64,000 nt of DNA from Candidatus Gastranaerophilales bacterium (GTDB taxonomy: Bacteria; Cyanobacteriota; Vampirovibrionia; Gastranaerophilales; Gastranaerophilaceae). Within the stretch, counting starts at the first letter, position 1. Every line of letters starts with the position of its first letter. Below, in pieces: positions 1-64,000 of this stretch. The stretch spans positions 44,789 to 108,788 of the forward strand of contig CANQNW010000006.1 of NCBI GenBank assembly GCA_947625305.1, read 5' to 3'. Position numbers and translations under genes: made by a program. The notes beneath the pieces are model-generated. The model was not told the DNA's origin. It ran no database searches and saw nothing but the letters and a program-made list of their open reading frames with translations.

Positions 1-1
1 G

Positions 2-853
2 GATGAACAAGAAAATATTAAAAATGCAAAAATAAAAAGCAAATATATAAATCATTTGAAAAAAAGATATGATACTGATTATCTTAATTCGTTATTAATT
101 GGAGATGAATATGCAAAAATAAGATCTACAGGCAGCTATAAAAAAAATTACGGTAAAAAAAATATTACGGGTAATAAATATATTATTCAAAAAGCTATAG
201 AAGGTGTTGAGGATTCTGACGGAGTTTGTGTAAGTCCGTATGCAAACAAATTAGTATTATTTGGCCCCGGCTATTTCATTTATAGAGGTTATGTATCTGA
301 TCCTGTTGAAAGACTTTCTCTTAATGTCAGTGCTAATGAAAATTTAATTAAAGAATTAGATATTTTATGTTCAACAGGTAAATATATAAATTCACAAGGC
401 AAAATTAGTCAATTAAATAATATGACACCTTTTTCATATAAAACTCCTGCAGAAGTCAAAAATTGGGGTGATAGAGAAGATCCTATTACACTATATTTTA
501 AACATATGATAAATGATGAAACTTATTCAGCTATTGTTGATATTACTAAAAAATATGCAAGAGGAAGTTTAAATTATCCTGTTTCATCAGTTACTCCTTG
601 GATTGGTAAAGAATTATATGTTACTGATGAAATGGTAAAAAATCTGCTCCAAAAAGCTAAAAATGTTGATAAAAAGATATATAATTTGATTTCTTCATAT
701 TGCTCGGGATATTGTAGTGGCGGCAGTTATAATATGTCAACAGGACAATATAATGCAATGGACCATGTTGTTAATGAATATACTGATTACTTAAAATTAT
801 TAAATGGTGAAGAAATCAGCTTTAATGAAGATTTCGCTAAACTTAATTCATAA
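2..853 (+). CDS. Unknown protein, 5' end cut by the window
   Basis: The frame is open from the first bases of the window, so the N-terminus lies upstream. A TTG at 56 has no convincing ribosome binding site and should not be taken as the start. About 283 residues are visible. They are rich in Tyr, Asn and Lys, with no membrane segment and no motif I recognise. A cysteine/glycine patch (SSYCSGYCSGGSYN) lies about 50 residues before the C-terminus, and the C-terminal part looks helical. The gene converges on mtaB with a 2-nt gap and no obvious terminator. I cannot assign a function. Confidence 0.7.
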   Translation, partial: DEQENIKNAKIKSKYINHLKKRYDTDYLNSLLIGDEYAKIRSTGSYKKNYGKKNITGNKYIIQKAIEGVEDSDGVCVSPYANKLVLFGPGYFIYRGYVSDPVERLSLNVSANENLIKELDILCSTGKYINSQGKISQLNNMTPFSYKTPAEVKNWGDREDPITLYFKHMINDETYSAIVDITKKYARGSLNYPVSSVTPWIGKELYVTDEMVKNLLQKAKNVDKKIYNLISSYCSGYCSGGSYNMSTGQYNAMDHVVNEYTDYLKLLNGEEISFNEDFAKLNS

Positions 854-855
854 TG

Positions 856-2151
856 TCATTTAAATATAATATCGGCAAAAAGTTTTGTGTTATCTTGGGA
901 AAACCCTGTAATTAGAACTTTATGTAATTTGTCTTTGTATTCATCTTTGTCATTTATCAGGACATTTATATAATTTTTTGTTACACCTTTTAAAAGAGTT
1001 GTCTTTTTATCTCTGTTTTTTTCAATTATTACTTCGTTTTCTGTTCCGATATTTGCTTTTAAAAATTCAAAATACTTTTTGTCTGAAATTTTTTGAATTA
1101 TTTTACATCTCTCTTTTTTTACTGTTTCCGGTATTTGATTAGGCATTGTATCAGCTATTGTCCCTTTTCTTCTTGAATAAGGGAAAACGTGAATTCTTGA
1201 AAGGTTTAGTTTATTAAGATTTTGTCTTGTTATTTCAAAGTTTTCCTCGGTTTCATCAGGAAATCCCATAATAATATCGCTCCCGATAAAAGCTTTATCA
1301 AATTTTGAATTTATTAAATTTACAAGTTCAAAAATTTGAGAAACACTATAGTGCCTGTTCATGTTCTTTAATGTTTTATCGCAGACAGACTGCAGTGAAA
1401 GATGAAAGTGCGGGCAGAATTTTTTTGATTTTGACAGAAATTCGATAAAATCTTCATTAAGTTCTAACGGATTTAAACTTCCGAGCCTGTAGCGGTTAAT
1501 GTTTGATTCTTCAATTTTCTCAAGCAGGTTTTTAAGTGTTTTTTTCTCTTTAAAATCCCATCCCCACTGCCCTATATGGATTCCCGTCAGAACCGTTTCA
1601 TAATAGCCGTTTTGTGCAAAAAGATTGATTTGTTCAATAATATTTTCAATACTGTTTGAGCGATTTTTGCCCCTTGCAAACGGGATTGTACAATAACTGC
1701 ACCTGTTGTTGCATCCGTCTTGAATTTTAACCGATGCTCTTGTTCTATGTATTTGATGAATTTCTTCATATCTGAAAAAGTCGTGTTCAAATATGTCGCT
1801 TACCGCAATATTTTGATTTTTTTCTAATATTTTAACAATGTCATTTTTTTCTTGGTTGCCTATTACATAATCGGCAAGATTTTTTTTGACTATATTATCT
1901 TTTTCCAATTGTGCCATACAGCCTGTTAAAACGGTTATAATATTGGGATTTTCTCTTTTTGCCCTTCTTAAATATGATAAATTTTTACTGTCGGCGATAT
2001 GTGTAACAGAGCAGGAATTTAATATGTAATAGTCCGCCTCCTGCGTTTTTGTTACTTCGCTATAACCTGCATTAGTCATTATCTCGGCAATTAAAGCCGA
2101 TTCTATTTGATTTGTCTTACATCCCAATGTTTTTATAATAAACTTTTTCAT
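856..2151 (-). CDS. mtaB: tRNA-2-methylthio-N6-threonylcarbamoyladenosine methylthiotransferase
   Basis: This is a 431-residue methylthiotransferase of the MiaB/RimO/MtaB family. Such enzymes add a methylthio group to t6A37 in ANN-decoding tRNAs using two iron-sulfur clusters and SAM. The N-terminal UPF0004 domain has Cys11 (TLGCKTNQ), Cys47 (NSCSVT) and Cys78 (LTGCMAQ). The radical SAM motif is Cys147, Cys151 and Cys154 (CNNRCSYC). The GCKTNQ start and the SVTHIAD stretch fit the MtaB branch better than MiaB. A short TRAM-like tail follows. The start codon has no clear Shine-Dalgarno. An upstream TATAAT-like box (2160-2165 on the reverse strand), 8 nt before the ATG, suggests a leaderless or very short leader. 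It lies 24 nt downstream of the larger gene on the same strand. Confidence 0.88.
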   Translation of the reverse strand: MKKFIIKTLGCKTNQIESALIAEIMTNAGYSEVTKTQEADYYILNSCSVTHIADSKNLSYLRRAKRENPNIITVLTGCMAQLEKDNIVKKNLADYVIGNQEKNDIVKILEKNQNIAVSDIFEHDFFRYEEIHQIHRTRASVKIQDGCNNRCSYCTIPFARGKNRSNSIENIIEQINLFAQNGYYETVLTGIHIGQWGWDFKEKKTLKNLLEKIEESNINRYRLGSLNPLELNEDFIEFLSKSKKFCPHFHLSLQSVCDKTLKNMNRHYSVSQIFELVNLINSKFDKAFIGSDIIMGFPDETEENFEITRQNLNKLNLSRIHVFPYSRRKGTIADTMPNQIPETVKKERCKIIQKISDKKYFEFLKANIGTENEVIIEKNRDKKTTLLKGVTKNYINVLINDKDEYKDKLHKVLITGFSQDNTKLFADIIFK

Positions 2152-2175
2152 ATTAATTTATTATAAATTAAAAAT

Positions 2176-4482
2176 TTATTTTTCTTCCAATAAACTTTTA
2201 TTATCGTGGTAGCCGAGTAATTGAGCAACTTTTGCGATTGTTTCGGGGAAATATCTTACAAGCATTTGATTTCTGGTCTTAAATTTTTCTTCATTTATTC
2301 CTACAGAACATAAAAGCGAATTAGTTTCCGCAATAAATTCCGATAATCCTTCCGCATCTTCATGATAATATGCATAAGGTGAAAAATAGTGAATAAATGC
2401 CTGCTCATTATAGGGCATAATCTTTTCAAAGGCATTCATTTCTTTTAAATATATTTGTTTTAAATCTTCATCTTCTGTTGCTTTTTTATTGTACGAGAGA
2501 AAATGTCCGATTTCATGGTTAATTATTCCCGAATTTAATCCTGATGTTAATATTAATTCATTTCCGTCGGCACTTGAATCAAAGTTACTGCAATAGTTCC
2601 ATTTCTCAATATTATTTAGTAGTGCAATAAGAGTATCAGCTTGAAGTGTCTTTAATGTTTTCCAAAGAACTTCTTGCGCATAGCCTTTAATAATGTTGCT
2701 TACGGGAAATTCTTTTGTACTTTCTCCATCCGAAATTGTTATTATATGATTTTTATCATCATATTTAACAGTATATTCTATCCCGTTTATTGTATTTTTA
2801 ATTGTGTCTGCGGATGTTTTTTCATAACTTCTTTTTATATTAAGGATTTTTTCGCCTTTCTCGTTAGTTATTTCATAGGAGTAATCGCTTTTTATTATAT
2901 TAGAGTTTTCATCATTTAAAACATTGTAATGTCTTTCAATTAAATTTTTATACCTGTAAAATCTTTCATTGTATGAAATAGAGCCGTCAGGATTTTTTAC
3001 TGCTTTTGAAATTACAGTGCCTTGTGCGTTGGGCTTGAGAGAATTATCAAAATCGCAATTTATGCCGTCAGGGGAGGTGTCTTCTTTAAAGTCGCTTATA
3101 TCGTAATATTTTGAATCATAAAGACCTTCAATAACTTTTGAAGATGTTGTATGAATAACTCCTTTTATTCCCTTGGTCTTATCGTCTAAGATGAGATGTG
3201 TCATTTCAGCAATACCGTCAAATTTATTGTATTTAATACGGTAAATATCGTTGCCGTTCCTTTGGTATGATGTGCTGGAATTATCAATATCCTCCTGTGT
3301 CCTATTGTCGGATAAAATCCCGGTATTATCGAATATTTTAACGATATAAACAGTTTGTTTATCCTCCGTGTAAAATTGCTTGCCGATTACTGCAGCTGTT
3401 GTTCCTTTTACTTGAAGCGGGATTATTTCAATATCATAATTGTCTTTTAACAGTTCATTTATTTGCGGATTAATTTTAGATAACTCGTAAAAAGCTTGAA
3501 GTTCATCATCATCCAATAAAGATAGTGCATATGCTGAAGTCCTGCTGCAGCCTTGTTTTAGAAAATTTTTATATTGATTATTTGTTTTTTTGTTATTTTC
3601 TATATCTATAATGTGAGGTATATAACTTTCGTGCACTCCTTCTTTATACATATTGATTGCTTTTTCAAAATCTATGTCATCTAATACTACAAAATCCAAA
3701 ATTGTACTGTGACATATCCCCATTTTAATTAATTGAACGGCTTTTTCCTGCTGTTCTTCATCGAGAAGACATAAATCTGATGCATTATATACAGATAAGC
3801 CCATATCCAGAAACTTTTTAAAGTCTGATTTTTCTTTTTTATTTAGCGCAATAACAGTAAGTGCTGTTTCTATATCTATATCGTATTCCTGCATTAATTG
3901 CTCAAATTTATGCCGTTTAAAAATCGGTATTTCAAGAAAGGCCATTGCAACATCAGGTGAATAGCCTTTTTCTATAAGTTTTTTAGCTCTTCTTATCTGA
4001 CCGTCGCCCAGTGTTATGTAATCTGAAATATAATCTTTGCCTATCCCTTCTTCATTGAGTTTTAAAGCTTTCCCATATAAGTTCTTTTTGCTGTTTATAA
4101 TATGAATCAGCTTTTCATCATAAATGCCTATCTGCGCAAGGGCTAATGCCTTCTGATATTGTTCAGTTTTTAAATGAATTAATTGCGAAATTACATTATC
4201 AAAAACACCTTTTTTAGCCAGTTCACAAACTCTGTTATATTTGCTTATGCCTAAGTGCGCAAATTTTTTGGCTGATTTTTCGCAGACTCCGAGTTCTTGA
4301 AGTTCTTCAACTTTTGCATTATATAAGTTTATTTGATTTTGTCTTTTATAATATTTTTTACTTCCGAAAGATACGGAATTACTCGGTATAAAGCAATCGT
4401 TTTGTAATTGCTTATAATCTGATTTCACTGCTTTTTTATAAGTGTTTATTATTGGATTTATCGAAATTGATTGAACTCTCAT
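2176..4482 (-). CDS. Helical-repeat protein with C-terminal HExxH metallopeptidase-like domain
   Basis: This 768-residue protein has three parts. The N-terminus starts M-R-V-Q-S-I-S-I and carries a VSFG box at residues 37-40, a signature shared with several proteins in this window. Residues about 55-345 form degenerate helical repeats of roughly 36 residues with a recurring 'A..L...G' pattern (for example AKKGVFDNVISQL, ALAQIGIYDEKL, KLIEKGYSPDVAM). The C-terminal region has a zinc-peptidase motif HEIGH at 656-660 and a downstream EGLSEFIAET at 711-720, which could supply the third zinc ligand as in the anthrax lethal factor-like (M34/ATLF) families. There is no signal peptide or membrane segment. 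The middle region (about 350-640) is beta-rich and unrecognised. The peptidase role is inferred from the motif only. Confidence 0.72.
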   Translation of the reverse strand: MRVQSISINPIINTYKKAVKSDYKQLQNDCFIPSNSVSFGSKKYYKRQNQINLYNAKVEELQELGVCEKSAKKFAHLGISKYNRVCELAKKGVFDNVISQLIHLKTEQYQKALALAQIGIYDEKLIHIINSKKNLYGKALKLNEEGIGKDYISDYITLGDGQIRRAKKLIEKGYSPDVAMAFLEIPIFKRHKFEQLMQEYDIDIETALTVIALNKKEKSDFKKFLDMGLSVYNASDLCLLDEEQQEKAVQLIKMGICHSTILDFVVLDDIDFEKAINMYKEGVHESYIPHIIDIENNKKTNNQYKNFLKQGCSRTSAYALSLLDDDELQAFYELSKINPQINELLKDNYDIEIIPLQVKGTTAAVIGKQFYTEDKQTVYIVKIFDNTGILSDNRTQEDIDNSSTSYQRNGNDIYRIKYNKFDGIAEMTHLILDDKTKGIKGVIHTTSSKVIEGLYDSKYYDISDFKEDTSPDGINCDFDNSLKPNAQGTVISKAVKNPDGSISYNERFYRYKNLIERHYNVLNDENSNIIKSDYSYEITNEKGEKILNIKRSYEKTSADTIKNTINGIEYTVKYDDKNHIITISDGESTKEFPVSNIIKGYAQEVLWKTLKTLQADTLIALLNNIEKWNYCSNFDSSADGNELILTSGLNSGIINHEIGHFLSYNKKATEDEDLKQIYLKEMNAFEKIMPYNEQAFIHYFSPYAYYHEDAEGLSEFIAETNSLLCSVGINEEKFKTRNQMLVRYFPETIAKVAQLLGYHDNKSLLEEK

Positions 4483-4749
4483 ATTTCTTTTAAAACCCTA
4501 TATATAAAAATTTGCTATTTTAATGCAAAAAATGATTTTTAATTATTTCAAATATTTCTTTATGATATTATGGAAAGCAAAGCTATTAAAGGTTATTGGA
4601 TTAATAATGCGGGTCAAAATCCAAAAGAAAACAATATTGATTTAATCAAAAAATAAGTGTATTATCGTACTAATAAATATATTTTACCAATTTCATAATT
4701 TGTATAGACAAAAACAATTTTCTTTTAAGATTGTATAAAAGGAGTATGT

Positions 4750-5853
4750 ATGTTTGAATTTTCGGTACCGATGCCGTATACAAAAGAGTTGATAGATGAA
4801 ATTGAAACAATAAATCATGTAGTAGAAAAAAGTAAAATAACTTCAATGTATTTTGCTCTTCACTTTAATAGTCCAGATAATCCGGGGTTTGGGCAATCAA
4901 GAACTTCTCATCCGATTATAGATACCGGCTTTTGGATGGATTTAATAAAGTATACTTTTGAGAAGGGATTTGATTTTGTTTATTTGTTGAATTCACCAAA
5001 ATCGTTTTTATCTGAGATTAAATTGTTCGATATACAATTAGAGAAATTAGATAAACTTTTGAATAATCTCAAGGAGGCGGGATGTAATAAATTAAGAGTA
5101 TCAAATACCCAATTAATGGGATATTTAATAAAGAATTATCCTGAATTTAAGTTATATGCCTCAACATCATTTGAATATTCTCAACTAAAACAATATATTA
5201 TATTTCTTGAAATGTTTCCAGAAGTTGTGGAAATAGTTCCTGCATTTGATTGTAATAAAAATTTTGAATTATTAAAGAATTTAAAAAAAATCAATCCTAA
5301 CATCGAGATTGAATTGATGGTAAATGAAGGTTGTATGCGTTCTTGTCCTTTAAGAATGCAGCATAATTTATCTATACCTATGATTCTTACGGAAACTTTT
5401 ATAAAAAGAGAATATATGTACAATCCTAATTTCTTTCTATCTTTGTGTGATAAGTATAATAAAAATTATTACAGAAATATATGTAACCCAAATTTGATAT
5501 ATCCTTGGGAAATTGAAAAATATTCTGAATTGGGTTTCAAGAAATTTAAACTTGTTGGTAGAAATAATGAGTATTTCTCAAAAACAGGAAATAAGAAGAT
5601 TTATGAGGTATATTTAAAAGGTGTGGATGATTATAAACAAATAGAAAATGAAGAATATGGAAATCTAAATTATTATTATTCGTTTGTAAAAACGAAAATA
5701 AAGGAAATAAGACCTTATTTGACTGATATAAATTATTTTATAAAAAATGGACATTTATGTTCATCAATATGCGGAGTTGAATGTAATTATTGTGATAATT
5801 GCGCAGAAGAACTGAAAAAACATGTGAATATTGAACTCCGGAATATTGAGTAA
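4750..5853 (+). CDS. U32 peptidase-family (UbiU/UbiV-like) Fe-S protein
   Basis: This 367-residue protein has the features of the U32 family. There is an alternating beta/alpha TIM-barrel-like pattern, an LYASTSFEYS strand, the signature MVNEGCMRSCPLRMQHN, and a later ICNPNLIYPWEIEKY...GFKKFKLVGR segment. Cysteines sit at the positions that bind a 4Fe-4S cluster in the family. The C-terminus has an extra cluster (LCSSICGVECNYCDNC) that could bind a second cluster or zinc. U32 members act in RNA or ubiquinone hydroxylation or as collagenase-like proteins; the substrate cannot be told here. The start is set by AAAGGAG about 5 nt upstream. It stands alone, between the metallopeptidase-like gene (divergent) and the glutamate synthase operon. 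Confidence 0.7.
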   Translation: MFEFSVPMPYTKELIDEIETINHVVEKSKITSMYFALHFNSPDNPGFGQSRTSHPIIDTGFWMDLIKYTFEKGFDFVYLLNSPKSFLSEIKLFDIQLEKLDKLLNNLKEAGCNKLRVSNTQLMGYLIKNYPEFKLYASTSFEYSQLKQYIIFLEMFPEVVEIVPAFDCNKNFELLKNLKKINPNIEIELMVNEGCMRSCPLRMQHNLSIPMILTETFIKREYMYNPNFFLSLCDKYNKNYYRNICNPNLIYPWEIEKYSELGFKKFKLVGRNNEYFSKTGNKKIYEVYLKGVDDYKQIENEEYGNLNYYYSFVKTKIKEIRPYLTDINYFIKNGHLCSSICGVECNYCDNCAEELKKHVNIELRNIE

Positions 5854-6240
5854 TAATGGTAGTAATAGAGATATCATTTTTTTGCAAGTGTACCCTAAAA
5901 TAAATTTTAAGAAAATTTAATAATTTTTATTCGGCGAAAACTCTATAAATACACAAAAAAAATGTTTGCAAAGTTTGCAAACATCAAATAAACACGAGGA
6001 TATTAAGAGAGAGAGTAAAAAATTTTTTTCTAAATCAGTTGTGATTAAATTTCTGATTTTTTGGCTCTTAACATTGCCTCAGTTTTTTTGTTTTTGTATC
6101 CTTTCATATCGTCTACTCTTATATAAAGTATTTTTTTTTTAGAGAATTGCTTTTTTGTATTAATTTGCTTAACAAAAGTTAATAAAACTTGAAAAATATT
6201 ACTTGACATAAGCTTAAAGGAGTACGAAAATATCAAATGT
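5854..6240. other. 387-bp intergenic region upstream of the glutamate synthase operon
   Basis: This is the longest stretch without a convincing gene. It holds a perfect 10-bp inverted repeat (see 5963-5983), a purine run near 5998-6015, and a T-rich central part. A minus-strand frame of 63 codons at 6045-6236 is poly-T derived and lacks a ribosome binding site. The promoter and any nitrogen-responsive control of the downstream operon probably lie here. Confidence 0.6.
5963..5983. promoter_or_regulatory. Perfect 10-1-10 palindrome, candidate operator
   Basis: TGTTTGCAAA and its exact reverse complement TTTGCAAACA are separated by one G. The site is about 260 bp upstream of the glutaminase subunit start and about 110 bp after the U32 gene. 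Size and symmetry fit a dimeric repressor or activator site. There is no T-run after it, so it is unlikely to be a terminator. The regulator is unknown. Confidence 0.45.
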
Positions 6241-7347
6241 ATGTGTAGAATAGGCGCAATAAAATCAAAGAAATATTTACACCCGTCGATAGCCTTAAAA
6301 TTAATGCGTTCCCAGCAAAAGGGACATGATAATTCAGGGTTTGCATTTGTAATGCAGGATTTGGGCGGAATTTTTAATGCACATAAAGAACTTCCGACAT
6401 TATCAATGGCAGCAACCGTTGAAGGAACAAGAAGAGCAGAAGATATATTGCATGAACTGGGGTTTACCAGAGTACTGCAGTGGGCGCCCGAGGTTAATCA
6501 TCAAAAGGGCTTAAAAATTGAGCCTATGCCAAACTATATTTTTGAAACTTTTCAATATCCTAAAAGCCATAAATATGCAACAAAAGAAGAAAAAGAAGAA
6601 CTTTTAATTGATACTACACTTCTTTTAAGAAGGGAGCTTGAAAAGGATAATTTAGGCTATATTTACTCATTTTGGCCCGATGTTTTAACTTTAAAAGAAA
6701 TCGGAAGTCCTAAAGATATAGGAACATATTTCGGACTCTGGGATGAAAATGAAGATTTATGCGCAAAAATCATTACAGCACAGTGCAGGCAAAATACTAA
6801 TTATGATATTGTAAGATATGCAGCTCATCCATTTTTCCTTGAAGGATATACAGTTTTAGCAAACGGGGAAAATACTTTTTTTGAAAAAAACAGAGATTAC
6901 CAACAGTCTTTATATAAAGGTTATATTGGCTTTGAATCCGATTCTCAGTGCTTTTTATATACACTACATTATGTAAATAAGATATTAAATTGGCCTATTC
7001 AGTATTATAAACATACAATAACGCCTCTTCCGTATGAAGAAATTGAAAAAAGAGAAGATAGAGATGTACTTTTAAGGATAAAAGCTTCATTATCTCATCT
7101 TGAAATAAACGGCCCTAACACAATTTTAGGTGTTCTTCCTAATGGAGAACTTCTTTGTGTGTGCGATTCCAAGAAACTCAGACCTGTTGTAATAGGTCAA
7201 ACCGATGATACGGTTATAATGACATCAGAGGTTACGGGGATAAATGATGTATTAGCGGATAGAGATACCTCAAAAGATATTTATCCCAATGAAAAAGAAA
7301 CAATTATAGTAAATAATGATTTAGCGGTGGAAAGATGGCAGCAGTAA
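6241..7347 (+). CDS. Glutamate synthase glutaminase subunit (class II amidotransferase, GlxB-like)
   Basis: This 368-residue protein is the stand-alone N-terminal module of glutamate synthase. It releases ammonia from glutamine for the synthase encoded next to it. The protein begins M-C-R-I-G, so Cys2 becomes the N-terminal nucleophile after Met removal, as in Ntn-type class II amidotransferases. QQKGHDNSGFAF matches the family's conserved block. The ATG at 6241 is chosen because it places Cys at position 2; the AAGGAG at 6217-6222 is unusually far upstream (18 nt). A four-codon frame (6237-6248, ATG TAT GTG TAG) overlaps the start in another frame. The 3' end overlaps the next gene by 13 nt, so the subunits are probably translationally coupled. 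Confidence 0.85.
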   Translation: MCRIGAIKSKKYLHPSIALKLMRSQQKGHDNSGFAFVMQDLGGIFNAHKELPTLSMAATVEGTRRAEDILHELGFTRVLQWAPEVNHQKGLKIEPMPNYIFETFQYPKSHKYATKEEKEELLIDTTLLLRRELEKDNLGYIYSFWPDVLTLKEIGSPKDIGTYFGLWDENEDLCAKIITAQCRQNTNYDIVRYAAHPFFLEGYTVLANGENTFFEKNRDYQQSLYKGYIGFESDSQCFLYTLHYVNKILNWPIQYYKHTITPLPYEEIEKREDRDVLLRIKASLSHLEINGPNTILGVLPNGELLCVCDSKKLRPVVIGQTDDTVIMTSEVTGINDVLADRDTSKDIYPNEKETIIVNNDLAVERWQQ

Positions 7348-8963
7348 AAATAAACGAACTACATTTAGACGATTTACCCTGGATAATTGAATACGATGAA
7401 AATAAATGTATTCAGTGCGGTAAATGTACTGCTGCGTGTTCTTTTGGAGCAATAAAACCAAAATTAGAACAAAGAAGAAAGCCCTCAAGCGGACTAAGTA
7501 AGCCTGCTTTTGAAAAAATCCTTGTTATAAAACAGCAGATATCCTTTGAACATCACTGCGTAGGGTGCGGGATGTGTACAAGAGTTTGCCCAAACGGGGC
7601 AATTAAGGCGGTAAGAAATTTTAATGATAAGTATGCCGTAAGATATAGAGCCGCAAAAGCCGATTCCTTAAAAAAAGGCGGAAGGTCTAACTTAAATACC
7701 GAAGGAAGAACGTTAGATAAAATTAAAATCGGAAGAATTTCTCAAATGACTGACCCCTCGCTGGACGCAGCAAGACATAAATTTGAATTAAGAACTCCTT
7801 TCGGGCGAATACTTTCTGCAGATAAACTCGACCTTCATGCCGAAAACGGCAAGATGGAATTATCTAAACAGCTTCCTCCAAACAGGTGGATATACCCTGT
7901 TATAATGGGCGATATGTCAATCGGGGCGGTATCTTGGAGAATGTGGGAGGCAATGGCTATTGCATGCGCTTATTTAAATGAAGTTATGGGACTGCCTGTC
8001 AGAATGTGTACGGGGGAAGGCGGAATTCCCGTAAGACTTTTAAAATCAAAATATGTAAAATATATGATTCTTCAAATTGCTTCGGGACATTTCGGCTGGA
8101 ACAGAATTGTTCAGGCAATGCCTGAGATGATAGAAGATCCTGCGGGAGTATTAATAAAAATCGGACAAGGAGCGAAACCCGGCGACGGCGGTTTATTAAT
8201 GGCAAGTAAAGTTGCCCGCTACGTTCAGGAAATAAGAGGTGTACCTCGTGCAGACCTTTTAAGTCCGCCTACTCATCAGGGATTATATTCTATTGAAGAG
8301 AGTGTTCAAAAAATGTTCTTATCAATGAATGCGGCATTTAACTTTAAAGTCCCCGTAGCTATTAAGGTGGCAGCATCAGTCACCAGTGTATCGGTATATA
8401 ATAATTTACTTAGAGACCCGTATAATATTGTCGGCGGATTTTTCTTAGACGGCTTAGCGGCAGGCACGGGCGCTGCTCATGAAATATCATTAAACCATAC
8501 GGGACATCCGATTACATCTAAATTAAGAGATTGCTATCTTGCGGCTGTTCATCAGGGCAGACAGGGCGAAATCCCGCTTTTTGCAGGCGGCGGACTCGGG
8601 CAGACGGGCAGTTTTGCTGCAGATGCTTTTAAATTAATTTGTCTTGGCGCAAACGGTGTATTTACGGGAAGAATGCTCCTTGAAATTGCAGGATGTGTCG
8701 GTAATGATACGGGTAGGTGTAATGCATGTAACTCAGGGCTTTGTCCCGCCGGCATTGCAACTCAGGATTTATGCCTTACAAAACGGCTGGATATTGATGA
8801 AACTGCGCAAAATATTGTTAATTATTTTATAGCAACTGATTTGGAACTTAAAAAATTAATGGGGCCTGTCGGTAACTCATCATTACCTATTGGAAGGTCA
8901 GACGCACTGATTACGGTTGATAAGCACGTTGCAAACAGGCTTGATATACAATATATCTGTTAG
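7335..8963 (+). CDS. Glutamate synthase FMN/Fe-S catalytic subunit with N-terminal ferredoxin domain
   Basis: This 542-residue protein matches the central catalytic domain of GltB, in the archaeal/GlxD-like split form. The N-terminus holds two 4Fe-4S motifs (CIQCGKCTAAC near residue 30; CVGCGMCTRVC near 77). The synthase domain shows GQGAKPGDGGLL, the SPPTHQGLYSIEE block and a C-terminal cysteine set (CNACNSGLCPAGIATQ) expected to bind the 3Fe-4S cluster. It converts 2-oxoglutarate plus channelled ammonia to glutamate with electrons entering through the ferredoxin domain. No gltD-type NADPH subunit is present in the window, so a ferredoxin-like donor is likely. The codon bias is somewhat richer in G and C than the surrounding genes. 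Confidence 0.9.
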   Translation: MAAVKINELHLDDLPWIIEYDENKCIQCGKCTAACSFGAIKPKLEQRRKPSSGLSKPAFEKILVIKQQISFEHHCVGCGMCTRVCPNGAIKAVRNFNDKYAVRYRAAKADSLKKGGRSNLNTEGRTLDKIKIGRISQMTDPSLDAARHKFELRTPFGRILSADKLDLHAENGKMELSKQLPPNRWIYPVIMGDMSIGAVSWRMWEAMAIACAYLNEVMGLPVRMCTGEGGIPVRLLKSKYVKYMILQIASGHFGWNRIVQAMPEMIEDPAGVLIKIGQGAKPGDGGLLMASKVARYVQEIRGVPRADLLSPPTHQGLYSIEESVQKMFLSMNAAFNFKVPVAIKVAASVTSVSVYNNLLRDPYNIVGGFFLDGLAAGTGAAHEISLNHTGHPITSKLRDCYLAAVHQGRQGEIPLFAGGGLGQTGSFAADAFKLICLGANGVFTGRMLLEIAGCVGNDTGRCNACNSGLCPAGIATQDLCLTKRLDIDETAQNIVNYFIATDLELKKLMGPVGNSSLPIGRSDALITVDKHVANRLDIQYIC

Positions 8964-8978
8964 AAACGAAAGAGAAGT

Positions 8979-10055
8979 ATGAATAAAGAAGTTATTAAAA
9001 TACAAACGTTAAACGATAATAAAAGGATGTCTACACAAGAACTCCTTCAATTAATAACTTTAAAAATTTCAGAAGGATATACCGATTTTGAAATAGCGGG
9101 GTGCGGTCAGCATAATATAGGGGGTTCCTCCTGGGCAATATGTGACGGAGATGAATTAAAATTTAAAATCACAAACCCCGGGCAAAGAGTAGGTGCAATG
9201 GCATTAAAAGGCACTCATATTTATGTTGAAGGCAGTGCACCCGCTGATGTCGGCTGGTTGAATTCGGGAGCTGAAATTATTGTTGACGGTGACTGCGGGG
9301 ATACGGCTTCACACTGCGCTGCAGGCGGAAAAATATTTGTTTCGGGCAGAGTAGGTACTCGCTCGGGCGCATTAATGAAACATGACCCTAAATTTGAACC
9401 GCCTGAATTTTGGGTGTTAAAAAATACAGGCTCATTCGGTTTTGAATTTATGGGCGGAGGTATTGCCGTTATTTGCGGTTGGGATTGTGACGGAATTGAC
9501 TCGGTTTTAGGTAACCGCTCATGCGTAGGTATGGTAGGCGGAACAATTTATGTAAGAGGCAAAATCTCAGGTATTGCCGATTGTGTTGTTATTAATGAAT
9601 TAAATGATAAAGATATTGAATTTCTAAAAAACGGACTTACGGAATTTCTCGATAAAATTAACAAAACTAATTTATATTCCGAACTTACCGATTTTTCAAT
9701 TTGGCATAAAATTGAACCAATGCCCCCTGAGTTAAAGAAAAAGAAAATTTCCGTTGCGGAGTTTAGAAAAACCTCGTGGGTAGAAGGTGGTATCTTCGGC
9801 GATTTTATCCATGATGATTTTAAAGTTAATCCATTACCTGCAACAAGTGACGGCAGAGTTCATATACCAATGTGGAACAGCGAAAAATGTGTGGACTGTA
9901 AAATGTGTTTAAATAATTGCCCTAATTTCGCTATAAAAGAAGATAATAAACAATATTCATCAGATGAAAACTTATGTATCGGCTGCGGAATATGTGAGGC
10001 TGTCTGCCCTAAACAGGCATGGCAATTAATTTCAAACAGAAATGAAATTTCTTAA
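8979..10055 (+). CDS. Glutamate synthase GXGXG subunit fused to a 2x[4Fe-4S] ferredoxin domain
   Basis: This 358-residue protein corresponds to the C-terminal GXGXG (right-handed beta-helix) domain of GltB, separate here as in GlxC. Glycine-rich turns are visible (GCGQHNIGGSSWAI, GSAPADVGWLNSG, CAAGGKIFVSGRVG, MGGGIAVICGWDC). The last about 65 residues carry two ferredoxin motifs (CVDCKMCLNNC and CIGCGICEAVC), an addition not found in classical GltB. It follows the catalytic gene by 15 nt with GAGAAG upstream of the ATG. The third member of the operon, it probably supplies both the structural domain and an extra electron path. Confidence 0.85.
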   Translation: MNKEVIKIQTLNDNKRMSTQELLQLITLKISEGYTDFEIAGCGQHNIGGSSWAICDGDELKFKITNPGQRVGAMALKGTHIYVEGSAPADVGWLNSGAEIIVDGDCGDTASHCAAGGKIFVSGRVGTRSGALMKHDPKFEPPEFWVLKNTGSFGFEFMGGGIAVICGWDCDGIDSVLGNRSCVGMVGGTIYVRGKISGIADCVVINELNDKDIEFLKNGLTEFLDKINKTNLYSELTDFSIWHKIEPMPPELKKKKISVAEFRKTSWVEGGIFGDFIHDDFKVNPLPATSDGRVHIPMWNSEKCVDCKMCLNNCPNFAIKEDNKQYSSDENLCIGCGICEAVCPKQAWQLISNRNEIS

Positions 10056-10056
10056 T

Positions 10057-10092
10057 AAAACTTAATTTGTTTAATTTTTAATTAAAGTTTTT
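10057..10092 (+). terminator. Weak AT-rich terminator after the glutamate synthase operon
   Basis: AAAACTTAATT at 10057-10067 pairs with AATTAAAGTTTT (one-base bulge), followed by a short T-run. It is AT-only apart from two pairs, so the strength is doubtful. Confidence 0.35.
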
Positions 10093-10141
10093 CTGTATTC
10101 TGCCGATACTCAATTTGAGTAGTAATGTAAGGAGTGATTTC

Positions 10142-11956
10142 ATGTCTGAACAAATTCCGGGCGGAGAAAACTTATATCTTAATATATTTAATTCAAATCT
10201 TAAAAATCTTGGGATAAATAAAGAATATACCGTTGAAGATTTTACTTCCATATTTTTAAACTCTGAAAAAGATGAAAACGGAAATGTTTCAAATGAAATT
10301 TTTCTTGATAATTTGTTAAAAGATTATAATATGTCGCATGAGAGTGTTATACCTGAGACAATGTATAATTTATTATTTTTTAATCACCTTGATGGGGATA
10401 GGAGTTCAATATCAAAAAGTGATTTAGAAAATGCATTTAATATTCTTCTTAATGATGTTTCAACATTAACACCGGCAGAATGGTCATCTCAAATAGGTGA
10501 TATGGATGAAACATATTATCCTCCTGAAATATTAAACGATGAAATTGAATATGTTGATGATGAGCCTCAGGATACAAATGTAAATAATACTGAAAATTAT
10601 GAAGTTGAAGAAGGCAAAGCATTAACTCCTGAAAATAAAGCAGAAACTTCATTTAAAGAAACAAGTAAAGTTAAGCAGAATGAAAACGGTGAATATTATG
10701 TGGATGTTGAAAAATATGATGGTAATCATTCTAAAAACGGCTGTGTTTGGGATATAGTATATAATTCTTATGATTTATCGGGCGTAAATGTCAGCTGGAC
10801 AACTTTAAAAGAAGCTATATATAAAGCAAACGGCGGTGAAAAAAGGCTTCATCCCGGAGATAAAATTATTCTTCCTCCATTGGAGGATATAATTGCGGGT
10901 ACAGTGAAATCTCCCGATGAAAGAAATACGGATGCAAGTACTGTATCATCACAAAATAACACAATGGAACAATCCGGCAATCTGGAAGTAACGGGTGAAG
11001 TGTCTGATAATGAAAAAGCCAAAGCACACCTTAATGATTATTTATATGTTTTTGATAAAACAAATCCCGATGATGTTGAACAGGTTATTGACGAACTTAT
11101 AACAGACGAAGAAGTTTCAATTTCCGATAAAATGAAAATTTTAAACACAATTTATAATGATAGCGAAGTTGATAATAAATCAGTCATAAAAAGTTATTTT
11201 GAAAAATCGGATAAATTTTTTGCGGATGCACTAAATGAAATTGCAAATAATCGTGATAAATATTCTTATGGTGATTTAAAGGCATTTGTTTCAAGATATT
11301 CGATTTATAACCCGGGCGGTAGTTTTACTGCAGAAGATACACCTGATATGATAAATGCTTGGGTTAATGTTCTTAATACGGCTCAAAGTCAAGATGAAAT
11401 TGATGATATAACCTCCAGAAGATTTCGTAACCCTGAAGAAAACGGAATGCTGACATTATCAGAAGCTATATATACTTACCTCCCCGATAAAGCTTCAGAA
11501 TTAGAAGGTAATGTTTTAGCAAAATCTGCGGAAAAATTTGCCGATAAAACAACCCCTGCTGATTACGGGATAGAAGATGCAAGAGCCTCTGAATTAACTG
11601 AAAAATACGGAAATGATTTTAACGGAGTTTTAAAAGCTATTGTTGATTTGAGAAACTCTAACGGCTATATATCAAATAATGAATTATTGTACTTAATTCA
11701 GAATTCATATGGCGGTGATATGTCTTCATTTATTGAGGATATAAATGCACTTCCGCAGGAGGTTCAAAAAGCTGTATATGCAGTATTACAAGAGGCATAT
11801 AAAAATGAAGGAAACGCATTTGAACTTTTAGATAATGTTTCAAGATCAAGTGATAGAGATAACTATAAGGCAGAAGGTATATCTTACGGTTATGCAAATA
11901 CAATTAGAAATTACTTAAATCGTCAAACTGATAAAGATGAAAGTCTGCCAACTTAA
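10142..11956 (+). CDS. EF-hand-like acidic protein with a LysM-like segment
   Basis: The protein has 604 residues from the ATG at 10142, which follows TAAGGAGTG by 7 nt; an upstream in-frame TTG (10115) has no such site. Residues about 40-110 carry two EF-hand-like stretches (SEKDENGNVSNEIFLDNLL and NHLDGDRSSISKSDLENAF). Around residues 190-250 a segment with VWDIVYNSYDLS, LKEAIYKANGG and LHPGDKIILPP resembles a LysM domain. The rest is helical and acidic. No signal peptide is evident. It is followed by a second EF-hand protein in the same orientation, and the two may be distant paralogues. The cellular role is unknown; calcium binding is inferred from the motif. Confidence 0.7.
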   Translation: MSEQIPGGENLYLNIFNSNLKNLGINKEYTVEDFTSIFLNSEKDENGNVSNEIFLDNLLKDYNMSHESVIPETMYNLLFFNHLDGDRSSISKSDLENAFNILLNDVSTLTPAEWSSQIGDMDETYYPPEILNDEIEYVDDEPQDTNVNNTENYEVEEGKALTPENKAETSFKETSKVKQNENGEYYVDVEKYDGNHSKNGCVWDIVYNSYDLSGVNVSWTTLKEAIYKANGGEKRLHPGDKIILPPLEDIIAGTVKSPDERNTDASTVSSQNNTMEQSGNLEVTGEVSDNEKAKAHLNDYLYVFDKTNPDDVEQVIDELITDEEVSISDKMKILNTIYNDSEVDNKSVIKSYFEKSDKFFADALNEIANNRDKYSYGDLKAFVSRYSIYNPGGSFTAEDTPDMINAWVNVLNTAQSQDEIDDITSRRFRNPEENGMLTLSEAIYTYLPDKASELEGNVLAKSAEKFADKTTPADYGIEDARASELTEKYGNDFNGVLKAIVDLRNSNGYISNNELLYLIQNSYGGDMSSFIEDINALPQEVQKAVYAVLQEAYKNEGNAFELLDNVSRSSDRDNYKAEGISYGYANTIRNYLNRQTDKDESLPT

Positions 11957-12101
11957 GCTAAAGGGCTTATAAATAGTATAAATAAAGATAGGAATTATGA
12001 AGAATTGTAAAAACATATTAGAAATAATTTAAAAAATTAAAGTTGTAACTTTTAAATGTCGATATTACAAATATAGTATGAATTATAAAAAGGAGTGTCT
12101 T

Positions 12102-13580
12102 ATGGGTTCAGATTTTTCAAATTATGCAAATAGTTTCTTGAAAAATAATTCGAATTATACTTCGTCATCATTAAAGGGTGAATTAAGTCAAATTGCCAAT
12201 GAACTATATAATCGAGGCAGATCTATTACATCTATATATACGATAGATGAAAATACACAGATGAATAAAGGAGATTTTACTTCTTTATTCGCTTTTGCCA
12301 CTGATAATAATATTGATGAAGTAAACAGCGATCAGGTTGATTTACTTTATGATATTTTGGACTATGACCAAGATGGTAATTTATCATATGATGAGTTATC
12401 AGTATTTGCTGATGCATCAGGGGAAATCACTGATTTTAATATGTGGCAGGTTGTTCTAAACTACTCCGCAGGTGAATATGATAAAGTTGAGACAAGCAGT
12501 TCAACGGCAGCAAACGGGTCTGCGGAAACAAGTGCTTCTACTGCAACAAGCGGTTCAACTGCAACAGATGGTTCTTCTTCAGGAAGTTCTAATGCAAATA
12601 GTTCAACCGGTACTGAAAATTCCACTCCCGCAGGTACAACTGGGACACAAAATACTTCAGAAACAGAAGAAACAGAAGAAACTGAAAATAATGAAGATGA
12701 CACCGATTCTGATGACAATCTTGCTAATAATACCTCTACTTCACTTGATTTATCTGATGTAAATTCAATAAAATCTTATGTAAATCAATTTATAAATGGA
12801 ACAAATAATACTCCGGGTAAAGTAATTGATTGGCTTGTTGAAAGCGAAATTATTTCAAAATCAGATGCTGATGTTATGCGAAAAGCCTTTTATGATTTTT
12901 CGGATGAAGAATATAGTATGATACAAACTTTTATGGCAAACGGAAAAACATTTGATGAGGCTGTAGAGTTACTGCAAAAAGGCGGCTATGTTGGTGAAGC
13001 AAGTTCAACACTTGATAAACAAGTTAAAGTTTCAAGTTTATCAGATGCTGAAATAGCTGCATATGCTGATAAATTATATAATTCTATGGCAATATGGGGT
13101 ACAAAAGCAAATGATTTTAATTCCGTATTTAACAGTAATATGCCTGAAGAAGATTTAGTAGCTGTTCTTTCATACTATAATGAAACATACGGCAGTTTCT
13201 TGCAGGATGTTGAACATGATTTTACTGCATTAACAGGCCAGAATAAAATTATGAAAAAATATGCCGAGATATTACGACATCAAATAGAAGCAGGTAATGA
13301 GCAAGCCTTAGACCTTATGTGTAATGAACTATATTCTGCATTAAATGAAAATAATTCATTTAAATTTATTTTGACTGCATTCTTTAATGATGGTCAGTTT
13401 GGAGCTGATAATTTAATAGATGAAAAGTTAATTGCAAAAATGTCTCAAAGATATCTTGAATTAACGGGTACATGGTTAGATTCGGCTGTAGGTAATTATT
13501 CTACAAATAATAATAATGCAGAGGGTGTATTAATAAGTCTTCAGCAAAGGATTGCAAAGGCACATGCTAATAATAAATAA
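12102..13580 (+). CDS. EF-hand protein with Ser/Thr/Glu-rich linker
   Basis: The protein has 492 residues from the ATG at 12102, which follows AAAAAGGAGTGTCTT; the earlier in-frame ATG at 12078 lies before that site and is rejected. A canonical EF-hand loop, DYDQDGNLSYDE, is near residue 90. It is followed by a low-complexity linker of Ser, Thr, Ala and Gly turning to Glu/Asp (about residues 130-210) and then a helical domain of roughly 270 residues. No signal peptide or membrane segment is visible. The architecture (EF-hand, flexible linker, helical domain) parallels the preceding gene. It ends just before a strong terminator. The function is unknown. Confidence 0.72.
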   Translation: MGSDFSNYANSFLKNNSNYTSSSLKGELSQIANELYNRGRSITSIYTIDENTQMNKGDFTSLFAFATDNNIDEVNSDQVDLLYDILDYDQDGNLSYDELSVFADASGEITDFNMWQVVLNYSAGEYDKVETSSSTAANGSAETSASTATSGSTATDGSSSGSSNANSSTGTENSTPAGTTGTQNTSETEETEETENNEDDTDSDDNLANNTSTSLDLSDVNSIKSYVNQFINGTNNTPGKVIDWLVESEIISKSDADVMRKAFYDFSDEEYSMIQTFMANGKTFDEAVELLQKGGYVGEASSTLDKQVKVSSLSDAEIAAYADKLYNSMAIWGTKANDFNSVFNSNMPEEDLVAVLSYYNETYGSFLQDVEHDFTALTGQNKIMKKYAEILRHQIEAGNEQALDLMCNELYSALNENNSFKFILTAFFNDGQFGADNLIDEKLIAKMSQRYLELTGTWLDSAVGNYSTNNNNAEGVLISLQQRIAKAHANNK

Positions 13581-13587
13581 TTAATTA

Positions 13588-13615
13588 AAGCGGGTTTATT
13601 ACCCGCTTTTTTTAT
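13588..13615 (+). terminator. Rho-independent terminator
   Basis: AAGCGGGT, loop TTATT, ACCCGCTT followed by TTTTT. It closes the EF-hand gene. The stem also lies at the 3' end of the convergent membrane-protein gene and may serve both. Confidence 0.85.
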
Positions 13616-15111
13616 TTTAAATTTGTAGAAAATATTGTCTTATTGTAATATTCATCATTTACTATGGGATATAAGTATTTGTCTTTTATATCTTTTTTGG
13701 GAATAAAAACACCTGATAAATTATTTTCAAAAACCAATTCCCAATCTGCATGATTTTTCATTTTTTCGTATACGGGATATTCTTTTTCTATAATCATCAC
13801 ATCTGTTTTATATTCTCTTATAATTTTATACCAGTCATTTTTTACCAGATGAAAGTTCTTTAAATCATTTAATAATTCGGGATAATACACTTCTTCATAT
13901 CTTCCGTCCATAACAATTTTGTTATTCGGATATAATTTATATGCGGCATAACTGCCCCAGTCAAAGTTTATAAATAAATTGCCTTTTATATTATTGATTT
14001 TTATAAATTCAATAGCGAATCTCGGGTATTTTGTTTCTGTTATCCTTATTTCCTTTTTTGCTATTAAAGGAGGTAAACTGAGTATAATAATCAGAAAATA
14101 TATAATTACATTTTTGAATAAAATAACTGTTTTATTTTTGGTAAAGTTAAATATCGAGTAAAAATCATCATATAAAAATATCCCGGCACTGATTACAAAA
14201 AACGGTATATGTCTTATGCTTATTATTGATAAAAACATAGTTGTTAATAGTACTAAAATTTTTGTTTTATCAATTTGTTTGTATGAAAGTTTATTTTTAA
14301 TTATATTAATAATGCCTGTTATCGGCATTACAAATAAGTAAATTTTATATAAAGGGTAAGAATATTTGTAATAATTAATAAAAGGACTTTTCCATTCCGT
14401 TATATAAGTGCGTTTCATTAAGGCTGCTTTAAATAAAAAAATCACATAGCTTATTCCGTAAGGATTAATAAATAATACGGGTATACATCCAAAAAGAGTA
14501 TAAATATATTTTTTAATACTGTTCTTATTTAAAAATTCACCTGCGCAATAGAGAATAATTAATCCTAACCCGCTTAAACATCCGCCGTGAATGTTGCACC
14601 AGAACAGCATTAAAATCGGTAATAAATATAAACTTTTATTTTTATCCTGTCTTGCTCGTTCAAGAATATATAAAAACATTGTGAAAAATAAACATGTAAA
14701 CAATAAACATCTTATTGTTGCACCCAGGCTTTTTTGAATTGCAAAAAATATTATTGCGTAATATAGTATGTTATAGCTTATTGTTGTTTTCGGCGGTCTT
14801 AAATCTATTGTTTTATAGCAAAAAAACAAAGTAAAAAATGTCAAAATCCCTTGCAATAATATAAGACCCGAGTTCCCGAAATATTTTAAAATGCAGTAAA
14901 AAATTAAACTTGCGCCCCATTCATGGTCATACCAAGTATGAGTTGGAGTGTATGATAAAAAATCTTTTAACGGAACACAATGATTTTCAAAAATATACCC
15001 GCCTGCAATGAGCCTTGCCCATAAATCATTATCGGGTGTGCTGTTTATACAGCATTGCCCGCAGCAGAATATAAGTAAAGTAATTATAAATACAATTCTA
15101 TTCATTTTCAC
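13612..15111 (-). CDS. GT-C-like multi-pass membrane protein
   Basis: This 499-residue protein has an N-terminal membrane segment, then a large loop (STPDNDLWARLIAGG...LKDFLSYT...WYDHEWGASLI) with Asp, Trp and His/Glu placed as in polyprenol-phosphate-dependent GT-C glycosyltransferases. About ten further hydrophobic segments follow. The last about 110 residues are soluble (FINFDWGSYAAYKLYP, VMDGRYEEVYYPE), also typical of such proteins. It probably transfers a sugar to protein or glycan outside the cytoplasmic membrane; donor and acceptor are unknown. The start overlaps the end of the next upstream gene by 14 nt, which suggests coupling. Confidence 0.62.
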   Translation of the reverse strand: MKMNRIVFIITLLIFCCGQCCINSTPDNDLWARLIAGGYIFENHCVPLKDFLSYTPTHTWYDHEWGASLIFYCILKYFGNSGLILLQGILTFFTLFFCYKTIDLRPPKTTISYNILYYAIIFFAIQKSLGATIRCLLFTCLFFTMFLYILERARQDKNKSLYLLPILMLFWCNIHGGCLSGLGLIILYCAGEFLNKNSIKKYIYTLFGCIPVLFINPYGISYVIFLFKAALMKRTYITEWKSPFINYYKYSYPLYKIYLFVMPITGIINIIKNKLSYKQIDKTKILVLLTTMFLSIISIRHIPFFVISAGIFLYDDFYSIFNFTKNKTVILFKNVIIYFLIIILSLPPLIAKKEIRITETKYPRFAIEFIKINNIKGNLFINFDWGSYAAYKLYPNNKIVMDGRYEEVYYPELLNDLKNFHLVKNDWYKIIREYKTDVMIIEKEYPVYEKMKNHADWELVFENNLSGVFIPKKDIKDKYLYPIVNDEYYNKTIFSTNLK

Positions 15112-15712
15112 TGTAATCTTTTATGCTGATTACAACAATTGTATCTTCTTCTATATTAAAATCTTTACCTTTCTCAATGTATGTTAAAGGAGTGCTTTCA
15201 TATAAATTTTTACCTGCAGATTGTAATCTGTTTTGGTCTTCGTTTGGTTTAATTAACCCCTTTGATACTGCTACTGCTTGTGAAAACCCCGGGACTTTTA
15301 AAAAGTGTCCTGCGACAGAAACACCCGTATTTTCTGCTATTTCTTTAAAATCCTTTTTATTTGAAGGTCTTAAACTGCCTTCATATTTATTTAGAACCGT
15401 TTCTGTTCTGTTTATAGAGGGAATCGTGTATGATACAAGTTTAACTTTAAGATAACCGTCCCTTTTCCCTCTTTTCGGGTCTACATAATCTAATACTTTT
15501 ACTGTTATATCGGAATTTTTCTCTATTATTATTTTATCTGATATCTTATAATTATCTATTGCTTTAAAGGTTAATAAGCAGTTATGGGTTAACTGTTTTC
15601 CTTCAATTGCCTGAAGTGCTGCAGCATAAACCTTGTGGGGAATTACTTCCGCTTTTACAACCTGCGGAATTATTAATAATAATGTTATTATTGTTAATAA
15701 TATCTTTTTCAT
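15098..15712 (-). CDS. Secreted or periplasmic protein of unknown function
   Basis: The protein has 204 residues with a clear signal peptide (Lys2-3, hydrophobic core, cleavage after VVKA near residue 21). The mature part is a beta-rich domain with repeated Lys/Glu (ITVKVLDYVDPKRGKRDGY, LKVKLVSYTIPSINR). A Shine-Dalgarno AGGAGATAGAAG precedes the ATG. It is the first gene of a two-gene unit with the GT-C-like protein and might be its substrate or partner. No family recognised. Confidence 0.7.
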   Translation of the reverse strand: MKKILLTIITLLLIIPQVVKAEVIPHKVYAAALQAIEGKQLTHNCLLTFKAIDNYKISDKIIIEKNSDITVKVLDYVDPKRGKRDGYLKVKLVSYTIPSINRTETVLNKYEGSLRPSNKKDFKEIAENTGVSVAGHFLKVPGFSQAVAVSKGLIKPNEDQNRLQSAGKNLYESTPLTYIEKGKDFNIEEDTIVVISIKDYSENE

Positions 15713-15827
15713 CTTCTATCTCCTTCATGTCTTTATTTTATTATACCATTTAATTTATCTTAATATTTATTAATAAATCGGCAATTATTTAAGTTGTATA
15801 TACTTTATATATATAAGAGGTGGAAAT

Positions 15828-15896
15828 ATGAAATCTTTAATAAAATTTATAAACAGAAAAAAGAAATTTTCAACATTTGTATTATTAAATATTTAA
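15828..15896 (+). CDS. Possible 22-codon small ORF
   Basis: ATG at 15828, 7 nt after AGAGG, encodes a 22-residue basic then hydrophobic peptide (starts MKSLIKFINRKKK, ends VLLNI). It lies alone between two minus-strand genes and ends just before the 3' end of the permease gene. An AT-rich promoter-like stretch (TTGTATATACTTTATAT) precedes it. It is too short to judge coding potential by eye; it could be a small membrane-active peptide or chance. Confidence 0.3.
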   Translation: MKSLIKFINRKKKFSTFVLLNI

Positions 15897-15902
15897 TTTG
15901 TA

Positions 15903-17192
15903 TTAATATATCATAAAATACAATAAAGATAAGACAGCAAGCAGCCATAAAGTTATGTTTGTCTTATTTTTTTGTCCGCATATAAGTTTTATAAACGGGT
16001 AAATTGCAAATCCTGCAATAATACCTGAACCTATGTTATAAGTAAAAATCATTACACATATAGTAAATATTGCAGGTGCAAATTCCGTAATATCTTTAAA
16101 ATCAAGTTTTGTTATAACTGAAGTCATTAAAATACCTACATATAAAAGAGCAGGTGCATAAGCACATGGCGGAATGATTGATATTAAAGGAGCCAAAAAT
16201 ATCCCAGCTAAAAATAAAAATCCTACGGTTACTGCGGTTAAACCTGTTCTCCCGCCGGCACTTATTCCTGTCATGGAATCAATATATGCACCGGGGGTTG
16301 TTGTACCGAATAACGGGGCTAGTATTACCATTAAAGAGTCAACAATCATAGGTTTTTTTAATTCTTTTGCATCACTGTTATGATTTTCATTTTTATAATT
16401 CAGTGCAATTAATGCTCCCGAGGTATCTATATTAACCATTAAGAAAATAACAAATAATAAGGGGAGAAAACTTTTATTGAAAAGTATTGAAAAATCTAAT
16501 TGAAACAGAGAAGTAGTTATATTATGAGGCAGTGAAAATATTTTTAAAGGCAGGTGTGTTTCCCCGATTAATATCGCTGATATTGTCGTTATAACAACTG
16601 TTATTAAAATTGCGGATTTTAAACCTTTATTAACAAGTTTTATAAGGAGCATAAAACTAAAAATCCCCAGTATTACAGGCATGGAAGTTAAATCTCCGAT
16701 TTCAAGAGGAGTTGAATTTGTTGTAAATTTTACAATCCCCATATCCTTTAGTGCAATAAAAATAAAGAATAATCCAAGTCCTGTGCAAAATGATATTTTA
16801 ATTGTTTCGGGAATTTGGTTAATAATATAAGTTCTAAGATTAAAAACGGTCATAAGGAATAACAGCAAACCGCATATTAAAATAGCCGTAAAACATATAT
16901 TAATGGAAAATTTCGGGGCAATAACATATGCAAGGAATGCGGTTTCTCCTAAAAACGGGGCAACGGCATACGGCTTATTCGCAAATAATCCCATAAATAT
17001 ACTTCCGATAAATACGAGAATTGCAGTAATTGTTAAGGTTGTTTCAAAATTTAATCCTGTAGCGGAAAGTATTTTGGGGCTTAATACAAATAAATAGGAC
17101 ATTGTAAAAAATGTGGTAAGTCCTGCAGTTAATTCTGTTTTAATATTTGTATTATTTTCTTTTAATTTGAATATTTTTTCAATTAATTCCAT
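15903..17192 (-). CDS. NCS2/AzgA-type purine (hypoxanthine/guanine) permease
   Basis: This 429-residue membrane protein starts with the AzgA-family hallmark (TELTAGLTTFFTMSYLF) and continues through about 12-14 hydrophobic segments. It has the conserved NIDTSGALIAL and TPGAYIDSMTGISAGGRTGLTAV blocks, the substrate-site helices of proton-coupled nucleobase permeases of the AzgA/PbuG branch. The ATG overlaps the stop of the upstream gene by one base (TAATG), so translation is coupled to the solute-binding protein gene. Confidence 0.88.
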   Translation of the reverse strand: MELIEKIFKLKENNTNIKTELTAGLTTFFTMSYLFVLSPKILSATGLNFETTLTITAILVFIGSIFMGLFANKPYAVAPFLGETAFLAYVIAPKFSINICFTAILICGLLLFLMTVFNLRTYIINQIPETIKISFCTGLGLFFIFIALKDMGIVKFTTNSTPLEIGDLTSMPVILGIFSFMLLIKLVNKGLKSAILITVVITTISAILIGETHLPLKIFSLPHNITTSLFQLDFSILFNKSFLPLLFVIFLMVNIDTSGALIALNYKNENHNSDAKELKKPMIVDSLMVILAPLFGTTTPGAYIDSMTGISAGGRTGLTAVTVGFLFLAGIFLAPLISIIPPCAYAPALLYVGILMTSVITKLDFKDITEFAPAIFTICVMIFTYNIGSGIIAGFAIYPFIKLICGQKNKTNITLWLLAVLSLLYFMIY

Positions 17193-18409
17193 TATAGTAA
17201 GCTTTCAAGTTTTTTTACGGTATTATCATCAAAAGCTGTTTGTGCATTAACAGTGCCGTTTATTATGCTTTGTGATTTTTCTTTTAGTATATCATTAATT
17301 GATTCGTAATTTTTATTTACTGGGGTCGGTTTTGAATTTTTTATTGATGTTAAGAATATTTTTGAGTTATGTGGTTTTTCTTTTTGTTCTTTATAAATGT
17401 ACTTTTCAGCGCAGTGCCTGTCGGCGGGAATAATTAATCCGCTTTGAGTAAGTTTTTCTATAGATTTTTCGGAAGAAATGTATTTTATAAATTTTATTGC
17501 ATTTTCTTTATTTTTTGAATTTTTAGCTAATGCCCAGCCTGATGAATCAATATAAATTTTATTTTCTCCGCTTGAGGGGAATTCAATTATATCCCAATCA
17601 AAGTTGGCGGTTTCACGAAATTTAGGAACCATCCATCTTCCGCCTATATACATGGCAAGTTTATTATTTATGAACATTTGCGCTGTTGTCATACTGCCGA
17701 TTTGTGCTTTTGTCGGTGATATGTGATATTTATTTGAAAAATCAGCATACAGGTTAAGCGCTTCAATACTTTTTGGATTATTTATTATGATACTTTTTTC
17801 ATCATCAGATATTGCGCCTCCGCCGTTAGATGCTAAGAAATTAAGCCAAAATAATGAATCTTCTTCGGTATTTATTCCGTAAGATTTTTTTGTTGTAAGC
17901 TTTTGGGCGAGTTCTTTAATCTCATATATACTTGAAAGATGAATTTTAGGGTTAATGCCTTCCTTCTTAAATAAATCTTTATTAATAAATATAACTAAAT
18001 TAGAAATATCTCTTGGGATTGCATATAATTTTCCGTCATCTTCAAAACACTTTAATGCTTCTTTATAATATGATTTTTCATTGTCTTTAAAGTATGGTGT
18101 TAAATCTTCAAGCAAATTAGCTTTAATATACATTTTTATAAAATGATTGTTTAAAAAAATTACATCGGGCTCCAGATTTGAAGCAAATAATAAGTGTATT
18201 TTTTGAAAATAATTTTGAGGTATATGAATAAAATCAACTTTTATGTTTGTTTCATTTTCAAAATCGTTGATAATTTCTTTGATAATTTTGGTTTCACTTT
18301 GAGAACCCCACGATGAAAATTTAACAGAATTATTTTCGGTATTGTCAAATCTGCTGATAATACCGATAAGAACCACCAAAACCCCAAGTAGTATAATAAT
18401 TTTTTTCAT
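17192..18409 (-). CDS. Extracellular solute-binding protein, family 1 (sugar type)
   Basis: This 405-residue protein has an N-terminal hydrophobic segment (residues about 3-20) and then the family 1 pattern: FSSWGSQSETKIIKEII, ASNLEPDVIFLNN, a lobe-crossing DGKLYAIPRD, MYIGGRWMVP, and SSGWALAKNSKNKENAIKFI. Such proteins bind oligosaccharides or glycerol-phosphate derivatives for an ABC importer. There is no cysteine lipobox after the hydrophobic segment, so it may stay anchored by an uncleaved signal. No ABC permease or ATPase gene is nearby. The neighbours are a purine permease (1-nt overlap) and a membrane protein (2-nt gap). Ligand unknown. Confidence 0.8.
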   Translation of the reverse strand: MKKIIILLGVLVVLIGIISRFDNTENNSVKFSSWGSQSETKIIKEIINDFENETNIKVDFIHIPQNYFQKIHLLFASNLEPDVIFLNNHFIKMYIKANLLEDLTPYFKDNEKSYYKEALKCFEDDGKLYAIPRDISNLVIFINKDLFKKEGINPKIHLSSIYEIKELAQKLTTKKSYGINTEEDSLFWLNFLASNGGGAISDDEKSIIINNPKSIEALNLYADFSNKYHISPTKAQIGSMTTAQMFINNKLAMYIGGRWMVPKFRETANFDWDIIEFPSSGENKIYIDSSGWALAKNSKNKENAIKFIKYISSEKSIEKLTQSGLIIPADRHCAEKYIYKEQKEKPHNSKIFLTSIKNSKPTPVNKNYESINDILKEKSQSIINGTVNAQTAFDDNTVKKLESLL

Positions 18410-18411
18410 TA

Positions 18412-19578
18412 CTATATTTTAGCCAGTTCCTTCATTGAAGAATCTGAAATTTCTATCATTGCTTTATAATCATCAAGGCGGACTATGTAAATTTCATTTT
18501 TTCCGCTGTTATCATAATACCTTGCCTGCAGATTAATCTGCGATAAATCTTTAAATGTTTCAAGCGGAAAAATATTTTTATTAACAAAACCGAATAATTT
18601 AAAAGAATTATCTTCGGAAATCAAATAGAAACCTTTATTTGGAGTTAGTTTTAAAATTGAAAGAATATCGGATTTATCTGATTCTTTTTCTTCTTTTATT
18701 TCGTGAGGAGGCGGTAATACATCGTCAACCAGAGGCATGGATAATTCCGATTCCTCAATATGTTCTGTTTTGGTTATCGGATTTGTATGTTTTAGTTTTA
18801 CTACATTAGATGTATCATTTAATAAATTTGAGGTTTGATTTAAACTGCTTTTTATTTCGTATGATTTATTATTTAATTTGGCAATTGATTCAATATTAAA
18901 ACAGCCGAAACTGTTTTTTTCTGATTCTGATAACGAATTTTTTATGATATTTCTCGGAATAATTGCTCTTTTATAGTTTTTTGTATCTTGTGGAGCAGAC
19001 GGGATTTTATATGCGGAATCAAAATTGACTGGGAACGATGTGTAACTGTTTGTTTCTGTATTATTAAAGAAACCTTTTAACAAACGGAATAACATAAAGC
19101 AAATGCCTGCTAATATAAGCAGTACTATAAAAGTATAAATACTGATATTTTTTAATGCGATTATAAAAGGATGATAATCAGAATTTAGACCTGATGTAAG
19201 TTTAATCTTGTAGTTATCATTCATAAATACATCTAATTTAATGTATTTAGATTCAACATTATTTTTTATAATCGGTTTTGTCGCAATATTAAATTGAATA
19301 TTTCTTTTATCCGATAAATGAACATAATTAATTTTTACTTTTTTAGAATAAGTGGAATCAGGCAGAAATATATAGTATCCGTTATTCCCGTTTTTTTGCA
19401 GAAAAGCTTTACCTGCGTAATTGTTATCAAATAAAAAATTTACATTATATTCATTGTTATTAATCGGCTCAATAATAAGTCGTTTTAAGTAATTTATATC
19501 ATTTGCCGATACGGTTAATGAAGATAAAATAAATATAAAGGTAAATGTAAATAATTTAAAAAAAATATTCTTTTTCAT
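18412..19578 (-). CDS. Exported beta-rich protein with one internal membrane segment, unknown
   Basis: The preferred start is the ATG at 19578, which gives 388 residues and a good signal peptide (MKKNIFFKLFTFTFIFIL, cleavage near VSA). The frame is open to an ATG at 19701, but that adds an implausible second hydrophobic stretch. The first mature domain (about 110 residues, LIIEPINNNEYNVNFLF ... RNIQFNIATKP) resembles the beta pattern of AMIN domains of cell-wall proteins, but this is weak. A membrane segment (FIVLLILAGICFMLFRLL) follows, then a low-complexity linker and a terminal folded domain. Cotranscription with the solute-binding protein and permease is likely (2-nt gap). Confidence 0.6.
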   Translation of the reverse strand: MKKNIFFKLFTFTFIFILSSLTVSANDINYLKRLIIEPINNNEYNVNFLFDNNYAGKAFLQKNGNNGYYIFLPDSTYSKKVKINYVHLSDKRNIQFNIATKPIIKNNVESKYIKLDVFMNDNYKIKLTSGLNSDYHPFIIALKNISIYTFIVLLILAGICFMLFRLLKGFFNNTETNSYTSFPVNFDSAYKIPSAPQDTKNYKRAIIPRNIIKNSLSESEKNSFGCFNIESIAKLNNKSYEIKSSLNQTSNLLNDTSNVVKLKHTNPITKTEHIEESELSMPLVDDVLPPPHEIKEEKESDKSDILSILKLTPNKGFYLISEDNSFKLFGFVNKNIFPLETFKDLSQINLQARYYDNSGKNEIYIVRLDDYKAMIEISDSSMKELAKI

Positions 19579-19734
19579 GCTTAATTTTAATTCCCCAGGG
19601 TAATATATAGTTAATACAAAAATTACAATAATATTAAAACACCAAAAAATATTTTTTGCCAATAAATTAACGAAGTTTTTTATTGAAAAAATAAGTAACA
19701 TTTGATATTATCTAACTATAGAGCGGTGTAAATA

Positions 19735-20643
19735 ATGAATATATCAGAAGAACAAGTAAATAAAATTTTTGAGCTTGCCTCAATGGATTATAAAAAACAT
19801 CAGGAAAATGTTACGGAAAAAGATATTTCTGAAGCATTAATTGAAATAGAACAAAAAATATATTCCTTTGCAAATAGCGGTGTAAAGATTGATTCGCTTG
19901 AAAATAAGCGAATATTAATTGCTGATGATTTAGAGTTATCAATCTACCAATTAAGTACAGTATTAAAACGAATAGGAATAACTCCTAAAGTTGCAAGGCA
20001 TAAGGATGAAGCGTTAAAAGAAATGCAAAAAGCGCATTTTGATTGTGTAATCTTTGATTTATTTATGCCCGACAGCTCTGACGGATTTGATTTGATTAAG
20101 GCCGCAGTTGATAAAAGGACTGAAGATAATCTTGATTTTAAAATTATCGTTATTTCCGGAACGGATGATTCAAATTTAATCGAACACAGCTATGAATTAG
20201 GTGCGGATTTTTATATTCAAAAAGACGGAAACTGGCATTCTAAGTTATTAAAGTATATCAGTTCTTCATTCCAAATTGATAAAAATACTGCATTTACAAG
20301 ATATACCATAAATAATGATATTGCATCATTTATTATAAAAAGATTTAATGAAACAAAAGTTTTTGATGAACTTTTAAAGAATATAAATACTTCAATATAT
20401 ACGGGTATTAAGCATGTATTGTTTGATTTAAAAGAAATAACAGCTTTTGATGCGGATAATGTCTATATTTTTGCTGATATTTATAAAATATGTGCGGAAA
20501 ACGGCGGAAAATTTGTTCTCGTTAACCCTTCATTAAAGGTAAGAGAGGCTCTTTCATTTGCTTATCTTGAGGATGTTATTCCTTATAAAAATTCTGTAGA
20601 AGATGCTGTAACTCTTATAATGAGCGAATCTAAGGCTCAATAA
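19735..20643 (+). CDS. Response regulator: receiver domain plus STAS-like output domain
   Basis: The protein has 302 residues. Residues 1-56 are a helical N-terminal region. A receiver domain spans about 58-175 with acidic pair Asp64/Asp65, phospho-acceptor Asp108 (IFDLFMPD), Ser141-Gly-Thr143 and Lys163. The C-terminal 100 residues (HVLFDLKEITAFDADNVYIF ... GGKFVLVNPS) read as a STAS-like fold as in anti-sigma-factor antagonists. Output by partner switching rather than DNA binding is therefore likely. GAGCGGTG precedes the ATG. It is divergent from the exported-protein operon and its 3' end overlaps convergent rpiB by 14 nt. No kinase is adjacent. Confidence 0.75.
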   Translation: MNISEEQVNKIFELASMDYKKHQENVTEKDISEALIEIEQKIYSFANSGVKIDSLENKRILIADDLELSIYQLSTVLKRIGITPKVARHKDEALKEMQKAHFDCVIFDLFMPDSSDGFDLIKAAVDKRTEDNLDFKIIVISGTDDSNLIEHSYELGADFYIQKDGNWHSKLLKYISSSFQIDKNTAFTRYTINNDIASFIIKRFNETKVFDELLKNINTSIYTGIKHVLFDLKEITAFDADNVYIFADIYKICAENGGKFVLVNPSLKVREALSFAYLEDVIPYKNSVEDAVTLIMSESKAQ

Positions 20644-21061
20644 GAGAAATTCTTTTCAAGTGTCTTTGTCCTTCAAAATCTGTATTAAGCCATATTTCGC
20701 ATATGTCATATGCTGATTGTTCGCCTATAATCCTTTGCCCAAAGCATAAAATATTTGAATCATTGTGCAGTCTTGAAAATTTAGCGGTGGTTGTATCAGA
20801 ACATACAACAGCTCTTATTCCTTTGGTCTTATTTGCAGTTATACACATTCCTACTCCGCTTCCGCATATTAAAATGCCTTTATCATAATTTTTGTCAGCA
20901 ACCATTTGCGCAGTTTTTTTTGCTATAATCGGATAATCAACGGCCTCTTGTGAATAACAGCCGTTATCATATACTTCGTAACCCTTATTTTTAAGGTATT
21001 CAATTATTTTATTTTTTAATTCAAACCCTGCATGGTCACATCCGATTATAATTTTTTCCAT
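20630..21061 (-). CDS. rpiB: Ribose-5-phosphate isomerase B
   Basis: This 143-residue protein of the RpiB/LacAB family interconverts ribose 5-phosphate and ribulose 5-phosphate in the pentose phosphate pathway. It shows IIGCDHAGFELK at the N-terminus, the active-site loop CGSGVGMCITANKTKGIRA with the catalytic Cys, and ARLHNDSNILCFGQRI. The length is normal for the family. CAGGAG lies 8 nt before the ATG. It ends inside the 3' end of the convergent regulator gene. Confidence 0.93.
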   Translation of the reverse strand: MEKIIIGCDHAGFELKNKIIEYLKNKGYEVYDNGCYSQEAVDYPIIAKKTAQMVADKNYDKGILICGSGVGMCITANKTKGIRAVVCSDTTTAKFSRLHNDSNILCFGQRIIGEQSAYDICEIWLNTDFEGQRHLKRISLIEP

Positions 21062-21189
21062 ATAATTTCTCCTGAAAATAATTTTATCATATATAAAAAA
21101 TAATGTTACAAAAATTTAAAATTTTGTTTTAAAGTAGCATGTTTTTTTAATTTCAGTTGTTTATTAATATGTAAGAAATAGGTAATATT

Positions 21190-21957
21190 ATGACTGAAAT
21201 TCCTCAAACAAATCAGTTACAAAATCCTAATTTGATAAATCCTGCAGGGGTTTATCAAAATACTCCTGTTGTAAACACACAGAACGGACAAACGGTTACC
21301 GTTAATCCTTATCCTTCAACAATATATCAGTATCCGCAGTCATCCGTATATGATACAAACTCAAAACAAGCTGCCTCGGGAGTAAATATATATATTTATA
21401 ACCCGTCAGGCTATGGTGCACCGTCTACTAATACATGTTACGGGCCGTTTAATTATCCTAATGGTGCACAAATGACTTATCCCGGTGCAACACAGATTTC
21501 ATATGAAACTCCCGCATCAACTCCGTTAAATAACGACGGTAATCAGCCTATACCTGCATCGCCTGTTTCAGGAGATACAACAGAGGAAAAAAATGGGGTT
21601 AAGAAAAAACAAGTAACCGAATTATCTGATGACTACATAAAAATGCTTGAAAGTTATTTAACAAATTCTAATGTTGAAATAAGACGACAAGGTATTGAAG
21701 ACTTAATAAAAAGATTTGAAGAAGATGATTCAAGAGAAAAACATCCTGCATTAACGGCATTATTGAATATTGCACTTCAAGATCCTAACTCAAGTAACAG
21801 ACTGTTAGCTATGTCGCCGATTGTTGCTGAAGTAGCGGCAGGTGATAAAAATACTGAAACCCTCTTGCAAAATTTAACAAAATCAGATAAAGTATACGGT
21901 CAAGAAGCTAAAACCGCTTCCAACGCACTTTTAAAAGTAACAAGAAAAAATCAATGA
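21190..21957 (+). CDS. Pro/Asn/Tyr-rich protein with HEAT-like C-terminal domain
   Basis: The protein has 255 residues. The first about 130 are low complexity and rich in Pro, Asn, Gln, Thr and Tyr, without a signal peptide. Residues about 140-250 are helical, with HEAT-like alternation (DDYIKMLESYLTNSNVEIRRQGIEDLIKRF, in parts). AGGTAATATT precedes the ATG. It is followed after 21 nt by another unknown gene and then a response regulator. The disordered part plus helical repeats suggests a scaffolding role, which is speculation. Confidence 0.65.
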   Translation: MTEIPQTNQLQNPNLINPAGVYQNTPVVNTQNGQTVTVNPYPSTIYQYPQSSVYDTNSKQAASGVNIYIYNPSGYGAPSTNTCYGPFNYPNGAQMTYPGATQISYETPASTPLNNDGNQPIPASPVSGDTTEEKNGVKKKQVTELSDDYIKMLESYLTNSNVEIRRQGIEDLIKRFEEDDSREKHPALTALLNIALQDPNSSNRLLAMSPIVAEVAAGDKNTETLLQNLTKSDKVYGQEAKTASNALLKVTRKNQ

Positions 21958-21978
21958 TGAATATAACAGGTAAGTAAG

Positions 21979-22458
21979 ATGTCAAAAATAACAGCAATAA
22001 CAAACGCATTAAAAAATTTTTCCGGTAAGCCTTTAGCTATTACCTCTAAAGCTTTGGGCATTGCATCTGTTGCCGCAGTTATTTATGATTCTCACGTAAA
22101 CGGAAAAATAAAAGCTGATTCAACTGATTTTAATGCTACCGGCGATAGATATTTTAAACAGTATAAACAATTTATGTCAACTGATAAAAACAGTGCTTCC
22201 GTTAATAAACTTAAACGGGTCTGGTATGATATTCAGCAAAACTTCTCTTATTATCATCCGTTTTACAAAACAAAAGGCTATTTATCAGGATTTGGCAAAA
22301 CATTATTAAATGAACTTCCGATTATCGGTTTATCGGCTATTGCATTAAAATGTAAAAAAATAGGTAAAGTTGCAGGTGTTCTGCTTGGAATTAATGCAGT
22401 GAAAGTTTTATTATTTGATGTTTTAGGTTTAGGAAAAGAAAAAAATAAAAAAATATAA
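21979..22458 (+). CDS. Small unknown protein with hydrophobic ends
   Basis: The protein has 159 residues, with a basic composition and moderately hydrophobic segments near the N-terminus (LAITSKALGIASVAAVIY) and C-terminus (VAGVLLGINAVKVLLFDVLG). Around residues 85-100 is an aromatic stretch (FSYYHPFYKTKGYL). AGGTAAG precedes the ATG. It is probably cotranscribed with the preceding gene. No family recognised; membrane association is possible. Confidence 0.6.
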   Translation: MSKITAITNALKNFSGKPLAITSKALGIASVAAVIYDSHVNGKIKADSTDFNATGDRYFKQYKQFMSTDKNSASVNKLKRVWYDIQQNFSYYHPFYKTKGYLSGFGKTLLNELPIIGLSAIALKCKKIGKVAGVLLGINAVKVLLFDVLGLGKEKNKKI

Positions 22459-22597
22459 TCTGCAAAAGTCTATATAGTTCTTACCCACCAGTCTAATAAT
22501 AAATTAGTCGTACGGTTAATTTCGAAATTGTATTATTTGTTTTAATGTTAGTTTATTGTTAAAAACAAATAATATCAGTAGAGAGGAAGGTTTTACC

Positions 22598-23281
22598 GTG
22601 GCTGAAGTGTTAGAGAAAAAAGATGTTATAAGAGTTGTAATTGTTGAAGATTACAAATTAACCCGTGTCGGCTTAAAATCAACTTTAAATGAATACGAAC
22701 ATATTAATGTTGTTGGTGAAGCAGAGGATGCTCAAGAAGGTATAAAGTTAATTGAAGAACTTAAACCTGATGTTGTTCTTATGGATTTAGGCCTTCCCGG
22801 AATGAACGGACTTGAAGCAACATTGAAATTAAAAGAAAAAGCGGCTTCATCAAAAATAATAGTATTGACATCTCATGAAAGAAATGAAGAAGTTATAGCG
22901 GCATTAGGTGCAGGTGCTAATGCATATTGTTTAAAGGATATTACACCTGAAACTTTATCTGAAGTAATAAGGAATGTTGCTCAAGGTGCTTGCTGGGTTG
23001 ATGCCGGTGTTTCATCTGCAGCTTTGAACTTTTTCCCGAAACCTGAAAATGTTACTCTTATTCATTCAACAGAAGTTCAAGATGCCAGAGCGCAATTAAC
23101 GGAAAGGGAACTTGAAGTATTAAAACATCTTGTTAAAGGGAAAAGTAATACGGAAATAGCAAAGGAATTAATTGTAAGCGTACATACAGCAAAAGCACAC
23201 GTATGCAGTATATTGCAGAAATTATGTGTTGATGACAGAGTTCAGGCTGCAGTTAAAGCTATAAAAGAGAATATAATATAA
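22598..23281 (+). CDS. NarL/FixJ-family response regulator
   Basis: The protein has 227 residues from a GTG start at 22598, supported by GAGGAAGG 7 nt upstream; the earlier in-frame TTG at 22556 lacks such a site. The receiver domain has Glu17/Asp18, phospho-acceptor Asp63 (VVLMDLGLPG), Thr91 and Lys113. The C-terminal LuxR-type HTH runs from LTERELEVLKHLVKG (about 168) to the end with SNTEIAKELIVSVHTAKAHV as the DNA-contacting helix. It is a transcription factor activated by a kinase not found next to it; an orphan kinase lies at 56374. A strong terminator follows. Confidence 0.92.
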   Translation: MAEVLEKKDVIRVVIVEDYKLTRVGLKSTLNEYEHINVVGEAEDAQEGIKLIEELKPDVVLMDLGLPGMNGLEATLKLKEKAASSKIIVLTSHERNEEVIAALGAGANAYCLKDITPETLSEVIRNVAQGACWVDAGVSSAALNFFPKPENVTLIHSTEVQDARAQLTERELEVLKHLVKGKSNTEIAKELIVSVHTAKAHVCSILQKLCVDDRVQAAVKAIKENII

Positions 23282-23303
23282 AATTTTGCGGTTAACATAG
23301 GGG

Positions 23304-23342
23304 AAGATTTATATTTAATTAATATTAAATATAAATCTTTTT
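23304..23342 (+). terminator. Terminator of the NarL-type regulator
   Basis: A perfect 16-bp stem (arms 23304-23319 and 23324-23339, loop TAAT), AT-rich, followed by TTT. Confidence 0.65.
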
Positions 23343-23396
23343 CAATATTATGTCTTTACAATTAATTTATTTTTTATTAGTATATAATTAAGTTTT

Positions 23397-23486
23397 GGAA
23401 GAGTGCCAGAGCGGTTGAATGGAGCGGTCTTGAAAACCGTCGTACGTGCGAGCGTACCGTGGGTTCGAATCCCACTTCTTCCTCCA
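23397..23486 (+). tRNA. tRNA-Ser(UGA)
   Basis: A 90-nt cloverleaf with encoded CCA. The acceptor GGAAGAG pairs with TTCTTCC (G-U at 7-66). The anticodon stem GCGGT/ACCGT encloses loop CTTGAAA with anticodon TGA. A long variable arm (GTACG/CGTAC) is typical of serine tRNAs, and the T arm is GTGGG-TTCGAAT-CCCAC. The discriminator base at 23483 reads T, whereas bacterial serine tRNAs nearly always have G73. It decodes UCA and other UCN codons. Confidence 0.95.
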
Positions 23487-23492
23487 TTTTTA

Positions 23493-23518
23493 AAGAGCCG
23501 AAAGGCTCTTATTTTTTA
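23493..23518 (+). terminator. Terminator of tRNA-Ser
   Basis: AAGAGCC, GNRA-type loop GAAA, GGCTCTT followed by ATTTTTT, starting 7 nt after the CCA. Confidence 0.88.
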
Positions 23519-23597
23519 TGCTTGATTGGTTTCTTTCTGTTTTGATTATAACAATGACCTGATTATATTTAACTTTATCGGACTGCAATTTTTTATA

Positions 23598-24317
23598 TTA
23601 ATTTTCAAAGATAAGGTTTGATATTATCTTTTTAAAATCATTAACATCTAAAACAGAGAAACATTCAACCGCCTCAAGACTTTTTAAAAGACCTCTGTAT
23701 GAATTTAATCCGATAATTTTATCTGCGTAATTTTTTGATGCTGTTTGCGATTTGTGGCAATTAATTATGTCTTTTTTCTTTTGGATAACATTTGAAATAT
23801 TTACATAGTATTGCGGCATATTTATTGCCGACCATACCTCATAATATGCAATTTTTAGATTGTTTTTATATTTTCCGTCTTTTAATTTGTTTAAAAGCAA
23901 AATGCTTACAGCTTTGTGGTCTTTATGCTGGTCAAAAATATAGGGAATAAATATTACATCATATTTTTGTATATCAATTGTGTTAAATTCCTCTTGATGT
24001 GAAATTATGTGTTTATCAGGTAAATCCAGCATTTTACAGTTTTTAATTCCTGCAAGGGTCATTGCCTCATTCATTTCTTGTTTTCTTATATCATTGTCAT
24101 TCCCGTGTGTAAGACACAGAACATCAAAATATTCGGGATATAAGGACATAATTCCTGCACATCCTATGCTTTCATCATCGGGATGAGGTGCAATTACCAA
24201 ATATTTTTCCCCCTCTTTCGGAATAAATTCTATTGGTTTTACATTTATCGCAATAAGGGGATTATATATTCTGTTTAATAATGTTTTATATATTTTTTTT
24301 ATAAAAAATTTTTTCAT
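23598..24317 (-). CDS. PIG-L/LmbE-family N-acetylglucosaminyl deacetylase-like protein
   Basis: The protein has 239 residues from the ATG at 24317. The reading frame stays open to 24434, but that extension is antisense to the start of the divergent glycosyltransferase. The zinc motif AxHPDDE is present (VIAPHPDDESIGCAG), with a second His in YIFDQHKDHKAV, as in LmbE/PIG-L deacetylases that act on GlcNAc-linked substrates. There is no Shine-Dalgarno; a reverse-strand TATAAT lies 6 nt upstream of the ATG, so a leaderless mRNA is likely. Together with the divergent glycosyltransferase it points to glycan synthesis. Confidence 0.82.
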   Translation of the reverse strand: MKKFFIKKIYKTLLNRIYNPLIAINVKPIEFIPKEGEKYLVIAPHPDDESIGCAGIMSLYPEYFDVLCLTHGNDNDIRKQEMNEAMTLAGIKNCKMLDLPDKHIISHQEEFNTIDIQKYDVIFIPYIFDQHKDHKAVSILLLNKLKDGKYKNNLKIAYYEVWSAINMPQYYVNISNVIQKKKDIINCHKSQTASKNYADKIIGLNSYRGLLKSLEAVECFSVLDVNDFKKIISNLIFEN

Positions 24318-24339
24318 AAATTTATTATATAATAAACTT
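24318..24339. promoter_or_regulatory. Divergent promoter with interlocked -10 boxes
   Basis: Only 22 bp separate the two start codons. TATAAT lies at 24328-24333 on the plus strand and at 24329-24324 on the minus strand, each 6 nt from its ATG. Neither gene has a Shine-Dalgarno. Transcription would start at or next to the start codon in both directions. The -35 boxes would fall inside the opposite coding sequence and are poor. Confidence 0.5.
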
Positions 24340-25455
24340 ATGTATAAAGTAGCTGTTGTAACAAATATAATATATGATACCGACGGGTTGGGCAAAAATG
24401 CCGGCGGAGGGGCTGTTGTTACTTCAAAACTCATTCATCAGCTTAATAATATCCAAGACATTGATTTGACAGTATTTGCTTTTATTGATAAATCTACCGT
24501 AAAACCGTCTTTTAAATATAGAATTATTTCGGGGAAATCTATAAATGAAATAATCTCTAATATTGATGAAGTTATAAAAAATGAAAATTTTGATTTTGTT
24601 ATAACTGCAAATATTTTTAATCTGTATAAAAATAATATGCTTCAGGCTCATTCTTTTATAGAAAGGTGCAAAAGATGCAATAAACTTATATATGCTTTAA
24701 AACTATTTCTATCTAAAGAAAAAATTAAATTTGAAAAGGATATTTATAAAAATTTGTCATCTCAAAATAACTTTATTGCCATGTCTGAGACTGTAAAAAA
24801 GGATTATTGTTCTAATTTTAATATAAATCCTGATAATGTAAGAGTTGTATACCCGGGGTGTAATCAAGCATATAAAGAATTGCCTCTTTTTGAAAAGAAA
24901 ACTATTCCGACCCTCGGAATTGTAGCTAACAGTTCAATAAATAAAGGCGGGCATTTATTTATATTATCTATGGGATTACTTAAACTATCAGGGAAAAAAT
25001 TTAATATAAAGATGATTGCCCCAAAATATGAAAAAGATATTGTTATGAATTTTATAGTTAATCTTTTTAATTTAAAAAATAATCTTGAAATTTTGCCCAA
25101 ACTCTCAGATATGTCTGATTTTTATAAAAATATTGATTTCCTTGTATTGCCTTCATATAACGAGGCATTCGGACTTGTTGTAATTGAAGCGGGTGCATAT
25201 GGCAAGCCTTCTGTTATATCATCTTCTGCAGGGGTGTCGGAAATAATTAATAAAGAGAACGGTTTTGTTTTCAATATTAAATCATTTAAAGATTATATTA
25301 AAACTTTAAAATCTGTTATTGATTTATATCAAGAGAATTATGATTTATATTTAAAATATTGCGAAAATATTTTTGAATTATCAAAGAAATATACCTGGGA
25401 AAATTTTGCGGAAAATATTCTGAATATGGAAAAGGAGAGTAATAAATATGTTTAA
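24340..25455 (+). CDS. Glycosyltransferase family 4 protein
   Basis: This 371-residue GT-B fold glycosyltransferase has an N-terminal acceptor domain (begins YKVAVVTNIIYDTDGLGKN). The linker strand is TPTLGIVANSSINKGGHLF, and the nucleotide-sugar site is in the C-terminal half (LPSYNEAFGLVVIEAGAYG, then KPSVISSSAGVSEII). The E-x7-E pattern (EAFGLVVIE) is intact. It is probably a retaining transferase in cell-surface glycan synthesis. The gene is likely leaderless and overlaps the downstream radical SAM gene by 8 nt. Confidence 0.85.
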   Translation: MYKVAVVTNIIYDTDGLGKNAGGGAVVTSKLIHQLNNIQDIDLTVFAFIDKSTVKPSFKYRIISGKSINEIISNIDEVIKNENFDFVITANIFNLYKNNMLQAHSFIERCKRCNKLIYALKLFLSKEKIKFEKDIYKNLSSQNNFIAMSETVKKDYCSNFNINPDNVRVVYPGCNQAYKELPLFEKKTIPTLGIVANSSINKGGHLFILSMGLLKLSGKKFNIKMIAPKYEKDIVMNFIVNLFNLKNNLEILPKLSDMSDFYKNIDFLVLPSYNEAFGLVVIEAGAYGKPSVISSSAGVSEIINKENGFVFNIKSFKDYIKTLKSVIDLYQENYDLYLKYCENIFELSKKYTWENFAENILNMEKESNKYV

Positions 25456-26455
25456 TTTTGGTTTTAAAAAAAGAAAATATTTGGACTGTCCTTATTTAAA
25501 GCATTCTCTGCACTTTTTTTATAATGAAATAAGGGCTTGCTGTTCTAATTCAAAAGGTCCTGTTTTTTATTCAAACGTAAATAATGATACAAATATTGAT
25601 ATAGATTATATTTATGAGCAAAGGAAAAAAATTGTTGATAAAATTAACTCCTCAAAAAGTGAGGTCGCTATTCCTGATGAGTGTAAAAATTGTTATATGA
25701 TTAATGATTTTTTATCGGATAAAAAAGTTACGGATTTTGATAATTATGTAAATCGGTTATACATTCAAAATAATATGTCTTGCAATGCAAAATGTATATA
25801 CTGCTGTTTTGATTATTTGGGGAAAGGTCAGTTATATAATGCAATACCCGTTATTAAATCTATCATGGATAAAAATATGATTGATAAAAAATGTACTTTA
25901 ATATTAAGCGGTGGTGAAATTACAATTTCTCCGCAGTTTGAGGAATTAATAACAATATTGGATGAAAATCTGGATTCTCAAATTTCACTTGCAACATCAG
26001 GAATTAAATATTCAAAATCCTTGGAAAAAATATTTGCTAAAAATAAATGCTGGGAAACTTTATCTTTAGATTGCGGATGCAGGGAAACATATCTTAAATT
26101 AAAGCAGGTGGATTGTTTTGATACTGTTGTAAATAATATTAGAGAATATACGAAAAATGCGCCTCAAACCCCTAAAATGATTACTTTAAAATATATTATC
26201 GTTGATAATATAAATGATAATAAAGAAGAAATTAAAAAATTCATGGATATAGTCTCTGATTTGGGTGTAGAGTGCGTAATAGCAGATGTTAATTTTGAAC
26301 AATACAGTATTACTAATAATAATATCGTGCCGAAACACTATTTTGAACTCTTTGATTATTTTAAGCAGTTAGCAAAAGAGAAAAATATTAAATTTGAAAT
26401 TGGCAATCAAAGTTTGCAAATAACTAATAAAGGGAAAGAGCAATATTTTAAATAA
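25448..26455 (+). CDS. Radical SAM protein
   Basis: This 335-residue protein carries the radical SAM cluster motif in MSCNAKCIYCCF (C-x3-C-x2-C), followed by LILSGGEITI (the SAM-binding GGE motif) and later barrel strands. Additional N-terminal cysteines (CPYLKHS, ACCSNS, CKNCY) before the core resemble the auxiliary cysteines of SPASM/Twitch-type proteins, but placed N-terminally. GGAGAGTAATAAAT precedes the ATG inside the end of the glycosyltransferase gene. Operon context suggests modification of a sugar or of a peptide/glycan; the substrate is unknown. Confidence 0.8.
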   Translation: MFNFGFKKRKYLDCPYLKHSLHFFYNEIRACCSNSKGPVFYSNVNNDTNIDIDYIYEQRKKIVDKINSSKSEVAIPDECKNCYMINDFLSDKKVTDFDNYVNRLYIQNNMSCNAKCIYCCFDYLGKGQLYNAIPVIKSIMDKNMIDKKCTLILSGGEITISPQFEELITILDENLDSQISLATSGIKYSKSLEKIFAKNKCWETLSLDCGCRETYLKLKQVDCFDTVVNNIREYTKNAPQTPKMITLKYIIVDNINDNKEEIKKFMDIVSDLGVECVIADVNFEQYSITNNNIVPKHYFELFDYFKQLAKEKNIKFEIGNQSLQITNKGKEQYFK

Positions 26456-26460
26456 GCATA

Positions 26461-26495
26461 TTGACTGAAAATTAAATAAGCTTTAGTATTTTTAT
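26461..26495 (+). promoter_or_regulatory. Leaderless promoter of rnhA
   Basis: TTGACT (26461-26466), 17-bp spacer, TAGTAT (26484-26489), then 6 nt (TTTTAT) and the ATG at 26496. Both boxes and spacing are near sigma-70 consensus. The predicted transcription start falls on the start codon and no Shine-Dalgarno is present. Confidence 0.72.
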
Positions 26496-26984
26496 ATGCC
26501 GGATGAAAAATTATTAGTAGAAATGTATACAGACGGAGCTTGCAGCGGAAATCCGGGCAGAGGCGGTTATGGTTGTATCTTAAGATATAAAGATACAAGC
26601 GGTAATTACCATGAAAAAGATTTAACTCAAGGCTATGACAGTACAACAAATAACAGAATGGAATTAATGGCTGTTATTGTTGGTCTTGAGGCTTTAAAAA
26701 AACCTTGCAGAGTTGATATTTATTCCGACAGCAAATATTTTATCGATGCCTTTGAGCAAAAGTGGATTGATAACTGGCAGAAAAATAATTGGAAAACCGC
26801 AGGTAAAAAACCGGTTAAAAATGTTGATTTATGGCAAAGACTTTTAATTGCAATGAAACCTCATACCGTTAATTTAATCTGGGTAAAAGGTCATAACGGG
26901 CATGAATTTAATGAAAGGTGCGACAGATTAGCGGTTAATTCTTCAAAATCCGATAATTTAATTGAGGATGTTATTAACAATTGA
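26496..26984 (+). CDS. rnhA: Ribonuclease HI
   Basis: This 162-residue RNase HI degrades RNA in RNA-DNA hybrids. The catalytic carboxylates are all present: Asp in [16 protein letters not shown], Glu in TNNRMELMA, Asp in [10 protein letters not shown] and Asp in ERCDRLAV. The handle region [16 protein letters not shown] is typical of the E. coli-type enzyme. The start has no Shine-Dalgarno and follows a strong promoter by 6 nt. The 3' end overlaps the convergent gene by 11 nt. Confidence 0.95.
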
Positions 26985-27555
26985 TTTCAAGCTGATATTT
27001 TTCTTTAGCTGAATCTACGGTATTTTTCATCGTCTTTTTAGGAAGTTCCCATATACCTGATTTTCTTTTAATAAATTTCATTCTTGTTAAAGCGCCTTGC
27101 AGCCTGTCTGTAAAAGCTGTTCTTATTTTATCGGAACTATTGGAACTGTTGTTGTTTTGCGTATCATTTGCCAAATAAGCAAGAAGTACATCTGCTCCGT
27201 TTATATATTTTTTATTTTCTTCAAGTTCATCAATCAACAGATATTTAAAAACATTTTTATTTTCTCTGCTTAAATGTACGGAGGTTTGAGCGCAGGATAT
27301 TACTTCACCCGTTGTGCCGTTTGTAACTATGTAAAATTTATAATCGGGAATGCTCCCGCCTTTAATAAATTCATTATACATATCAGGGTAAATTGATTTT
27401 CCTGCGGTTTTACTGTATTCCACATCTTTTAAATCCTGAGGGTCTTTTGAATCTAATTCCCATATGATTGCATTTGTTTTATTTTTATCTTCCGCTTTAA
27501 TTACATTACAGTATCCGATTTGTTTTTTCCCGAAACTTATGCTTTGAACACTCAT
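26974..27555 (-). CDS. Unknown protein with MxVQSISFG N-terminal signature
   Basis: This 193-residue protein begins M-S-V-Q-S-I-S-F-G, where the two parts of the N-terminal signature found in several unrelated proteins here are fused in nine residues. The body is mixed alpha/beta and may be a single domain ([46 protein letters not shown]). A Ser/Asn-rich break follows near residue 135 and then a basic helical tail. No signal peptide or membrane segment. Function unknown. AAAGGAAAGA lies just before the ATG. Confidence 0.65.
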
Positions 27556-27637
27556 CTTTCTTTCCTTTGTTCGTTAAAAAATTGCTGAAAATAATTTTTG
27601 CTATTTATTATATAATATTATAAAAAAGGAGATTTAT

Positions 27638-28708
27638 ATGAAAATTAAAAGATTATTTTCAATTATTAGTGTAATGACATTTTCTCTGTTCTGCGTTATG
27701 CTTTGCGGAGCAAAAGCTGTTGATAAAAATCCGCAGGTTGTGCCTCCTATAGAGACACCTGCTGCTCAAGCAGAAGCTGATAAAGAAGTTCATAAACCTT
27801 ATCAGGATACTTGGTGTGTAACTTTTCAGCTTGTTTGGAACGAGTTTATGGATAAAGTTATGGGAGGGAAAAGAGTTGAATTTGAAGGCGGAAACCCTCC
27901 TATTGCTGATGAACTTAATAAAAGACTTTATACAAAAGATATCCTTTCAGAGAAATCATATTTTATAGCTCAAGGTAAAGCAACAAAATCTTTAAAGAAA
28001 CATATTGAAAAATCCATAAAGAAAAAATTTAACGAAAAAAGCGATATTCTGGGCAATATTGTTTGGAACGATAAAACATACTTGTTTTATGCAATGTTAA
28101 AGAAGGATTTTACATTCCTTACACCTTTTGACAGGCTCGATTGTTCTAAATTTAATAATTCAGACGACTCATATAAATTCTTCGGCATTACAAAACATTC
28201 CAAAAAGAAACTTAAAGAGAATGTAAAAGTGCTTTTCTATACGGATGAAAATGAATATGCCGTTAAACTCTTAACGAAGGAAAATGAAGAAGTAATACTG
28301 TATAGAACCGATAAAGAAGACACATTGGAAAATCATTATGCGGATGTTTTAAATAAAGCTGATGAAGATAAACTGGGAAATAAGGATGAATTAAAAGTTC
28401 CCGATTTAAATGTTGATAAATTAATTTCCTATAGTGAACTTTGCAATAAGAAAATCAAAGGTACAAATATAGTTATTACACAGGCATTACAAACAATTAA
28501 ATTTAAAATGGATAATAAAGGCGGAAGTCTAAAAAGTGAAGCAGCTATTGCTGTTATGAAAACCGCACTTAATCCTGACTCTGATAAACCGAAATATTTC
28601 TATTTCGATAAACCGTTTGTCTTATTCTTATTGGAGAAGGGAAAAGAAGTTCCTTATTATGCAATGACTGTTAAAGATACAGAGTATCTTGTAAAATCGG
28701 AGAATTAA
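27638..28708 (+). CDS. Secreted protein of unknown function
   Basis: The protein has 356 residues with a signal peptide (MKIKRLFSIISVMTFSLF, probable cleavage after GAKA near residue 27). The mature protein has a Pro-rich start (PPIETPAAQAEAD) and then a folded domain with DTWCVTFQLVWNEFMDKV, FIAQGKATKSLKKHI and YFDKPFVLFLLEKGKEVPYYA. The pattern (amphipathic strands, 'F.F.KPF...L') vaguely recalls serpin-like proteins (WCVTFQLVWNEFMD; the C-terminal 'FDKPFVLFL...'), but this is not certain. AAAAGGAG precedes the ATG. It is followed by a second secreted protein. Confidence 0.65.
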   Translation: MKIKRLFSIISVMTFSLFCVMLCGAKAVDKNPQVVPPIETPAAQAEADKEVHKPYQDTWCVTFQLVWNEFMDKVMGGKRVEFEGGNPPIADELNKRLYTKDILSEKSYFIAQGKATKSLKKHIEKSIKKKFNEKSDILGNIVWNDKTYLFYAMLKKDFTFLTPFDRLDCSKFNNSDDSYKFFGITKHSKKKLKENVKVLFYTDENEYAVKLLTKENEEVILYRTDKEDTLENHYADVLNKADEDKLGNKDELKVPDLNVDKLISYSELCNKKIKGTNIVITQALQTIKFKMDNKGGSLKSEAAIAVMKTALNPDSDKPKYFYFDKPFVLFLLEKGKEVPYYAMTVKDTEYLVKSEN

Positions 28709-28709
28709 T

Positions 28710-29069
28710 TTGGCTAAAAAAGTTCTTATTGTATTTTTCGTTATTATTACAGGTCTACGTGTAAATGCAAGAGGATTTGATTTTAATTTCCCCTTGCCGG
28801 GAAATTCTATTGCAAATAATGCACTTCAATATAATGTATTAAAAAAGGTATATTTTAATGCAGCAAAAGAATATCCGCTGTGCAGTGACTTTAAGGTAAC
28901 GGATACCCAATTAATACAAGAACCTTATGATGTTGTGAAAAAAAATGATAAATATATAAAAGGCTATTGGAAAGAGATATGGACGTTTGATGCGTGCAAA
29001 CAAAAATTTCAAGTTCCGTTAACTTTTTATATAAAGAAATCAGGAACAGATTTCATTATTGAAAAATAA
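28710..29069 (+). CDS. Small secreted protein, TTG start
   Basis: The protein has 119 residues from a TTG at 28710 that follows CGGAGAATTAAT; the next in-frame ATG is much later. A signal peptide is followed by NARGFDFNFPLPGNS. Two cysteines remain in the mature protein (PLCSDFKV and DACKQKF), possibly a disulfide. The last part (WKEIWTFDACKQKFQVPLTF) is beta-rich. The gene begins one base after the stop of the preceding secreted protein, so the two are likely coupled. Function unknown. Confidence 0.68.
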   Translation: MAKKVLIVFFVIITGLRVNARGFDFNFPLPGNSIANNALQYNVLKKVYFNAAKEYPLCSDFKVTDTQLIQEPYDVVKKNDKYIKGYWKEIWTFDACKQKFQVPLTFYIKKSGTDFIIEK

Positions 29070-29096
29070 TTGACTGATAAAATAAACAATAGAGTG

Positions 29097-29144
29097 ATTT
29101 CCTCCTTTAAATTTTGTGAAATTATCACAAAAAAAGGAGGAAAT
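29097..29144 (+). promoter_or_regulatory. 5' UTR hairpin sequestering the Shine-Dalgarno of the ferritin-like gene
   Basis: ATTTCCTCCTTT (29097-29108) pairs perfectly with AAAGGAGGAAAT (29133-29144). An inner 8-bp stem TTTTGTGA/TCACAAAA (29112-29119 and 29125-29132, loop AATTA) stacks on it across a three-A bulge. The Shine-Dalgarno AAAGGAGG lies wholly inside the outer stem, so translation should be closed when it is folded. No T-run follows, which argues against a terminator. A TTGACT at 29070 could be the -35 box of a promoter starting near the hairpin base. Confidence 0.7.
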
Positions 29145-29148
29145 TATT

Positions 29149-29451
29149 ATGCCTGAATTTTCACAACCGTTTAGCGGAAATAAATGCGAAAGAAAATTAG
29201 ATAAAAATGAACTGATAAGAGCAATCAGATTTAGTATTGCTTCAGAATTTGAGGCTATTCAGCTTTATGAACAATTAAGAGATTCCATAGAAGAAGAACA
29301 TGCCAAAAAGCTTTTATCGGAAGTTGCAGATGACGAAAAAGAACATGTAGGTAATTTTTTAAGATTACTAAAAGAACTTTGCCCAGAGGAAAAAGATTTA
29401 TATAAAGAAGGCTGGGAAGAAGCTTCTGAGGTAATGGGACTTAAAGACTAA
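29149..29451 (+). CDS. Ferritin-like/rubrerythrin-type diiron protein (encapsulin-cargo-like)
   Basis: The protein has 100 residues from the ATG at 29149; an upstream in-frame ATG at 29116 lies inside the regulatory hairpin and is rejected. A helical pair carries FSIASEFEAIQLYEQL and SEVADDEKEHVGNFLRLL, giving the E...ExxH arrangement of half-ferritin diiron sites. The length and the C-terminal LKELCPEE...EGWEEA match short ferritin-like proteins of the type associated with encapsulins. It likely acts in iron handling or peroxide defence as a dimer or multimer. No encapsulin shell gene is seen in the window. Confidence 0.78.
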   Translation: MPEFSQPFSGNKCERKLDKNELIRAIRFSIASEFEAIQLYEQLRDSIEEEHAKKLLSEVADDEKEHVGNFLRLLKELCPEEKDLYKEGWEEASEVMGLKD

Positions 29452-29486
29452 TTGTAAATATATTTTCATATAATAACAAAATATTT

Positions 29487-29516
29487 CTTTTTCGTGATTT
29501 AATCTCGAAAAAGAGG
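29487..29516 (+). promoter_or_regulatory. Hairpin overlapping the Shine-Dalgarno of the next gene
   Basis: CTTTTTCG (29487-29494) pairs with CGAAAAAG (29506-29513); an inner GAT/ATC pair closes a small loop. The last bases of the stem overlap the AAGAGG Shine-Dalgarno (29511-29516), 8 nt before the ATG at 29525. The tail is not T-rich, so it is a poor terminator for the preceding gene. Confidence 0.5.
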
Positions 29517-29524
29517 TATTTTAT

Positions 29525-30175
29525 ATGAGAATAAATAATGTAAACAGAGTTTCATTTAAAGCATATGTTCCCGTTCAATATTTTTTAAAGGACGAAAAAA
29601 TTGGTGAAAATCAATACAGATATATAAAGGCAGAAGATGAAGCAACTGTTAAAAAATGTCAAAGAATGCTTGTTTCAAGTTTAAATGCACCTGCGAGTAA
29701 AAATTCAAATCCCTCGTTTGTAGATAAATATAAAAGTGTAGATAATGATTACAGAAAAATGCCTCTTGTGAGGTCATATTATGATTATTACAGCCCTAAA
29801 ACAAAAAAACTTATAAAACCTGATTTAGCAAAAGATAATGCCGAAAAAAATTCAATAGTTCGTCCTGCACTTGTTACGGGAGAAGATGCAAATGAAATTG
29901 ATATAATGGCAAAACCTATCGGAATGGCTAAAGCTGAATCATTAGACAGATACGGCAGGACAGATACATATAAGGTAAGATTAGAAAATCGTACATTTTT
30001 TGATAAACAAAGAAATTATATTCTCCATCCCGAAAAAAGGATACAAACCGAGGACGGCAGAAATATGTTTTTAAGAGTTTATTTTAATCCTATATATTAT
30101 ACAAAAGGCGCAAGAAAAGGCGAATTAAAAAGTGTGGAATATGTTAATTCCCGCTGGCTTGCAGAAAAATATTAA
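29525..30175 (+). CDS. Unknown basic protein with MxINxV...VSFK signature
   Basis: The protein has 216 residues. It begins M-R-I-N-N-V-N-R-V-S-F-K-A-Y, again the shared N-terminal signature. The rest is Lys/Arg/Tyr-rich and largely beta or coil, with segments such as KMPLVRSYYDYYSPKTKKL, IVRPALVTGEDANEIDIMA and GRTDTYKVRLENRTFFD. There is no signal peptide, membrane segment or catalytic motif I can name. It converges with the GH13 gene (4-nt overlap of the stop codons). Confidence 0.65.
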   Translation: MRINNVNRVSFKAYVPVQYFLKDEKIGENQYRYIKAEDEATVKKCQRMLVSSLNAPASKNSNPSFVDKYKSVDNDYRKMPLVRSYYDYYSPKTKKLIKPDLAKDNAEKNSIVRPALVTGEDANEIDIMAKPIGMAKAESLDRYGRTDTYKVRLENRTFFDKQRNYILHPEKRIQTEDGRNMFLRVYFNPIYYTKGARKGELKSVEYVNSRWLAEKY

Positions 30176-32529
30176 CCTACCTTTTTAAATATTAATGTTG
30201 AATAAGCTGCCATTTTAATAGGATTTTTATTTTCTCCGTCGCTTATGATAATTTGATTATTTTTAAATGCGCCTGAGCCGTCATAGTGAGTGCTGTCGGT
30301 ATTTAATATTTCCTGCCATTTGCCTTTCGGAAAATTGATGAAATAACTTGAAGCATCAAGTCTTGGGTATTCGGCATCCATAAAGTTGGTTATTGCAAAT
30401 ATTTCATTATCTGCATTTTTTGCTTTCATATGTGTTCCTATAACTTTTGAAACAGGATGTTTTACGGTGTTTTCTTTTACAATATACCCGTCAGAGAGTG
30501 CAGGATTTTCTTCATTTATTCTGTTTAAATCTTTTGTTAAATTTTTAAATTTGCTGATATTATCTTTGCCTTCGGGAGAATATTTTAAAGTTCCGAGTTT
30601 GGATTCAATAAATCCTTTAAGCCCTGTATCGTATCCTTTTTCAACATACAGATAGTGTTCATCCGGTACGGATTGAAATTCTCTGAAAAATCTGAACGGG
30701 GTTAAATCTGCCTTTTCATCGCCTTGAAATACCATTTTTTGCCCCGGAGTTGCAAAAGTTCTTGCAAGTACCATTTTATATTTATCATATGCTTTTTTGT
30801 AGATTTGATTTAATGCTTCAACAGTAATCCCTGAATCTTTTCTAATTCCTAATGGGGTTAAAACATCGTTTTCAAAAGACTTTTGAATTGCTCGTTTTTT
30901 CTGTGAAGAAATACCGTTTATATTCGTTTTATACCCGTCAAGATATCCTGTTTGCAGGAAGATTGCAAGTCTTTCTGAAGCCAGCTGGGCTTTTTGGGAT
31001 TTAACAATGTATACAGCTTCTTCTTCTGATATTTGTTTTGCTTTGCTTAAGTCTTTAGCTCTTTGTATATCTCTATAGTTAAGCTGAATATTTTCATTTA
31101 AGTTCAGCATTGGGACAAGTAATTTTGAAATAAGTCTTGAACCTTCAAAATTACCTATTTCATCGTGGCTCATAACATATTTTACTCTTGAACTTCCGCT
31201 ATATAGTGCATTTTCAAGATTATCTAAATCTACATTCCCATACAGACATTCATTTAAAGTGTGATAGAAATAAAAATCCCATTCACTGTTAAAACCTAAT
31301 TTATCGAGTGATACATTATTATTTTCAATATTTTCTATTGCTTTGCAGTGTTTTTGTTCGCTATTGCCTTCTTCGGATTCAAATTGTTCAATAGGTGCGG
31401 TAACTCTGTAATCATTACCTCTGCCATCTTCTGCTATTAAAAAGGCTTCTGGTTTATGGTAATTAATTTCCGCCGCAATCTGTTTCATAGTATAGTCTGA
31501 TTCCATATATTTGGTCATATCAAGTCTTAAACCGTCGCAATGATAATTGTCAATCCAGTTAAGCGCTGCATTAACCATATAATCACGAACATACTTTGAA
31601 TTTTGTCCTTCAAAATTAAAAGCCTCGCCAAAGTCATTACTTCCTTTTATGTATGGTCCGGTTTTTAATAATGAAGCCCCATCAGGCCCTAAGTGGTTAG
31701 GAACCATATCCATTATTACATTTAAACCAATTTTATGTGCATAATCTATTAATGATTTTAATTCATCAGGCCCGCCTAAATGCTCGGAGGGTGCAAATTT
31801 GTCTACTCCGTCATACCCCCAGTTGAAAGAATAGGTATTTTCAACAGGCATGATTTCTATTGCATTAAATCCCATATCTTTTACGGAATTAAGCATTGAT
31901 TTTGCGCTTTTAAATGTTCCTTTTTGTGTAAATGTTGCAGGGTTGAATTCGTATATTCTTGCGCCGTTTAAAGGTGTTAATCCGTTTTCATTATTTGCTT
32001 TACGGGAAATTCTGTTTTTATTGTTTTTAAACCAATCACTATCTGTCCAATTAAATAAAGAATGGTCATATATAACAGACTCCTCCAATAATTGTTCCTG
32101 TCTGAAGGAATACGGGTCTTTAACTTTGTCTATATCGCCGTTTCCTTTATAAATAGTATAAAAATATTTGTCGCCGTTTTGAATTTCACCTGATGGAATT
32201 TTTTTTGCTGTTTCAAAAATCCCGTTTCCTTTATTTTGTAATTCGTATGTTTTTTCTTGTTTCTTATTTTTTTTCTTAACGGTTACTGTTACCCTTTTAG
32301 TATCGGGATATGTGAAAATTTTAAATGATGCTTCTTTTGTTTTAGGGTCTATAACAGCACCCCAGCTTTTATGTTCAGCAAGTGTCCTTCCGAAGGATAT
32401 AGGTTTATAGCAAATATTTGATATTTCGTTTATTTGCTTTTCCGATTCTTTATTTTGATTGTTTTGTTTTAATGTACCATTTGTTTTTGAAGGAATTTGA
32501 ACTGATTTATTTACTGAATTTACTATCAC
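30172..32529 (-). CDS. GH13 alpha-amylase-family enzyme (branching enzyme/TreZ-like) with tagged N-terminus
   Basis: The protein has 785 residues from a GTG at 32529, supported by TTGGAG 8 nt upstream and by the resulting M-I-V-N-S-V start, which matches other tagged proteins here; the frame is open to 32610 without such support. An ISFG box is at 44-47. A CBM48-like module (about 50-145) precedes a GH13 barrel with DMVPNH (274-279), GLRLDMTKYM (nucleophile Asp337), LIAEDG (acid/base Glu367) and MSHDEIGN (His455, Asp456). The GYDGVDKFAPSEHLGGPDELK block resembles branching enzymes and maltooligosyl-trehalose trehalohydrolases. It acts on alpha-glucans; which reaction is uncertain. A helical insertion occurs at about 470-560. 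Confidence 0.85.
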   Translation of the reverse strand: MIVNSVNKSVQIPSKTNGTLKQNNQNKESEKQINEISNICYKPISFGRTLAEHKSWGAVIDPKTKEASFKIFTYPDTKRVTVTVKKKNKKQEKTYELQNKGNGIFETAKKIPSGEIQNGDKYFYTIYKGNGDIDKVKDPYSFRQEQLLEESVIYDHSLFNWTDSDWFKNNKNRISRKANNENGLTPLNGARIYEFNPATFTQKGTFKSAKSMLNSVKDMGFNAIEIMPVENTYSFNWGYDGVDKFAPSEHLGGPDELKSLIDYAHKIGLNVIMDMVPNHLGPDGASLLKTGPYIKGSNDFGEAFNFEGQNSKYVRDYMVNAALNWIDNYHCDGLRLDMTKYMESDYTMKQIAAEINYHKPEAFLIAEDGRGNDYRVTAPIEQFESEEGNSEQKHCKAIENIENNNVSLDKLGFNSEWDFYFYHTLNECLYGNVDLDNLENALYSGSSRVKYVMSHDEIGNFEGSRLISKLLVPMLNLNENIQLNYRDIQRAKDLSKAKQISEEEAVYIVKSQKAQLASERLAIFLQTGYLDGYKTNINGISSQKKRAIQKSFENDVLTPLGIRKDSGITVEALNQIYKKAYDKYKMVLARTFATPGQKMVFQGDEKADLTPFRFFREFQSVPDEHYLYVEKGYDTGLKGFIESKLGTLKYSPEGKDNISKFKNLTKDLNRINEENPALSDGYIVKENTVKHPVSKVIGTHMKAKNADNEIFAITNFMDAEYPRLDASSYFINFPKGKWQEILNTDSTHYDGSGAFKNNQIIISDGENKNPIKMAAYSTLIFKKVG

Positions 32530-32635
32530 GATAATTTCTCCAATACTTAGCCAAATTATATAAAGCCTGAAAATCTTAAAAATTGAGTATTTTAAGACAT
32601 TATTTAACATAAATTTACAAATTTTTTATATATTC

Positions 32636-32671
32636 AAAAAAAAGGACTAATTTTAAATTAGTCCTTTTTTT
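32636..32671. terminator. Bidirectional terminator
   Basis: AAAGGACTAATTT and its complement AAATTAGTCCTTT are flanked by A-runs and T-runs on both sides. On the minus strand it closes the small gene at 32685-32951. Confidence 0.85.
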
Positions 32672-32684
32672 ATTTTGTTGTATT

Positions 32685-32951
32685 CTATGCTACATAGTTC
32701 ATTCCCGAAGGGTTTCCCGTTGCTACATCTTCCATTAAATCGTACTTAAGATTAATTGCAGCCTTATTAACACGATATTCAAAATCGGTAATTTCGCCAT
32801 TTTTGTGTTTTTCTTCTAATTTTTCAAGTTCTTTCGCTCTTTTTAATTCTGTTTTAACAATTAGTTTTGTATTGTCTTTACTTTGAGGTCGAGGTGCAAA
32901 ATTATTTGCTCCAACTAATCCTCCTTCTGGTTTGAATGATACCGGTGCCAT
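32685..32951 (-). CDS. Small charged protein with VSFKPEG N-terminus
   Basis: The protein has 88 residues starting M-A-P-V-S-F-K-P-E-G, that is, only the second half of the shared signature. A Gly/Asn/Pro stretch follows to residue about 28, then one long charged helix (ELKRAKELEKLEEKHKNGE) and a short C-terminal tail. AAAGGAGG lies 9 nt before the ATG, one of the best ribosome binding sites in the window, and a strong terminator follows, so it is probably well expressed as a single gene. No function known. Confidence 0.72.
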   Translation of the reverse strand: MAPVSFKPEGGLVGANNFAPRPQSKDNTKLIVKTELKRAKELEKLEEKHKNGEITDFEYRVNKAAINLKYDLMEDVATGNPSGMNYVA

Positions 32952-33056
32952 ATTACTTTACCTCCTTTTACTTGTTTTACATTCCATTTGTGAATGTATA
33001 TATAAGTAATTTCAAAGAAGGAAATTTACTTTTTTCGAGGAAATGTTAAGAAATAT

Positions 33057-34919
33057 TTACTTATTTAAAAATCCGACCTGATTTCTTCCGTTTTCTTTTG
33101 CGCAATATAAGCATTTATCAGCATATTCAATAAGTTCTGAAGGAGTATTCCCGTTCTCGGGATACGTGGCTACCCCTAAACTTATTGTTATATTTACTTC
33201 TACATCAGGCGATAGATTATATTTTTTTGATGCAATAGTGTCGCAAATCTTTTGTGCCGTTATAAGTGCATTTTTTTTATCGGTATTTTCCAGTATTACA
33301 GTCATTTCTTCTCCGCCGTATCTGCATACAATATCATTTACTCTTACACAGCTTTTTATCGTTGCGGCTACATGTTTTAATACCGCATCTCCTGCCTGAT
33401 GTCCGTATTTATCGTTAAACTTTTTAAAGAAATCAATATCTATCATTATTAAAGAAAATGTTTTATTGAGTTTTGTATTGATTTTCATCTGTTCCTGAAA
33501 ATACCTGTGGTTGTATAAATCTGTTAATCCGTCAGTTGTTGCAAGTTTATAGGTATACTCAAAATCCCTTGATTTAATAAGATATTTAATTATAAACGCA
33601 AATATAAAGGCAATAAATGAACTGACAATAGGTATTGCAATCCATACCCATATGTTGTATTTTTCCATAATAAATGTTGCAAAATACAGGTAAAACCCTA
33701 AGAATATTAAAAACATTGTAATTGATGAATATATTGAGCGGATTTTTATAACAGTGTATATTGCGCTTAGTCCTAAAATTAGACAAATAAGCAGATTATA
33801 ACTTAAATCCGCTTTTTTTATCAGGCTGTTATCCAATATATTATTTAATAAAGTTGCATTTACTTCGGGCATAGGCATTGCTATACTGGTGGGTGTAACT
33901 CTTATATCCGATAATTGAAAAATACTTGCCCCTACATAAACAATTTTATCTTTAAAAAAGTTTTTTGGTATGATTTCTTTTTCATTATGTTCTTTGGCTT
34001 GTGATGATTTTAAAATTTCCCAGAAGGGTATATGCTTAAATTTATTTTCGTCTTTTAAACCGCTTTCTCCGTACCAGTTTAATATTACTTCTCCGTTTTC
34101 GTTCAGGTGAATTTTTCGATTTCCCAGTATTAAATTGTTATTTTTATCAATTTCAATTTTTGATATATTGGCATTTTCGTATTTATTAAAATAGTCAATA
34201 CCGAGTTTTAAAGTATTATATAAAAAATATTGGTCTTTTATTTCTTCATAATTTTTTTCATTATACAAAGGGTAATTTGCTATCAAAGGAATTGTTCTTA
34301 TTATACCGTTATCTTTTCCGGCTTCATTTATATGCCCTATTTTATCGGTAGCTTTTATTATTTCCTCCATAATAATTCTGCAGTTTTTATATTTAGGGAT
34401 TTTAAGTGTATCTGAATTTATTGTTAAAGCTGTTGTCAGTTTTTTATCAACAATAGGAGGCTTTCTTAATTCATAGCTGTAATTGTCAAAAACGAATACT
34501 GTATATACATTAGGATATTTCTTAAATGTATTAATCAGTTGTTCATCGCTTTCTTTGTTGCTCCAGAGCGATTTAATATATTGAAATTCCATAATGATGT
34601 ATTTAGGGTTTTGGGATTCTATATAATCAATAATTTTTGCATGAACTTTTCTCGGAATAGGCCATTCCCCGTATGTTTCGACAAGGTATTCATACGAAGG
34701 GTCATCAACCGTTACTAAAACGATGTCTTTATTAACGGTTTTATGTTTGGAAATTATTTTTTGTCTTAAATCAAAACTGCTGTTTTCAATAGAGGTAATT
34801 ATATTTTTTGTTTCATTTAAAGGGAATACAAAGCACATAAATATCACTGTTGAAATTAGGATAAGAGATAACAATATATCGTATCTGTGTCGGTATATTA
34901 AATTTAATAAATTTTTCAT
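33057..34919 (-). CDS. CHASE2-domain diguanylate cyclase (GGDEF)
   Basis: The protein has 620 residues. An N-terminal membrane segment (about 14-32) is followed by an extracytoplasmic CHASE2 sensor domain (about 35-370; DLRQKIISKHK, DIVLVTVDDPSYEYL, GEWPIPRKVHAKII). Three membrane helices follow (about 375-455), then a cytoplasmic GGDEF domain (about 465-620). The active loop reads GGEEM instead of GGDEF, still with the two acidic residues needed for catalysis. An RxxD inhibitory site (RVND) lies five residues before it, as in product-inhibited cyclases. It probably makes cyclic di-GMP in response to an external signal. A 41-codon gene lies immediately upstream. Confidence 0.9.
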   Translation of the reverse strand: MKNLLNLIYRHRYDILLSLILISTVIFMCFVFPLNETKNIITSIENSSFDLRQKIISKHKTVNKDIVLVTVDDPSYEYLVETYGEWPIPRKVHAKIIDYIESQNPKYIIMEFQYIKSLWSNKESDEQLINTFKKYPNVYTVFVFDNYSYELRKPPIVDKKLTTALTINSDTLKIPKYKNCRIIMEEIIKATDKIGHINEAGKDNGIIRTIPLIANYPLYNEKNYEEIKDQYFLYNTLKLGIDYFNKYENANISKIEIDKNNNLILGNRKIHLNENGEVILNWYGESGLKDENKFKHIPFWEILKSSQAKEHNEKEIIPKNFFKDKIVYVGASIFQLSDIRVTPTSIAMPMPEVNATLLNNILDNSLIKKADLSYNLLICLILGLSAIYTVIKIRSIYSSITMFLIFLGFYLYFATFIMEKYNIWVWIAIPIVSSFIAFIFAFIIKYLIKSRDFEYTYKLATTDGLTDLYNHRYFQEQMKINTKLNKTFSLIMIDIDFFKKFNDKYGHQAGDAVLKHVAATIKSCVRVNDIVCRYGGEEMTVILENTDKKNALITAQKICDTIASKKYNLSPDVEVNITISLGVATYPENGNTPSELIEYADKCLYCAKENGRNQVGFLNK

Positions 34920-34934
34920 GAAAAACTCCGATAA

Positions 34935-35060
34935 TTAATTATTATTTAAATTGGAGTTTTTTTCAATTTCTTCAATATTCTTCAAGAAAATTTCAGACAT
35001 TTCTTTTATTTCATCAGGATTTATTAAAAAGTTTAAAAGACAGCATTCGTTTAAGTTCAT
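34935..35060 (-). CDS. 41-residue small protein upstream of the diguanylate cyclase
   Basis: ATG at 35060 follows GGGAGTGATT. The product (starts MNLNECCLLNFLINPDE, ends in an Asn-rich tail) is an amphipathic helix of about 30 residues with two adjacent cysteines near the N-terminus. The stop lies 15 nt before the CHASE2-GGDEF start and shares its transcript by position. The ribosome binding site and operon placement argue that it is real. It could be a regulator of the cyclase; this is inference. Confidence 0.55.
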   Translation of the reverse strand: MNLNECCLLNFLINPDEIKEMSEIFLKNIEEIEKNSNLNNN

Positions 35061-35245
35061 AATCACTCCCAAAGTTTATTCTAGCAGTTTTAATAAAATA
35101 AAAATCCACTTCAAGTATGAATTCAAATTTTGCTGTATCCGATAAATAGCCTATTAAATACTAAAATAAGGCAATGAATAGAGGGGGCAATACATATCAT
35201 AATTCAAAAGATAGAAAATAAAAAAATAATAAAAAATAGAGAGAT

Positions 35246-35277
35246 AAAAGGAAATGTTTGCCTGTAACATTTCTTTT
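35246..35277 (+). promoter_or_regulatory. 5' UTR hairpin of the SLH-protein gene
   Basis: AAAAGGAAATGTT (35246-35258) pairs with AACATTTCTTTT (35266-35277) with one bulged G. It ends just before AAGGAGG (35284-35290), leaving the true Shine-Dalgarno free. Such hairpins can stabilise abundant mRNAs. A six-codon frame (35278-35298) overlaps the start codon as ATGA. Confidence 0.5.
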
Positions 35278-35294
35278 ATGAACAAGGAGGAAAA

Positions 35295-37325
35295 ATGAAA
35301 ATAAACAAAATGACACTTGCCGCCGTATTAACACTCGGAGTAATGGCAGGTACAAATGCAGGTTTTACACAAGAAACAGCAACTGAAACATCAAATGAGC
35401 TTTTGGCGGCTTGCCCTTTGTCTGGATGCTCTTCTCCTGTGACACCACAAACAGCAACATGTCCGAAATGTCATAATGATATAGACAGTTGTTCTTGCCA
35501 AAGTAAAACAACTGACCCGTGCGAAGCAAAATCAGACTGTGATTCTTGCAAACCGATAGCAGATGATTGTAATGCTTGTCCGCCGATTGCACAATGTCCG
35601 GCACCATCAAACCCGACATGTGCAGTATGCCCGCAAACTATTGACGGTAAGAAATTTGAACAGCAGGTATACGCATATCCTAATGCAATATATGGTCATA
35701 ACCAAGTAGTAGGTGAAAGAAATAACGGGATATTCTTAGGCGATGATTCAAGAGTAGATTTTAGAGGTATTCCCGTTTCTGAAACACCATTTGTTGCAAG
35801 TGATTGCGGATGTGGCTGCCAAGACGGTTCTATGACCGGTGCTGCAGCTCCTATACCTTGCATGGATAATGCACCTTACTTAAACGGTATTCCTGTAGAC
35901 AGAAACCCTATGCATATTGATGGTGCGGGATGTCCTGTTCAAATTCATACAAACACCAGTATGGATGTAATGAGAAAATCTTATGAACCTTTTGAATATT
36001 CTGCCGTAACAGGCGGAGCTGCTCCTATCGTCAGCGCATTTGAAGATGTACCTGACGGATACTGGGCAAGCTGTGATATCAATACTTTAACTGATAACAA
36101 TGTTATAGCAGGTTATCCGGACAGAACATTTAAACCAAACCTTCCGGTATCAAGAGCAGAAATGGCTACTTTAGTTGTAAAAGGTTTTAATTTAAATGAC
36201 GATGTAACATGTCCTAACAATATGTTTAAAGATGTACCTCAATCACACTGGGCAAATAAAACCATCGCAAAAGCTGTATCTAACGGCTTAATGGCTGGTT
36301 ACCCGAATAATATGTTTAAACCAAATCAGCCTATATCAAGAGCGGAAGCATTCTCTATAATGGCTAAAGGTATAAACTGCCCTATGGATGATTGTAAAGC
36401 TGAAGAAGTATTAAATAAATACTGTGACGGTAATAAAGTTCCTGATTGGGCAAAAGTTCCCGTTGCAAAAGTTCTTGAAACAGGCGGAATTTCTGATTTT
36501 CCAAATCCTAACGAAATCAGCCCTAACCAGGATGCAAGCCGTGCAGAAATCGCTTCTATGTTAGAAAATGTCAGAGTTGCTTTAGGCTACAGCAAAGATG
36601 ATAAAGTTACTTCAAATGATTGCGGATGTGCGCCTAAAAAGGCTTACTACGAAAATGAAGAAACTGTTACCATCCCTACACTTCAATTAACCTTCAGTGA
36701 TGAAATTAGTGCTAAATCTGCTAATATCGGTGACAGATTCTCTGCAACAACAATAGACTCAGTTACTATTAACGGTTTAGAATTCCCTGCAGGTTCTAAA
36801 GTATACGGTAAAGTTTTGGAAGTTGTAAGACCTACAAAACATTGCCAAGGTGCTATCAAATTATCATTTGAAACAATTAAAAACGGAAAATGCAAGGCTC
36901 AATTACCTAACCAAATTTTAACCGCTCAAGTTAATAAAGTTAAAAATCCTAATGCTGTTGCAAGAATTGTAGAATTTCCATTCACTTGGGTAGGCGGACT
37001 GTTAGGTGATGTAGGCAGAACCGTAGGTGGTGCAATTGTTAGTGCATCAAACGCAGTTGAACAAGTTGTTTCAGGTGTCGGTGTAGGTACCGGTGAAATC
37101 TTCCAAGGTCAATTCAGAGCTGCGGGAAGAAGCTATGTCGATGTCGGTAAAGCAATTGTTACAGCTCCTGTTGATTTAACAAGAACGGCTTTATCAGGTA
37201 CTATGGGATTATTCCAATATACCGGCGATGAAATCAGCTACCTTGTTGACCCAAAAGGTATGAGAGTTTCTTCGGTTAATCCGAAAGAAAAAGTTACTAT
37301 AGCTTTTGGCTGCCACGAACAATAA
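35295..37325 (+). CDS. Secreted Cys-rich protein with three SLH domains
   Basis: The protein has 676 residues. A signal peptide (residues 1 to about 27) precedes a Cys/Pro/Asp-rich region to about residue 115 with many CxxC pairs (CPKCHN, CDSCKP, CNACPP, CAVCPQ). Three SLH domains span about 245-435 (FEDVPDGYWA, FKDVPQSHWA, VPDWAKVPVA, each ending in SRAE). The C-terminal 220 residues hold a beta domain (LQLTFSDEISAKSANIGDRF, FPAGSKVYGKVLEV) and a glycine/valine-rich region. SLH domains bind cell-wall polymers; in cyanobacteria-like cells they connect outer membrane and peptidoglycan. AAGGAGG, the 5' hairpin and a strong terminator suggest high expression as a single gene. No porin barrel is evident. 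Confidence 0.85.
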   Translation: MKINKMTLAAVLTLGVMAGTNAGFTQETATETSNELLAACPLSGCSSPVTPQTATCPKCHNDIDSCSCQSKTTDPCEAKSDCDSCKPIADDCNACPPIAQCPAPSNPTCAVCPQTIDGKKFEQQVYAYPNAIYGHNQVVGERNNGIFLGDDSRVDFRGIPVSETPFVASDCGCGCQDGSMTGAAAPIPCMDNAPYLNGIPVDRNPMHIDGAGCPVQIHTNTSMDVMRKSYEPFEYSAVTGGAAPIVSAFEDVPDGYWASCDINTLTDNNVIAGYPDRTFKPNLPVSRAEMATLVVKGFNLNDDVTCPNNMFKDVPQSHWANKTIAKAVSNGLMAGYPNNMFKPNQPISRAEAFSIMAKGINCPMDDCKAEEVLNKYCDGNKVPDWAKVPVAKVLETGGISDFPNPNEISPNQDASRAEIASMLENVRVALGYSKDDKVTSNDCGCAPKKAYYENEETVTIPTLQLTFSDEISAKSANIGDRFSATTIDSVTINGLEFPAGSKVYGKVLEVVRPTKHCQGAIKLSFETIKNGKCKAQLPNQILTAQVNKVKNPNAVARIVEFPFTWVGGLLGDVGRTVGGAIVSASNAVEQVVSGVGVGTGEIFQGQFRAAGRSYVDVGKAIVTAPVDLTRTALSGTMGLFQYTGDEISYLVDPKGMRVSSVNPKEKVTIAFGCHEQ

Positions 37326-37350
37326 TATAACCTATCTCTTCAAGAGGTGC

Positions 37351-37381
37351 AAAAGTCCCCGCAAATACTCGGGGACTTTTT
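37351..37381 (+). terminator. Strong terminator of the SLH-protein gene
   Basis: AAAAGTCCCCG (37351-37361), 8-nt loop, CGGGGACTTTTT. It is the most GC-rich stem among the terminators here. Confidence 0.92.
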
Positions 37382-37471
37382 GTTCTTCATTCAAAATAAT
37401 GATTTTTATCCCTATATAAATTTACAACCTTTAGGTTATATAGTAAAATAAGAAAAAAAGGAGTAGTTTTT

Positions 37472-38029
37472 ATGGCGGATAATGATTCAGTGATTATAAA
37501 ATGCCCTGCCTGCGGGTGTGATATGGTAAAAGTGTTTATGCCTAAAGCCGGTGTTAATCTTGATGTATGTATAAACGGCTGCGGAGGTGTTTATTTCGAT
37601 AACAGAGAATTTCAAGAATTTGATGAACCTCATGAAGATATATCTCCATTAGAAGAATTATTTAAGGATAAGGAATTTAAACCTGTAGATGAAAATCAAA
37701 CAAGATATTGTCCTGTTTGCGGTAGTGCCATGATGAAAAATTATTCTGATCCCGGGAAAGAAGTTCAAGTGGATGAGTGTTATTCATGCGGGGGAAAGTT
37801 TCTTGATTACGGTGAGATAAAGAAAATTCGTTCCTTAAATGCACCCGAAAATAAACAAAATAATGCTATTATAAAAGATCTGTATGCAAACGTCGGTATG
37901 GAAATTCTTGAGAGAAAAAACAGATATAATAAAATTTCACGAAAGGCTAATAAATTATCGCAGGTAATCTTTACTTTAATAATTTTATTGACAATCATAA
38001 TAATTCTTTTTAAGGTATTTATTGGTTAG
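37472..38029 (+). CDS. Double zinc-ribbon (zf-TFIIB type) membrane-anchored protein
   Basis: The protein has 185 residues. There are two zf-TFIIB-like zinc ribbons: CPACGCDM...CINGCGGVYFD (about 12-45) and CPVCGSAM...CYSCGGKFLD (about 76-110). In each, the second pair sits in the family's C-x-x-C-G-G-x-[FW]-[FL]-D context. A linker and a C-terminal membrane helix (VIFTLIILLTIIIILFKVF) follow. Members are widespread but poorly understood. AAAAAGGAG precedes the ATG. A shared terminator separates it from yebC. Confidence 0.8.
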   Translation: MADNDSVIIKCPACGCDMVKVFMPKAGVNLDVCINGCGGVYFDNREFQEFDEPHEDISPLEELFKDKEFKPVDENQTRYCPVCGSAMMKNYSDPGKEVQVDECYSCGGKFLDYGEIKKIRSLNAPENKQNNAIIKDLYANVGMEILERKNRYNKISRKANKLSQVIFTLIILLTIIIILFKVFIG

Positions 38030-38038
38030 TTTTAAATA

Positions 38039-38066
38039 AAACCCCTCATTATTGAGGGGTTTATTT
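38039..38066. terminator. Bidirectional terminator between zinc-ribbon gene and yebC
   Basis: AAACCCCTCA, loop TTAT, TGAGGGGTTT, with T-rich sequence on the plus strand (TTATTTTAT) and ATTT on the minus strand. Confidence 0.85.
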
Positions 38067-38818
38067 TATATATCAAGTTTTTCCATTAGTTCATCAGGAA
38101 TATCAAAATTTGAATAAACATTTTGTATATCATCGTGTTCTTCAAGTTTTTCCATTAATCTTAAGATGTTTAATGCCGTTTTTTCATCGGTGACTTCAAC
38201 GGTATTTTCGGCTATTCTTGTAAGTTCTGCACTTGATCCTTTAAATCCTTTTGTTTCCAATGTTTCAACGCAGGATTGGAAATCCTCGGGTGTTGTTAAT
38301 ACTTTATAAACTTCATCTTCTTCAACAACATCTTGAGCATTAGCTTCAATAGCAGCTTCAAATAATTTATCAAAATTTGTAGAATCCTTTGGAAATTCTA
38401 TTGCTCCGACCTGTTTAAACATCCAGCCTACACATCCTGTTTCACCTAAGTTTCCGCCAAATTTAGTAAAGAAACTTCTTATATCGCCTGCGGTTCGGTT
38501 TCTGTTGTCTGTCATTGCTTCAATAAATATAGCACATCCGCCGGCAGTATAGCCTTCATATGTTAATTCTTCAACACTGTCTGCTCCGCCTGCTCCCGAG
38601 CCTTTTTCTATTGCTCTTTTAATGTTGTCATTAGGAAGTCCTGCCGCTTTTGCTCTATCTATTGCAGTTCTTAATCTAAAGTTACCCGCAGGGTCAGGGC
38701 CTCCGAGTTTTGCTGCGATAATTAATTCTCTTGAAAATTTTTGAAATACTACACCTCTTGCAGCATCTACCGCCGCTTTTTTGTGTTTTATTGTTGACCA
38801 CTTAGAATGTCCTGACAT
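38066..38818 (-). CDS. yebC: YebC/PmpR-family protein
   Basis: This 250-residue protein is typical in length and sequence of the YebC family ([20 protein letters not shown] at the start; [46 protein letters not shown]). Members act as transcription regulators and, in recent work, as factors that help ribosomes translate proline-rich stretches. AAAGGAAT lies before the ATG. The start is divergent from the TPR gene. Confidence 0.95.
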
Positions 38819-38835
38819 ATTATTCCTTTCATATA

Positions 38836-38869
38836 TTGTTTGTTTTTTATTTTATTGTAATATAAAAGT
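38836..38869 (+). promoter_or_regulatory. Leaderless promoter of the TPR gene
   Basis: TTGTTT (38836-38841), 16-bp spacer, TAATAT (38858-38863), 6 nt, then ATG at 38870. No Shine-Dalgarno is present in the 6-nt gap (AAAAGT). Confidence 0.55.
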
Positions 38870-39643
38870 ATGGAAAATGAAATAAATTCTAATTTGCAAA
38901 GTGCGCTTGATTATTTTAAATCAGCAGATTACGAAAAGGCTGCCGATTCTTTTTTGCTTGCACTTGATGAGGATAAAAATAATCCTAATATTTTAAATAA
39001 TATTGGACTTTGCTATTCTAAACTTGCCAAAGATGATTTAGCGGTTGAGTATTTTATAAAGGCGTTATCTTTTAATCCGAAATCTGTTCAAACATATATT
39101 AATCTTTCTGATGTATATTTCAGAAATAAAAATATAATTGATGCAATAAATTTACTTGAAAACGGTGTTACACTTATGCCAAATGAAATTGCTTTGAAAC
39201 ACTACTTATCAAGATTTTATCTTGAAGATTGCCGTTATGATTTAGCTATGGATCAATTATTTGAAATATTGGACTTAGATGCGGATAATCTTGATGCTTA
39301 TTGGGATTTAGGAAATATTCAATTTGAACTTGGTGATTACGATAGTGCCGTTGATAATTACGAAAATGTTTTGGAAAAAGTTACTGATAATGCCGTATTA
39401 TACTATCAAACAGCTATTGCCTATGAAGCAAATGATAATATTGATAAGGCAATATCTAATCATTTAAAGGCAATATCAGCAAATGAAAATTTTCATCCCT
39501 CCTATAAAAAATTAGGGATTTTATTTATGGCTCGAGGCGATAATGAAAGTGCCGTTGAGTATTTTCAGGATTATTTGAATTTTGACCTCCCCGAGGAAGA
39601 AAAAAATAATATAAATGATTTAATTTCAAGAATCAGCAAATAG
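38870..39643 (+). CDS. Tetratricopeptide-repeat protein
   Basis: The protein has 257 residues with about six TPR units of 34 residues running from residue 10 to the end (for example ALDYFKSADYEKAADSFLLA, IGLCYSKLAKDDLAVEYFIK, LGNIQFELGDYDSAVDNYEN). The canonical small/large pattern (W/L-G-Y-A-F-A-P positions) is present though Pro32 is variable. There is no signal peptide, so it is cytoplasmic. It is a protein-protein interaction scaffold with unknown partners. It is followed by glutaredoxin after a 77-nt gap. Confidence 0.85.
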   Translation: MENEINSNLQSALDYFKSADYEKAADSFLLALDEDKNNPNILNNIGLCYSKLAKDDLAVEYFIKALSFNPKSVQTYINLSDVYFRNKNIIDAINLLENGVTLMPNEIALKHYLSRFYLEDCRYDLAMDQLFEILDLDADNLDAYWDLGNIQFELGDYDSAVDNYENVLEKVTDNAVLYYQTAIAYEANDNIDKAISNHLKAISANENFHPSYKKLGILFMARGDNESAVEYFQDYLNFDLPEEEKNNINDLISRISK

Positions 39644-39681
39644 TTATATTCTTTTGTACGATAAAAATAATATCTGCGTTT

Positions 39682-39714
39682 CCGATAATTTAAAAAGAAA
39701 TATATTATCGGGAG
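39682..39714 (+). promoter_or_regulatory. Hairpin overlapping the glutaredoxin Shine-Dalgarno
   Basis: CCGATAAT (39682-39689) pairs with ATTATCGG (39704-39711), loop of 14 nt. The 3' arm includes the first bases of the Shine-Dalgarno GGGAG (39710-39714), 6 nt before the ATG at 39721. Confidence 0.45.
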
Positions 39715-39720
39715 ATTTAT

Positions 39721-39987
39721 ATGAAAGATGTTGTAATTTATACGGTGGATTACTGCCCGTATTGCAAAAAAGCTGAAATGCTTTTAAAAAGCTTGGATAT
39801 TCCTTTTAAAAAAATTGATATAACTCAAAATGAAGATGAACACAGACAAAAACTCGGCGAATATTATGGCATTCAAGGCAGAGTTACAGTTCCTCAGATA
39901 ATTATCGGAGGTAAAAGAATAGGCGGGTTTGACGTGCTTGAAAAATTTCATAACTCCGGCGAACTTGAAAAATTGCTTGAGAATTAG
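39721..39987 (+). CDS. grxC: Glutaredoxin (GrxC type)
   Basis: This 88-residue dithiol glutaredoxin has the active site CPYC at residues 12-15 (VDYCPYCKKAEML), the cis-proline loop RVTVPQIIIGG and the terminal GGFDVLEKFH. It reduces disulfides and mixed disulfides, usually with glutathione; in organisms without glutathione the donor may differ. It is followed after 8 nt by an Hcp-like gene, so the two are probably one operon. Confidence 0.92.
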   Translation: MKDVVIYTVDYCPYCKKAEMLLKSLDIPFKKIDITQNEDEHRQKLGEYYGIQGRVTVPQIIIGGKRIGGFDVLEKFHNSGELEKLLEN

Positions 39988-39995
39988 AGGTAATT

Positions 39996-41594
39996 ATGAA
40001 TAAATTTTTTAATCTTTATAATTCTCTTTGTACGGGTGCCAATTCTTCGGGAGTTTTTTCGTTTGATCCTTATTTTTCAGCAGTTAAAGAAATGCTTGTT
40101 TCTGAACTTAGAGAAGTCGTTTTTTATATTGAAAAATTAAAAGAACTCAATTTTGATATGACCGAATATACCGATAAAGTTATAGAGTTTGTATCTGTTC
40201 TTATTGTAAATTTGGATTTCAGGCGGGAAAGCTTTTTTGTCATTGTTGAAGATTTATATAATAATAAATCTGACCTGCAGAATACTTATATAAATATTTG
40301 CACGGATAGAGGCATAAAACCTGAAAGTATTGCAGGCGAAATGACTGATTTATCAAATAAAGAATCCATTATTAAAGCATTAAATGAACATGAAAAAAAT
40401 ATAAACTTAAAGGGTGTTTCTTTAGGAATAAATAAAAAAAATCTTTATGAGATAATGATTAACCTTGTCTTAAATGCGTGTAACTGTTTAATTGAGTTAA
40501 AAAATTACGGAGAAGATTTTAAAGAAGCTAAAGAAGAAGTATTAAAATTATTTAATAGCTCTAATTTTACCAGTTCAGATGAAAATGAATGGATAAAAAA
40601 GATTAAGGAGTTTTCGGCTTGGAATTATAAAATAACAAAAAAATTGTATGATAAAATAAATGAACGATTTGGGCCTGCCATTAAGACCGAAGTCCCCTTT
40701 ATTATTAAAGAAGGAAAAGCAATACTTGTTTCAGGCTCAAGCTTTTTGGATTTGGAAAAAATCTTAATTGCTTCACAGGGAAAAAATATTAATGTTTATA
40801 CTCATCATAATTTAATAAGTGCTTTCAGATATTCAAAATTAAATAAATATAAAAACCTGGTTGGACACTACCAAAGATTGAACAATAATTTCCCCTTAGA
40901 CTTCGCTTCATTCCCGGGGCCTATATTTATTACAAGAAATTCAGCCCCTAAAATAGAAGTGATACGAGGTCAAATATACACAGAGGCAAAATATCCCGCC
41001 TTCGGCATTGCAAAAATAGAAAATAATGATTTCACTTCTTTAATCGACTATGCTCTTAATTCTGACGGATTTAAGGAAAATACAGTTATAAATACTATCT
41101 CAATCGGAATGGATGAAGAAAACCTGAAAAATAAAATTTGGCAGATTGTAAACAAATTTCAAACAAACCAAATTAAACATATTGCAATAATAGGAATAAT
41201 AGATAAATTTGCTAAAACAAACGATTATATTAATAAATTCCTTGATGAAATTCCTGATGATTTATATGTTATTTCTTTTGCTTATGACATCGATAAAGAA
41301 AATGTTTGGTGTGCAAATCCTTACTACGATTTCCCTATGCTTTATAAAATATTGGATTTGCTTCAAACCGGAATAAATAATATTAATGAAAATATAAGTA
41401 TATTCCTTACGGATTGCGCCGTAAATACACTTTCTCAAATATTTAATTTAAAACACTTGGGTATTAAAAATATATTTTTAGGGACGTGCTGCCCTAATAT
41501 AATGAACCCGGTACTTTTTGACGGGTTAAAAAATTTATTCGGTATAAAAGAAATATCGTCTTCAAAAACCGATATTAAATTATTGTTACAATAA
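39996..41594 (+). CDS. Hybrid-cluster-protein (Hcp) homologue lacking cluster ligands
   Basis: The protein has 532 residues. The central and C-terminal parts track Hcp/hydroxylamine reductase: INVYTHHNL (266-273), KLNKYKNLVGHYQ (281-293), DFASFPGPIFIT (302-313), IKHIAIIGIID (393-403), LGIKNIFLGTCCPNIMNP (488-505). By memory of the family, the cluster cysteines are replaced: TTNCI reads TRNSA (Ser316), GGCDG reads GIIDK (400-404), the C in LxxACGK is Tyr430, and MGQCND reads LLQTGIN. The N-terminal Fe-S cysteine motif is also missing. It is therefore probably catalytically dead as a hydroxylamine or NO reductase, or binds another metal. GAGGTAATT precedes the ATG; it is cotranscribed with glutaredoxin. 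Confidence 0.72.
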   Translation: MNKFFNLYNSLCTGANSSGVFSFDPYFSAVKEMLVSELREVVFYIEKLKELNFDMTEYTDKVIEFVSVLIVNLDFRRESFFVIVEDLYNNKSDLQNTYINICTDRGIKPESIAGEMTDLSNKESIIKALNEHEKNINLKGVSLGINKKNLYEIMINLVLNACNCLIELKNYGEDFKEAKEEVLKLFNSSNFTSSDENEWIKKIKEFSAWNYKITKKLYDKINERFGPAIKTEVPFIIKEGKAILVSGSSFLDLEKILIASQGKNINVYTHHNLISAFRYSKLNKYKNLVGHYQRLNNNFPLDFASFPGPIFITRNSAPKIEVIRGQIYTEAKYPAFGIAKIENNDFTSLIDYALNSDGFKENTVINTISIGMDEENLKNKIWQIVNKFQTNQIKHIAIIGIIDKFAKTNDYINKFLDEIPDDLYVISFAYDIDKENVWCANPYYDFPMLYKILDLLQTGINNINENISIFLTDCAVNTLSQIFNLKHLGIKNIFLGTCCPNIMNPVLFDGLKNLFGIKEISSSKTDIKLLLQ

Positions 41595-41596
41595 AA

Positions 41597-41625
41597 AAGA
41601 GGAAGACCAATCTTCCTCTTTTTTT
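41597..41625 (+). terminator. Terminator of the grxC/Hcp-like operon
   Basis: AAGAGGAAGA, loop CCAA, TCTTCCTCTT followed by TTTTT. Confidence 0.9.
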
Positions 41626-41641
41626 ATAAAATTATGAGTAG

Positions 41642-42697
41642 TTAAATCGATTGCTCTGCACCAAGCACTTCCAGAACTCCATATACATTTTCGTAACCGT
41701 ATTGTGAAACAAGTTCATCTAATGAGACTTTACCTTCAGCAATTTTGTTTGCTATTATTTTTGCAGTTCCTTTTAGTTTTGTAGCAGCCGCCATTATATT
41801 TTCTTTTGTGATTGAAGATTTAACTTTTGTAAATAAATTCTTTGTAGAGTTTGCAAGAGTTTCAGCTGTAGCTTTCGGATCTTTTGCCGCATTTTTAATT
41901 GTTTCAGAAACCTTTGCTGCTCCTTCTTTAGCTGTTTCTGCTACTGCTTTTGCTGTACTTTCAGGATTTTTTGCTGCATCTTTTAATGCTTGTGCCGCAT
42001 TTGAATCTTTAAGTGCTGCCTTTGCATTCGCTAATCCTTGTGTAGCTGCTGTTTTAACTGCTGCCGCATTATTTACCGTTGATGATTTCATATCAATGGC
42101 AAGGGCTTTTCCTTTCGCCAACAGACTTGCATCTTTTCCTAATGAGGCTGTTGCTCCGGCTGTACTTGTTTTCATAACTGCGCTGTAACTTGCTTTAGCA
42201 CCGGCTACAGATAAGCCTGTTACCAATGCTCCGCCTCCTACATCCTGCCATGCCAGTTTTGCTTCTGCATCAGTTGTAGCTTGAGATGCATTGTATATGC
42301 CCTTTCCGATTTGTACAGCGCCCGTAACTGCTCCAATTCCGCATGCTACCAGCCCCACTGCAGGGAATGCTACACATAGAGCCGCTGTGCCTAATGTCAG
42401 TAATGTCTTACCCAGAGAGAATTTTCCTTCTTTATTTGTAAAGCATCCTTTTACCATGTTAACGGCCGTTTTGCCGACACCTTTTAAGGTATTGCCTAAT
42501 GCACTCCAAAATCCGATTTTACCGTCATCTTTTCCGTCTGTACAGGTTTCGCCGCTTTTTGATATGTATTGATCGTTCATATATGCTGTATTGTATTGGG
42601 CATATTCTTTTTGTACTTCTTTGCTCGTATCGTTATTAGCATTAAAATTTTTGTTCCATTGACTATAATCAATGGAAGTAATGTTTCCAACGGTCAT
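41642..42697 (-). CDS. Ala-rich protein with glycine-zipper region and helical tail, unknown
   Basis: The protein has 351 residues. It begins M-T-V-G-N-I-T-S, a weaker form of the shared N-terminal signature, and has NFNANN near residue 18 (compare KFNANS in the protein at 61671). Residues about 65-160 are hydrophobic and glycine-rich (LGKTLLTLGTAALCVAFPAV, GIGAVTGAVQIGKG). Residues about 200-310 are Ala/Lys/Thr helical repeats (LEA- or apolipoprotein-like; KDAAKNPESTAKAVAETAKE). AAAGGAGG lies 10 nt before the ATG. There is no signal peptide. Insertion in or association with a membrane is plausible. Function unknown. Confidence 0.68.
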   Translation of the reverse strand: MTVGNITSIDYSQWNKNFNANNDTSKEVQKEYAQYNTAYMNDQYISKSGETCTDGKDDGKIGFWSALGNTLKGVGKTAVNMVKGCFTNKEGKFSLGKTLLTLGTAALCVAFPAVGLVACGIGAVTGAVQIGKGIYNASQATTDAEAKLAWQDVGGGALVTGLSVAGAKASYSAVMKTSTAGATASLGKDASLLAKGKALAIDMKSSTVNNAAAVKTAATQGLANAKAALKDSNAAQALKDAAKNPESTAKAVAETAKEGAAKVSETIKNAAKDPKATAETLANSTKNLFTKVKSSITKENIMAAATKLKGTAKIIANKIAEGKVSLDELVSQYGYENVYGVLEVLGAEQSI

Positions 42698-42802
42698 GTA
42701 AATATCCTCCTTTAATTTATAAATTCCCCATATATTTTATAAAGGTTATTTTTTTTCTAAAATTTACTTATAAAATATAAATATTAAGAAATTTTACAAA
42801 AA

Positions 42803-42834
42803 AAATACGAACTTTTATAAAGGTTCGTACTTTT
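42803..42834 (-). terminator. Terminator of the fatty-acid synthesis operon
   Basis: On the minus strand AGTACGAACCTT pairs with AAGTTCGTA (one G-U) followed by TTTTTTTT, 20 nt after the fabF stop. Confidence 0.82.
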
Positions 42835-42854
42835 TTATATTATTTTAGGATATT

Positions 42855-44114
42855 CTAGTTATATTTCTTATATATTAAAACAGCATTATGTCCGCCAAAC
42901 CCGAAGGAATTTGTTAATGCTATATTAACGGGAAGTTTTTCAGCTTTATTTGGAACATAGTTTAAGTCTGCAACTTCTTCATCAAGATTTTCTATATTTA
43001 TTGTAGGCGGAACAATTCCGTCATTTATTGCATGAATACAAATAACGGATTCTGCTGCACCTGATGCCCCTAACATATGACCTGTTTCTGATTTTGTTGA
43101 ACTTACTCTTAAATTCGGATTTTGCTTTTTATCGCCAAATACTCTCGCAATAGCCATAGATTCTGCTATGTCACCAAGATGAGTACTTGTGCCATGTGCA
43201 TTAATATACTGAACTTCTTCAGGTTTTATGCCTGCATCTTTTAGTGCAAACTCCATTGCTTTTGCAGCGCTTGAACCATCAGGACAAGGAGCAACTACAT
43301 CATATGCATCACCTGTTTGACCGTAGCCGATTACTTCCGCATAAATTTTAGCTCCTCTTTTTAGTGCATGTTCAAGTTCTTCTAATACTAAAATTCCTGC
43401 ACCTTCTGCCATTACAAAACCGTCACGGTCTTTATCATAAGGTCTTGAGGCTTTTGCAGGTTCATCATTTCTTTTTGATAAGGTTTTTGCGGCAGTAAAT
43501 GCACCTAAACCGATTGTACATATAGCAGCTTCACTTCCGCCGGCTATTACTGCATCGGCCTCTCCGTATTGAATTGTCCTAAATGCATCACCAATGCAGT
43601 GCGCAGCTGTTGCACAAGCTGTAACTATAGCTTTATTTACACCTTTAGCACCCATTTCAATGGAAATTTTACCTGCACCCATATCACATATTAACATTGG
43701 TATTGTAAAGGGAGTACATTTGGTAGGCCCTTTTTTCAGCATATCCGCATAGCTTTTTTCTATTGTATGAAATCCGCCTGCTGCTGAACCTACTATTACT
43801 CCTAATCTGTATGGGTCTATATCTGATTCTTTTATTTTTGAATCTTCAACAGCTTCTCTTGCTGCGACTATCGCATATTGCAAATATTTATCAAGCCTTC
43901 TGGCTTCTTTTGGCTCAAAATAGTCAATAGGATTAAAAACAGATTCTTTTATCTCACCGCCTATTAAAACAGTGTGTCCGCTCATATCTTCCATATTCTC
44001 AATTTTAGAAACGGCGCTCCTGCCGTTTACAACACCATCCCATAACTTTTTAGAGCCGACTCCATAGGGAGATACTACTCCCATGCCTGTTACTACTATA
44101 CGTCTTTTTGTCAT
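42855..44114 (-). CDS. fabF: Beta-ketoacyl-ACP synthase II
   Basis: This 419-residue elongating ketosynthase condenses malonyl-ACP with acyl-ACP. It starts RRIVVTGMGVVSPYG and has the catalytic Cys in AIVTACATAAHCIG and the two active-site His residues in INAHGTSTHLGD and SETGHMLGASG. It ends with NSFGFGGHNAVLI. The length is standard. It is last in the operon, 95 nt after acpP. Confidence 0.97.
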   Translation of the reverse strand: MTKRRIVVTGMGVVSPYGVGSKKLWDGVVNGRSAVSKIENMEDMSGHTVLIGGEIKESVFNPIDYFEPKEARRLDKYLQYAIVAAREAVEDSKIKESDIDPYRLGVIVGSAAGGFHTIEKSYADMLKKGPTKCTPFTIPMLICDMGAGKISIEMGAKGVNKAIVTACATAAHCIGDAFRTIQYGEADAVIAGGSEAAICTIGLGAFTAAKTLSKRNDEPAKASRPYDKDRDGFVMAEGAGILVLEELEHALKRGAKIYAEVIGYGQTGDAYDVVAPCPDGSSAAKAMEFALKDAGIKPEEVQYINAHGTSTHLGDIAESMAIARVFGDKKQNPNLRVSSTKSETGHMLGASGAAESVICIHAINDGIVPPTINIENLDEEVADLNYVPNKAEKLPVNIALTNSFGFGGHNAVLIYKKYN

Positions 44115-44209
44115 TTTTTCACCTATTTTATATTTAATCTGTTAATAAAATGAGGAGAACTTGCACATCCAAGCACCCCTCATTAAACCTGTATTGATTT
44201 ATCGGGCAA

Positions 44210-44443
44210 TTATGAATTTGCTTCGATATAATTTACTGCATCTTGAACAGTTGCAATTTTTTCAGCTTCTTCATCAGGAATTTCGCATCCGAATTCTTCT
44301 TCAAAAGCCATAACTAATTCAACTGTATCTAATGAATCAGCACCTAAGTCTGCTGTAAAGCTTGCTTCAGGAGTAACTGCGCTTTCTTCAACGCCTAATT
44401 GTTCTACAACTACTTTTTTTACTCTCTCAAGAATGTCACTCAT
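44210..44443 (-). CDS. acpP: Acyl carrier protein
   Basis: This 77-residue acidic four-helix protein carries the 4'-phosphopantetheine on Ser37 in [14 protein letters not shown]. It is the carrier of growing acyl chains. It lies between fabG and fabF as in many bacteria. An 83-nt gap to fabG without an obvious terminator suggests the operon continues, perhaps with its own promoter to raise AcpP levels. Confidence 0.98.
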
Positions 44444-44526
44444 TTTTTCTACCTCATTTTAACTAATACATTTATGTTTATTATGAATTTATTATACTAT
44501 TTACAGATAATTTTGCAAATTATTAA

Positions 44527-45255
44527 CTATATTACAAGTCCGCCATCTACCCCAATAACTTGAGCGGTTATATATGGTGCATCTTCTGCCAGAAATTTTA
44601 CTGTTTTTGCTATATCTTCAGGCTGCCCTAATCTTTTTAACGGTATATGCTCGGTTATTTTTTCCGTATCTAAATCTTTTGTCATGTCAGTTTGTATAAA
44701 TCCGGGGGCTATTGCATTTACTCTGATATTACGTGATCCGAGTTCTTTTGCAAGTGATTTTGTAAAGCCTACAAGTCCTGCTTTTGCCGTTGAGTAATTA
44801 GCCTGACCTGCATTTCCCATTAGTCCTGAAATGCTTGACATGTTTACAATACATCCGCTTCTTTGTTTTACCATTGTCTTTATTATAGGGCTTGTCATGT
44901 AAAATGCGCTGTTTAAGTTTGTATTTATAACTGCTTCCCAGTTATCACTGCTCATTCGCATAAATAAACCGTCACGGGTTATCCCTGCATTATTTACAAG
45001 TACATCTATTCTGCCGAAATCAGTTAAAACTTCGTTTGCTGCTTTTTCGCATGCTTCTTTATCCGCTACATTAAACTTATATGCTTTTGCTTTCGCTCCA
45101 AGTGATTTTAAATCTTCTATAGTTTTATTTGCAGCTTCATCATTGCCTGCATAACTGATTGCGACATCATATCCCGCTTTTGCAAGTTCTATTGCGCATG
45201 CTCTGCCTATTCCTCTTGATGCGCCCGTTATTAAAGCAACTTTATTTTCTGACAT
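44527..45255 (-). CDS. fabG: 3-oxoacyl-ACP reductase
   Basis: This 242-residue short-chain dehydrogenase performs the first reduction of fatty-acid elongation. It has the NADP site TGASRGIGRACA, NNAGITRDG, the catalytic Ser of NMSSISGLMGNAGQ and YSTAKAG (Tyr-x3-Lys). Its ATG overlaps the fabD stop by one base (TAATG), showing translational coupling. Confidence 0.97.
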   Translation of the reverse strand: MSENKVALITGASRGIGRACAIELAKAGYDVAISYAGNDEAANKTIEDLKSLGAKAKAYKFNVADKEACEKAANEVLTDFGRIDVLVNNAGITRDGLFMRMSSDNWEAVINTNLNSAFYMTSPIIKTMVKQRSGCIVNMSSISGLMGNAGQANYSTAKAGLVGFTKSLAKELGSRNIRVNAIAPGFIQTDMTKDLDTEKITEHIPLKRLGQPEDIAKTVKFLAEDAPYITAQVIGVDGGLVI

Positions 45256-46205
45256 TATACAAGCTCCTTTTCTTTATTGTTTGATAAGTCATTTATTACA
45301 TTTTGAAGTGATTCCCAATCATATATGTTATATGTTGTTAATTCCGCATTTATTTTTTTATTTAATCCTGCTAATACCTTCCCGGGGCCGATTTCAATAA
45401 AGTTTGTTATTCCTTTATCTGTTATGTTGTTTATTGTTTTTGTCCACATAACTGATGAATATATTTGTTTGGGAAGTTTTTCTTTAAAGATGTTTCCTTG
45501 TGTTTCAGCATTAGCATCAACATTTGTATAAACAGGTATATTGGTATTATTAAAATCATATTCTTTTATAAAATCTGCAAATGTATTACCTGCTTCTAGC
45601 ATTAAAGGTGAATGAAATGCACCTGATACGGCAAGAGGAATAACCCTTTTTGCTCCTGCTTCTTTAAATTTATCCATACTGTTATTTATTTCATCTCTAT
45701 CGCCTGTTATTACAACCTGCCCCGGACAATTAAAGTTAGCTACATAAACATTATTTAATTCTTTTGTTATAGCGATAACTGCTTCATCATTCAGGCCTAA
45801 AACAGCAGCCATGGAACCTTGAGTTTTTTCTGCGGCTTCATTCATTAATTCCGCTCTTTTTTGAATTAATTTTAATGTTGTTTTTAAATCAGCACCGCCT
45901 GCAGCATATATTGCGGCATACTCGCCTAAACTGTGTCCTGCCGTGCATGCTGTTTCAATGTTATATTTTTCTTTTAAAGCTTCATATGCGGCAAGGGATA
46001 CGGTTAATATACACGGCTGAGAATTTATTGTTTTCTTAAGTTCATCCTCCGTGCCGTTAAAACATATCTCTGATATACTGCGCCCTAAAACTTCATCTGC
46101 CGTATCAAAAACCTTTCTTGCCGCAGAAGAATTTTCATATAAATCTTTTCCCATACCTTGTGCTTGTGCACCTTGACCGGGGAATATTAATGCGAATTTA
46201 GTCAT
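45255..46205 (-). CDS. fabD: Malonyl-CoA:ACP transacylase
   Basis: The protein has 316 residues. The N-terminal FPGQGAQAQGMGKDL and nucleophile motif GHSLGEYAA are diagnostic, with the active-site His in SGAFHSPLM. It charges AcpP with malonate. Its start overlaps the stop of fabH by one base and its stop overlaps the start of fabG by one base. Confidence 0.97.
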   Translation of the reverse strand: MTKFALIFPGQGAQAQGMGKDLYENSSAARKVFDTADEVLGRSISEICFNGTEDELKKTINSQPCILTVSLAAYEALKEKYNIETACTAGHSLGEYAAIYAAGGADLKTTLKLIQKRAELMNEAAEKTQGSMAAVLGLNDEAVIAITKELNNVYVANFNCPGQVVITGDRDEINNSMDKFKEAGAKRVIPLAVSGAFHSPLMLEAGNTFADFIKEYDFNNTNIPVYTNVDANAETQGNIFKEKLPKQIYSSVMWTKTINNITDKGITNFIEIGPGKVLAGLNKKINAELTTYNIYDWESLQNVINDLSNNKEKELV

Positions 46206-47203
46206 TAAGCTATACCTTCTCTTAATCTTACAACTGCTGTACCTACTGTCATGCCCGCACCAAAACCTGTTAAAATTGCTGTTGCGGGAAGTTTTATTTT
46301 CCCTGATTGAATTGCTTCCGTCAGTGCAATAGGTATTGAAGCAGCAGAAGTATTTGCATATTCCTGAATGTTTGATATAACATTTTCAGGGTTAAATTCC
46401 AGTCTTTTTTCAAGAGCCTCAATTATTCTCATATTTGCCTGATGCGGAACGAGGTAATCTATTTCGTTCATTTTAAGACCTGATTTTTCAACACATTCTT
46501 CAACGTAAACGGGAAGTTTTGTAACTACATATTTATAAACTTCTTTACCTTCCATTTTTACAAACATATCTTCTTTTTTATTAGGTTTAACAAGCGGGCA
46601 GTTTTTACCGGGGATAGGCATTTTAATAAAATCACCAAATTGACCTTCAGCTTTTAAGCTTACTGCAAGTATATCATCCTGCTCATCGTCAGAAACAGTC
46701 AGCATCATAGCACCTGCTCCGTCACCAAATAATACACAGGTTGAACGGTCTGTCCAATCTACACATCTTGAAACGGCATCTGTTGCAACTATTAAAACAG
46801 TTTTAGCTGATTCCGATTTTATTAATGCTCTTGCGATACCCATTCCGTATATTAATCCTGAGCATGCCGCAGTTATATCAAAACAAGCCGCATTTACTGC
46901 TCCGATTGCCGCTTGGATTTCACAAGCACTTGAAGGGTATGCATGTGTTTCTACACTTGCTGCAGCTATTATATAATCAATTTTATCTGCTGATATTTTT
47001 GATGTTTTTAAAACTTTTTCCGCTGCTTTTATCCCCATTTCAACGGCTGTTTCATCACCTGATAAAACATGTCTTCTTTCAATACCGGTTCTGGTTCTAA
47101 TCCATTCATCGGATGTATCAAGTATTTTTGTTAAATCGTCATTCGTAACTACAGCTTCCGGTACTTGGAAACTTATTCCTGCAATTCTGATAGGAATACT
47201 CAT
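46205..47203 (-). CDS. fabH: Beta-ketoacyl-ACP synthase III
   Basis: This 332-residue initiating ketosynthase shows TRTGIERRH near the N-terminus, the catalytic Cys in ITAACSGLIYGM, His in LVPHQANMRI and Asn in EYANTSAASIP. The C-terminal LTGFGAGMTVGTAVVR is typical. It starts fatty-acid synthesis from acetyl- or branched acyl-CoA. It lies 3 nt after plsX. Confidence 0.97.
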   Translation of the reverse strand: MSIPIRIAGISFQVPEAVVTNDDLTKILDTSDEWIRTRTGIERRHVLSGDETAVEMGIKAAEKVLKTSKISADKIDYIIAAASVETHAYPSSACEIQAAIGAVNAACFDITAACSGLIYGMGIARALIKSESAKTVLIVATDAVSRCVDWTDRSTCVLFGDGAGAMMLTVSDDEQDDILAVSLKAEGQFGDFIKMPIPGKNCPLVKPNKKEDMFVKMEGKEVYKYVVTKLPVYVEECVEKSGLKMNEIDYLVPHQANMRIIEALEKRLEFNPENVISNIQEYANTSAASIPIALTEAIQSGKIKLPATAILTGFGAGMTVGTAVVRLREGIA

Positions 47204-47206
47204 TGT

Positions 47207-48268
47207 TTAACTCTCCCCGTAGTATGATGATATTTTTTTGTTTACTCCGGCTTCAACTGCATTATAAGCAACTTTTACGGCATTTTTTATTGCATATGCG
47301 CTTGAACGCCCGTGGCAAATTACCGTTGTGCCTTTTACTCCTAATAATAATGCTCCGCCGAATTCTTCATAATTTATTTTTACATATATTCTTTTTAATA
47401 CAGGTCTTACAAGAAGTCCTATTATTTTTGAGAATAAATCGTGATAAAATTCTTGTTTTATCATATAGAAAAGCATTCTTGCAACACCTTCTATTGTTTT
47501 TAATGTAACATTACCTACGAACCCGTCGCAGACAATTACATCGCAGTTACCTAAAAAGATTTCCTTTCCTTCTGCATTACCGATGAAGTTTAACTCATCT
47601 TTATTTTCATCGAATAATTTATAGGTATCTTTTGCAAGTTCATCGCCTTTTCCCGCTTCTTCTCCGATGTTTAAAAGAGCAATTCTCGGATTTTCTATAC
47701 CTAAAACGGATTTTGCATATGTAGACCCCATTAATCCGAATTGATATAACATTTCAGGTGTGCAATCAGTATTTGCACCCGAGTCTATAAGAACTAACGG
47801 ACCTTTCATTGTAGGAATTACGGTAGCTATGGCAGGTCTTTCAATTCCGTGAAGTCTGCCGAGACCAAATAAGCTTGCGCCCATCGCTGCACCCGTTGAG
47901 CCTGCTGCAACAACCGCATCCGAACTGCCTGTTACAACCGCATTTACTGCCAATACTATTGAAGAATTTTTTTTCTTTCTTATTGCCTGACCCGGAGCTT
48001 CACCCATTTCTATGACTTCCGAGGCATGTGTCTTTTTTATATCAAGAGTTTTGGTATTTACTCTTATTCTTTTCGGAGGAAATATTCCGCCTCCAACAGA
48101 ACAAACAATACCCTCCTGATCAATTCGGTCAAGTTCTCTTTCTATGTCGTATAACTTTCCGACAAGCTCAATGGGAATATTATATTCCATTGCAGCCCAT
48201 ACAGCTCCTTCCACTATCGCTCTGGGAGCATTATCTCCACCCATTGCATCTATAGCTATCCTAGTCAT
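47207..48268 (-). CDS. plsX: Phosphate acyltransferase PlsX
   Basis: The protein has 353 residues, starting RIAIDAMGGDNAPRAIVEG. It has GSTGAAMGASLFGLGR, LIDSGANTDCTPEML, LLNIGEEAGKGDEL and VCDGFVGNVTLKTIEG, all typical of PlsX. It makes acyl-phosphate from acyl-ACP, the first step of phospholipid synthesis by PlsX/PlsY. Its linkage to rpmF upstream and fabH downstream is a common bacterial arrangement. Confidence 0.97.
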   Translation of the reverse strand: MTRIAIDAMGGDNAPRAIVEGAVWAAMEYNIPIELVGKLYDIERELDRIDQEGIVCSVGGGIFPPKRIRVNTKTLDIKKTHASEVIEMGEAPGQAIRKKKNSSIVLAVNAVVTGSSDAVVAAGSTGAAMGASLFGLGRLHGIERPAIATVIPTMKGPLVLIDSGANTDCTPEMLYQFGLMGSTYAKSVLGIENPRIALLNIGEEAGKGDELAKDTYKLFDENKDELNFIGNAEGKEIFLGNCDVIVCDGFVGNVTLKTIEGVARMLFYMIKQEFYHDLFSKIIGLLVRPVLKRIYVKINYEEFGGALLLGVKGTTVICHGRSSAYAIKNAVKVAYNAVEAGVNKKISSYYGES

Positions 48269-48298
48269 ACTATTTATATCCCCATATTCTTAATTTTA

Positions 48299-48505
48299 TT
48301 ATTCTTCTTCTTTTTTAGCTTCAGTTTTTACAACTTTTTTGCTTACGGGTTTGCCTTTATATGTTCCGCATTCCATACATACCGTGTGGGTTAATACGGT
48401 TGCTCCGCAATTAGTACAGATAGTAGTTTCAGGCACACTGCCTTTCCAATTTGCTCTTCTTGATGCTTGAGCTGCTTTACCCGTTCTTTTCTTTGGTACT
48501 GCCAT
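48299..48505 (-). CDS. rpmF: Ribosomal protein bL32
   Basis: The protein has 68 residues from the ATG at 48505 (AVPKKRTGKAAQASRRANWK), with AAAGGAT upstream; the frame is open further but the family starts here. The zinc ribbon is intact (CTNCGATVLTHTVCMECG). The C-terminal tail is Lys/Glu-rich and slightly longer than usual. It is first gene of the fatty-acid operon. Confidence 0.96.
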   Translation of the reverse strand: MAVPKKRTGKAAQASRRANWKGSVPETTICTNCGATVLTHTVCMECGTYKGKPVSKKVVKTEAKKEEE

Positions 48506-48656
48506 TTTATTTATCCTTTTATTTCTGTTAACATATCTCTCTTTACAAGTTATAACACAAACAAGCTTATTTAGCACAATTTATATTCAATAAATTCCGT
48601 TTTTTGTAAAGAATTCTTCAACTTTTATTTTAAATTGAACTTATTTTTTGTCAAAC

Positions 48657-48690
48657 AAAAAGAGGAACAGTGTATCTGTTCCTCTTTCTT
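48657..48690 (-). terminator. Terminator of the coiled-coil gene pair
   Basis: On the minus strand AAAGAGGAACAG pairs with CTGTTCCTCTTT (loop ATACA), followed by TTG and TTT. Confidence 0.82.
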
Positions 48691-48701
48691 TATAATTTTT
48701 G

Positions 48702-49040
48702 TTAACCAGCCAGCTTGTATGAGAAGGAATCTTGAATTGTCTGCTGGAGAGTTTGATCTGCTGACTGCATTTCGGTTTGCGCCGCTTGATATTGGGTTTG
48801 AAGTTTTTGCAGTTCCATTGAACATCTTTTATCAATCGCCTCAAGCTCTGCTTTTTGTGCTTCAAGCTGTTTTACATCGGGTGAATCTTTATCTCCGATT
48901 TTATTAATACTTGAGGTCGTTCTTGCAATTTCTTCAGCTATACCCATTTGATAGCTGGTCTGTTCGTTTATCTTAGATTGAAGTGTGTTAAGATAATTCG
49001 TCAGATACATTTTTCTTTGAAATGATAGTAAGAATCCCAT
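48702..49040 (-). CDS. Small coiled-coil protein, unknown
   Basis: The protein has 112 residues, almost entirely predicted helix. A long Gln/Glu/Ala coiled coil (QLEAQKAELEAIDKRCSMEL and LQTQYQAAQTEMQSADQTLQ) follows a short aromatic N-terminus. Its composition recalls small secretion-apparatus or filament proteins, but I see no diagnostic motif. AAGGTAAAGAA precedes the ATG. It lies 5 nt after another small helical gene and the two end at a strong terminator. Confidence 0.65.
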   Translation of the reverse strand: MGFLLSFQRKMYLTNYLNTLQSKINEQTSYQMGIAEEIARTTSSINKIGDKDSPDVKQLEAQKAELEAIDKRCSMELQKLQTQYQAAQTEMQSADQTLQQTIQDSFSYKLAG

Positions 49041-49045
49041 TTTCT

Positions 49046-49330
49046 TTACCTTGTTTGATTAAGTTGTCTGCCCTTTAAAAACACGTGGTCTGAGTTCTGT
49101 GCAAGAATCAGTTCGGTTTTTTTTAGTTTGTACCGTTCATAATTAATTCTGAATTTGATTTTTTTAAGCTTTTGCTTGACTGTGCATAAATCCTTCATAT
49201 ATGCCGTAAATTCTGTTACAAACATTTTTATGGGATTTCTTTTCTTTAAAAATGCTTTTGTAAAGTTTAAAAAATTCCTTATTCTGTTAATATGAACCTG
49301 CAGTGTTGCCATTGCTTGAGAGTTTGCCAC
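49046..49330 (-). CDS. Small basic helical protein, unknown
   Basis: The protein has 94 residues from a GTG at 49330 with AAGGAG 7 nt upstream. It is strongly basic and helical (LNFTKAFLKKRNPIKMFV, QKLKKIKFRINYERYKLK). It forms a two-gene unit with the coiled-coil protein downstream, so the products may interact. No family recognised. Confidence 0.6.
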   Translation of the reverse strand: MANSQAMATLQVHINRIRNFLNFTKAFLKKRNPIKMFVTEFTAYMKDLCTVKQKLKKIKFRINYERYKLKKTELILAQNSDHVFLKGRQLNQTR

Positions 49331-49514
49331 ACTATACTCCTTACTTTGACAAGACTACATTAATATAAAAACATTAACTTAATAAATATTGCTAGCTGTT
49401 TTTTTTAATTAATGCGTCTTATTTCTTTGTCCGATTTGTCTAAAATTGCTTTATATTCTTATTTTTTTTATCGTCTTTTTATAATTTTTTCTTTAATTTT
49501 TTTTTATTTAAAAT

Positions 49515-49551
49515 AAAAAAAATTTACATTTTTTTACAAAAATGTAAATTT
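49515..49551 (-). terminator. AT-rich terminator after the P-loop kinase gene
   Basis: A perfect 14-bp stem (arms 49520-49533 and 49538-49551) with only two G-C pairs, followed on the minus strand by a T-run. The rest of 49331-49519 is T-rich and holds nothing I recognise apart from the likely promoter of the small pair. Confidence 0.6.
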
Positions 49552-49571
49552 TTTAATTATATAAATTTATT

Positions 49572-50426
49572 TTATCTGTAAAAATTTAATACATCATTTA
49601 TTAAATTAATTATTTTCGTTGTTATCTCTTCAATATATTCGGCACTTGCTAATCCGTTTATTACAATATCTGCATTTTTCATTGTAGGTCTTATATATAT
49701 TTGAGCCGTATTATTTACATCATTAAACTGATGTTCTGCTGCTGCACCTGTTTTTCCTCTTGATATTGCTCTTGTAAACCATCTCTCTTTGATTTTATCA
49801 AACGGGGTAAATACATATACTTTTATATCAAACAGGTCAACCAATTCTTCGCCTAAAACATATAAGCCTTCTGCAAGTATTGCTTTTGTCGGGTTTTTAT
49901 ATGCTCTGTTCGGTATGCTTTCGCATGTTACAAAGTCATATTCCGGTGCATTTACTCCGCATCCGTTTTTTAAACTTATTAAGTGAGCTCTCATTAACTC
50001 TAAGTTTATAGCATCAGGTCTGTCAAAGCTGAAACCTGTTTTATATAACTCTTCATAACTTCCTGCTCTTTTTAGTTCTTCTGATGTGTCTTTATAATAG
50101 TCATCACAGCATAAAGATGTATATGTTTCATTAAATAATTTTTTTCTTAATGCTTTTGATACATAATTAACAAGTGTTGTTTTACCTGATGCGGATTCCC
50201 CTGTTATACCAATCATGCATTGTTCGTTTTTATTGTCTAAAAATTCTCTTATTGTTTTTATTAATAAATTTTCGTTTAGGGAAAGAATGAGAGGCTGTTT
50301 TTGTTTGCGGTCTTCTTCAAGAATATCTTTTATTCCGTCTACTATTTTAAATACCGCAAGATTAATATCCCGCTCAATATGATGAGATTCTTTTTCATTT
50401 CTCTCAATTGTTGATTCTATTGTCAT
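49572..50426 (-). CDS. Uridine kinase/phosphoribulokinase-family P-loop protein
   Basis: This 284-residue protein has a helical N-terminal extension of about 70 residues and then a P-loop domain with Walker A GITGESASGKTT. Next come CCDDYYKD and FDRPDAINLELM, which correspond to the uridine kinase nucleoside-binding blocks. Further features are AEGLYVL, a lid with RWFTRAISRGKTG, and a terminal ADIVING. It is probably a nucleoside or sugar kinase. The extension and divergent blocks leave the substrate open. GCGGAG lies 7 nt before the ATG. Confidence 0.78.
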   Translation of the reverse strand: MTIESTIERNEKESHHIERDINLAVFKIVDGIKDILEEDRKQKQPLILSLNENLLIKTIREFLDNKNEQCMIGITGESASGKTTLVNYVSKALRKKLFNETYTSLCCDDYYKDTSEELKRAGSYEELYKTGFSFDRPDAINLELMRAHLISLKNGCGVNAPEYDFVTCESIPNRAYKNPTKAILAEGLYVLGEELVDLFDIKVYVFTPFDKIKERWFTRAISRGKTGAAAEHQFNDVNNTAQIYIRPTMKNADIVINGLASAEYIEEITTKIINLINDVLNFYR

Positions 50427-50505
50427 GTATTTCTCCGCTCGTTGAGTTTTTTCATTTTGTATTAAAACCGATTATAAAATAATTTGTCAGGTCATGAGTG
50501 TAATC

Positions 50506-51714
50506 TTAAGTTTTATTACTAATATTTGTTACATATTCTTCTATGTCTTTTATTTTTTCTTCCAACAACATTAAAGTATATGTAATTGTTTTCTGTATTT
50601 CATTTAAGTTAATTATTTTTTTTCCGAATAAGAAATTTCTTTTTATTGCCATTAAAAGAACCGGTTTTAATTTTTTTATTTCTTCATATATAAATTTATC
50701 TATGTATAATGTATCTTCTTTCATATCGGATAAAATATCATTAATTATAAATAAAGATTCATCCGGTTTATTTTTTTGTACTGTTTGTTTTAATAAAATT
50801 ATTTTTTTATATATTTTTTGATATACCGTGTCGATTATTTTCTTTTTTTCAACAAGTGATTGTTTTAAGTAATATTTTGTAGCCTGATATCCTTTTTCAA
50901 TAAGTTCTTCTTTTATATCTTTGTTTATTGTAAAGTCAAAAAGTATTACATCTTTTGTATCTATAACAATAAAATCATATCTGTCATTCATATGATATGT
51001 ATTGAAAACATTTTCCGTGGAAAGATACCATACGGTATTTATTATTGAATTTAAGTAATCCATAGGATTTTTAAGCCCGCTTCCGTCCCTTGAACCTTCA
51101 AGACGAAATTCCAATATTCTTGAATTTGGGGTATTAAGATGGTTGTATATTTTCCATGCCGGCCAGCTTTTAATTAAGTCGCCGTCAACCAAGAGCATAT
51201 TTTCATAATTAACCGGTTTCATAAGCCCTGGCAAGCTTGCTGAGGCTCTTACCGCAAATGCAACCTCTTCATCGGGAGTTGTTTCTTTTGAAAATATAAA
51301 GGGTGTATTTGTGTTTAAATCAAGTGTTAATATATATAAATCATTTTTTAAATCTTTAAATTTAACTTCATCAGAGTTGTTTTTTTTATAGCTGTTACCT
51401 TTTATTTTTGTGCCTATTTTCTCTCTCAGCCAGTCAAGAAAAATTTCGCCCTTGCTTATGGATATATCATTATTAAATATATTTATATTTATATCTTTAA
51501 ACATAAGAAAATTAAAATCGAAAAAGAGTTCTTTTATTTCTTCTTCCCCGTAGCCTGAAGCTAATAATGCGGCAAAAACAGCGCCGACAGAAGAACCTGC
51601 TATTGAATTGATTTCAATATTCAATTCTTTTAAGGCTCTTATTGCGCCGATATAACACATTCCCCTTATTCCGCCGCCGCCAAATATACAGTTATATTTT
51701 ATTGATTTATCCAT
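50506..51714 (-). CDS. Patatin-like phospholipase
   Basis: The protein has 402 residues from the ATG at 51714 (AAAAGG upstream); an earlier ATG at 51744 overlaps the pnp terminator stem and is rejected. The oxyanion loop GGGGIRGMCYIGA, nucleophile motif GSSVGA and catalytic Asp in LLVDGDLIKSW form the Ser-Asp dyad of patatin-type lipases. A helical C-terminal domain of about 170 residues (Lys/Ile-rich) follows with no known match. There is no signal peptide; it probably hydrolyses phospholipids at the cytoplasmic face. Confidence 0.85.
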   Translation of the reverse strand: MDKSIKYNCIFGGGGIRGMCYIGAIRALKELNIEINSIAGSSVGAVFAALLASGYGEEEIKELFFDFNFLMFKDININIFNNDISISKGEIFLDWLREKIGTKIKGNSYKKNNSDEVKFKDLKNDLYILTLDLNTNTPFIFSKETTPDEEVAFAVRASASLPGLMKPVNYENMLLVDGDLIKSWPAWKIYNHLNTPNSRILEFRLEGSRDGSGLKNPMDYLNSIINTVWYLSTENVFNTYHMNDRYDFIVIDTKDVILFDFTINKDIKEELIEKGYQATKYYLKQSLVEKKKIIDTVYQKIYKKIILLKQTVQKNKPDESLFIINDILSDMKEDTLYIDKFIYEEIKKLKPVLLMAIKRNFLFGKKIINLNEIQKTITYTLMLLEEKIKDIEEYVTNISNKT

Positions 51715-51730
51715 AATCAGCCTTTTTAAA

Positions 51731-51762
51731 TAATAATAGCCCAAATTATTAAATTTGGGCTA
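51731..51762 (-). terminator. Terminator of pnp
   Basis: A perfect 11-bp stem TAGCCCAAATT/AATTTGGGCTA (51737-51762), loop of 4, followed on the minus strand by TTATTATTT. Confidence 0.72.
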
Positions 51763-51781
51763 TTAACTGTTTTATTATTTA

Positions 51782-53917
51782 TTATTGGCAATTAGCAGCT
51801 TCTTCTTCGGTTACGCCTTTAATTGTTAAGCTTACTTTGCCTCTGTCATCAATTTTAATTATTTTAACAATAACTTCATCGCCGACATTCAATCTGCCTT
51901 CTATTGTATCTATTCTTTCTTTGCAGACTTGAGAAATGTGTACCATACCGTCTTTACCGGGTGCAAGTTCTACGAATGCTCCGAATTGAACAATTTTAAC
52001 GACTTTACCTTTGCATACCAAACCTTCAACGGGTTTAAATGTCATTTGGTTAATCATTTTCATTGCAATATCGGCACCTTCTTTATCGTTAGATGTTATT
52101 GTTACACGGCCGTCATCCTGAATATCAATTTCTGCGCCCGAGGCATCAATAATTCCTCTGATATTTTTACCGCCGGGGCCGATTACAGTTCCAATATCCT
52201 CAACGGGAATTGTCATTGTAAATATTCTTGGTGCAAACGGTGATAATTCTTTAGCAGGTTCTGATATTACTTCTCTCATTTTTGATAAGATATGAAGTCT
52301 GCCTTCTTTTGCTTGCGCTAATGCTCTTCTTAATGTGTCATTAGCAATTCCTTTTGCTTTCATATCCATTTGAAGTGCTGTTATACCGTCATCGTTACCT
52401 GTTACTTTAAAGTCCATATCGCCTAAGAAATCTTCAATACCTTGAATATCGGTTAATACAACGGGTTCTCTTCCGGGTTCCGTTATCATACCCATTGCAA
52501 CTCCGCCAATCATACATTTAACGGGAACACCTGCATTCATTAAAGCCATTGAACTTCCGCAGGTTGACCCCATTGATGTTGAACCGTTTGATTCAAGTAC
52601 ATCAGAGGTTACTCTTATTGTATACCCGAATTCTTCTTGAGAGGGAAGTGCTGGAACATTTGCTCTTTCCGCTAAGTTCCCGTGACCTACTTCACGTCTT
52701 CCGGGGCCTCTTAGTGCTTTTACTTCACCGACTGAAAATCCGGGGAATATATATTTATGCATGTATGTTTTTTCTGTTTCAGGGTCAACACCATCAAGTT
52801 CCTGTTTCATGCCGGGACCTGCAAGTGTAGCTACCGAAAGTATTTGAGTTTGACCTCTTGTAAATACCGCACTTCCGTGTGCTCTTGGAATAACACCGAC
52901 TTCGCACCAGATTGGTCTTACTTCGTTTGGTTTTCTTCCGTCGGCTCTAACACCTTCATCAAGAATCATCGCACGCATTATTTTCTTTTCTGCAGCTTTA
53001 AATTCTTCAGCAACAAAGTCGATACCTGTTTCTTCCATTATTTGATTAATGTAATGGTCTTCGCCTAAAGCTTCAACTTTTTCTTTTACAAGCTTTTTAG
53101 CTTCATCAAGTTTATTTTGTCTGTATGTTCTGTCGAAATTATGATATGCGTCAAATATCATATCGTGAGCGGTTTCGTTAATTATATTTTTTAATTCCGT
53201 TGTATCATACGGATTAACAAATTCTTGTCTTTCAACTCCGCATTCTTTTGCAAATTGTAATTGGGCTTCACATTGTTTTTTGATTTCAACTTGTGCAAAT
53301 TCAACGGCTTCCATAATATCGTCTTCCGTAACGAATTTACATCCTGCTTCAACCATAATTACACTGTCATGTGTACCTGCTACAACTATATCCAAGTCTG
53401 ATTTATCAGCTTCTTGGTGTGTAGGGTTAGCTATAAGCTTTCCGTCGAGTTTAGAAACTCTCACTGCTCCGATTGGGCCTTCAAACGGTGCGCCTGATAA
53501 CATTAATGCGCATGATGCACCGAGCATTGCAAGTGTATCAGGTTGATTTACCTGATCATAGCTGAATAGCTGAGCAACTATTTGAATATCATTTCTGTAT
53601 CCTTTTGGGAACAGTGGTCTTAGTGGTCTGTCTATTAATCTTGAAATAAGGATTGCTTTATCGCTTGCCTTACCTTCGCTTCTGTTATAACCGCCCGGAA
53701 TTCTTCCTATAGCGGACATTCTTTCTTCATAATCAATTAATAACGGGAAAAAATCTATTCCAACTCTCGGCTCGGGGCTTACACAACAATGTACAAATAG
53801 CATTGTATCTCCGCATCTTACCGTAACTGAGCTGGTAGCTGATTTTGCATACTTGCCCGTTTCAATGGTTACTGTCTTTTCACCAACGGGAATCTCAATT
53901 TTCTTTGTTTCTACCAT
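51782..53917 (-). CDS. pnp: Polyribonucleotide nucleotidyltransferase (PNPase)
   Basis: This 711-residue protein has the standard PNPase layout: RNase PH 1, helical linker, RNase PH 2 with TSDVLESNGSTSMGSTCG and the DIQGIEDFLGDMDFKVTGN catalytic block, a KH domain (GPGGKNIRGIIDASG) and an S1 domain (GAFVELAPGKDGMVHISQ). It is a 3'-5' phosphorolytic exoribonuclease of the RNA degradosome. The mRNA leader is short; in some bacteria pnp regulates itself through its leader, but no long hairpin is seen here. Confidence 0.98.
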   Translation of the reverse strand: MVETKKIEIPVGEKTVTIETGKYAKSATSSVTVRCGDTMLFVHCCVSPEPRVGIDFFPLLIDYEERMSAIGRIPGGYNRSEGKASDKAILISRLIDRPLRPLFPKGYRNDIQIVAQLFSYDQVNQPDTLAMLGASCALMLSGAPFEGPIGAVRVSKLDGKLIANPTHQEADKSDLDIVVAGTHDSVIMVEAGCKFVTEDDIMEAVEFAQVEIKKQCEAQLQFAKECGVERQEFVNPYDTTELKNIINETAHDMIFDAYHNFDRTYRQNKLDEAKKLVKEKVEALGEDHYINQIMEETGIDFVAEEFKAAEKKIMRAMILDEGVRADGRKPNEVRPIWCEVGVIPRAHGSAVFTRGQTQILSVATLAGPGMKQELDGVDPETEKTYMHKYIFPGFSVGEVKALRGPGRREVGHGNLAERANVPALPSQEEFGYTIRVTSDVLESNGSTSMGSTCGSSMALMNAGVPVKCMIGGVAMGMITEPGREPVVLTDIQGIEDFLGDMDFKVTGNDDGITALQMDMKAKGIANDTLRRALAQAKEGRLHILSKMREVISEPAKELSPFAPRIFTMTIPVEDIGTVIGPGGKNIRGIIDASGAEIDIQDDGRVTITSNDKEGADIAMKMINQMTFKPVEGLVCKGKVVKIVQFGAFVELAPGKDGMVHISQVCKERIDTIEGRLNVGDEVIVKIIKIDDRGKVSLTIKGVTEEEAANCQ

Positions 53918-53982
53918 CTTTTTTCTCTTTTCTTTTTATACACTTCTATTTTCATTTTTGATTATATCTTAAACATTTTCTA

Positions 53983-54021
53983 TTGTGTAATTTTTTATAT
54001 TTATTGTTATAATTTATAAAT
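53983..54021 (+). promoter_or_regulatory. Leaderless promoter of rsgA
   Basis: TTGTGT (53983-53988), 19-bp spacer, TATAAT (54008-54013), 8 nt, then ATG at 54022. The gap is AT-only and has no Shine-Dalgarno. Confidence 0.55.
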
Positions 54022-55029
54022 ATGATAGGTCGTGTTATAAAGATATTTTCTGACTTTTATTATGTTGAGACTGACTTTGGGATTGTTGAGTCTAAATTAA
54101 GGACTGTTTTAAAAAAGCAAAATCAGGAAATTTATACGGGAGATTTTGTTGAACTTGAGCAGTTTGATAAAAATTCAATGCAGGCTTTTATATCAGCTGT
54201 TAAGAATAGAGAAAACCTGATTACCCGTCCGAAGGTAGCTAATATATCTCAAGTTATTATTGTGTCTGCTCTAAAAGAACCTGATTTAAGTTTTGAACAA
54301 TTAGACAGGTATATTGCTCATTGCGAGTATCACAATATAAAACCTGTATTATGTTTTAATAAAGAAGACATTGATGATTTATCAGATTTAAAACAGAAAA
54401 TAGTAAATACATATTCAAATCTAAACTATGACATAATGTTTACTTCTGCTCTTAAAAGAACGGGAATTGATGAGTTAAGACCTGTTTTAAAGTCTAACAC
54501 GACAATATTGTGCGGGCAGTCAGGGGTTGGAAAATCTTCTTTAATTAATGCTATATTTAATGAAACTAAGTTGAGAACACTTCCTGTCAGCGATAAAACA
54601 AAAAGAGGTGTTCATACAACAAGGCACTGCGAATTAATTCAGCTTGAGGCTGATACTTTTATTGTTGACACCCCGGGTTTTTCTCATTTAAAATTTGATT
54701 TTCTTCTGCCTTGTGATGTTCAAAATCTTTTCGCAGAATTTAATGATAAAAAAATAAAATGCAAGTTTAAAAATTGTCTTCATATTAATGAAGACGGATG
54801 CGGTGCTGAAAAAATCAAAAAAAATATGTCAGAAAGCAGATTTGACAGCTATGTTAAATTTGTAAATGAAGCTAAGGAATATGAATTTAAAATTTCTAAA
54901 TCTTCAATAAAAAAAGAAACAAGTGTTAAATATAATAAAAATAAATTAATGACAAAAATTTCAAATAAAAAAAGAAATTTATCGAGAAAAACAATTAATC
55001 AAAATATAAATATAGAAGAGACAATTTAA
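54022..55029 (+). CDS. rsgA: Ribosome small-subunit-dependent GTPase A
   Basis: This 335-residue circularly permuted GTPase helps mature the 30S subunit. The N-terminal OB domain is followed by FNKED (G4), GQSGVGKSSLIN (G1), RGVHTTRHC (G2) and VDTPGF (G3). The zinc domain is present (CKFKNCLHINEDGCGAE). The C-terminal tail is unusually Lys-rich and about 40 residues longer than the core needs. It is first gene of the operon, directly joined to ispA (1-nt gap). Confidence 0.95.
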   Translation: MIGRVIKIFSDFYYVETDFGIVESKLRTVLKKQNQEIYTGDFVELEQFDKNSMQAFISAVKNRENLITRPKVANISQVIIVSALKEPDLSFEQLDRYIAHCEYHNIKPVLCFNKEDIDDLSDLKQKIVNTYSNLNYDIMFTSALKRTGIDELRPVLKSNTTILCGQSGVGKSSLINAIFNETKLRTLPVSDKTKRGVHTTRHCELIQLEADTFIVDTPGFSHLKFDFLLPCDVQNLFAEFNDKKIKCKFKNCLHINEDGCGAEKIKKNMSESRFDSYVKFVNEAKEYEFKISKSSIKKETSVKYNKNKLMTKISNKKRNLSRKTINQNINIEETI

Positions 55030-55030
55030 A

Positions 55031-55927
55031 ATGGAAAAATCAGCAAAATTAAGATTTGATGAATTAAGACAAATAGTAGAAAAGCATTTAGATAAATATA
55101 TTGAGGTTTTATATCCTGAGAGTATTTATAAATCTATGAGATATTCAATGCTTGCGGGCGGAAAAAGATTAAGGCCCGTTATGGCTATAGAAACGGCATC
55201 ATTATTTAATGTTCCTCTTGAAAGTGTAATTCCTTCAGCTTGCGCAATAGAAATGCTGCATTGCCAAAGTTTAATACATGATGATTTACCCTGCATGGAT
55301 AATGATGATTTCAGAAGAGGAAAACCTTCAAATCATAAGGTGTTTGGCGAGGCAATAGCAACACTGGCGGGTGATGCGCTTTTAAGTTTTGCTCCTAAAT
55401 TAATTATTAATAAAACTCCTAAAACAGTTGAGAGTGAAATTATCTTAAATGTTCTAAACGAATTTTTTATAGCTGCGGGTGTTGACGGTATTATTTCAGG
55501 TCAGGTTGTTGATTTAGAATCTGAAAAAAAACAAATTACAGATGAAACTTTGAATTATTTATATGAATATAAAACCGCAAAGCTTTTTAAACTGGCGGTA
55601 AGAACGGGAGCAATTATCGGAAAGGCCTCTAAACAAGAACTTGATGATTTAACATTGTTTGCCCAATACTTTGGGCATGCGTTTCAAATATATGATGATA
55701 TATTAGATGTTACTTCTACTCTTGAAGAATTAGGTAAAACCCCGGGTAAAGACCTTGCAGAACAAAAATCCACATATGTTTCAATGCACGGTCTTAATGA
55801 TGCAAAAAAACAAGCACTATTCCTTTGTGATAAAGCTTGTGATATACTTAAAATACATAATATTAATTCTGAAATTTTAACAGGGATTGTAAAAAATATT
55901 TCCGAGGGGCTGGAGAAATGTTCTTAA
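55031..55927 (+). CDS. ispA: Polyprenyl synthetase (farnesyl/geranylgeranyl diphosphate synthase type)
   Basis: This 298-residue prenyltransferase has FARM HDDLPCMDNDDFRRG, the second aspartate motif YDDILDVT and LAGGKRLRPV. It condenses IPP with allylic diphosphates. The chain length cannot be fixed by eye, though the aligned length and two-residue insertion in the first motif fit short-chain FPP/GGPP synthases of the IspA group. It overlaps the next gene by 10 nt. Confidence 0.9.
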   Translation: MEKSAKLRFDELRQIVEKHLDKYIEVLYPESIYKSMRYSMLAGGKRLRPVMAIETASLFNVPLESVIPSACAIEMLHCQSLIHDDLPCMDNDDFRRGKPSNHKVFGEAIATLAGDALLSFAPKLIINKTPKTVESEIILNVLNEFFIAAGVDGIISGQVVDLESEKKQITDETLNYLYEYKTAKLFKLAVRTGAIIGKASKQELDDLTLFAQYFGHAFQIYDDILDVTSTLEELGKTPGKDLAEQKSTYVSMHGLNDAKKQALFLCDKACDILKIHNINSEILTGIVKNISEGLEKCS

Positions 55928-56367
55928 ATACAAGTTATGAAATAATTTTAAATGGTATAGAAGCTGCTATTGTTGCTCAGCTTTTAAAGTTTATCGGGCA
56001 TGTGCTGATAAAAAAGAAAGTTGATTTTCAGGTGCTTGCAACAACAGGAGGTATGCCAAGTGCTCATACTGCAGGTGTTGTAGCACTTTCATCTACGGTT
56101 GGTATTATTTGCGGATTTGATTCGGTTGAATTTGCAATAGCTTTAGGTTATGCACTTGTTGTAATGTATGATGCGGCAGGACTTAGAAGGTCAACGGGAA
56201 AAATTGCAGCCTGCTTAAATAAAATTCGCGACGACTTTTACGCATCGGGTCAAATGCCCGCTGAAAGGCTTAAAGAACTTTTAGGTCATACCCCGTTTGA
56301 AGTTTTTGTCGGTGCTTTATTGGGTATTTATATTGCGTTTATGAATCACTTTTACTTATTTCAATAG
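55918..56367 (+). CDS. Divergent PAP2-family membrane phosphatase
   Basis: This 149-residue protein has the divergent PAP2 signature TGGMPSAHTAGVVAL and DAAGLRRSTGKIA. Four membrane segments are likely. Related proteins are thought to be acid phosphatases, possibly acting on prenyl or lipid phosphates, which fits the position after ispA. The start overlaps the ispA end by 10 nt, with GAGGGGCTGGAG upstream. Confidence 0.88.
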   Translation: MFLNTSYEIILNGIEAAIVAQLLKFIGHVLIKKKVDFQVLATTGGMPSAHTAGVVALSSTVGIICGFDSVEFAIALGYALVVMYDAAGLRRSTGKIAACLNKIRDDFYASGQMPAERLKELLGHTPFEVFVGALLGIYIAFMNHFYLFQ

Positions 56368-56373
56368 GCGGTA

Positions 56374-58056
56374 ATGAATAATTTAGAGTTTTTAAATAAT
56401 TATATTGAGCCCGTATGTGCTTTTCTTGATAATCAAATTATTTTTAAAAATAAAAGCTTTATTAATACTTTTAATAATTATTCATCATTAGATAGATTTA
56501 AAAAACAGTTTAATTTTAATTTATGTTTTTTATCATCAGAGAATATTGCAAATTTAACACCAATTGATATTCTTTTAAAATCAAGAGAAAACTTTCACAC
56601 TATTTGTACTTTTCAAAATAAAAACGGTGAATATATATATTATTATATTTATACGTTTAAATATTTAAATTATATAATTGCGGTATTTAAGGATATTACA
56701 AGCGAAAACTCTCTTGAAAATTATAGAAAAAACTATTATGAACTTGAAGAAAAGTATAAACAGGGACAAAAAGATGCCGAAAAATATTCCAAACTTCAAG
56801 AGCATGCTCAGGCTCAAGTTTTAAAAATGGCTATTATTAACAGGCTTTCCCTTGTAATAAGAGAAACAAATAATATTGAAACAATATTATCCTCCGCATT
56901 AGGCGAAATTAATAATCTTTTAGGCTCATATAAAACATACTTTTCAGTTAAAAACAAAAATAATTTTAAAATAAAATATATAATTCCGTCAGACGAAAGT
57001 GAAATAAATCGAGAAACAAGTTATGAAAAGGATGTTTTAGATAGGATAAAAAATAAAAATATTGCTGTATCGAGTTGTTTAAAAGAGTATACTAATTCTA
57101 AAACTATTCTGCAAAGCGGAATTACAAGAATAATAATTCCTATATACAATAAAAATAAGCTTTTAGGTATAATTGTTACACTTACAAGGCAGAAATTTAA
57201 ACTTGAAGATAATATTGAAATTTTAGAATCAATATCTGTTCAGCTTTCAAGTTCTTTAATTCAATCAGGGTTAATAGAACAGCTGAACAAAAAAAATAAA
57301 AAATTGGAAAAAACTTTATCTCAATTAAAAGAAACTCAGGTTCAGTTAATAAATACGGAAAAAATGGCATCAATAGGGCAATTGGTTTCGGGAATTGCAC
57401 ATGAAATTAATACTCCGCTGGCTTCTATCAGTTCTAATACTTCAATGATAAGTAAACTTATAAATTCACAAAATAGTACCGATGAAAAAAAGACCGAACT
57501 TTTAAAGGAATTAAATGATATTAACCTAGAGGCATCAAGACGGATATCTGATATTGTCCTGTCTTTAAAAAGATTTGTAAGGCTTGATGAGGCGCAGTTT
57601 CAAGAGGCTGATATTAATAATGAACTCGATTTAACGCTAAAATTAATGGCGCATGAATTAAAAAATAATATAAAAGTCATAAAGTATTATTCTAAACTTC
57701 CGCCGATATTGTGCAGTGTGAATATGTTAAATCAAGTATTTATGAATTTACTTGTTAATGCATGCCACAGTATAAATGAAAAAAGTGCAGAAGGTGAAAT
57801 TACAATTACAACGGCAATTATTAACGGAAATTTACAAGTAAAAATAAAAGATAACGGCATCGGAATAAAAAAAGAAATTCAAAATAAAATATTTAATGCA
57901 GGTTTTACAACAAAAAAATCCGGGCTCGGTACAGGTTTAGGTTTGGCTATATCTAAAAAAATCGTAGAACTTCATAAAGGAAATATAAGTTTTATATCAA
58001 AAGAAAATCAAGGTTCCGAGTTTACTGTTTCAATACCGATTAACAAGCATGCATAG
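56374..58056 (+). CDS. Cytoplasmic sensor histidine kinase
   Basis: The protein has 560 residues. The N-terminal part (1-115) is PAS-like. A coiled-coil linker (YELEEKYKQGQKDAEKY) and a GAF-like domain (about 150-300) follow, then a second coiled coil and the HisKA domain with the phospho-acceptor His in QLVSGIAHEINTPLAS. The HATPase domain has N box NLLVNACHSI, G1 IKDNGIGI and G2 KSGLGTGLGLAISKK. There are no membrane helices, so it senses an internal cue. Its partner may be the orphan regulators at 19735 or 22598; no regulator is adjacent. Confidence 0.92.
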   Translation: MNNLEFLNNYIEPVCAFLDNQIIFKNKSFINTFNNYSSLDRFKKQFNFNLCFLSSENIANLTPIDILLKSRENFHTICTFQNKNGEYIYYYIYTFKYLNYIIAVFKDITSENSLENYRKNYYELEEKYKQGQKDAEKYSKLQEHAQAQVLKMAIINRLSLVIRETNNIETILSSALGEINNLLGSYKTYFSVKNKNNFKIKYIIPSDESEINRETSYEKDVLDRIKNKNIAVSSCLKEYTNSKTILQSGITRIIIPIYNKNKLLGIIVTLTRQKFKLEDNIEILESISVQLSSSLIQSGLIEQLNKKNKKLEKTLSQLKETQVQLINTEKMASIGQLVSGIAHEINTPLASISSNTSMISKLINSQNSTDEKKTELLKELNDINLEASRRISDIVLSLKRFVRLDEAQFQEADINNELDLTLKLMAHELKNNIKVIKYYSKLPPILCSVNMLNQVFMNLLVNACHSINEKSAEGEITITTAIINGNLQVKIKDNGIGIKKEIQNKIFNAGFTTKKSGLGTGLGLAISKKIVELHKGNISFISKENQGSEFTVSIPINKHA

Positions 58057-58095
58057 AAATTTTTTTATTATATAATTTCAATATGTGAGGTATAT

Positions 58096-59337
58096 ATGTC
58101 AATAAAAGCACCAAAAGGAACAAAAGATATACTGCCTGATGAAGTTGTAAATTGGCAGTTTATTGAACAAAAAGCAAGTGAAATTTTTAATAAATATAAT
58201 GTAAAGGAAATCAGAACTCCGATTTTTGAAGATACAAACCTATTTGAACGGGGAGTTGGAGATACAACAGATATCGTTAATAAAGAAATGTATACATTTA
58301 TAAAAAGCGACAGAAGTTTAACACTTCGCCCCGAAAATACCGCAGGTGTTGTAAGAGCATATCTTGAACATAATATGTACAGGGAAAGCCCTCCGCTAAA
58401 GTTTTGGTACTTCGGGCCAATGTTCAGATATGAAAGACCTCAAGCCGGCAGACAAAGACAGTTTCATCAAATAGGGGTAGAAATGTTTGGTGTACAAGAT
58501 GCTTCTATTGATGCTGAATGTATTATGATGGCAGTAGAATTTTTAAAGTCAATCGGGCTTGATAATTTAACGGTGGAACTTAACTCAATAGGGTGTAATT
58601 CTTGCAGAACTGAGTTTAAAGAACAGCTTAAAAAGAATATTGCTCCTTTTTTAAATGACTTATGCGATGACTGCAAGAGCAGATATGAAAAAAATCCTTT
58701 GAGAATTCTTGATTGTAAAAATGAAACTTGCAATAAGCTGTTTGATGAAAATAATTTAAAAAAGAAATTAAGCAGAATTGAATTATGCCCCGAGTGTTCA
58801 ACGCATTATGAAAAATTAAAAAAATATTTAAATGAATTGAAAATAAAATATGTTGAAAATCCCTTTCTGGTAAGAGGTTTAGACTATTATACAAAGACTG
58901 TATTTGAAATAAAATCTGAAAGTTTGGGCTCTCAAAATGCAGTATGCGGTGGCGGAAGATATGATAATCTTGTGGAAACATTAGGCGGGCCTCATACTCC
59001 TGCTATCGGCTGGGCAATGGGTGTTGAAAGGTTAAATGCGCTTATTCCTCAGAAAAATGATGGATTAATTGATTTTTATGTTGTTTCCGATAACCAAATT
59101 GAAGCTGTAAAATTAACTTCCGAATTGAGGAATAAAGGATTTAAAGCTGAGTTTGATTATAATACCAGAAAATTTGCAAAACAGCTTGAAAAAGCATCTA
59201 AAATTGCAGAGTTTGCTCTAATAATAGGTGAAGATGAGTTACAAAACGGCTTTTATACGGTTAAAAATTTAAAAACCTCCAATCAGGAAAAAATGACATT
59301 TGAACAATTAATTTGTCCGAGTAAATTTTTACGATAA
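58096..59337 (+). CDS. hisS: Histidyl-tRNA synthetase
   Basis: This 413-residue class II synthetase has motif 2 (FRYERPQAGRQRQFHQIG), the histidine motif VRGLDYYTKTVFE and C-terminal anticodon domain. The insertion with CNSCRTEFK, LCDDCKSRY, LDCKNETC and LCPECS is the usual Cys-rich element of this family. GTGAGGTATAT precedes the ATG. It is followed by the structured GC-richer region. Confidence 0.97.
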   Translation: MSIKAPKGTKDILPDEVVNWQFIEQKASEIFNKYNVKEIRTPIFEDTNLFERGVGDTTDIVNKEMYTFIKSDRSLTLRPENTAGVVRAYLEHNMYRESPPLKFWYFGPMFRYERPQAGRQRQFHQIGVEMFGVQDASIDAECIMMAVEFLKSIGLDNLTVELNSIGCNSCRTEFKEQLKKNIAPFLNDLCDDCKSRYEKNPLRILDCKNETCNKLFDENNLKKKLSRIELCPECSTHYEKLKKYLNELKIKYVENPFLVRGLDYYTKTVFEIKSESLGSQNAVCGGGRYDNLVETLGGPHTPAIGWAMGVERLNALIPQKNDGLIDFYVVSDNQIEAVKLTSELRNKGFKAEFDYNTRKFAKQLEKASKIAEFALIIGEDELQNGFYTVKNLKTSNQEKMTFEQLICPSKFLR

Positions 59338-59520
59338 GCCGAAGGTTTGAGTAAAAATTTGCGAGTGGCATATTGAAAAGGTGAGCAACTTTACGGTTGC
59401 TAGGAGCGAAATTGCGGACGGACGAAGTCCGGTAAGCGAGGGCGAAAGCGACGACAAGGCGAAAGCCGAAGGAGCGAAACGACCGAGCATAAAGCAATTT
59501 CAAGACGGCAAGCGTAATGT
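59338..59520. other. GC-richer, highly structured intergenic region, candidate noncoding RNA or repeat element
   Basis: This stretch right after hisS has clearly more G and C than anything nearby. It contains a hairpin GCAAC-TTTACG-GTTGC (59385-59400), a long-range helix GAAATTGC/GCAATTTC (59408-59415 and 59494-59501), and inside it CGGAC-GAA-GTCCG (59419-59431) and GGC-GAAA-GCC (59458-59467). It also has repeated GGCGAAAGC and GGAGCGAAA units. Open frames cross it in both directions but none has a ribosome binding site or family features. It could be a structured RNA, a mobile small repeat or an mRNA 3' element. Confidence 0.5.
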
Positions 59521-59542
59521 TGCGACACTAGATTATATAATA

Positions 59543-59767
59543 TTAAAAAATAAAAGGTTTAACGGCAGAAAGTTCCTCGTATGTAGCACCTGCTTCGGTT
59601 AATTCCTCCGAGGTAATTCCAAACAAGCCGATTAAATTTCTTATTTCGGAATCAAGCGAGTTATTTCTTATACTTTTAATGACATTTTTAACGGCATCTG
59701 CTCTTTTTACGGAGGTAATATCTTTTTCTTTTGTTTTATTAAAACTTCTTCTTTTTGCTTTTCCCAT
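59543..59767 (-). CDS. Small basic protein, unknown
   Basis: The protein has 74 residues. The start is basic (GKAKRRSFNKTKEKD) and is followed by two helices (RADAVKNVIKSIRNNSLDS and NLIGLFGITSEELTEAG). The second resembles a helix-turn-helix-like or UBA-like packing (GITSEEL.EAGATYEEL). There is no Shine-Dalgarno; a TAATAT on the reverse strand 8 nt before the ATG suggests a leaderless mRNA. It is probably a real small gene because of its regular amphipathic pattern. Function unknown. Confidence 0.6.
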   Translation of the reverse strand: MGKAKRRSFNKTKEKDITSVKRADAVKNVIKSIRNNSLDSEIRNLIGLFGITSEELTEAGATYEELSAVKPFIF

Positions 59768-59912
59768 AATTTAAAATATTAATACAAAAATTAAAAAAAA
59801 ATATTGTTAAAATATGTAAATAATTTATTTTATTATTTTAAGTATAAGCAACTTTTTATTTTCTCGGAATTTATTTTCGTTGTAATATTTTAATGTAGTA
59901 AGGAGTATTTTA

Positions 59913-61484
59913 ATGAAAGTTTCAAATGTTCAAAGTTTTCAAAGCTTTAACGGAATAAAAGATAAATTTAAAACACATAAATTAAACAAAAAACCTCAAA
60001 TCGATTTTGATAAACATGAATACTATAATAAATATGTAGAAGAAGATATAAGAACCGGCACAATAGCATCTGCGGCTGCAGCTGCTGTTTTACTTGCAGG
60101 TGTGCTGGGGTCAGGAATTGCTCTTCATTCGGCAAGAAAACCTGTTAATCCTCCGGAAGTTTCAAAAATCCCTTCAGATGTAGCAGATAGTTCTTATGCA
60201 GATATGCCTTCACAGCAAGAATCTGATATGTTCTATGTTGATAATAAATTTGATGTAAAAAATAAAACAAATCCTACAGATAAATATGAATCTGAAGCTA
60301 AATCTGATTCTGACGATGAAGTAGTTGTCGAGCCTGCTTTAGAAGAAGGAAAAGCGCCAGAGCAAGAAGCAAAAGTAGAACAAGAAGTTTCTCAAAAATC
60401 AAAAAAAGCTAAAGAAACTGAAGATGTTGAATACATTGAAGAATCTGAAGTCATAGATGAACCGGAGGATGTAGAATATATTTACGAACCTGAAAATTCA
60501 AATCCGTTTGTAAATAATAATTTTATTAATCCTGAGATTAGTTTAGCTCCTCAATTCCCGCCTCCCTATGTTTGGAATCCGGAAATTTCCGATGGAAATG
60601 AAATTAATGAATCAAAAATGGAATTCAAAAGTCCATTTGACGGTAAAACTGTAAAAGAAACAGGCCGTGATGAAGTTGCGGGTTCCGTATTATTTGATGA
60701 CGGTTCAATTTTGGTTGAAAAATCAGGAATATTATATTCCGCAAATGGCATGTATGTAGATTTTAATGAATATATGGAGGAAGGCGAAGGCATGCCTGTT
60801 CCTATACATGTATCCAAATATAATACAGATTCATTTGTTTTTGATGATATTAAAATTGGTGATGAAACTTTTTATCCTATAGGAATGACAGAAGACGGAA
60901 ATGTTAAATTTAACGATGGGTCAATAGTAGATGTAAATACAGGATTAGTAATAAGAACAAACGGTTCTGTTTACCATTATATTACCGGTGATATGTTAAC
61001 AGGGCCCGTTAATGACAGCGAAATAGTAGTAGATAATGAAAAACCAAGATATCCTTATCCTGCATTTCCTACGTTTTATGATCCAATAACCGGTGAAGCA
61101 CATAAAGAAGTTGAAAGAACAAAAACTTCAATTATTTATGATGACGGTTCCGTATTTGATATTGCGACAGGGAAAACAACAAGACCTGACGGCTCTATCT
61201 GGGGCTATGGTCCTGTCTTATTGCAAGTTCCTGAAGACCCGAGCGGTCTAGCACCATACAAAGATGAAGAAAATAATGTTCATTATGCAATAGCATGTGA
61301 TGTTGAAAATAATACGGCTACATTTGATGATGAGTCAAAATTCTTTGTTGAAAACGGACTTTTAATAAAAGCTGATGGTTCAATGTGGTCTTGGAACGGT
61401 TGTACAACAACATTACCCGAAAGATTGCCGCAGGTTGAACCTGTTCCAGGAGATCCTCTTCCTCCTCCGAAAACAGAACCTTAA
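59913..61484 (+). CDS. Membrane-anchored surface-type protein with four DDGS repeats
   Basis: The protein has 523 residues. It starts M-K-V-S-N-V-Q-S-F-Q-S-F-N-G, the shared N-terminal signature, and has a cytoplasmic part to residue 49. One membrane helix (50-72, IASAAAAAVLLAGVLGSGIA) follows, then an acidic Pro/Glu/Lys spacer to about residue 200. Four copies of a beta repeat follow, each with D-D/E-[GE]-S then N-G/D-G-S (VLFDDGSIL, VKFNDGSIV, IIYDDGSVF, ATFDDESKFF), spaced about 65-80 residues. The C-terminus is Pro-rich. AAGGAG precedes the ATG and a terminator follows. It is architecturally parallel to the next gene. Function unknown; a cell-surface role is inferred. Confidence 0.72.
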   Translation: MKVSNVQSFQSFNGIKDKFKTHKLNKKPQIDFDKHEYYNKYVEEDIRTGTIASAAAAAVLLAGVLGSGIALHSARKPVNPPEVSKIPSDVADSSYADMPSQQESDMFYVDNKFDVKNKTNPTDKYESEAKSDSDDEVVVEPALEEGKAPEQEAKVEQEVSQKSKKAKETEDVEYIEESEVIDEPEDVEYIYEPENSNPFVNNNFINPEISLAPQFPPPYVWNPEISDGNEINESKMEFKSPFDGKTVKETGRDEVAGSVLFDDGSILVEKSGILYSANGMYVDFNEYMEEGEGMPVPIHVSKYNTDSFVFDDIKIGDETFYPIGMTEDGNVKFNDGSIVDVNTGLVIRTNGSVYHYITGDMLTGPVNDSEIVVDNEKPRYPYPAFPTFYDPITGEAHKEVERTKTSIIYDDGSVFDIATGKTTRPDGSIWGYGPVLLQVPEDPSGLAPYKDEENNVHYAIACDVENNTATFDDESKFFVENGLLIKADGSMWSWNGCTTTLPERLPQVEPVPGDPLPPPKTEP

Positions 61485-61502
61485 TATTATAAAATTTTTA
61501 TG

Positions 61503-61536
61503 AGCGGTCTTTTAAGTTTAAAAGACCGCTTTATAT
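61503..61536 (+). terminator. Terminator after the DDGS-repeat gene
   Basis: AGCGGTCTTTTAA pairs with TTAAAAGACCGCT (61503-61515 and 61518-61530), followed by TTATAT. Confidence 0.75.
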
Positions 61537-61670
61537 ATTGTTTTTAACAAAGTTCAGTTGTTTTGTAAATAAATGTAAATTTAATTGTAAATTTTGTTAG
61601 AATTTCGCAAAAAATAACTTTCAGGGTACTTTCGTTTGTATGATAATTTTTATAAGTAAGGAGTTAAAGC

Positions 61671-64000
61671 ATGCAAATTAATAAAATAGACACAAATCCA
61701 TTAGAATATAAGCATTCTTTTGAAAGAAATAAAAAATCTAAATTTAATGCAAACAGTTATGAGGAGGATTATTTACAAAATCCGATACAATCAAAATATA
61801 GTAATTCTGCAAATGTATTAAAAGGTTTGGCACTTGCAGGAATTTTAGGTACAACAGCAGTATCTGCAGCAAGCTGCGGAGTTCAAGAATCTGCTCGCAA
61901 TAATCAAATGCCCGAAACTCAAACTACTATGCCTGAAACAGTACAAACTCCTGAAGTTACTAATGATATTGAAACTGCCCAAGATGAGCTTGATAAAATA
62001 GCAGCTGAAATAGATACAATGGAAACTCTTTCAGGTAAAACAGAACTGGCAAATGTGCATTCTGCGGCAATGCCCGTAACAGAATTTTATTTTACAAATG
62101 CTGATGGTGAGGCAGTTCTTACTCCTGATAAAAATATTAAAACAAATGAGGCAGGTTCTGTAATTGTTACTATTACGGAAACTCCTTCAGATGATGACAC
62201 CGAAGGAAATACTTTAAGTGAAATAATTGAAAAAGTTTATGCTGATTCTTTAGCAGGTTATGAAGGCGAAGAAAGAATTACAGTAAAAAATAAAATTATA
62301 GATGAAATCATTCAATCAAATCCATCGTTATCAGAATATGTAAAAGCGGAACTCGGAGAAGATGCAAAAAGTTATGCCGTAATCGGAAATCTTGATTTAT
62401 ATAGCGGAGTATCAAGCAGTGATGAAACCTTAGATTCAAGAATGTTAATCATGCCTGAAACTGTTGTATATCAAGTTCAAGGTAAAGAACCTGAAAAGAC
62501 AGTATTTTTTAGTTCTTCAGATATATATAGACCTAATACGGAATCAGCAAGTGTTGTTAATGCTGAAGATTCTGAATTATTAGAGGATGAATATAAATCA
62601 TTTTCCGATATGATATATGGCGCATATGGCAAGGATATAACTGATGAAGCATATAGAGATATTGTGTATGCAGTAGTTAATGCTCCTCAAAATGCTGATG
62701 AATTTGAAAATATTATTGATAATATGAATTTCTATGAAATTCTTGAAACTGCAAATATAAATGATTTAAATCGTACTTTAGATGAAAATATGGATGATGT
62801 AATGCTTGGTTTATATCTTCCGACTGTAAGTACATTAAGAATTCAAGCTAATAATGCTGATATAAATACAAAAGTAACGGATGGAACTGTTTATCAGTTA
62901 TCACCCGGATATACAACTTTTGGTTTAAATGACAGAGCTATTACTCTTACTGATAATACAAATCCTGACGGAACGATGGCGCCCGGTTCGGTATATAAAT
63001 TGGAGGATGTTCTTCAATATTACTCTTCACCTGACGGTAACGGCAGATTTGCTAATGTGGTAGACGGTAAATTAGTAAGAAATGATAATGTTAATTATGG
63101 TGAGCAGTTTGCTCAAAGTATATTACAACAGGTTGTATATGCAAACTTAGATATATTTGCATCAAGATATGAAGATCAAAATGGTATTTATTACTATGGT
63201 ATTTTTGATGTAGATCCCGAATTTGATACAACCGGAAAATCATTAGAAGAAATTTTAAGTCATTCTAAAATAGATGTTGACAGAATGATGGGATACAGCT
63301 TTGTTGATAAAAACGGAGAATTAAGATTTAATGACGGAGTTGAATTAAAACTTCCTCAATTTAATTACAGAATAAATGATTGTGATACATTAAAGGCATG
63401 CGGCTGCAGTGATGATGATCAGTGTAATTGTAAACCATCCGTTCCTGCATGTTCTTGTCCTGAAGATGAAAATCCTAAAGACCCCGGATGTAATTGTCCT
63501 GATAAAGATGTAGAAATTGTTCCGGATGAACCGGAACCAACAGTTCCTGAAGAAGTGGAAATTGTTGATGATGAACCAACAGTTCCAACACAACCAACAC
63601 ATCCAACTCATCCAACTCAACCGACACATCCAACTCAACCGACACATCCGACACAACCAACTCATCCAACACAACCAACTCATCCAACACAACCGACACA
63701 TCCGACACAACCGACGGATACACATCCTACATTCCCGACAGAACCAACAGACACGCAACCAACGGATCCTACAGACACGCAACCAACAGATCCGACAGAC
63801 ACACAGCCTACAGATCCGACAGACACGCAGCCTACAGATCCGACAGACACGCAGCCTACAGATCCGACAGACACACAGCCTACAGATCCGACGGATACAC
63901 AGCCTACAGATCCGACAGACACGCAGCCTACAGATCCGACAGACACACAGCCTACAGATCCGACAGACACACAGCCTACAGATCCGACAGACACACAGCC
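61671..64000 (+). CDS. Large membrane-anchored Pro/Thr-repeat surface protein, 3' end cut by the window
   Basis: The open frame begins at ATG 61671, 7 nt after AAGGAG, and is still open at the window end (over 775 residues). It starts M-Q-I-N-K-I-D-T-N-P and has KFNANS (24-29), then a membrane segment (49-67, VLKGLALAGILGTTAVSA) ending at Cys69, which might be a lipobox-like site but with a long N-terminal part. A folded region spans about 120-570. A Cys-rich stretch (CGCSDDDQCNCKPSVPACSC) and an acidic segment follow, then 18-bp repeats giving PTHPTQ, then 24-bp repeats giving DPTDTQPT. The neighbour upstream has the same layout. The repeat tail is probably a stalk or spacer at the surface. 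Confidence 0.75.
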   Translation, partial: MQINKIDTNPLEYKHSFERNKKSKFNANSYEEDYLQNPIQSKYSNSANVLKGLALAGILGTTAVSAASCGVQESARNNQMPETQTTMPETVQTPEVTNDIETAQDELDKIAAEIDTMETLSGKTELANVHSAAMPVTEFYFTNADGEAVLTPDKNIKTNEAGSVIVTITETPSDDDTEGNTLSEIIEKVYADSLAGYEGEERITVKNKIIDEIIQSNPSLSEYVKAELGEDAKSYAVIGNLDLYSGVSSSDETLDSRMLIMPETVVYQVQGKEPEKTVFFSSSDIYRPNTESASVVNAEDSELLEDEYKSFSDMIYGAYGKDITDEAYRDIVYAVVNAPQNADEFENIIDNMNFYEILETANINDLNRTLDENMDDVMLGLYLPTVSTLRIQANNADINTKVTDGTVYQLSPGYTTFGLNDRAITLTDNTNPDGTMAPGSVYKLEDVLQYYSSPDGNGRFANVVDGKLVRNDNVNYGEQFAQSILQQVVYANLDIFASRYEDQNGIYYYGIFDVDPEFDTTGKSLEEILSHSKIDVDRMMGYSFVDKNGELRFNDGVELKLPQFNYRINDCDTLKACGCSDDDQCNCKPSVPACSCPEDENPKDPGCNCPDKDVEIVPDEPEPTVPEEVEIVDDEPTVPTQPTHPTHPTQPTHPTQPTHPTQPTHPTQPTHPTQPTHPTQPTDTHPTFPTEPTDTQPTDPTDTQPTDPTDTQPTDPTDTQPTDPTDTQPTDPTDTQPTDPTDTQPTDPTDTQPTDPTDTQPTDPTDTQPTDPTDTQ
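63585..63716 (+). repeat. 18-bp tandem repeat encoding Pro-Thr-His/Gln
   Basis: Seven to eight imperfect copies of an 18-bp unit that encode PTHPTQ with synonymous third-base changes, so the protein repeat is kept while the DNA drifts. Confidence 0.8.
63765..64000 (+). repeat. 24-bp tandem repeat encoding DPTDTQPT, open at the window end
   Basis: About ten copies of GATCCGACAGACACRCAG plus six more bases; several adjacent copies are identical, which is prone to slippage in steps of eight codons. The array continues beyond 64000. Confidence 0.88.

What the first reader, a model, noticed from the sequence alone, without database searches (positions are those of the whole stretch)
4363..61760. 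A shared N-terminal tag on otherwise unrelated proteins
Seen directly: six proteins start M-x-[IV]-[NQS]-x-[IV]: MRVQSI (4482, minus), MSVQSI (27555, minus), MRINNV (29525), MIVNSV (32529, minus, GTG start), MKVSNV (59913), MQINKI (61671). A seventh, MTVGNI (42697, minus), is close. Five have an [IV]SF[GK] or QSFNG box within residues 6-47: VSFG, ISFG, VSFK, ISFG, SFNG; the 88-residue protein at 32951 has only the box (PVSFKPEG). The bodies are unrelated: HExxH peptidase-like, GH13 enzyme, repeat surface proteins, small unknowns. Conservation limited to the N-terminus is what a sorting, processing or complex-recruitment signal looks like. I know of no described signal with this form; that it is novel is inference.
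Basis: partly seen in the sequence, partly recalled or inferred. Interest (0 to 1): 0.85.

Follow-up and report, generated by a model that had tools for sequence, protein, structure and literature searches.

The report
Order-wide N-terminal tag on unrelated proteins
Gut bacteria of the order Gastranaerophilales carry the same short tag at the front of many otherwise unrelated proteins, and the tag likely works as an address label, possibly read by a flagellum-type export machine that has lost its flagellum.

Summary
In detail: all quoted N-termini are present, five of the seven with an [IV]SF[GK] or SFNG box. In a 904-kb sample of the window's genome plus samples of nine related genomes, the box is concentrated at N-termini (outside the window 40/1368 versus 63/5802 internal windows, P=2e-6) and goes with the M-x-[IV] start (P=2e-6). 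Three genomes of the same family show no excess (2/198); other orders show none (2/294). Bodies vary: GH13, HExxH, sigma70, PRPP synthetase, ankyrin, mostly unknown. The tag outlasts its body: ISFGK in 6/6 homologues, two with bodies 33-34% identical; SFK in 9/9, bodies down to 27%. Codons vary; the linker is acid-poor and rich in Asn, Gln, Pro and Ser.

Function is inferred. The order carries a strongly conserved second flagellum-type export system (no L-ring in the window's genus, flagellin in only 2 of 23 genomes) and a soluble FlhA-C-like protein. I propose an N-terminal docking/export signal for that machine (confidence 0.3). Against: some bodies look cytosolic, the box is not the canonical gate-recognition motif (23/48, P=0.11) although 18/18 of the system's own subunits have one, and no outer-membrane ring was found. 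Cytosolic docking without export is about as likely.

The parts
4363..4482 (-). Tag of the 768-aa HExxH protein (gene 2176-4482): MRVQSI start, linker, VSFG box at residues 37-40
   Evidence: homologues at 33-34% identity keep M-R-V-x-x-I but vary the box
27529..27555 (-). Tag of the 193-aa protein (gene 26974-27555): MSVQSISFG, start and box fused
   Evidence: ISFGK kept in 6 of 6 sequences, two of them with bodies 33-34% identical
29525..29560 (+). Tag of the 216-aa protein (gene 29525-30175): MRINNVNRVSFK
   Evidence: SFK kept in 9 of 9 orthologues while the residues before it vary in number
32389..32529 (-). Tag of the GH13 protein (gene 30172-32529, GTG start): MIVNSV start, 37-residue linker, ISFG box at residues 44-47
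   Evidence: 22-sequence alignment: M1, F46, G47, R48 invariant, linker not conserved; model residues 1-45 have pLDDT below 50
32931..32951 (-). Box-only N-terminus MAPVSFK of the 88-aa protein (gene 32685-32951)
59913..59954 (+). Tag of the 523-aa protein (gene 59913-61484): MKVSNVQSFQSFNG, followed after residue 45 by a hydrophobic stretch
61671..61688 (+). Start half MQINKI of the repeat protein that runs off the window; no [IV]SF[GK] box, so only a possible member

Best explanation
The window's shared N-terminus is a real modular tag found across the order (M-x-[IV]-x-x-[IV] start, acid-poor linker rich in Asn, Gln, Pro and Ser, [IV]-S-F-[GK] box) that likely serves as a docking signal read by a FlhA-type receptor and would route its carriers to a filament-less flagellum-type III export machine. 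Shown: the tag, its N-terminal bias, its conservation beyond that of the body in two families, its absence from my samples of other orders, and the presence in nearly all order genomes examined of a second FlhA/FlhB/FliP set plus a protein resembling the cytoplasmic domain of FlhA without its membrane part. Inferred and untested: that this FlhA-C-like protein or the gate binds the tag, that tagged proteins leave the cytoplasm, and where they go.
For: N-terminal excess and co-occurrence of the two halves. Tag conserved beyond the body: ISFGK 6/6 with two bodies at 33-34%; SFK 9/9 with seven of eight bodies at 27-37%. Codons vary. Composition of the first 25 residues: acidic 0.39x, Leu 0.58x, Ser 1.5x, Pro 1.6x, polar-hydrophobic-polar triplets 3.2x of 1377 untagged proteins; linker only (16 long tags): acidic 0.35x, Pro 2.6x, Asn 2.2x, Gln 2.1x. 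Type III effector N-termini are described as rich in Ser, Thr and Pro and poor in Leu, Glu, Asp and Ala, with polar-hydrophobic-polar as a discriminating pattern (PMC2669295, passages). Early flagellar subunits carry a two-part N-terminal signal (PMC8983047, passages). FHIPEP in 38/38 order genomes, with a second full-length form in 36/38 and the FlhA-C-like protein in 38/38; FlhB and FliP in 37/38 each. FlhA-II is 73-79% identical between families f1, f6 and f7, as conserved as flagellar FlhA (71%). The FlhA-C-like protein was seen in all 28 f1 genomes and in none of the f9, f10, f12, f14, f15 genomes there at full length. A tagged gene (L048:6383-6616) lies next to it, and two tagged genes (L202:10700, 14981) lie near the second export operon.
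Against: Some tagged bodies look cytosolic: sigma70, a PRPP synthetase paralogue, a radical SAM enzyme. The box is not the canonical gate-recognition motif: FxxxPhi in 23/48 tags versus 38% background (P=0.11), and +4 hydrophobic in 46% of N-terminal versus 40% of internal boxes, while all 18 subunits of the second system in three genomes have it at residues 40-60 (control 468/1676). Thr and Ala do not follow the type III pattern. FlhA-II also occurs in f9, f14 and f15, where samples showed no tag. No L-ring gene in 23/23 genus genomes and a single secretin each, so no exit through the outer membrane is known. Two tagged proteins have a lipobox-like or hydrophobic stretch after the tag and could use Sec. 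Five of seven FliK N-termini read lack the box. Three f1 genomes show no excess of the box although they belong to the same family.
Confidence: 0.3

Rival explanations
1. The tag is a cytosolic short linear docking motif: a receptor in the cytoplasm (the FlhA-C-like protein, a chaperone or a membrane hub) gathers tagged proteins, without any export.
For: Cytosolic-type bodies (sigma70, PRPP synthetase, radical SAM); proteins with a hydrophobic stretch after the tag would keep the tag inside the cell; the FlhA-C-like protein has no membrane part in the window's genome.
Against: No receptor identified; composition resembles type III signals.
Confidence: 0.3
2. There is no single function: short disordered N-terminal extensions, biased composition and the first strand of some domains produce similar-looking starts, and the families with a conserved box keep it for their own folds.
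For: Shuffles already give about half of the observed matches (20.5 of 39); the box is loose; three f1 genomes show no excess (2/198); in the 216-aa family the box runs into a conserved domain start.
Against: Two halves co-occur (P=2e-6), internal positions and other orders show no excess, and the box recurs in unrelated families while linkers vary.
Confidence: 0.2
3. The tag is an N-terminal degron read by an ATP-dependent protease or its adaptor and sets the lifetime of accessory proteins.
For: N-terminal ClpX motifs that begin Met-basic-hydrophobic are recalled, not from a call; tagged copies examined are accessory paralogues or orphans.
Against: Not tested; a conserved F-G/K box is no part of the recalled ClpX motifs; no adaptor was sought.
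Confidence: 0.1

Closest known systems
Two-part export signal of early flagellar subunits (N-terminal hydrophobic residues plus gate-recognition motif; Bryant et al. 2022, PMC8983047, passages read)
   Same: N-terminal, hydrophobic residues right after Met, a second Phe-containing element downstream, disordered spacer, uncleaved as far as known
   Different: Box at residues 4-46 (6 of 48 at residue 30 or later) instead of about 36-40 or further; Gly/Lys after the Phe; FxxxPhi not enriched; bodies are enzymes and orphans, not rod or hook subunits
N-terminal signals of type III effectors (Arnold et al. 2009, PMC2669295, passages read)
   Same: Modular N-terminus on unrelated bodies; rich in Ser and Pro, poor in Leu and acidic residues, polar-hydrophobic-polar pattern
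   Different: A recognisable shared box here; Thr not raised, Ala not clearly lowered; no injectisome secretin, needle or translocator identified
Partial flagellar gene sets of Gastranaerophilales, read as flagellum loss (Soo et al. 2014, PMC4040986, passages read)
   Same: Same order, same persistence of a subset of flagellar genes
   Different: Here the retained set includes a second, distinct export system, 73-79% identical in FlhA between flagellum-less and flagellated families, that also sits beside the true flagellar export genes
Extended or lipoprotein Sec signal peptides
   Same: N-terminal; two tagged proteins have a hydrophobic lipobox-like stretch after the tag
   Different: The other box-bearing window proteins have no hydrophobic core in residues 1-60

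Membership tests
Early flagellar two-part export signal | Small hydrophobic residues at the extreme N-terminus | tested here: met
   Position 3 is I or V in 28 of 46, position 6 hydrophobic in 54% of 37 hand-collected tags; outside the window M-x-[IV] in 20/40 versus 221/1328
Early flagellar two-part export signal | Gate-recognition motif FxxxPhi (form of the motif recalled) | tested here: not met
   23/48 versus 1499/3928 background, P=0.11; the system's own subunits 18/18 versus 468/1676
Early flagellar two-part export signal | At least about 26-30 residues between the two elements | tested here: not met
   Phe at residue 30 or later in 6 of 48; requirement from PMC8983047 passages
Type III effector N-terminal signal | Composition: Ser, Thr, Pro up; Leu, Glu, Asp, Ala down | tested here: inconclusive
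   Ser, Pro up and Leu, acidic down (P 5e-15 to 0.016), Thr and Ala not significant; hand-collected tags, so partly selected
Type III effector N-terminal signal | System-dependent secretion | not testable with these tools
   needs an experiment
Type III export system (second set in this order) | Export gate FlhA, FlhB, FliP (with FliQ, FliR) and ATPase | tested here: met
   (families); FliI, FliH; FliQ/FliR read by eye beside FliP. Scores of FlhA, FlhB, FliF, FliI lie below NCBIfam equivalog cut-offs for both flagellar and injectisome types
Functional flagellum | Flagellin and L-ring in the window's genus | tested here: not met
   Flagellin family in 2 of 23 genus genomes, not in the window's; FlgH in 0 of 23
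Sec signal peptide | Hydrophobic core within the first 30 or so residues | tested here: not met
   Best 15-residue hydropathy in residues 1-60 of the six box-bearing window proteins: 0.27, 0.30, 0.27, 0.34, 0.53, 1.38
ClpX N-terminal degron | Protease-dependent turnover | not tested
   motif recalled only

The most novel reading that the evidence does not exclude
Gastranaerophilales run a filament-less flagellar machine as a general protein exporter: a soluble FlhA-C-like receptor reads the M-x-[IV]...[IV]SF[GK] tag and feeds some tens of tagged enzymes and orphans per genome into a second FlhA/FlhB/FliPQR gate, a new protein-sorting code in gut bacteria.
Probability: 0.2. Interest if true: 0.88.

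Novelty: new variant of a known kind. Interest (0 to 1): 0.6.

Why it matters
If right, it gives a handle on which proteins a common, mostly uncultured gut order sends where; it turns flagellar genes that were read as relics into a working exporter; and it offers a two-component system (tag and FlhA-C-like protein) that simple binding assays can test. Even if the mechanism is wrong, an N-terminal tag that is more conserved than the bodies behind it, in unrelated families of one order, needs an explanation.

Tried and rejected
DNA- or mRNA-level element: rejected; tag codons vary and upstream DNA is not visibly shared (24 of 27 genes shown, 3 not returned by the second gene caller). Sec signal: rejected by hydropathy. 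Tag equals gate-recognition motif: tested and not supported. FliK as a tagged bona fide substrate: box only in the sister genomes G033 and G028, absent from the five other full FliK N-termini read, so treated as chance; other FliK loci were not read. Unbiased EM motif discovery collapsed onto low-complexity patterns; an iterative PSSM over-fitted (training fold 4-164, test fold 1.8-3.1); neither is used as support. The first, simple gene caller gave spurious ORFs and was replaced. Two of the 48 hand-collected tags (L080:13750, L105:10678) come from the first caller only; for L105 the second caller chose a start that would cut into the Pfam domain. The f11 comparison (genomes with and without an FlhA-C-like piece) was too small and the f11 protein has a membrane segment. 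The model of the FlhA-C-like protein has pTM 0.42 and was not used. Literature for a described tag or a second type III system in this order: listings, with passages of PMC3787301, PMC5877343, PMC4040986, PMC4451040: nothing seen; most subscription papers are not in that library.

Full report
What was checked. The window lies in a 1.97-Mb, 26-contig genome. I take it for Gastranaerophilales because close relatives of its FlhA-C-like protein that carry a name are so called (Candidatus Avigastranaerophilus, Candidatus Gastranaerophilales; most of the 120 listed have no name). All N-termini and boxes of the finding are present. MTVGNI (42697) shares features with another family and MQINKI (61671) lacks the box.

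Statistics. The whole genome was not available as a file, so I sampled 42 stretches of 20 kb plus the window (904 kb), stretches of nine related genomes (G033, G027, G032, G024, G023, G025, G014, G059, G090) and of nine genomes of other orders of the class (G045, G039, G055, G132, G068, G071, G042, G048, G060). Genes were called with a dicodon model. With the expression [VIL][STN]F[GK] or [STN]F[KRN]G in residues 2-55 of proteins without an early hydrophobic stretch: window 6/48; rest of its genome 15/621 versus 27/2685 internal windows (P=0.007); f2-f7 23/549 versus 21/2223 (P=1e-6); G014, G059 and G090 2/198 versus 15/894 (no excess); all order outside the window 40/1368 versus 63/5802 (P=2e-6); other orders 2/294 versus 11/1351 (no excess); order versus other orders P=0.013. 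At the internal rate about 15 of the 40 would be chance. A shuffle control over the first sample gave 39 observed against 20.5, SD 4.4. The M-x-[IV] start goes with the box outside the window (20/40 versus 221/1328, P=2e-6).

Shape. In 48 hand-collected tags position 3 is I or V in 28 of 46, position 6 hydrophobic in 54% of 37, position 7 Asn in 15 of 35; the box is V or I in 38 of 48, Ser in 30, Phe, Gly in 23 or Lys in 17, then Gly in 17 or Ser in 8. The collection was made by eye and leans towards the motif. Linker-only composition of the 16 long ones: Asp/Glu 0.35x, Pro 2.6x, Asn 2.2x, Gln 2.1x, Ser 1.4x, Thr 1.1x.

Selection. In the 193-aa family (26974-27555) ISFGK is kept in six of six sequences although two bodies are only 33-34% identical; residues 1-10 of those two are 80% identical. 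In the 216-aa family (29525-30175) SFK is kept in nine of nine; seven of eight bodies are 27-37% identical to the window's and one 95%; the residues before the box vary in number. In 22 GH13 sequences M1, F46, G47 and R48 are invariant and the linker is not conserved; in the model residues 1-45 have pLDDT below 50. The genome's other GH13 of this type (L047:370-2478) and three relatives of it (L022-L024) start without the tag. HExxH homologues keep M-R-V-x-x-I at 33-34% identity but vary the box.

Bodies. Of 20 tagged proteins scanned, 7 have a Pfam match over the curated cut-off: GH13, two NUMOD-type, PRPP synthetase, sigma70, ankyrin, radical SAM. Of two more near the export operon, one is GH13-like. 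The tagged PRPP synthetase (L081) is 42-47% identical to an ordinary one that lacks the tag in 30 of 30 loci read; whether its own genome also has an ordinary copy was not tested. The tagged sigma factor is specific to G032, with a 39% relative there and others at most 34%.

Machine. FHIPEP (FlhA/SctV) was found in 38 of 38 order genomes, in three forms: flagellar (867-891 bits, 13 genomes, none of the 23 of the window's genus), a second full-length form (685-718 bits, 36 genomes counting one fragment; not seen in G026 and G036, 78% and 82% complete), and a protein of about 490 aa that matches only the cytoplasmic domain (38 genomes). In the window's genome the second form sits with FliI, FliH, FliF, FliE, two FlgF/G-like genes and a lytic transglycosylase; FlgB and FlgC there are my reading. 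FliP and FlhB lie elsewhere, with FliQ- and FliR-like neighbours read by eye. FlhA-II is 73-79% identical across three families and 37-38% to flagellar FlhA. Flagellin is absent from 21 of 23 genomes of the genus, FlgH from 23 of 23; each has one secretin. In the class sample 24 of 24 f8 and 2 of 2 f13 genomes have no FHIPEP; f9, f14 and f15 have the two full-length forms in most genomes but not the 490-aa protein, apart from a weak 297-aa partial match in G068 (f9); f11 has FlhA-C-like pieces, one of them with a membrane segment. The 490-aa protein matches solved FlhA cytoplasmic domains (3mix, E 4.7e-36).

Mechanism. Place, modularity, composition and two-part form resemble type III signals (PMC2669295, PMC8983047, passages), and a conserved machine and a receptor candidate exist in the same order. 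But the box fails the gate-recognition test (23/48, P=0.11) that the system's own subunits pass 18 of 18 against 468/1676 other proteins; the spacing rule fails; several bodies look cytosolic; and no outer-membrane exit was found. I give the export reading 0.3, equal to cytosolic docking without export.

Known or new. The literature seen describes partial flagellar gene sets in the order, read as loss of function (PMC4040986, passages), and flagella in some members (PMC3787301, PMC5877343, passages). No such tag or second type III system turned up in the searches. The FxxxPhi form of the gate-recognition motif and the ClpX motifs are recalled, not taken from a call.

Noticed in passing
window 41642-42697 (-); L052:2760-3962, L086:15996-17090, L033:14004-15134: A second family with a shared N-terminal module: a CTDGKDDGKI[SG]F loop (EF-hand-like by eye) followed by a hydrophobic, Gly/Ala-rich stretch.
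   Followed up: no
L035:15212-19450, L202:450-5490, L053:13326-15590, L054:9699-10784: A complete-looking, strongly conserved flagellum-type export system in a genus with flagellin in only 2 of 23 genomes and no L-ring gene; literature read such sets as flagellum loss.
   Followed up: partly
L048:6621-8084; L205:8538-10019: A protein of about 490 aa resembling the FlhA cytoplasmic domain behind a small N-terminal domain, present in 38 of 38 order genomes.
   Followed up: partly
L033:15232-17532 and 17595-18989: Two neighbouring tagged proteins with NUMOD / I-HmuI-like DNA-binding repeats (six stretches in one) and no nuclease domain match.
   Followed up: no
window 63400-64000 (+): His-Pro-Thr-Gln then Thr-Asp-Pro-Gln-type tandem repeats in the protein that runs off the window's end.
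   Followed up: no
L081:19033-19362 and 19480-19818: Tandem small paralogues that start MNINR[VI]NQ[AT]PSFGN.
   Followed up: no
L092:7175-8191 and G032:C37:577-1512: A lineage-specific, tagged sigma70-like protein and a 39% identical relative in the same genome.
   Followed up: partly
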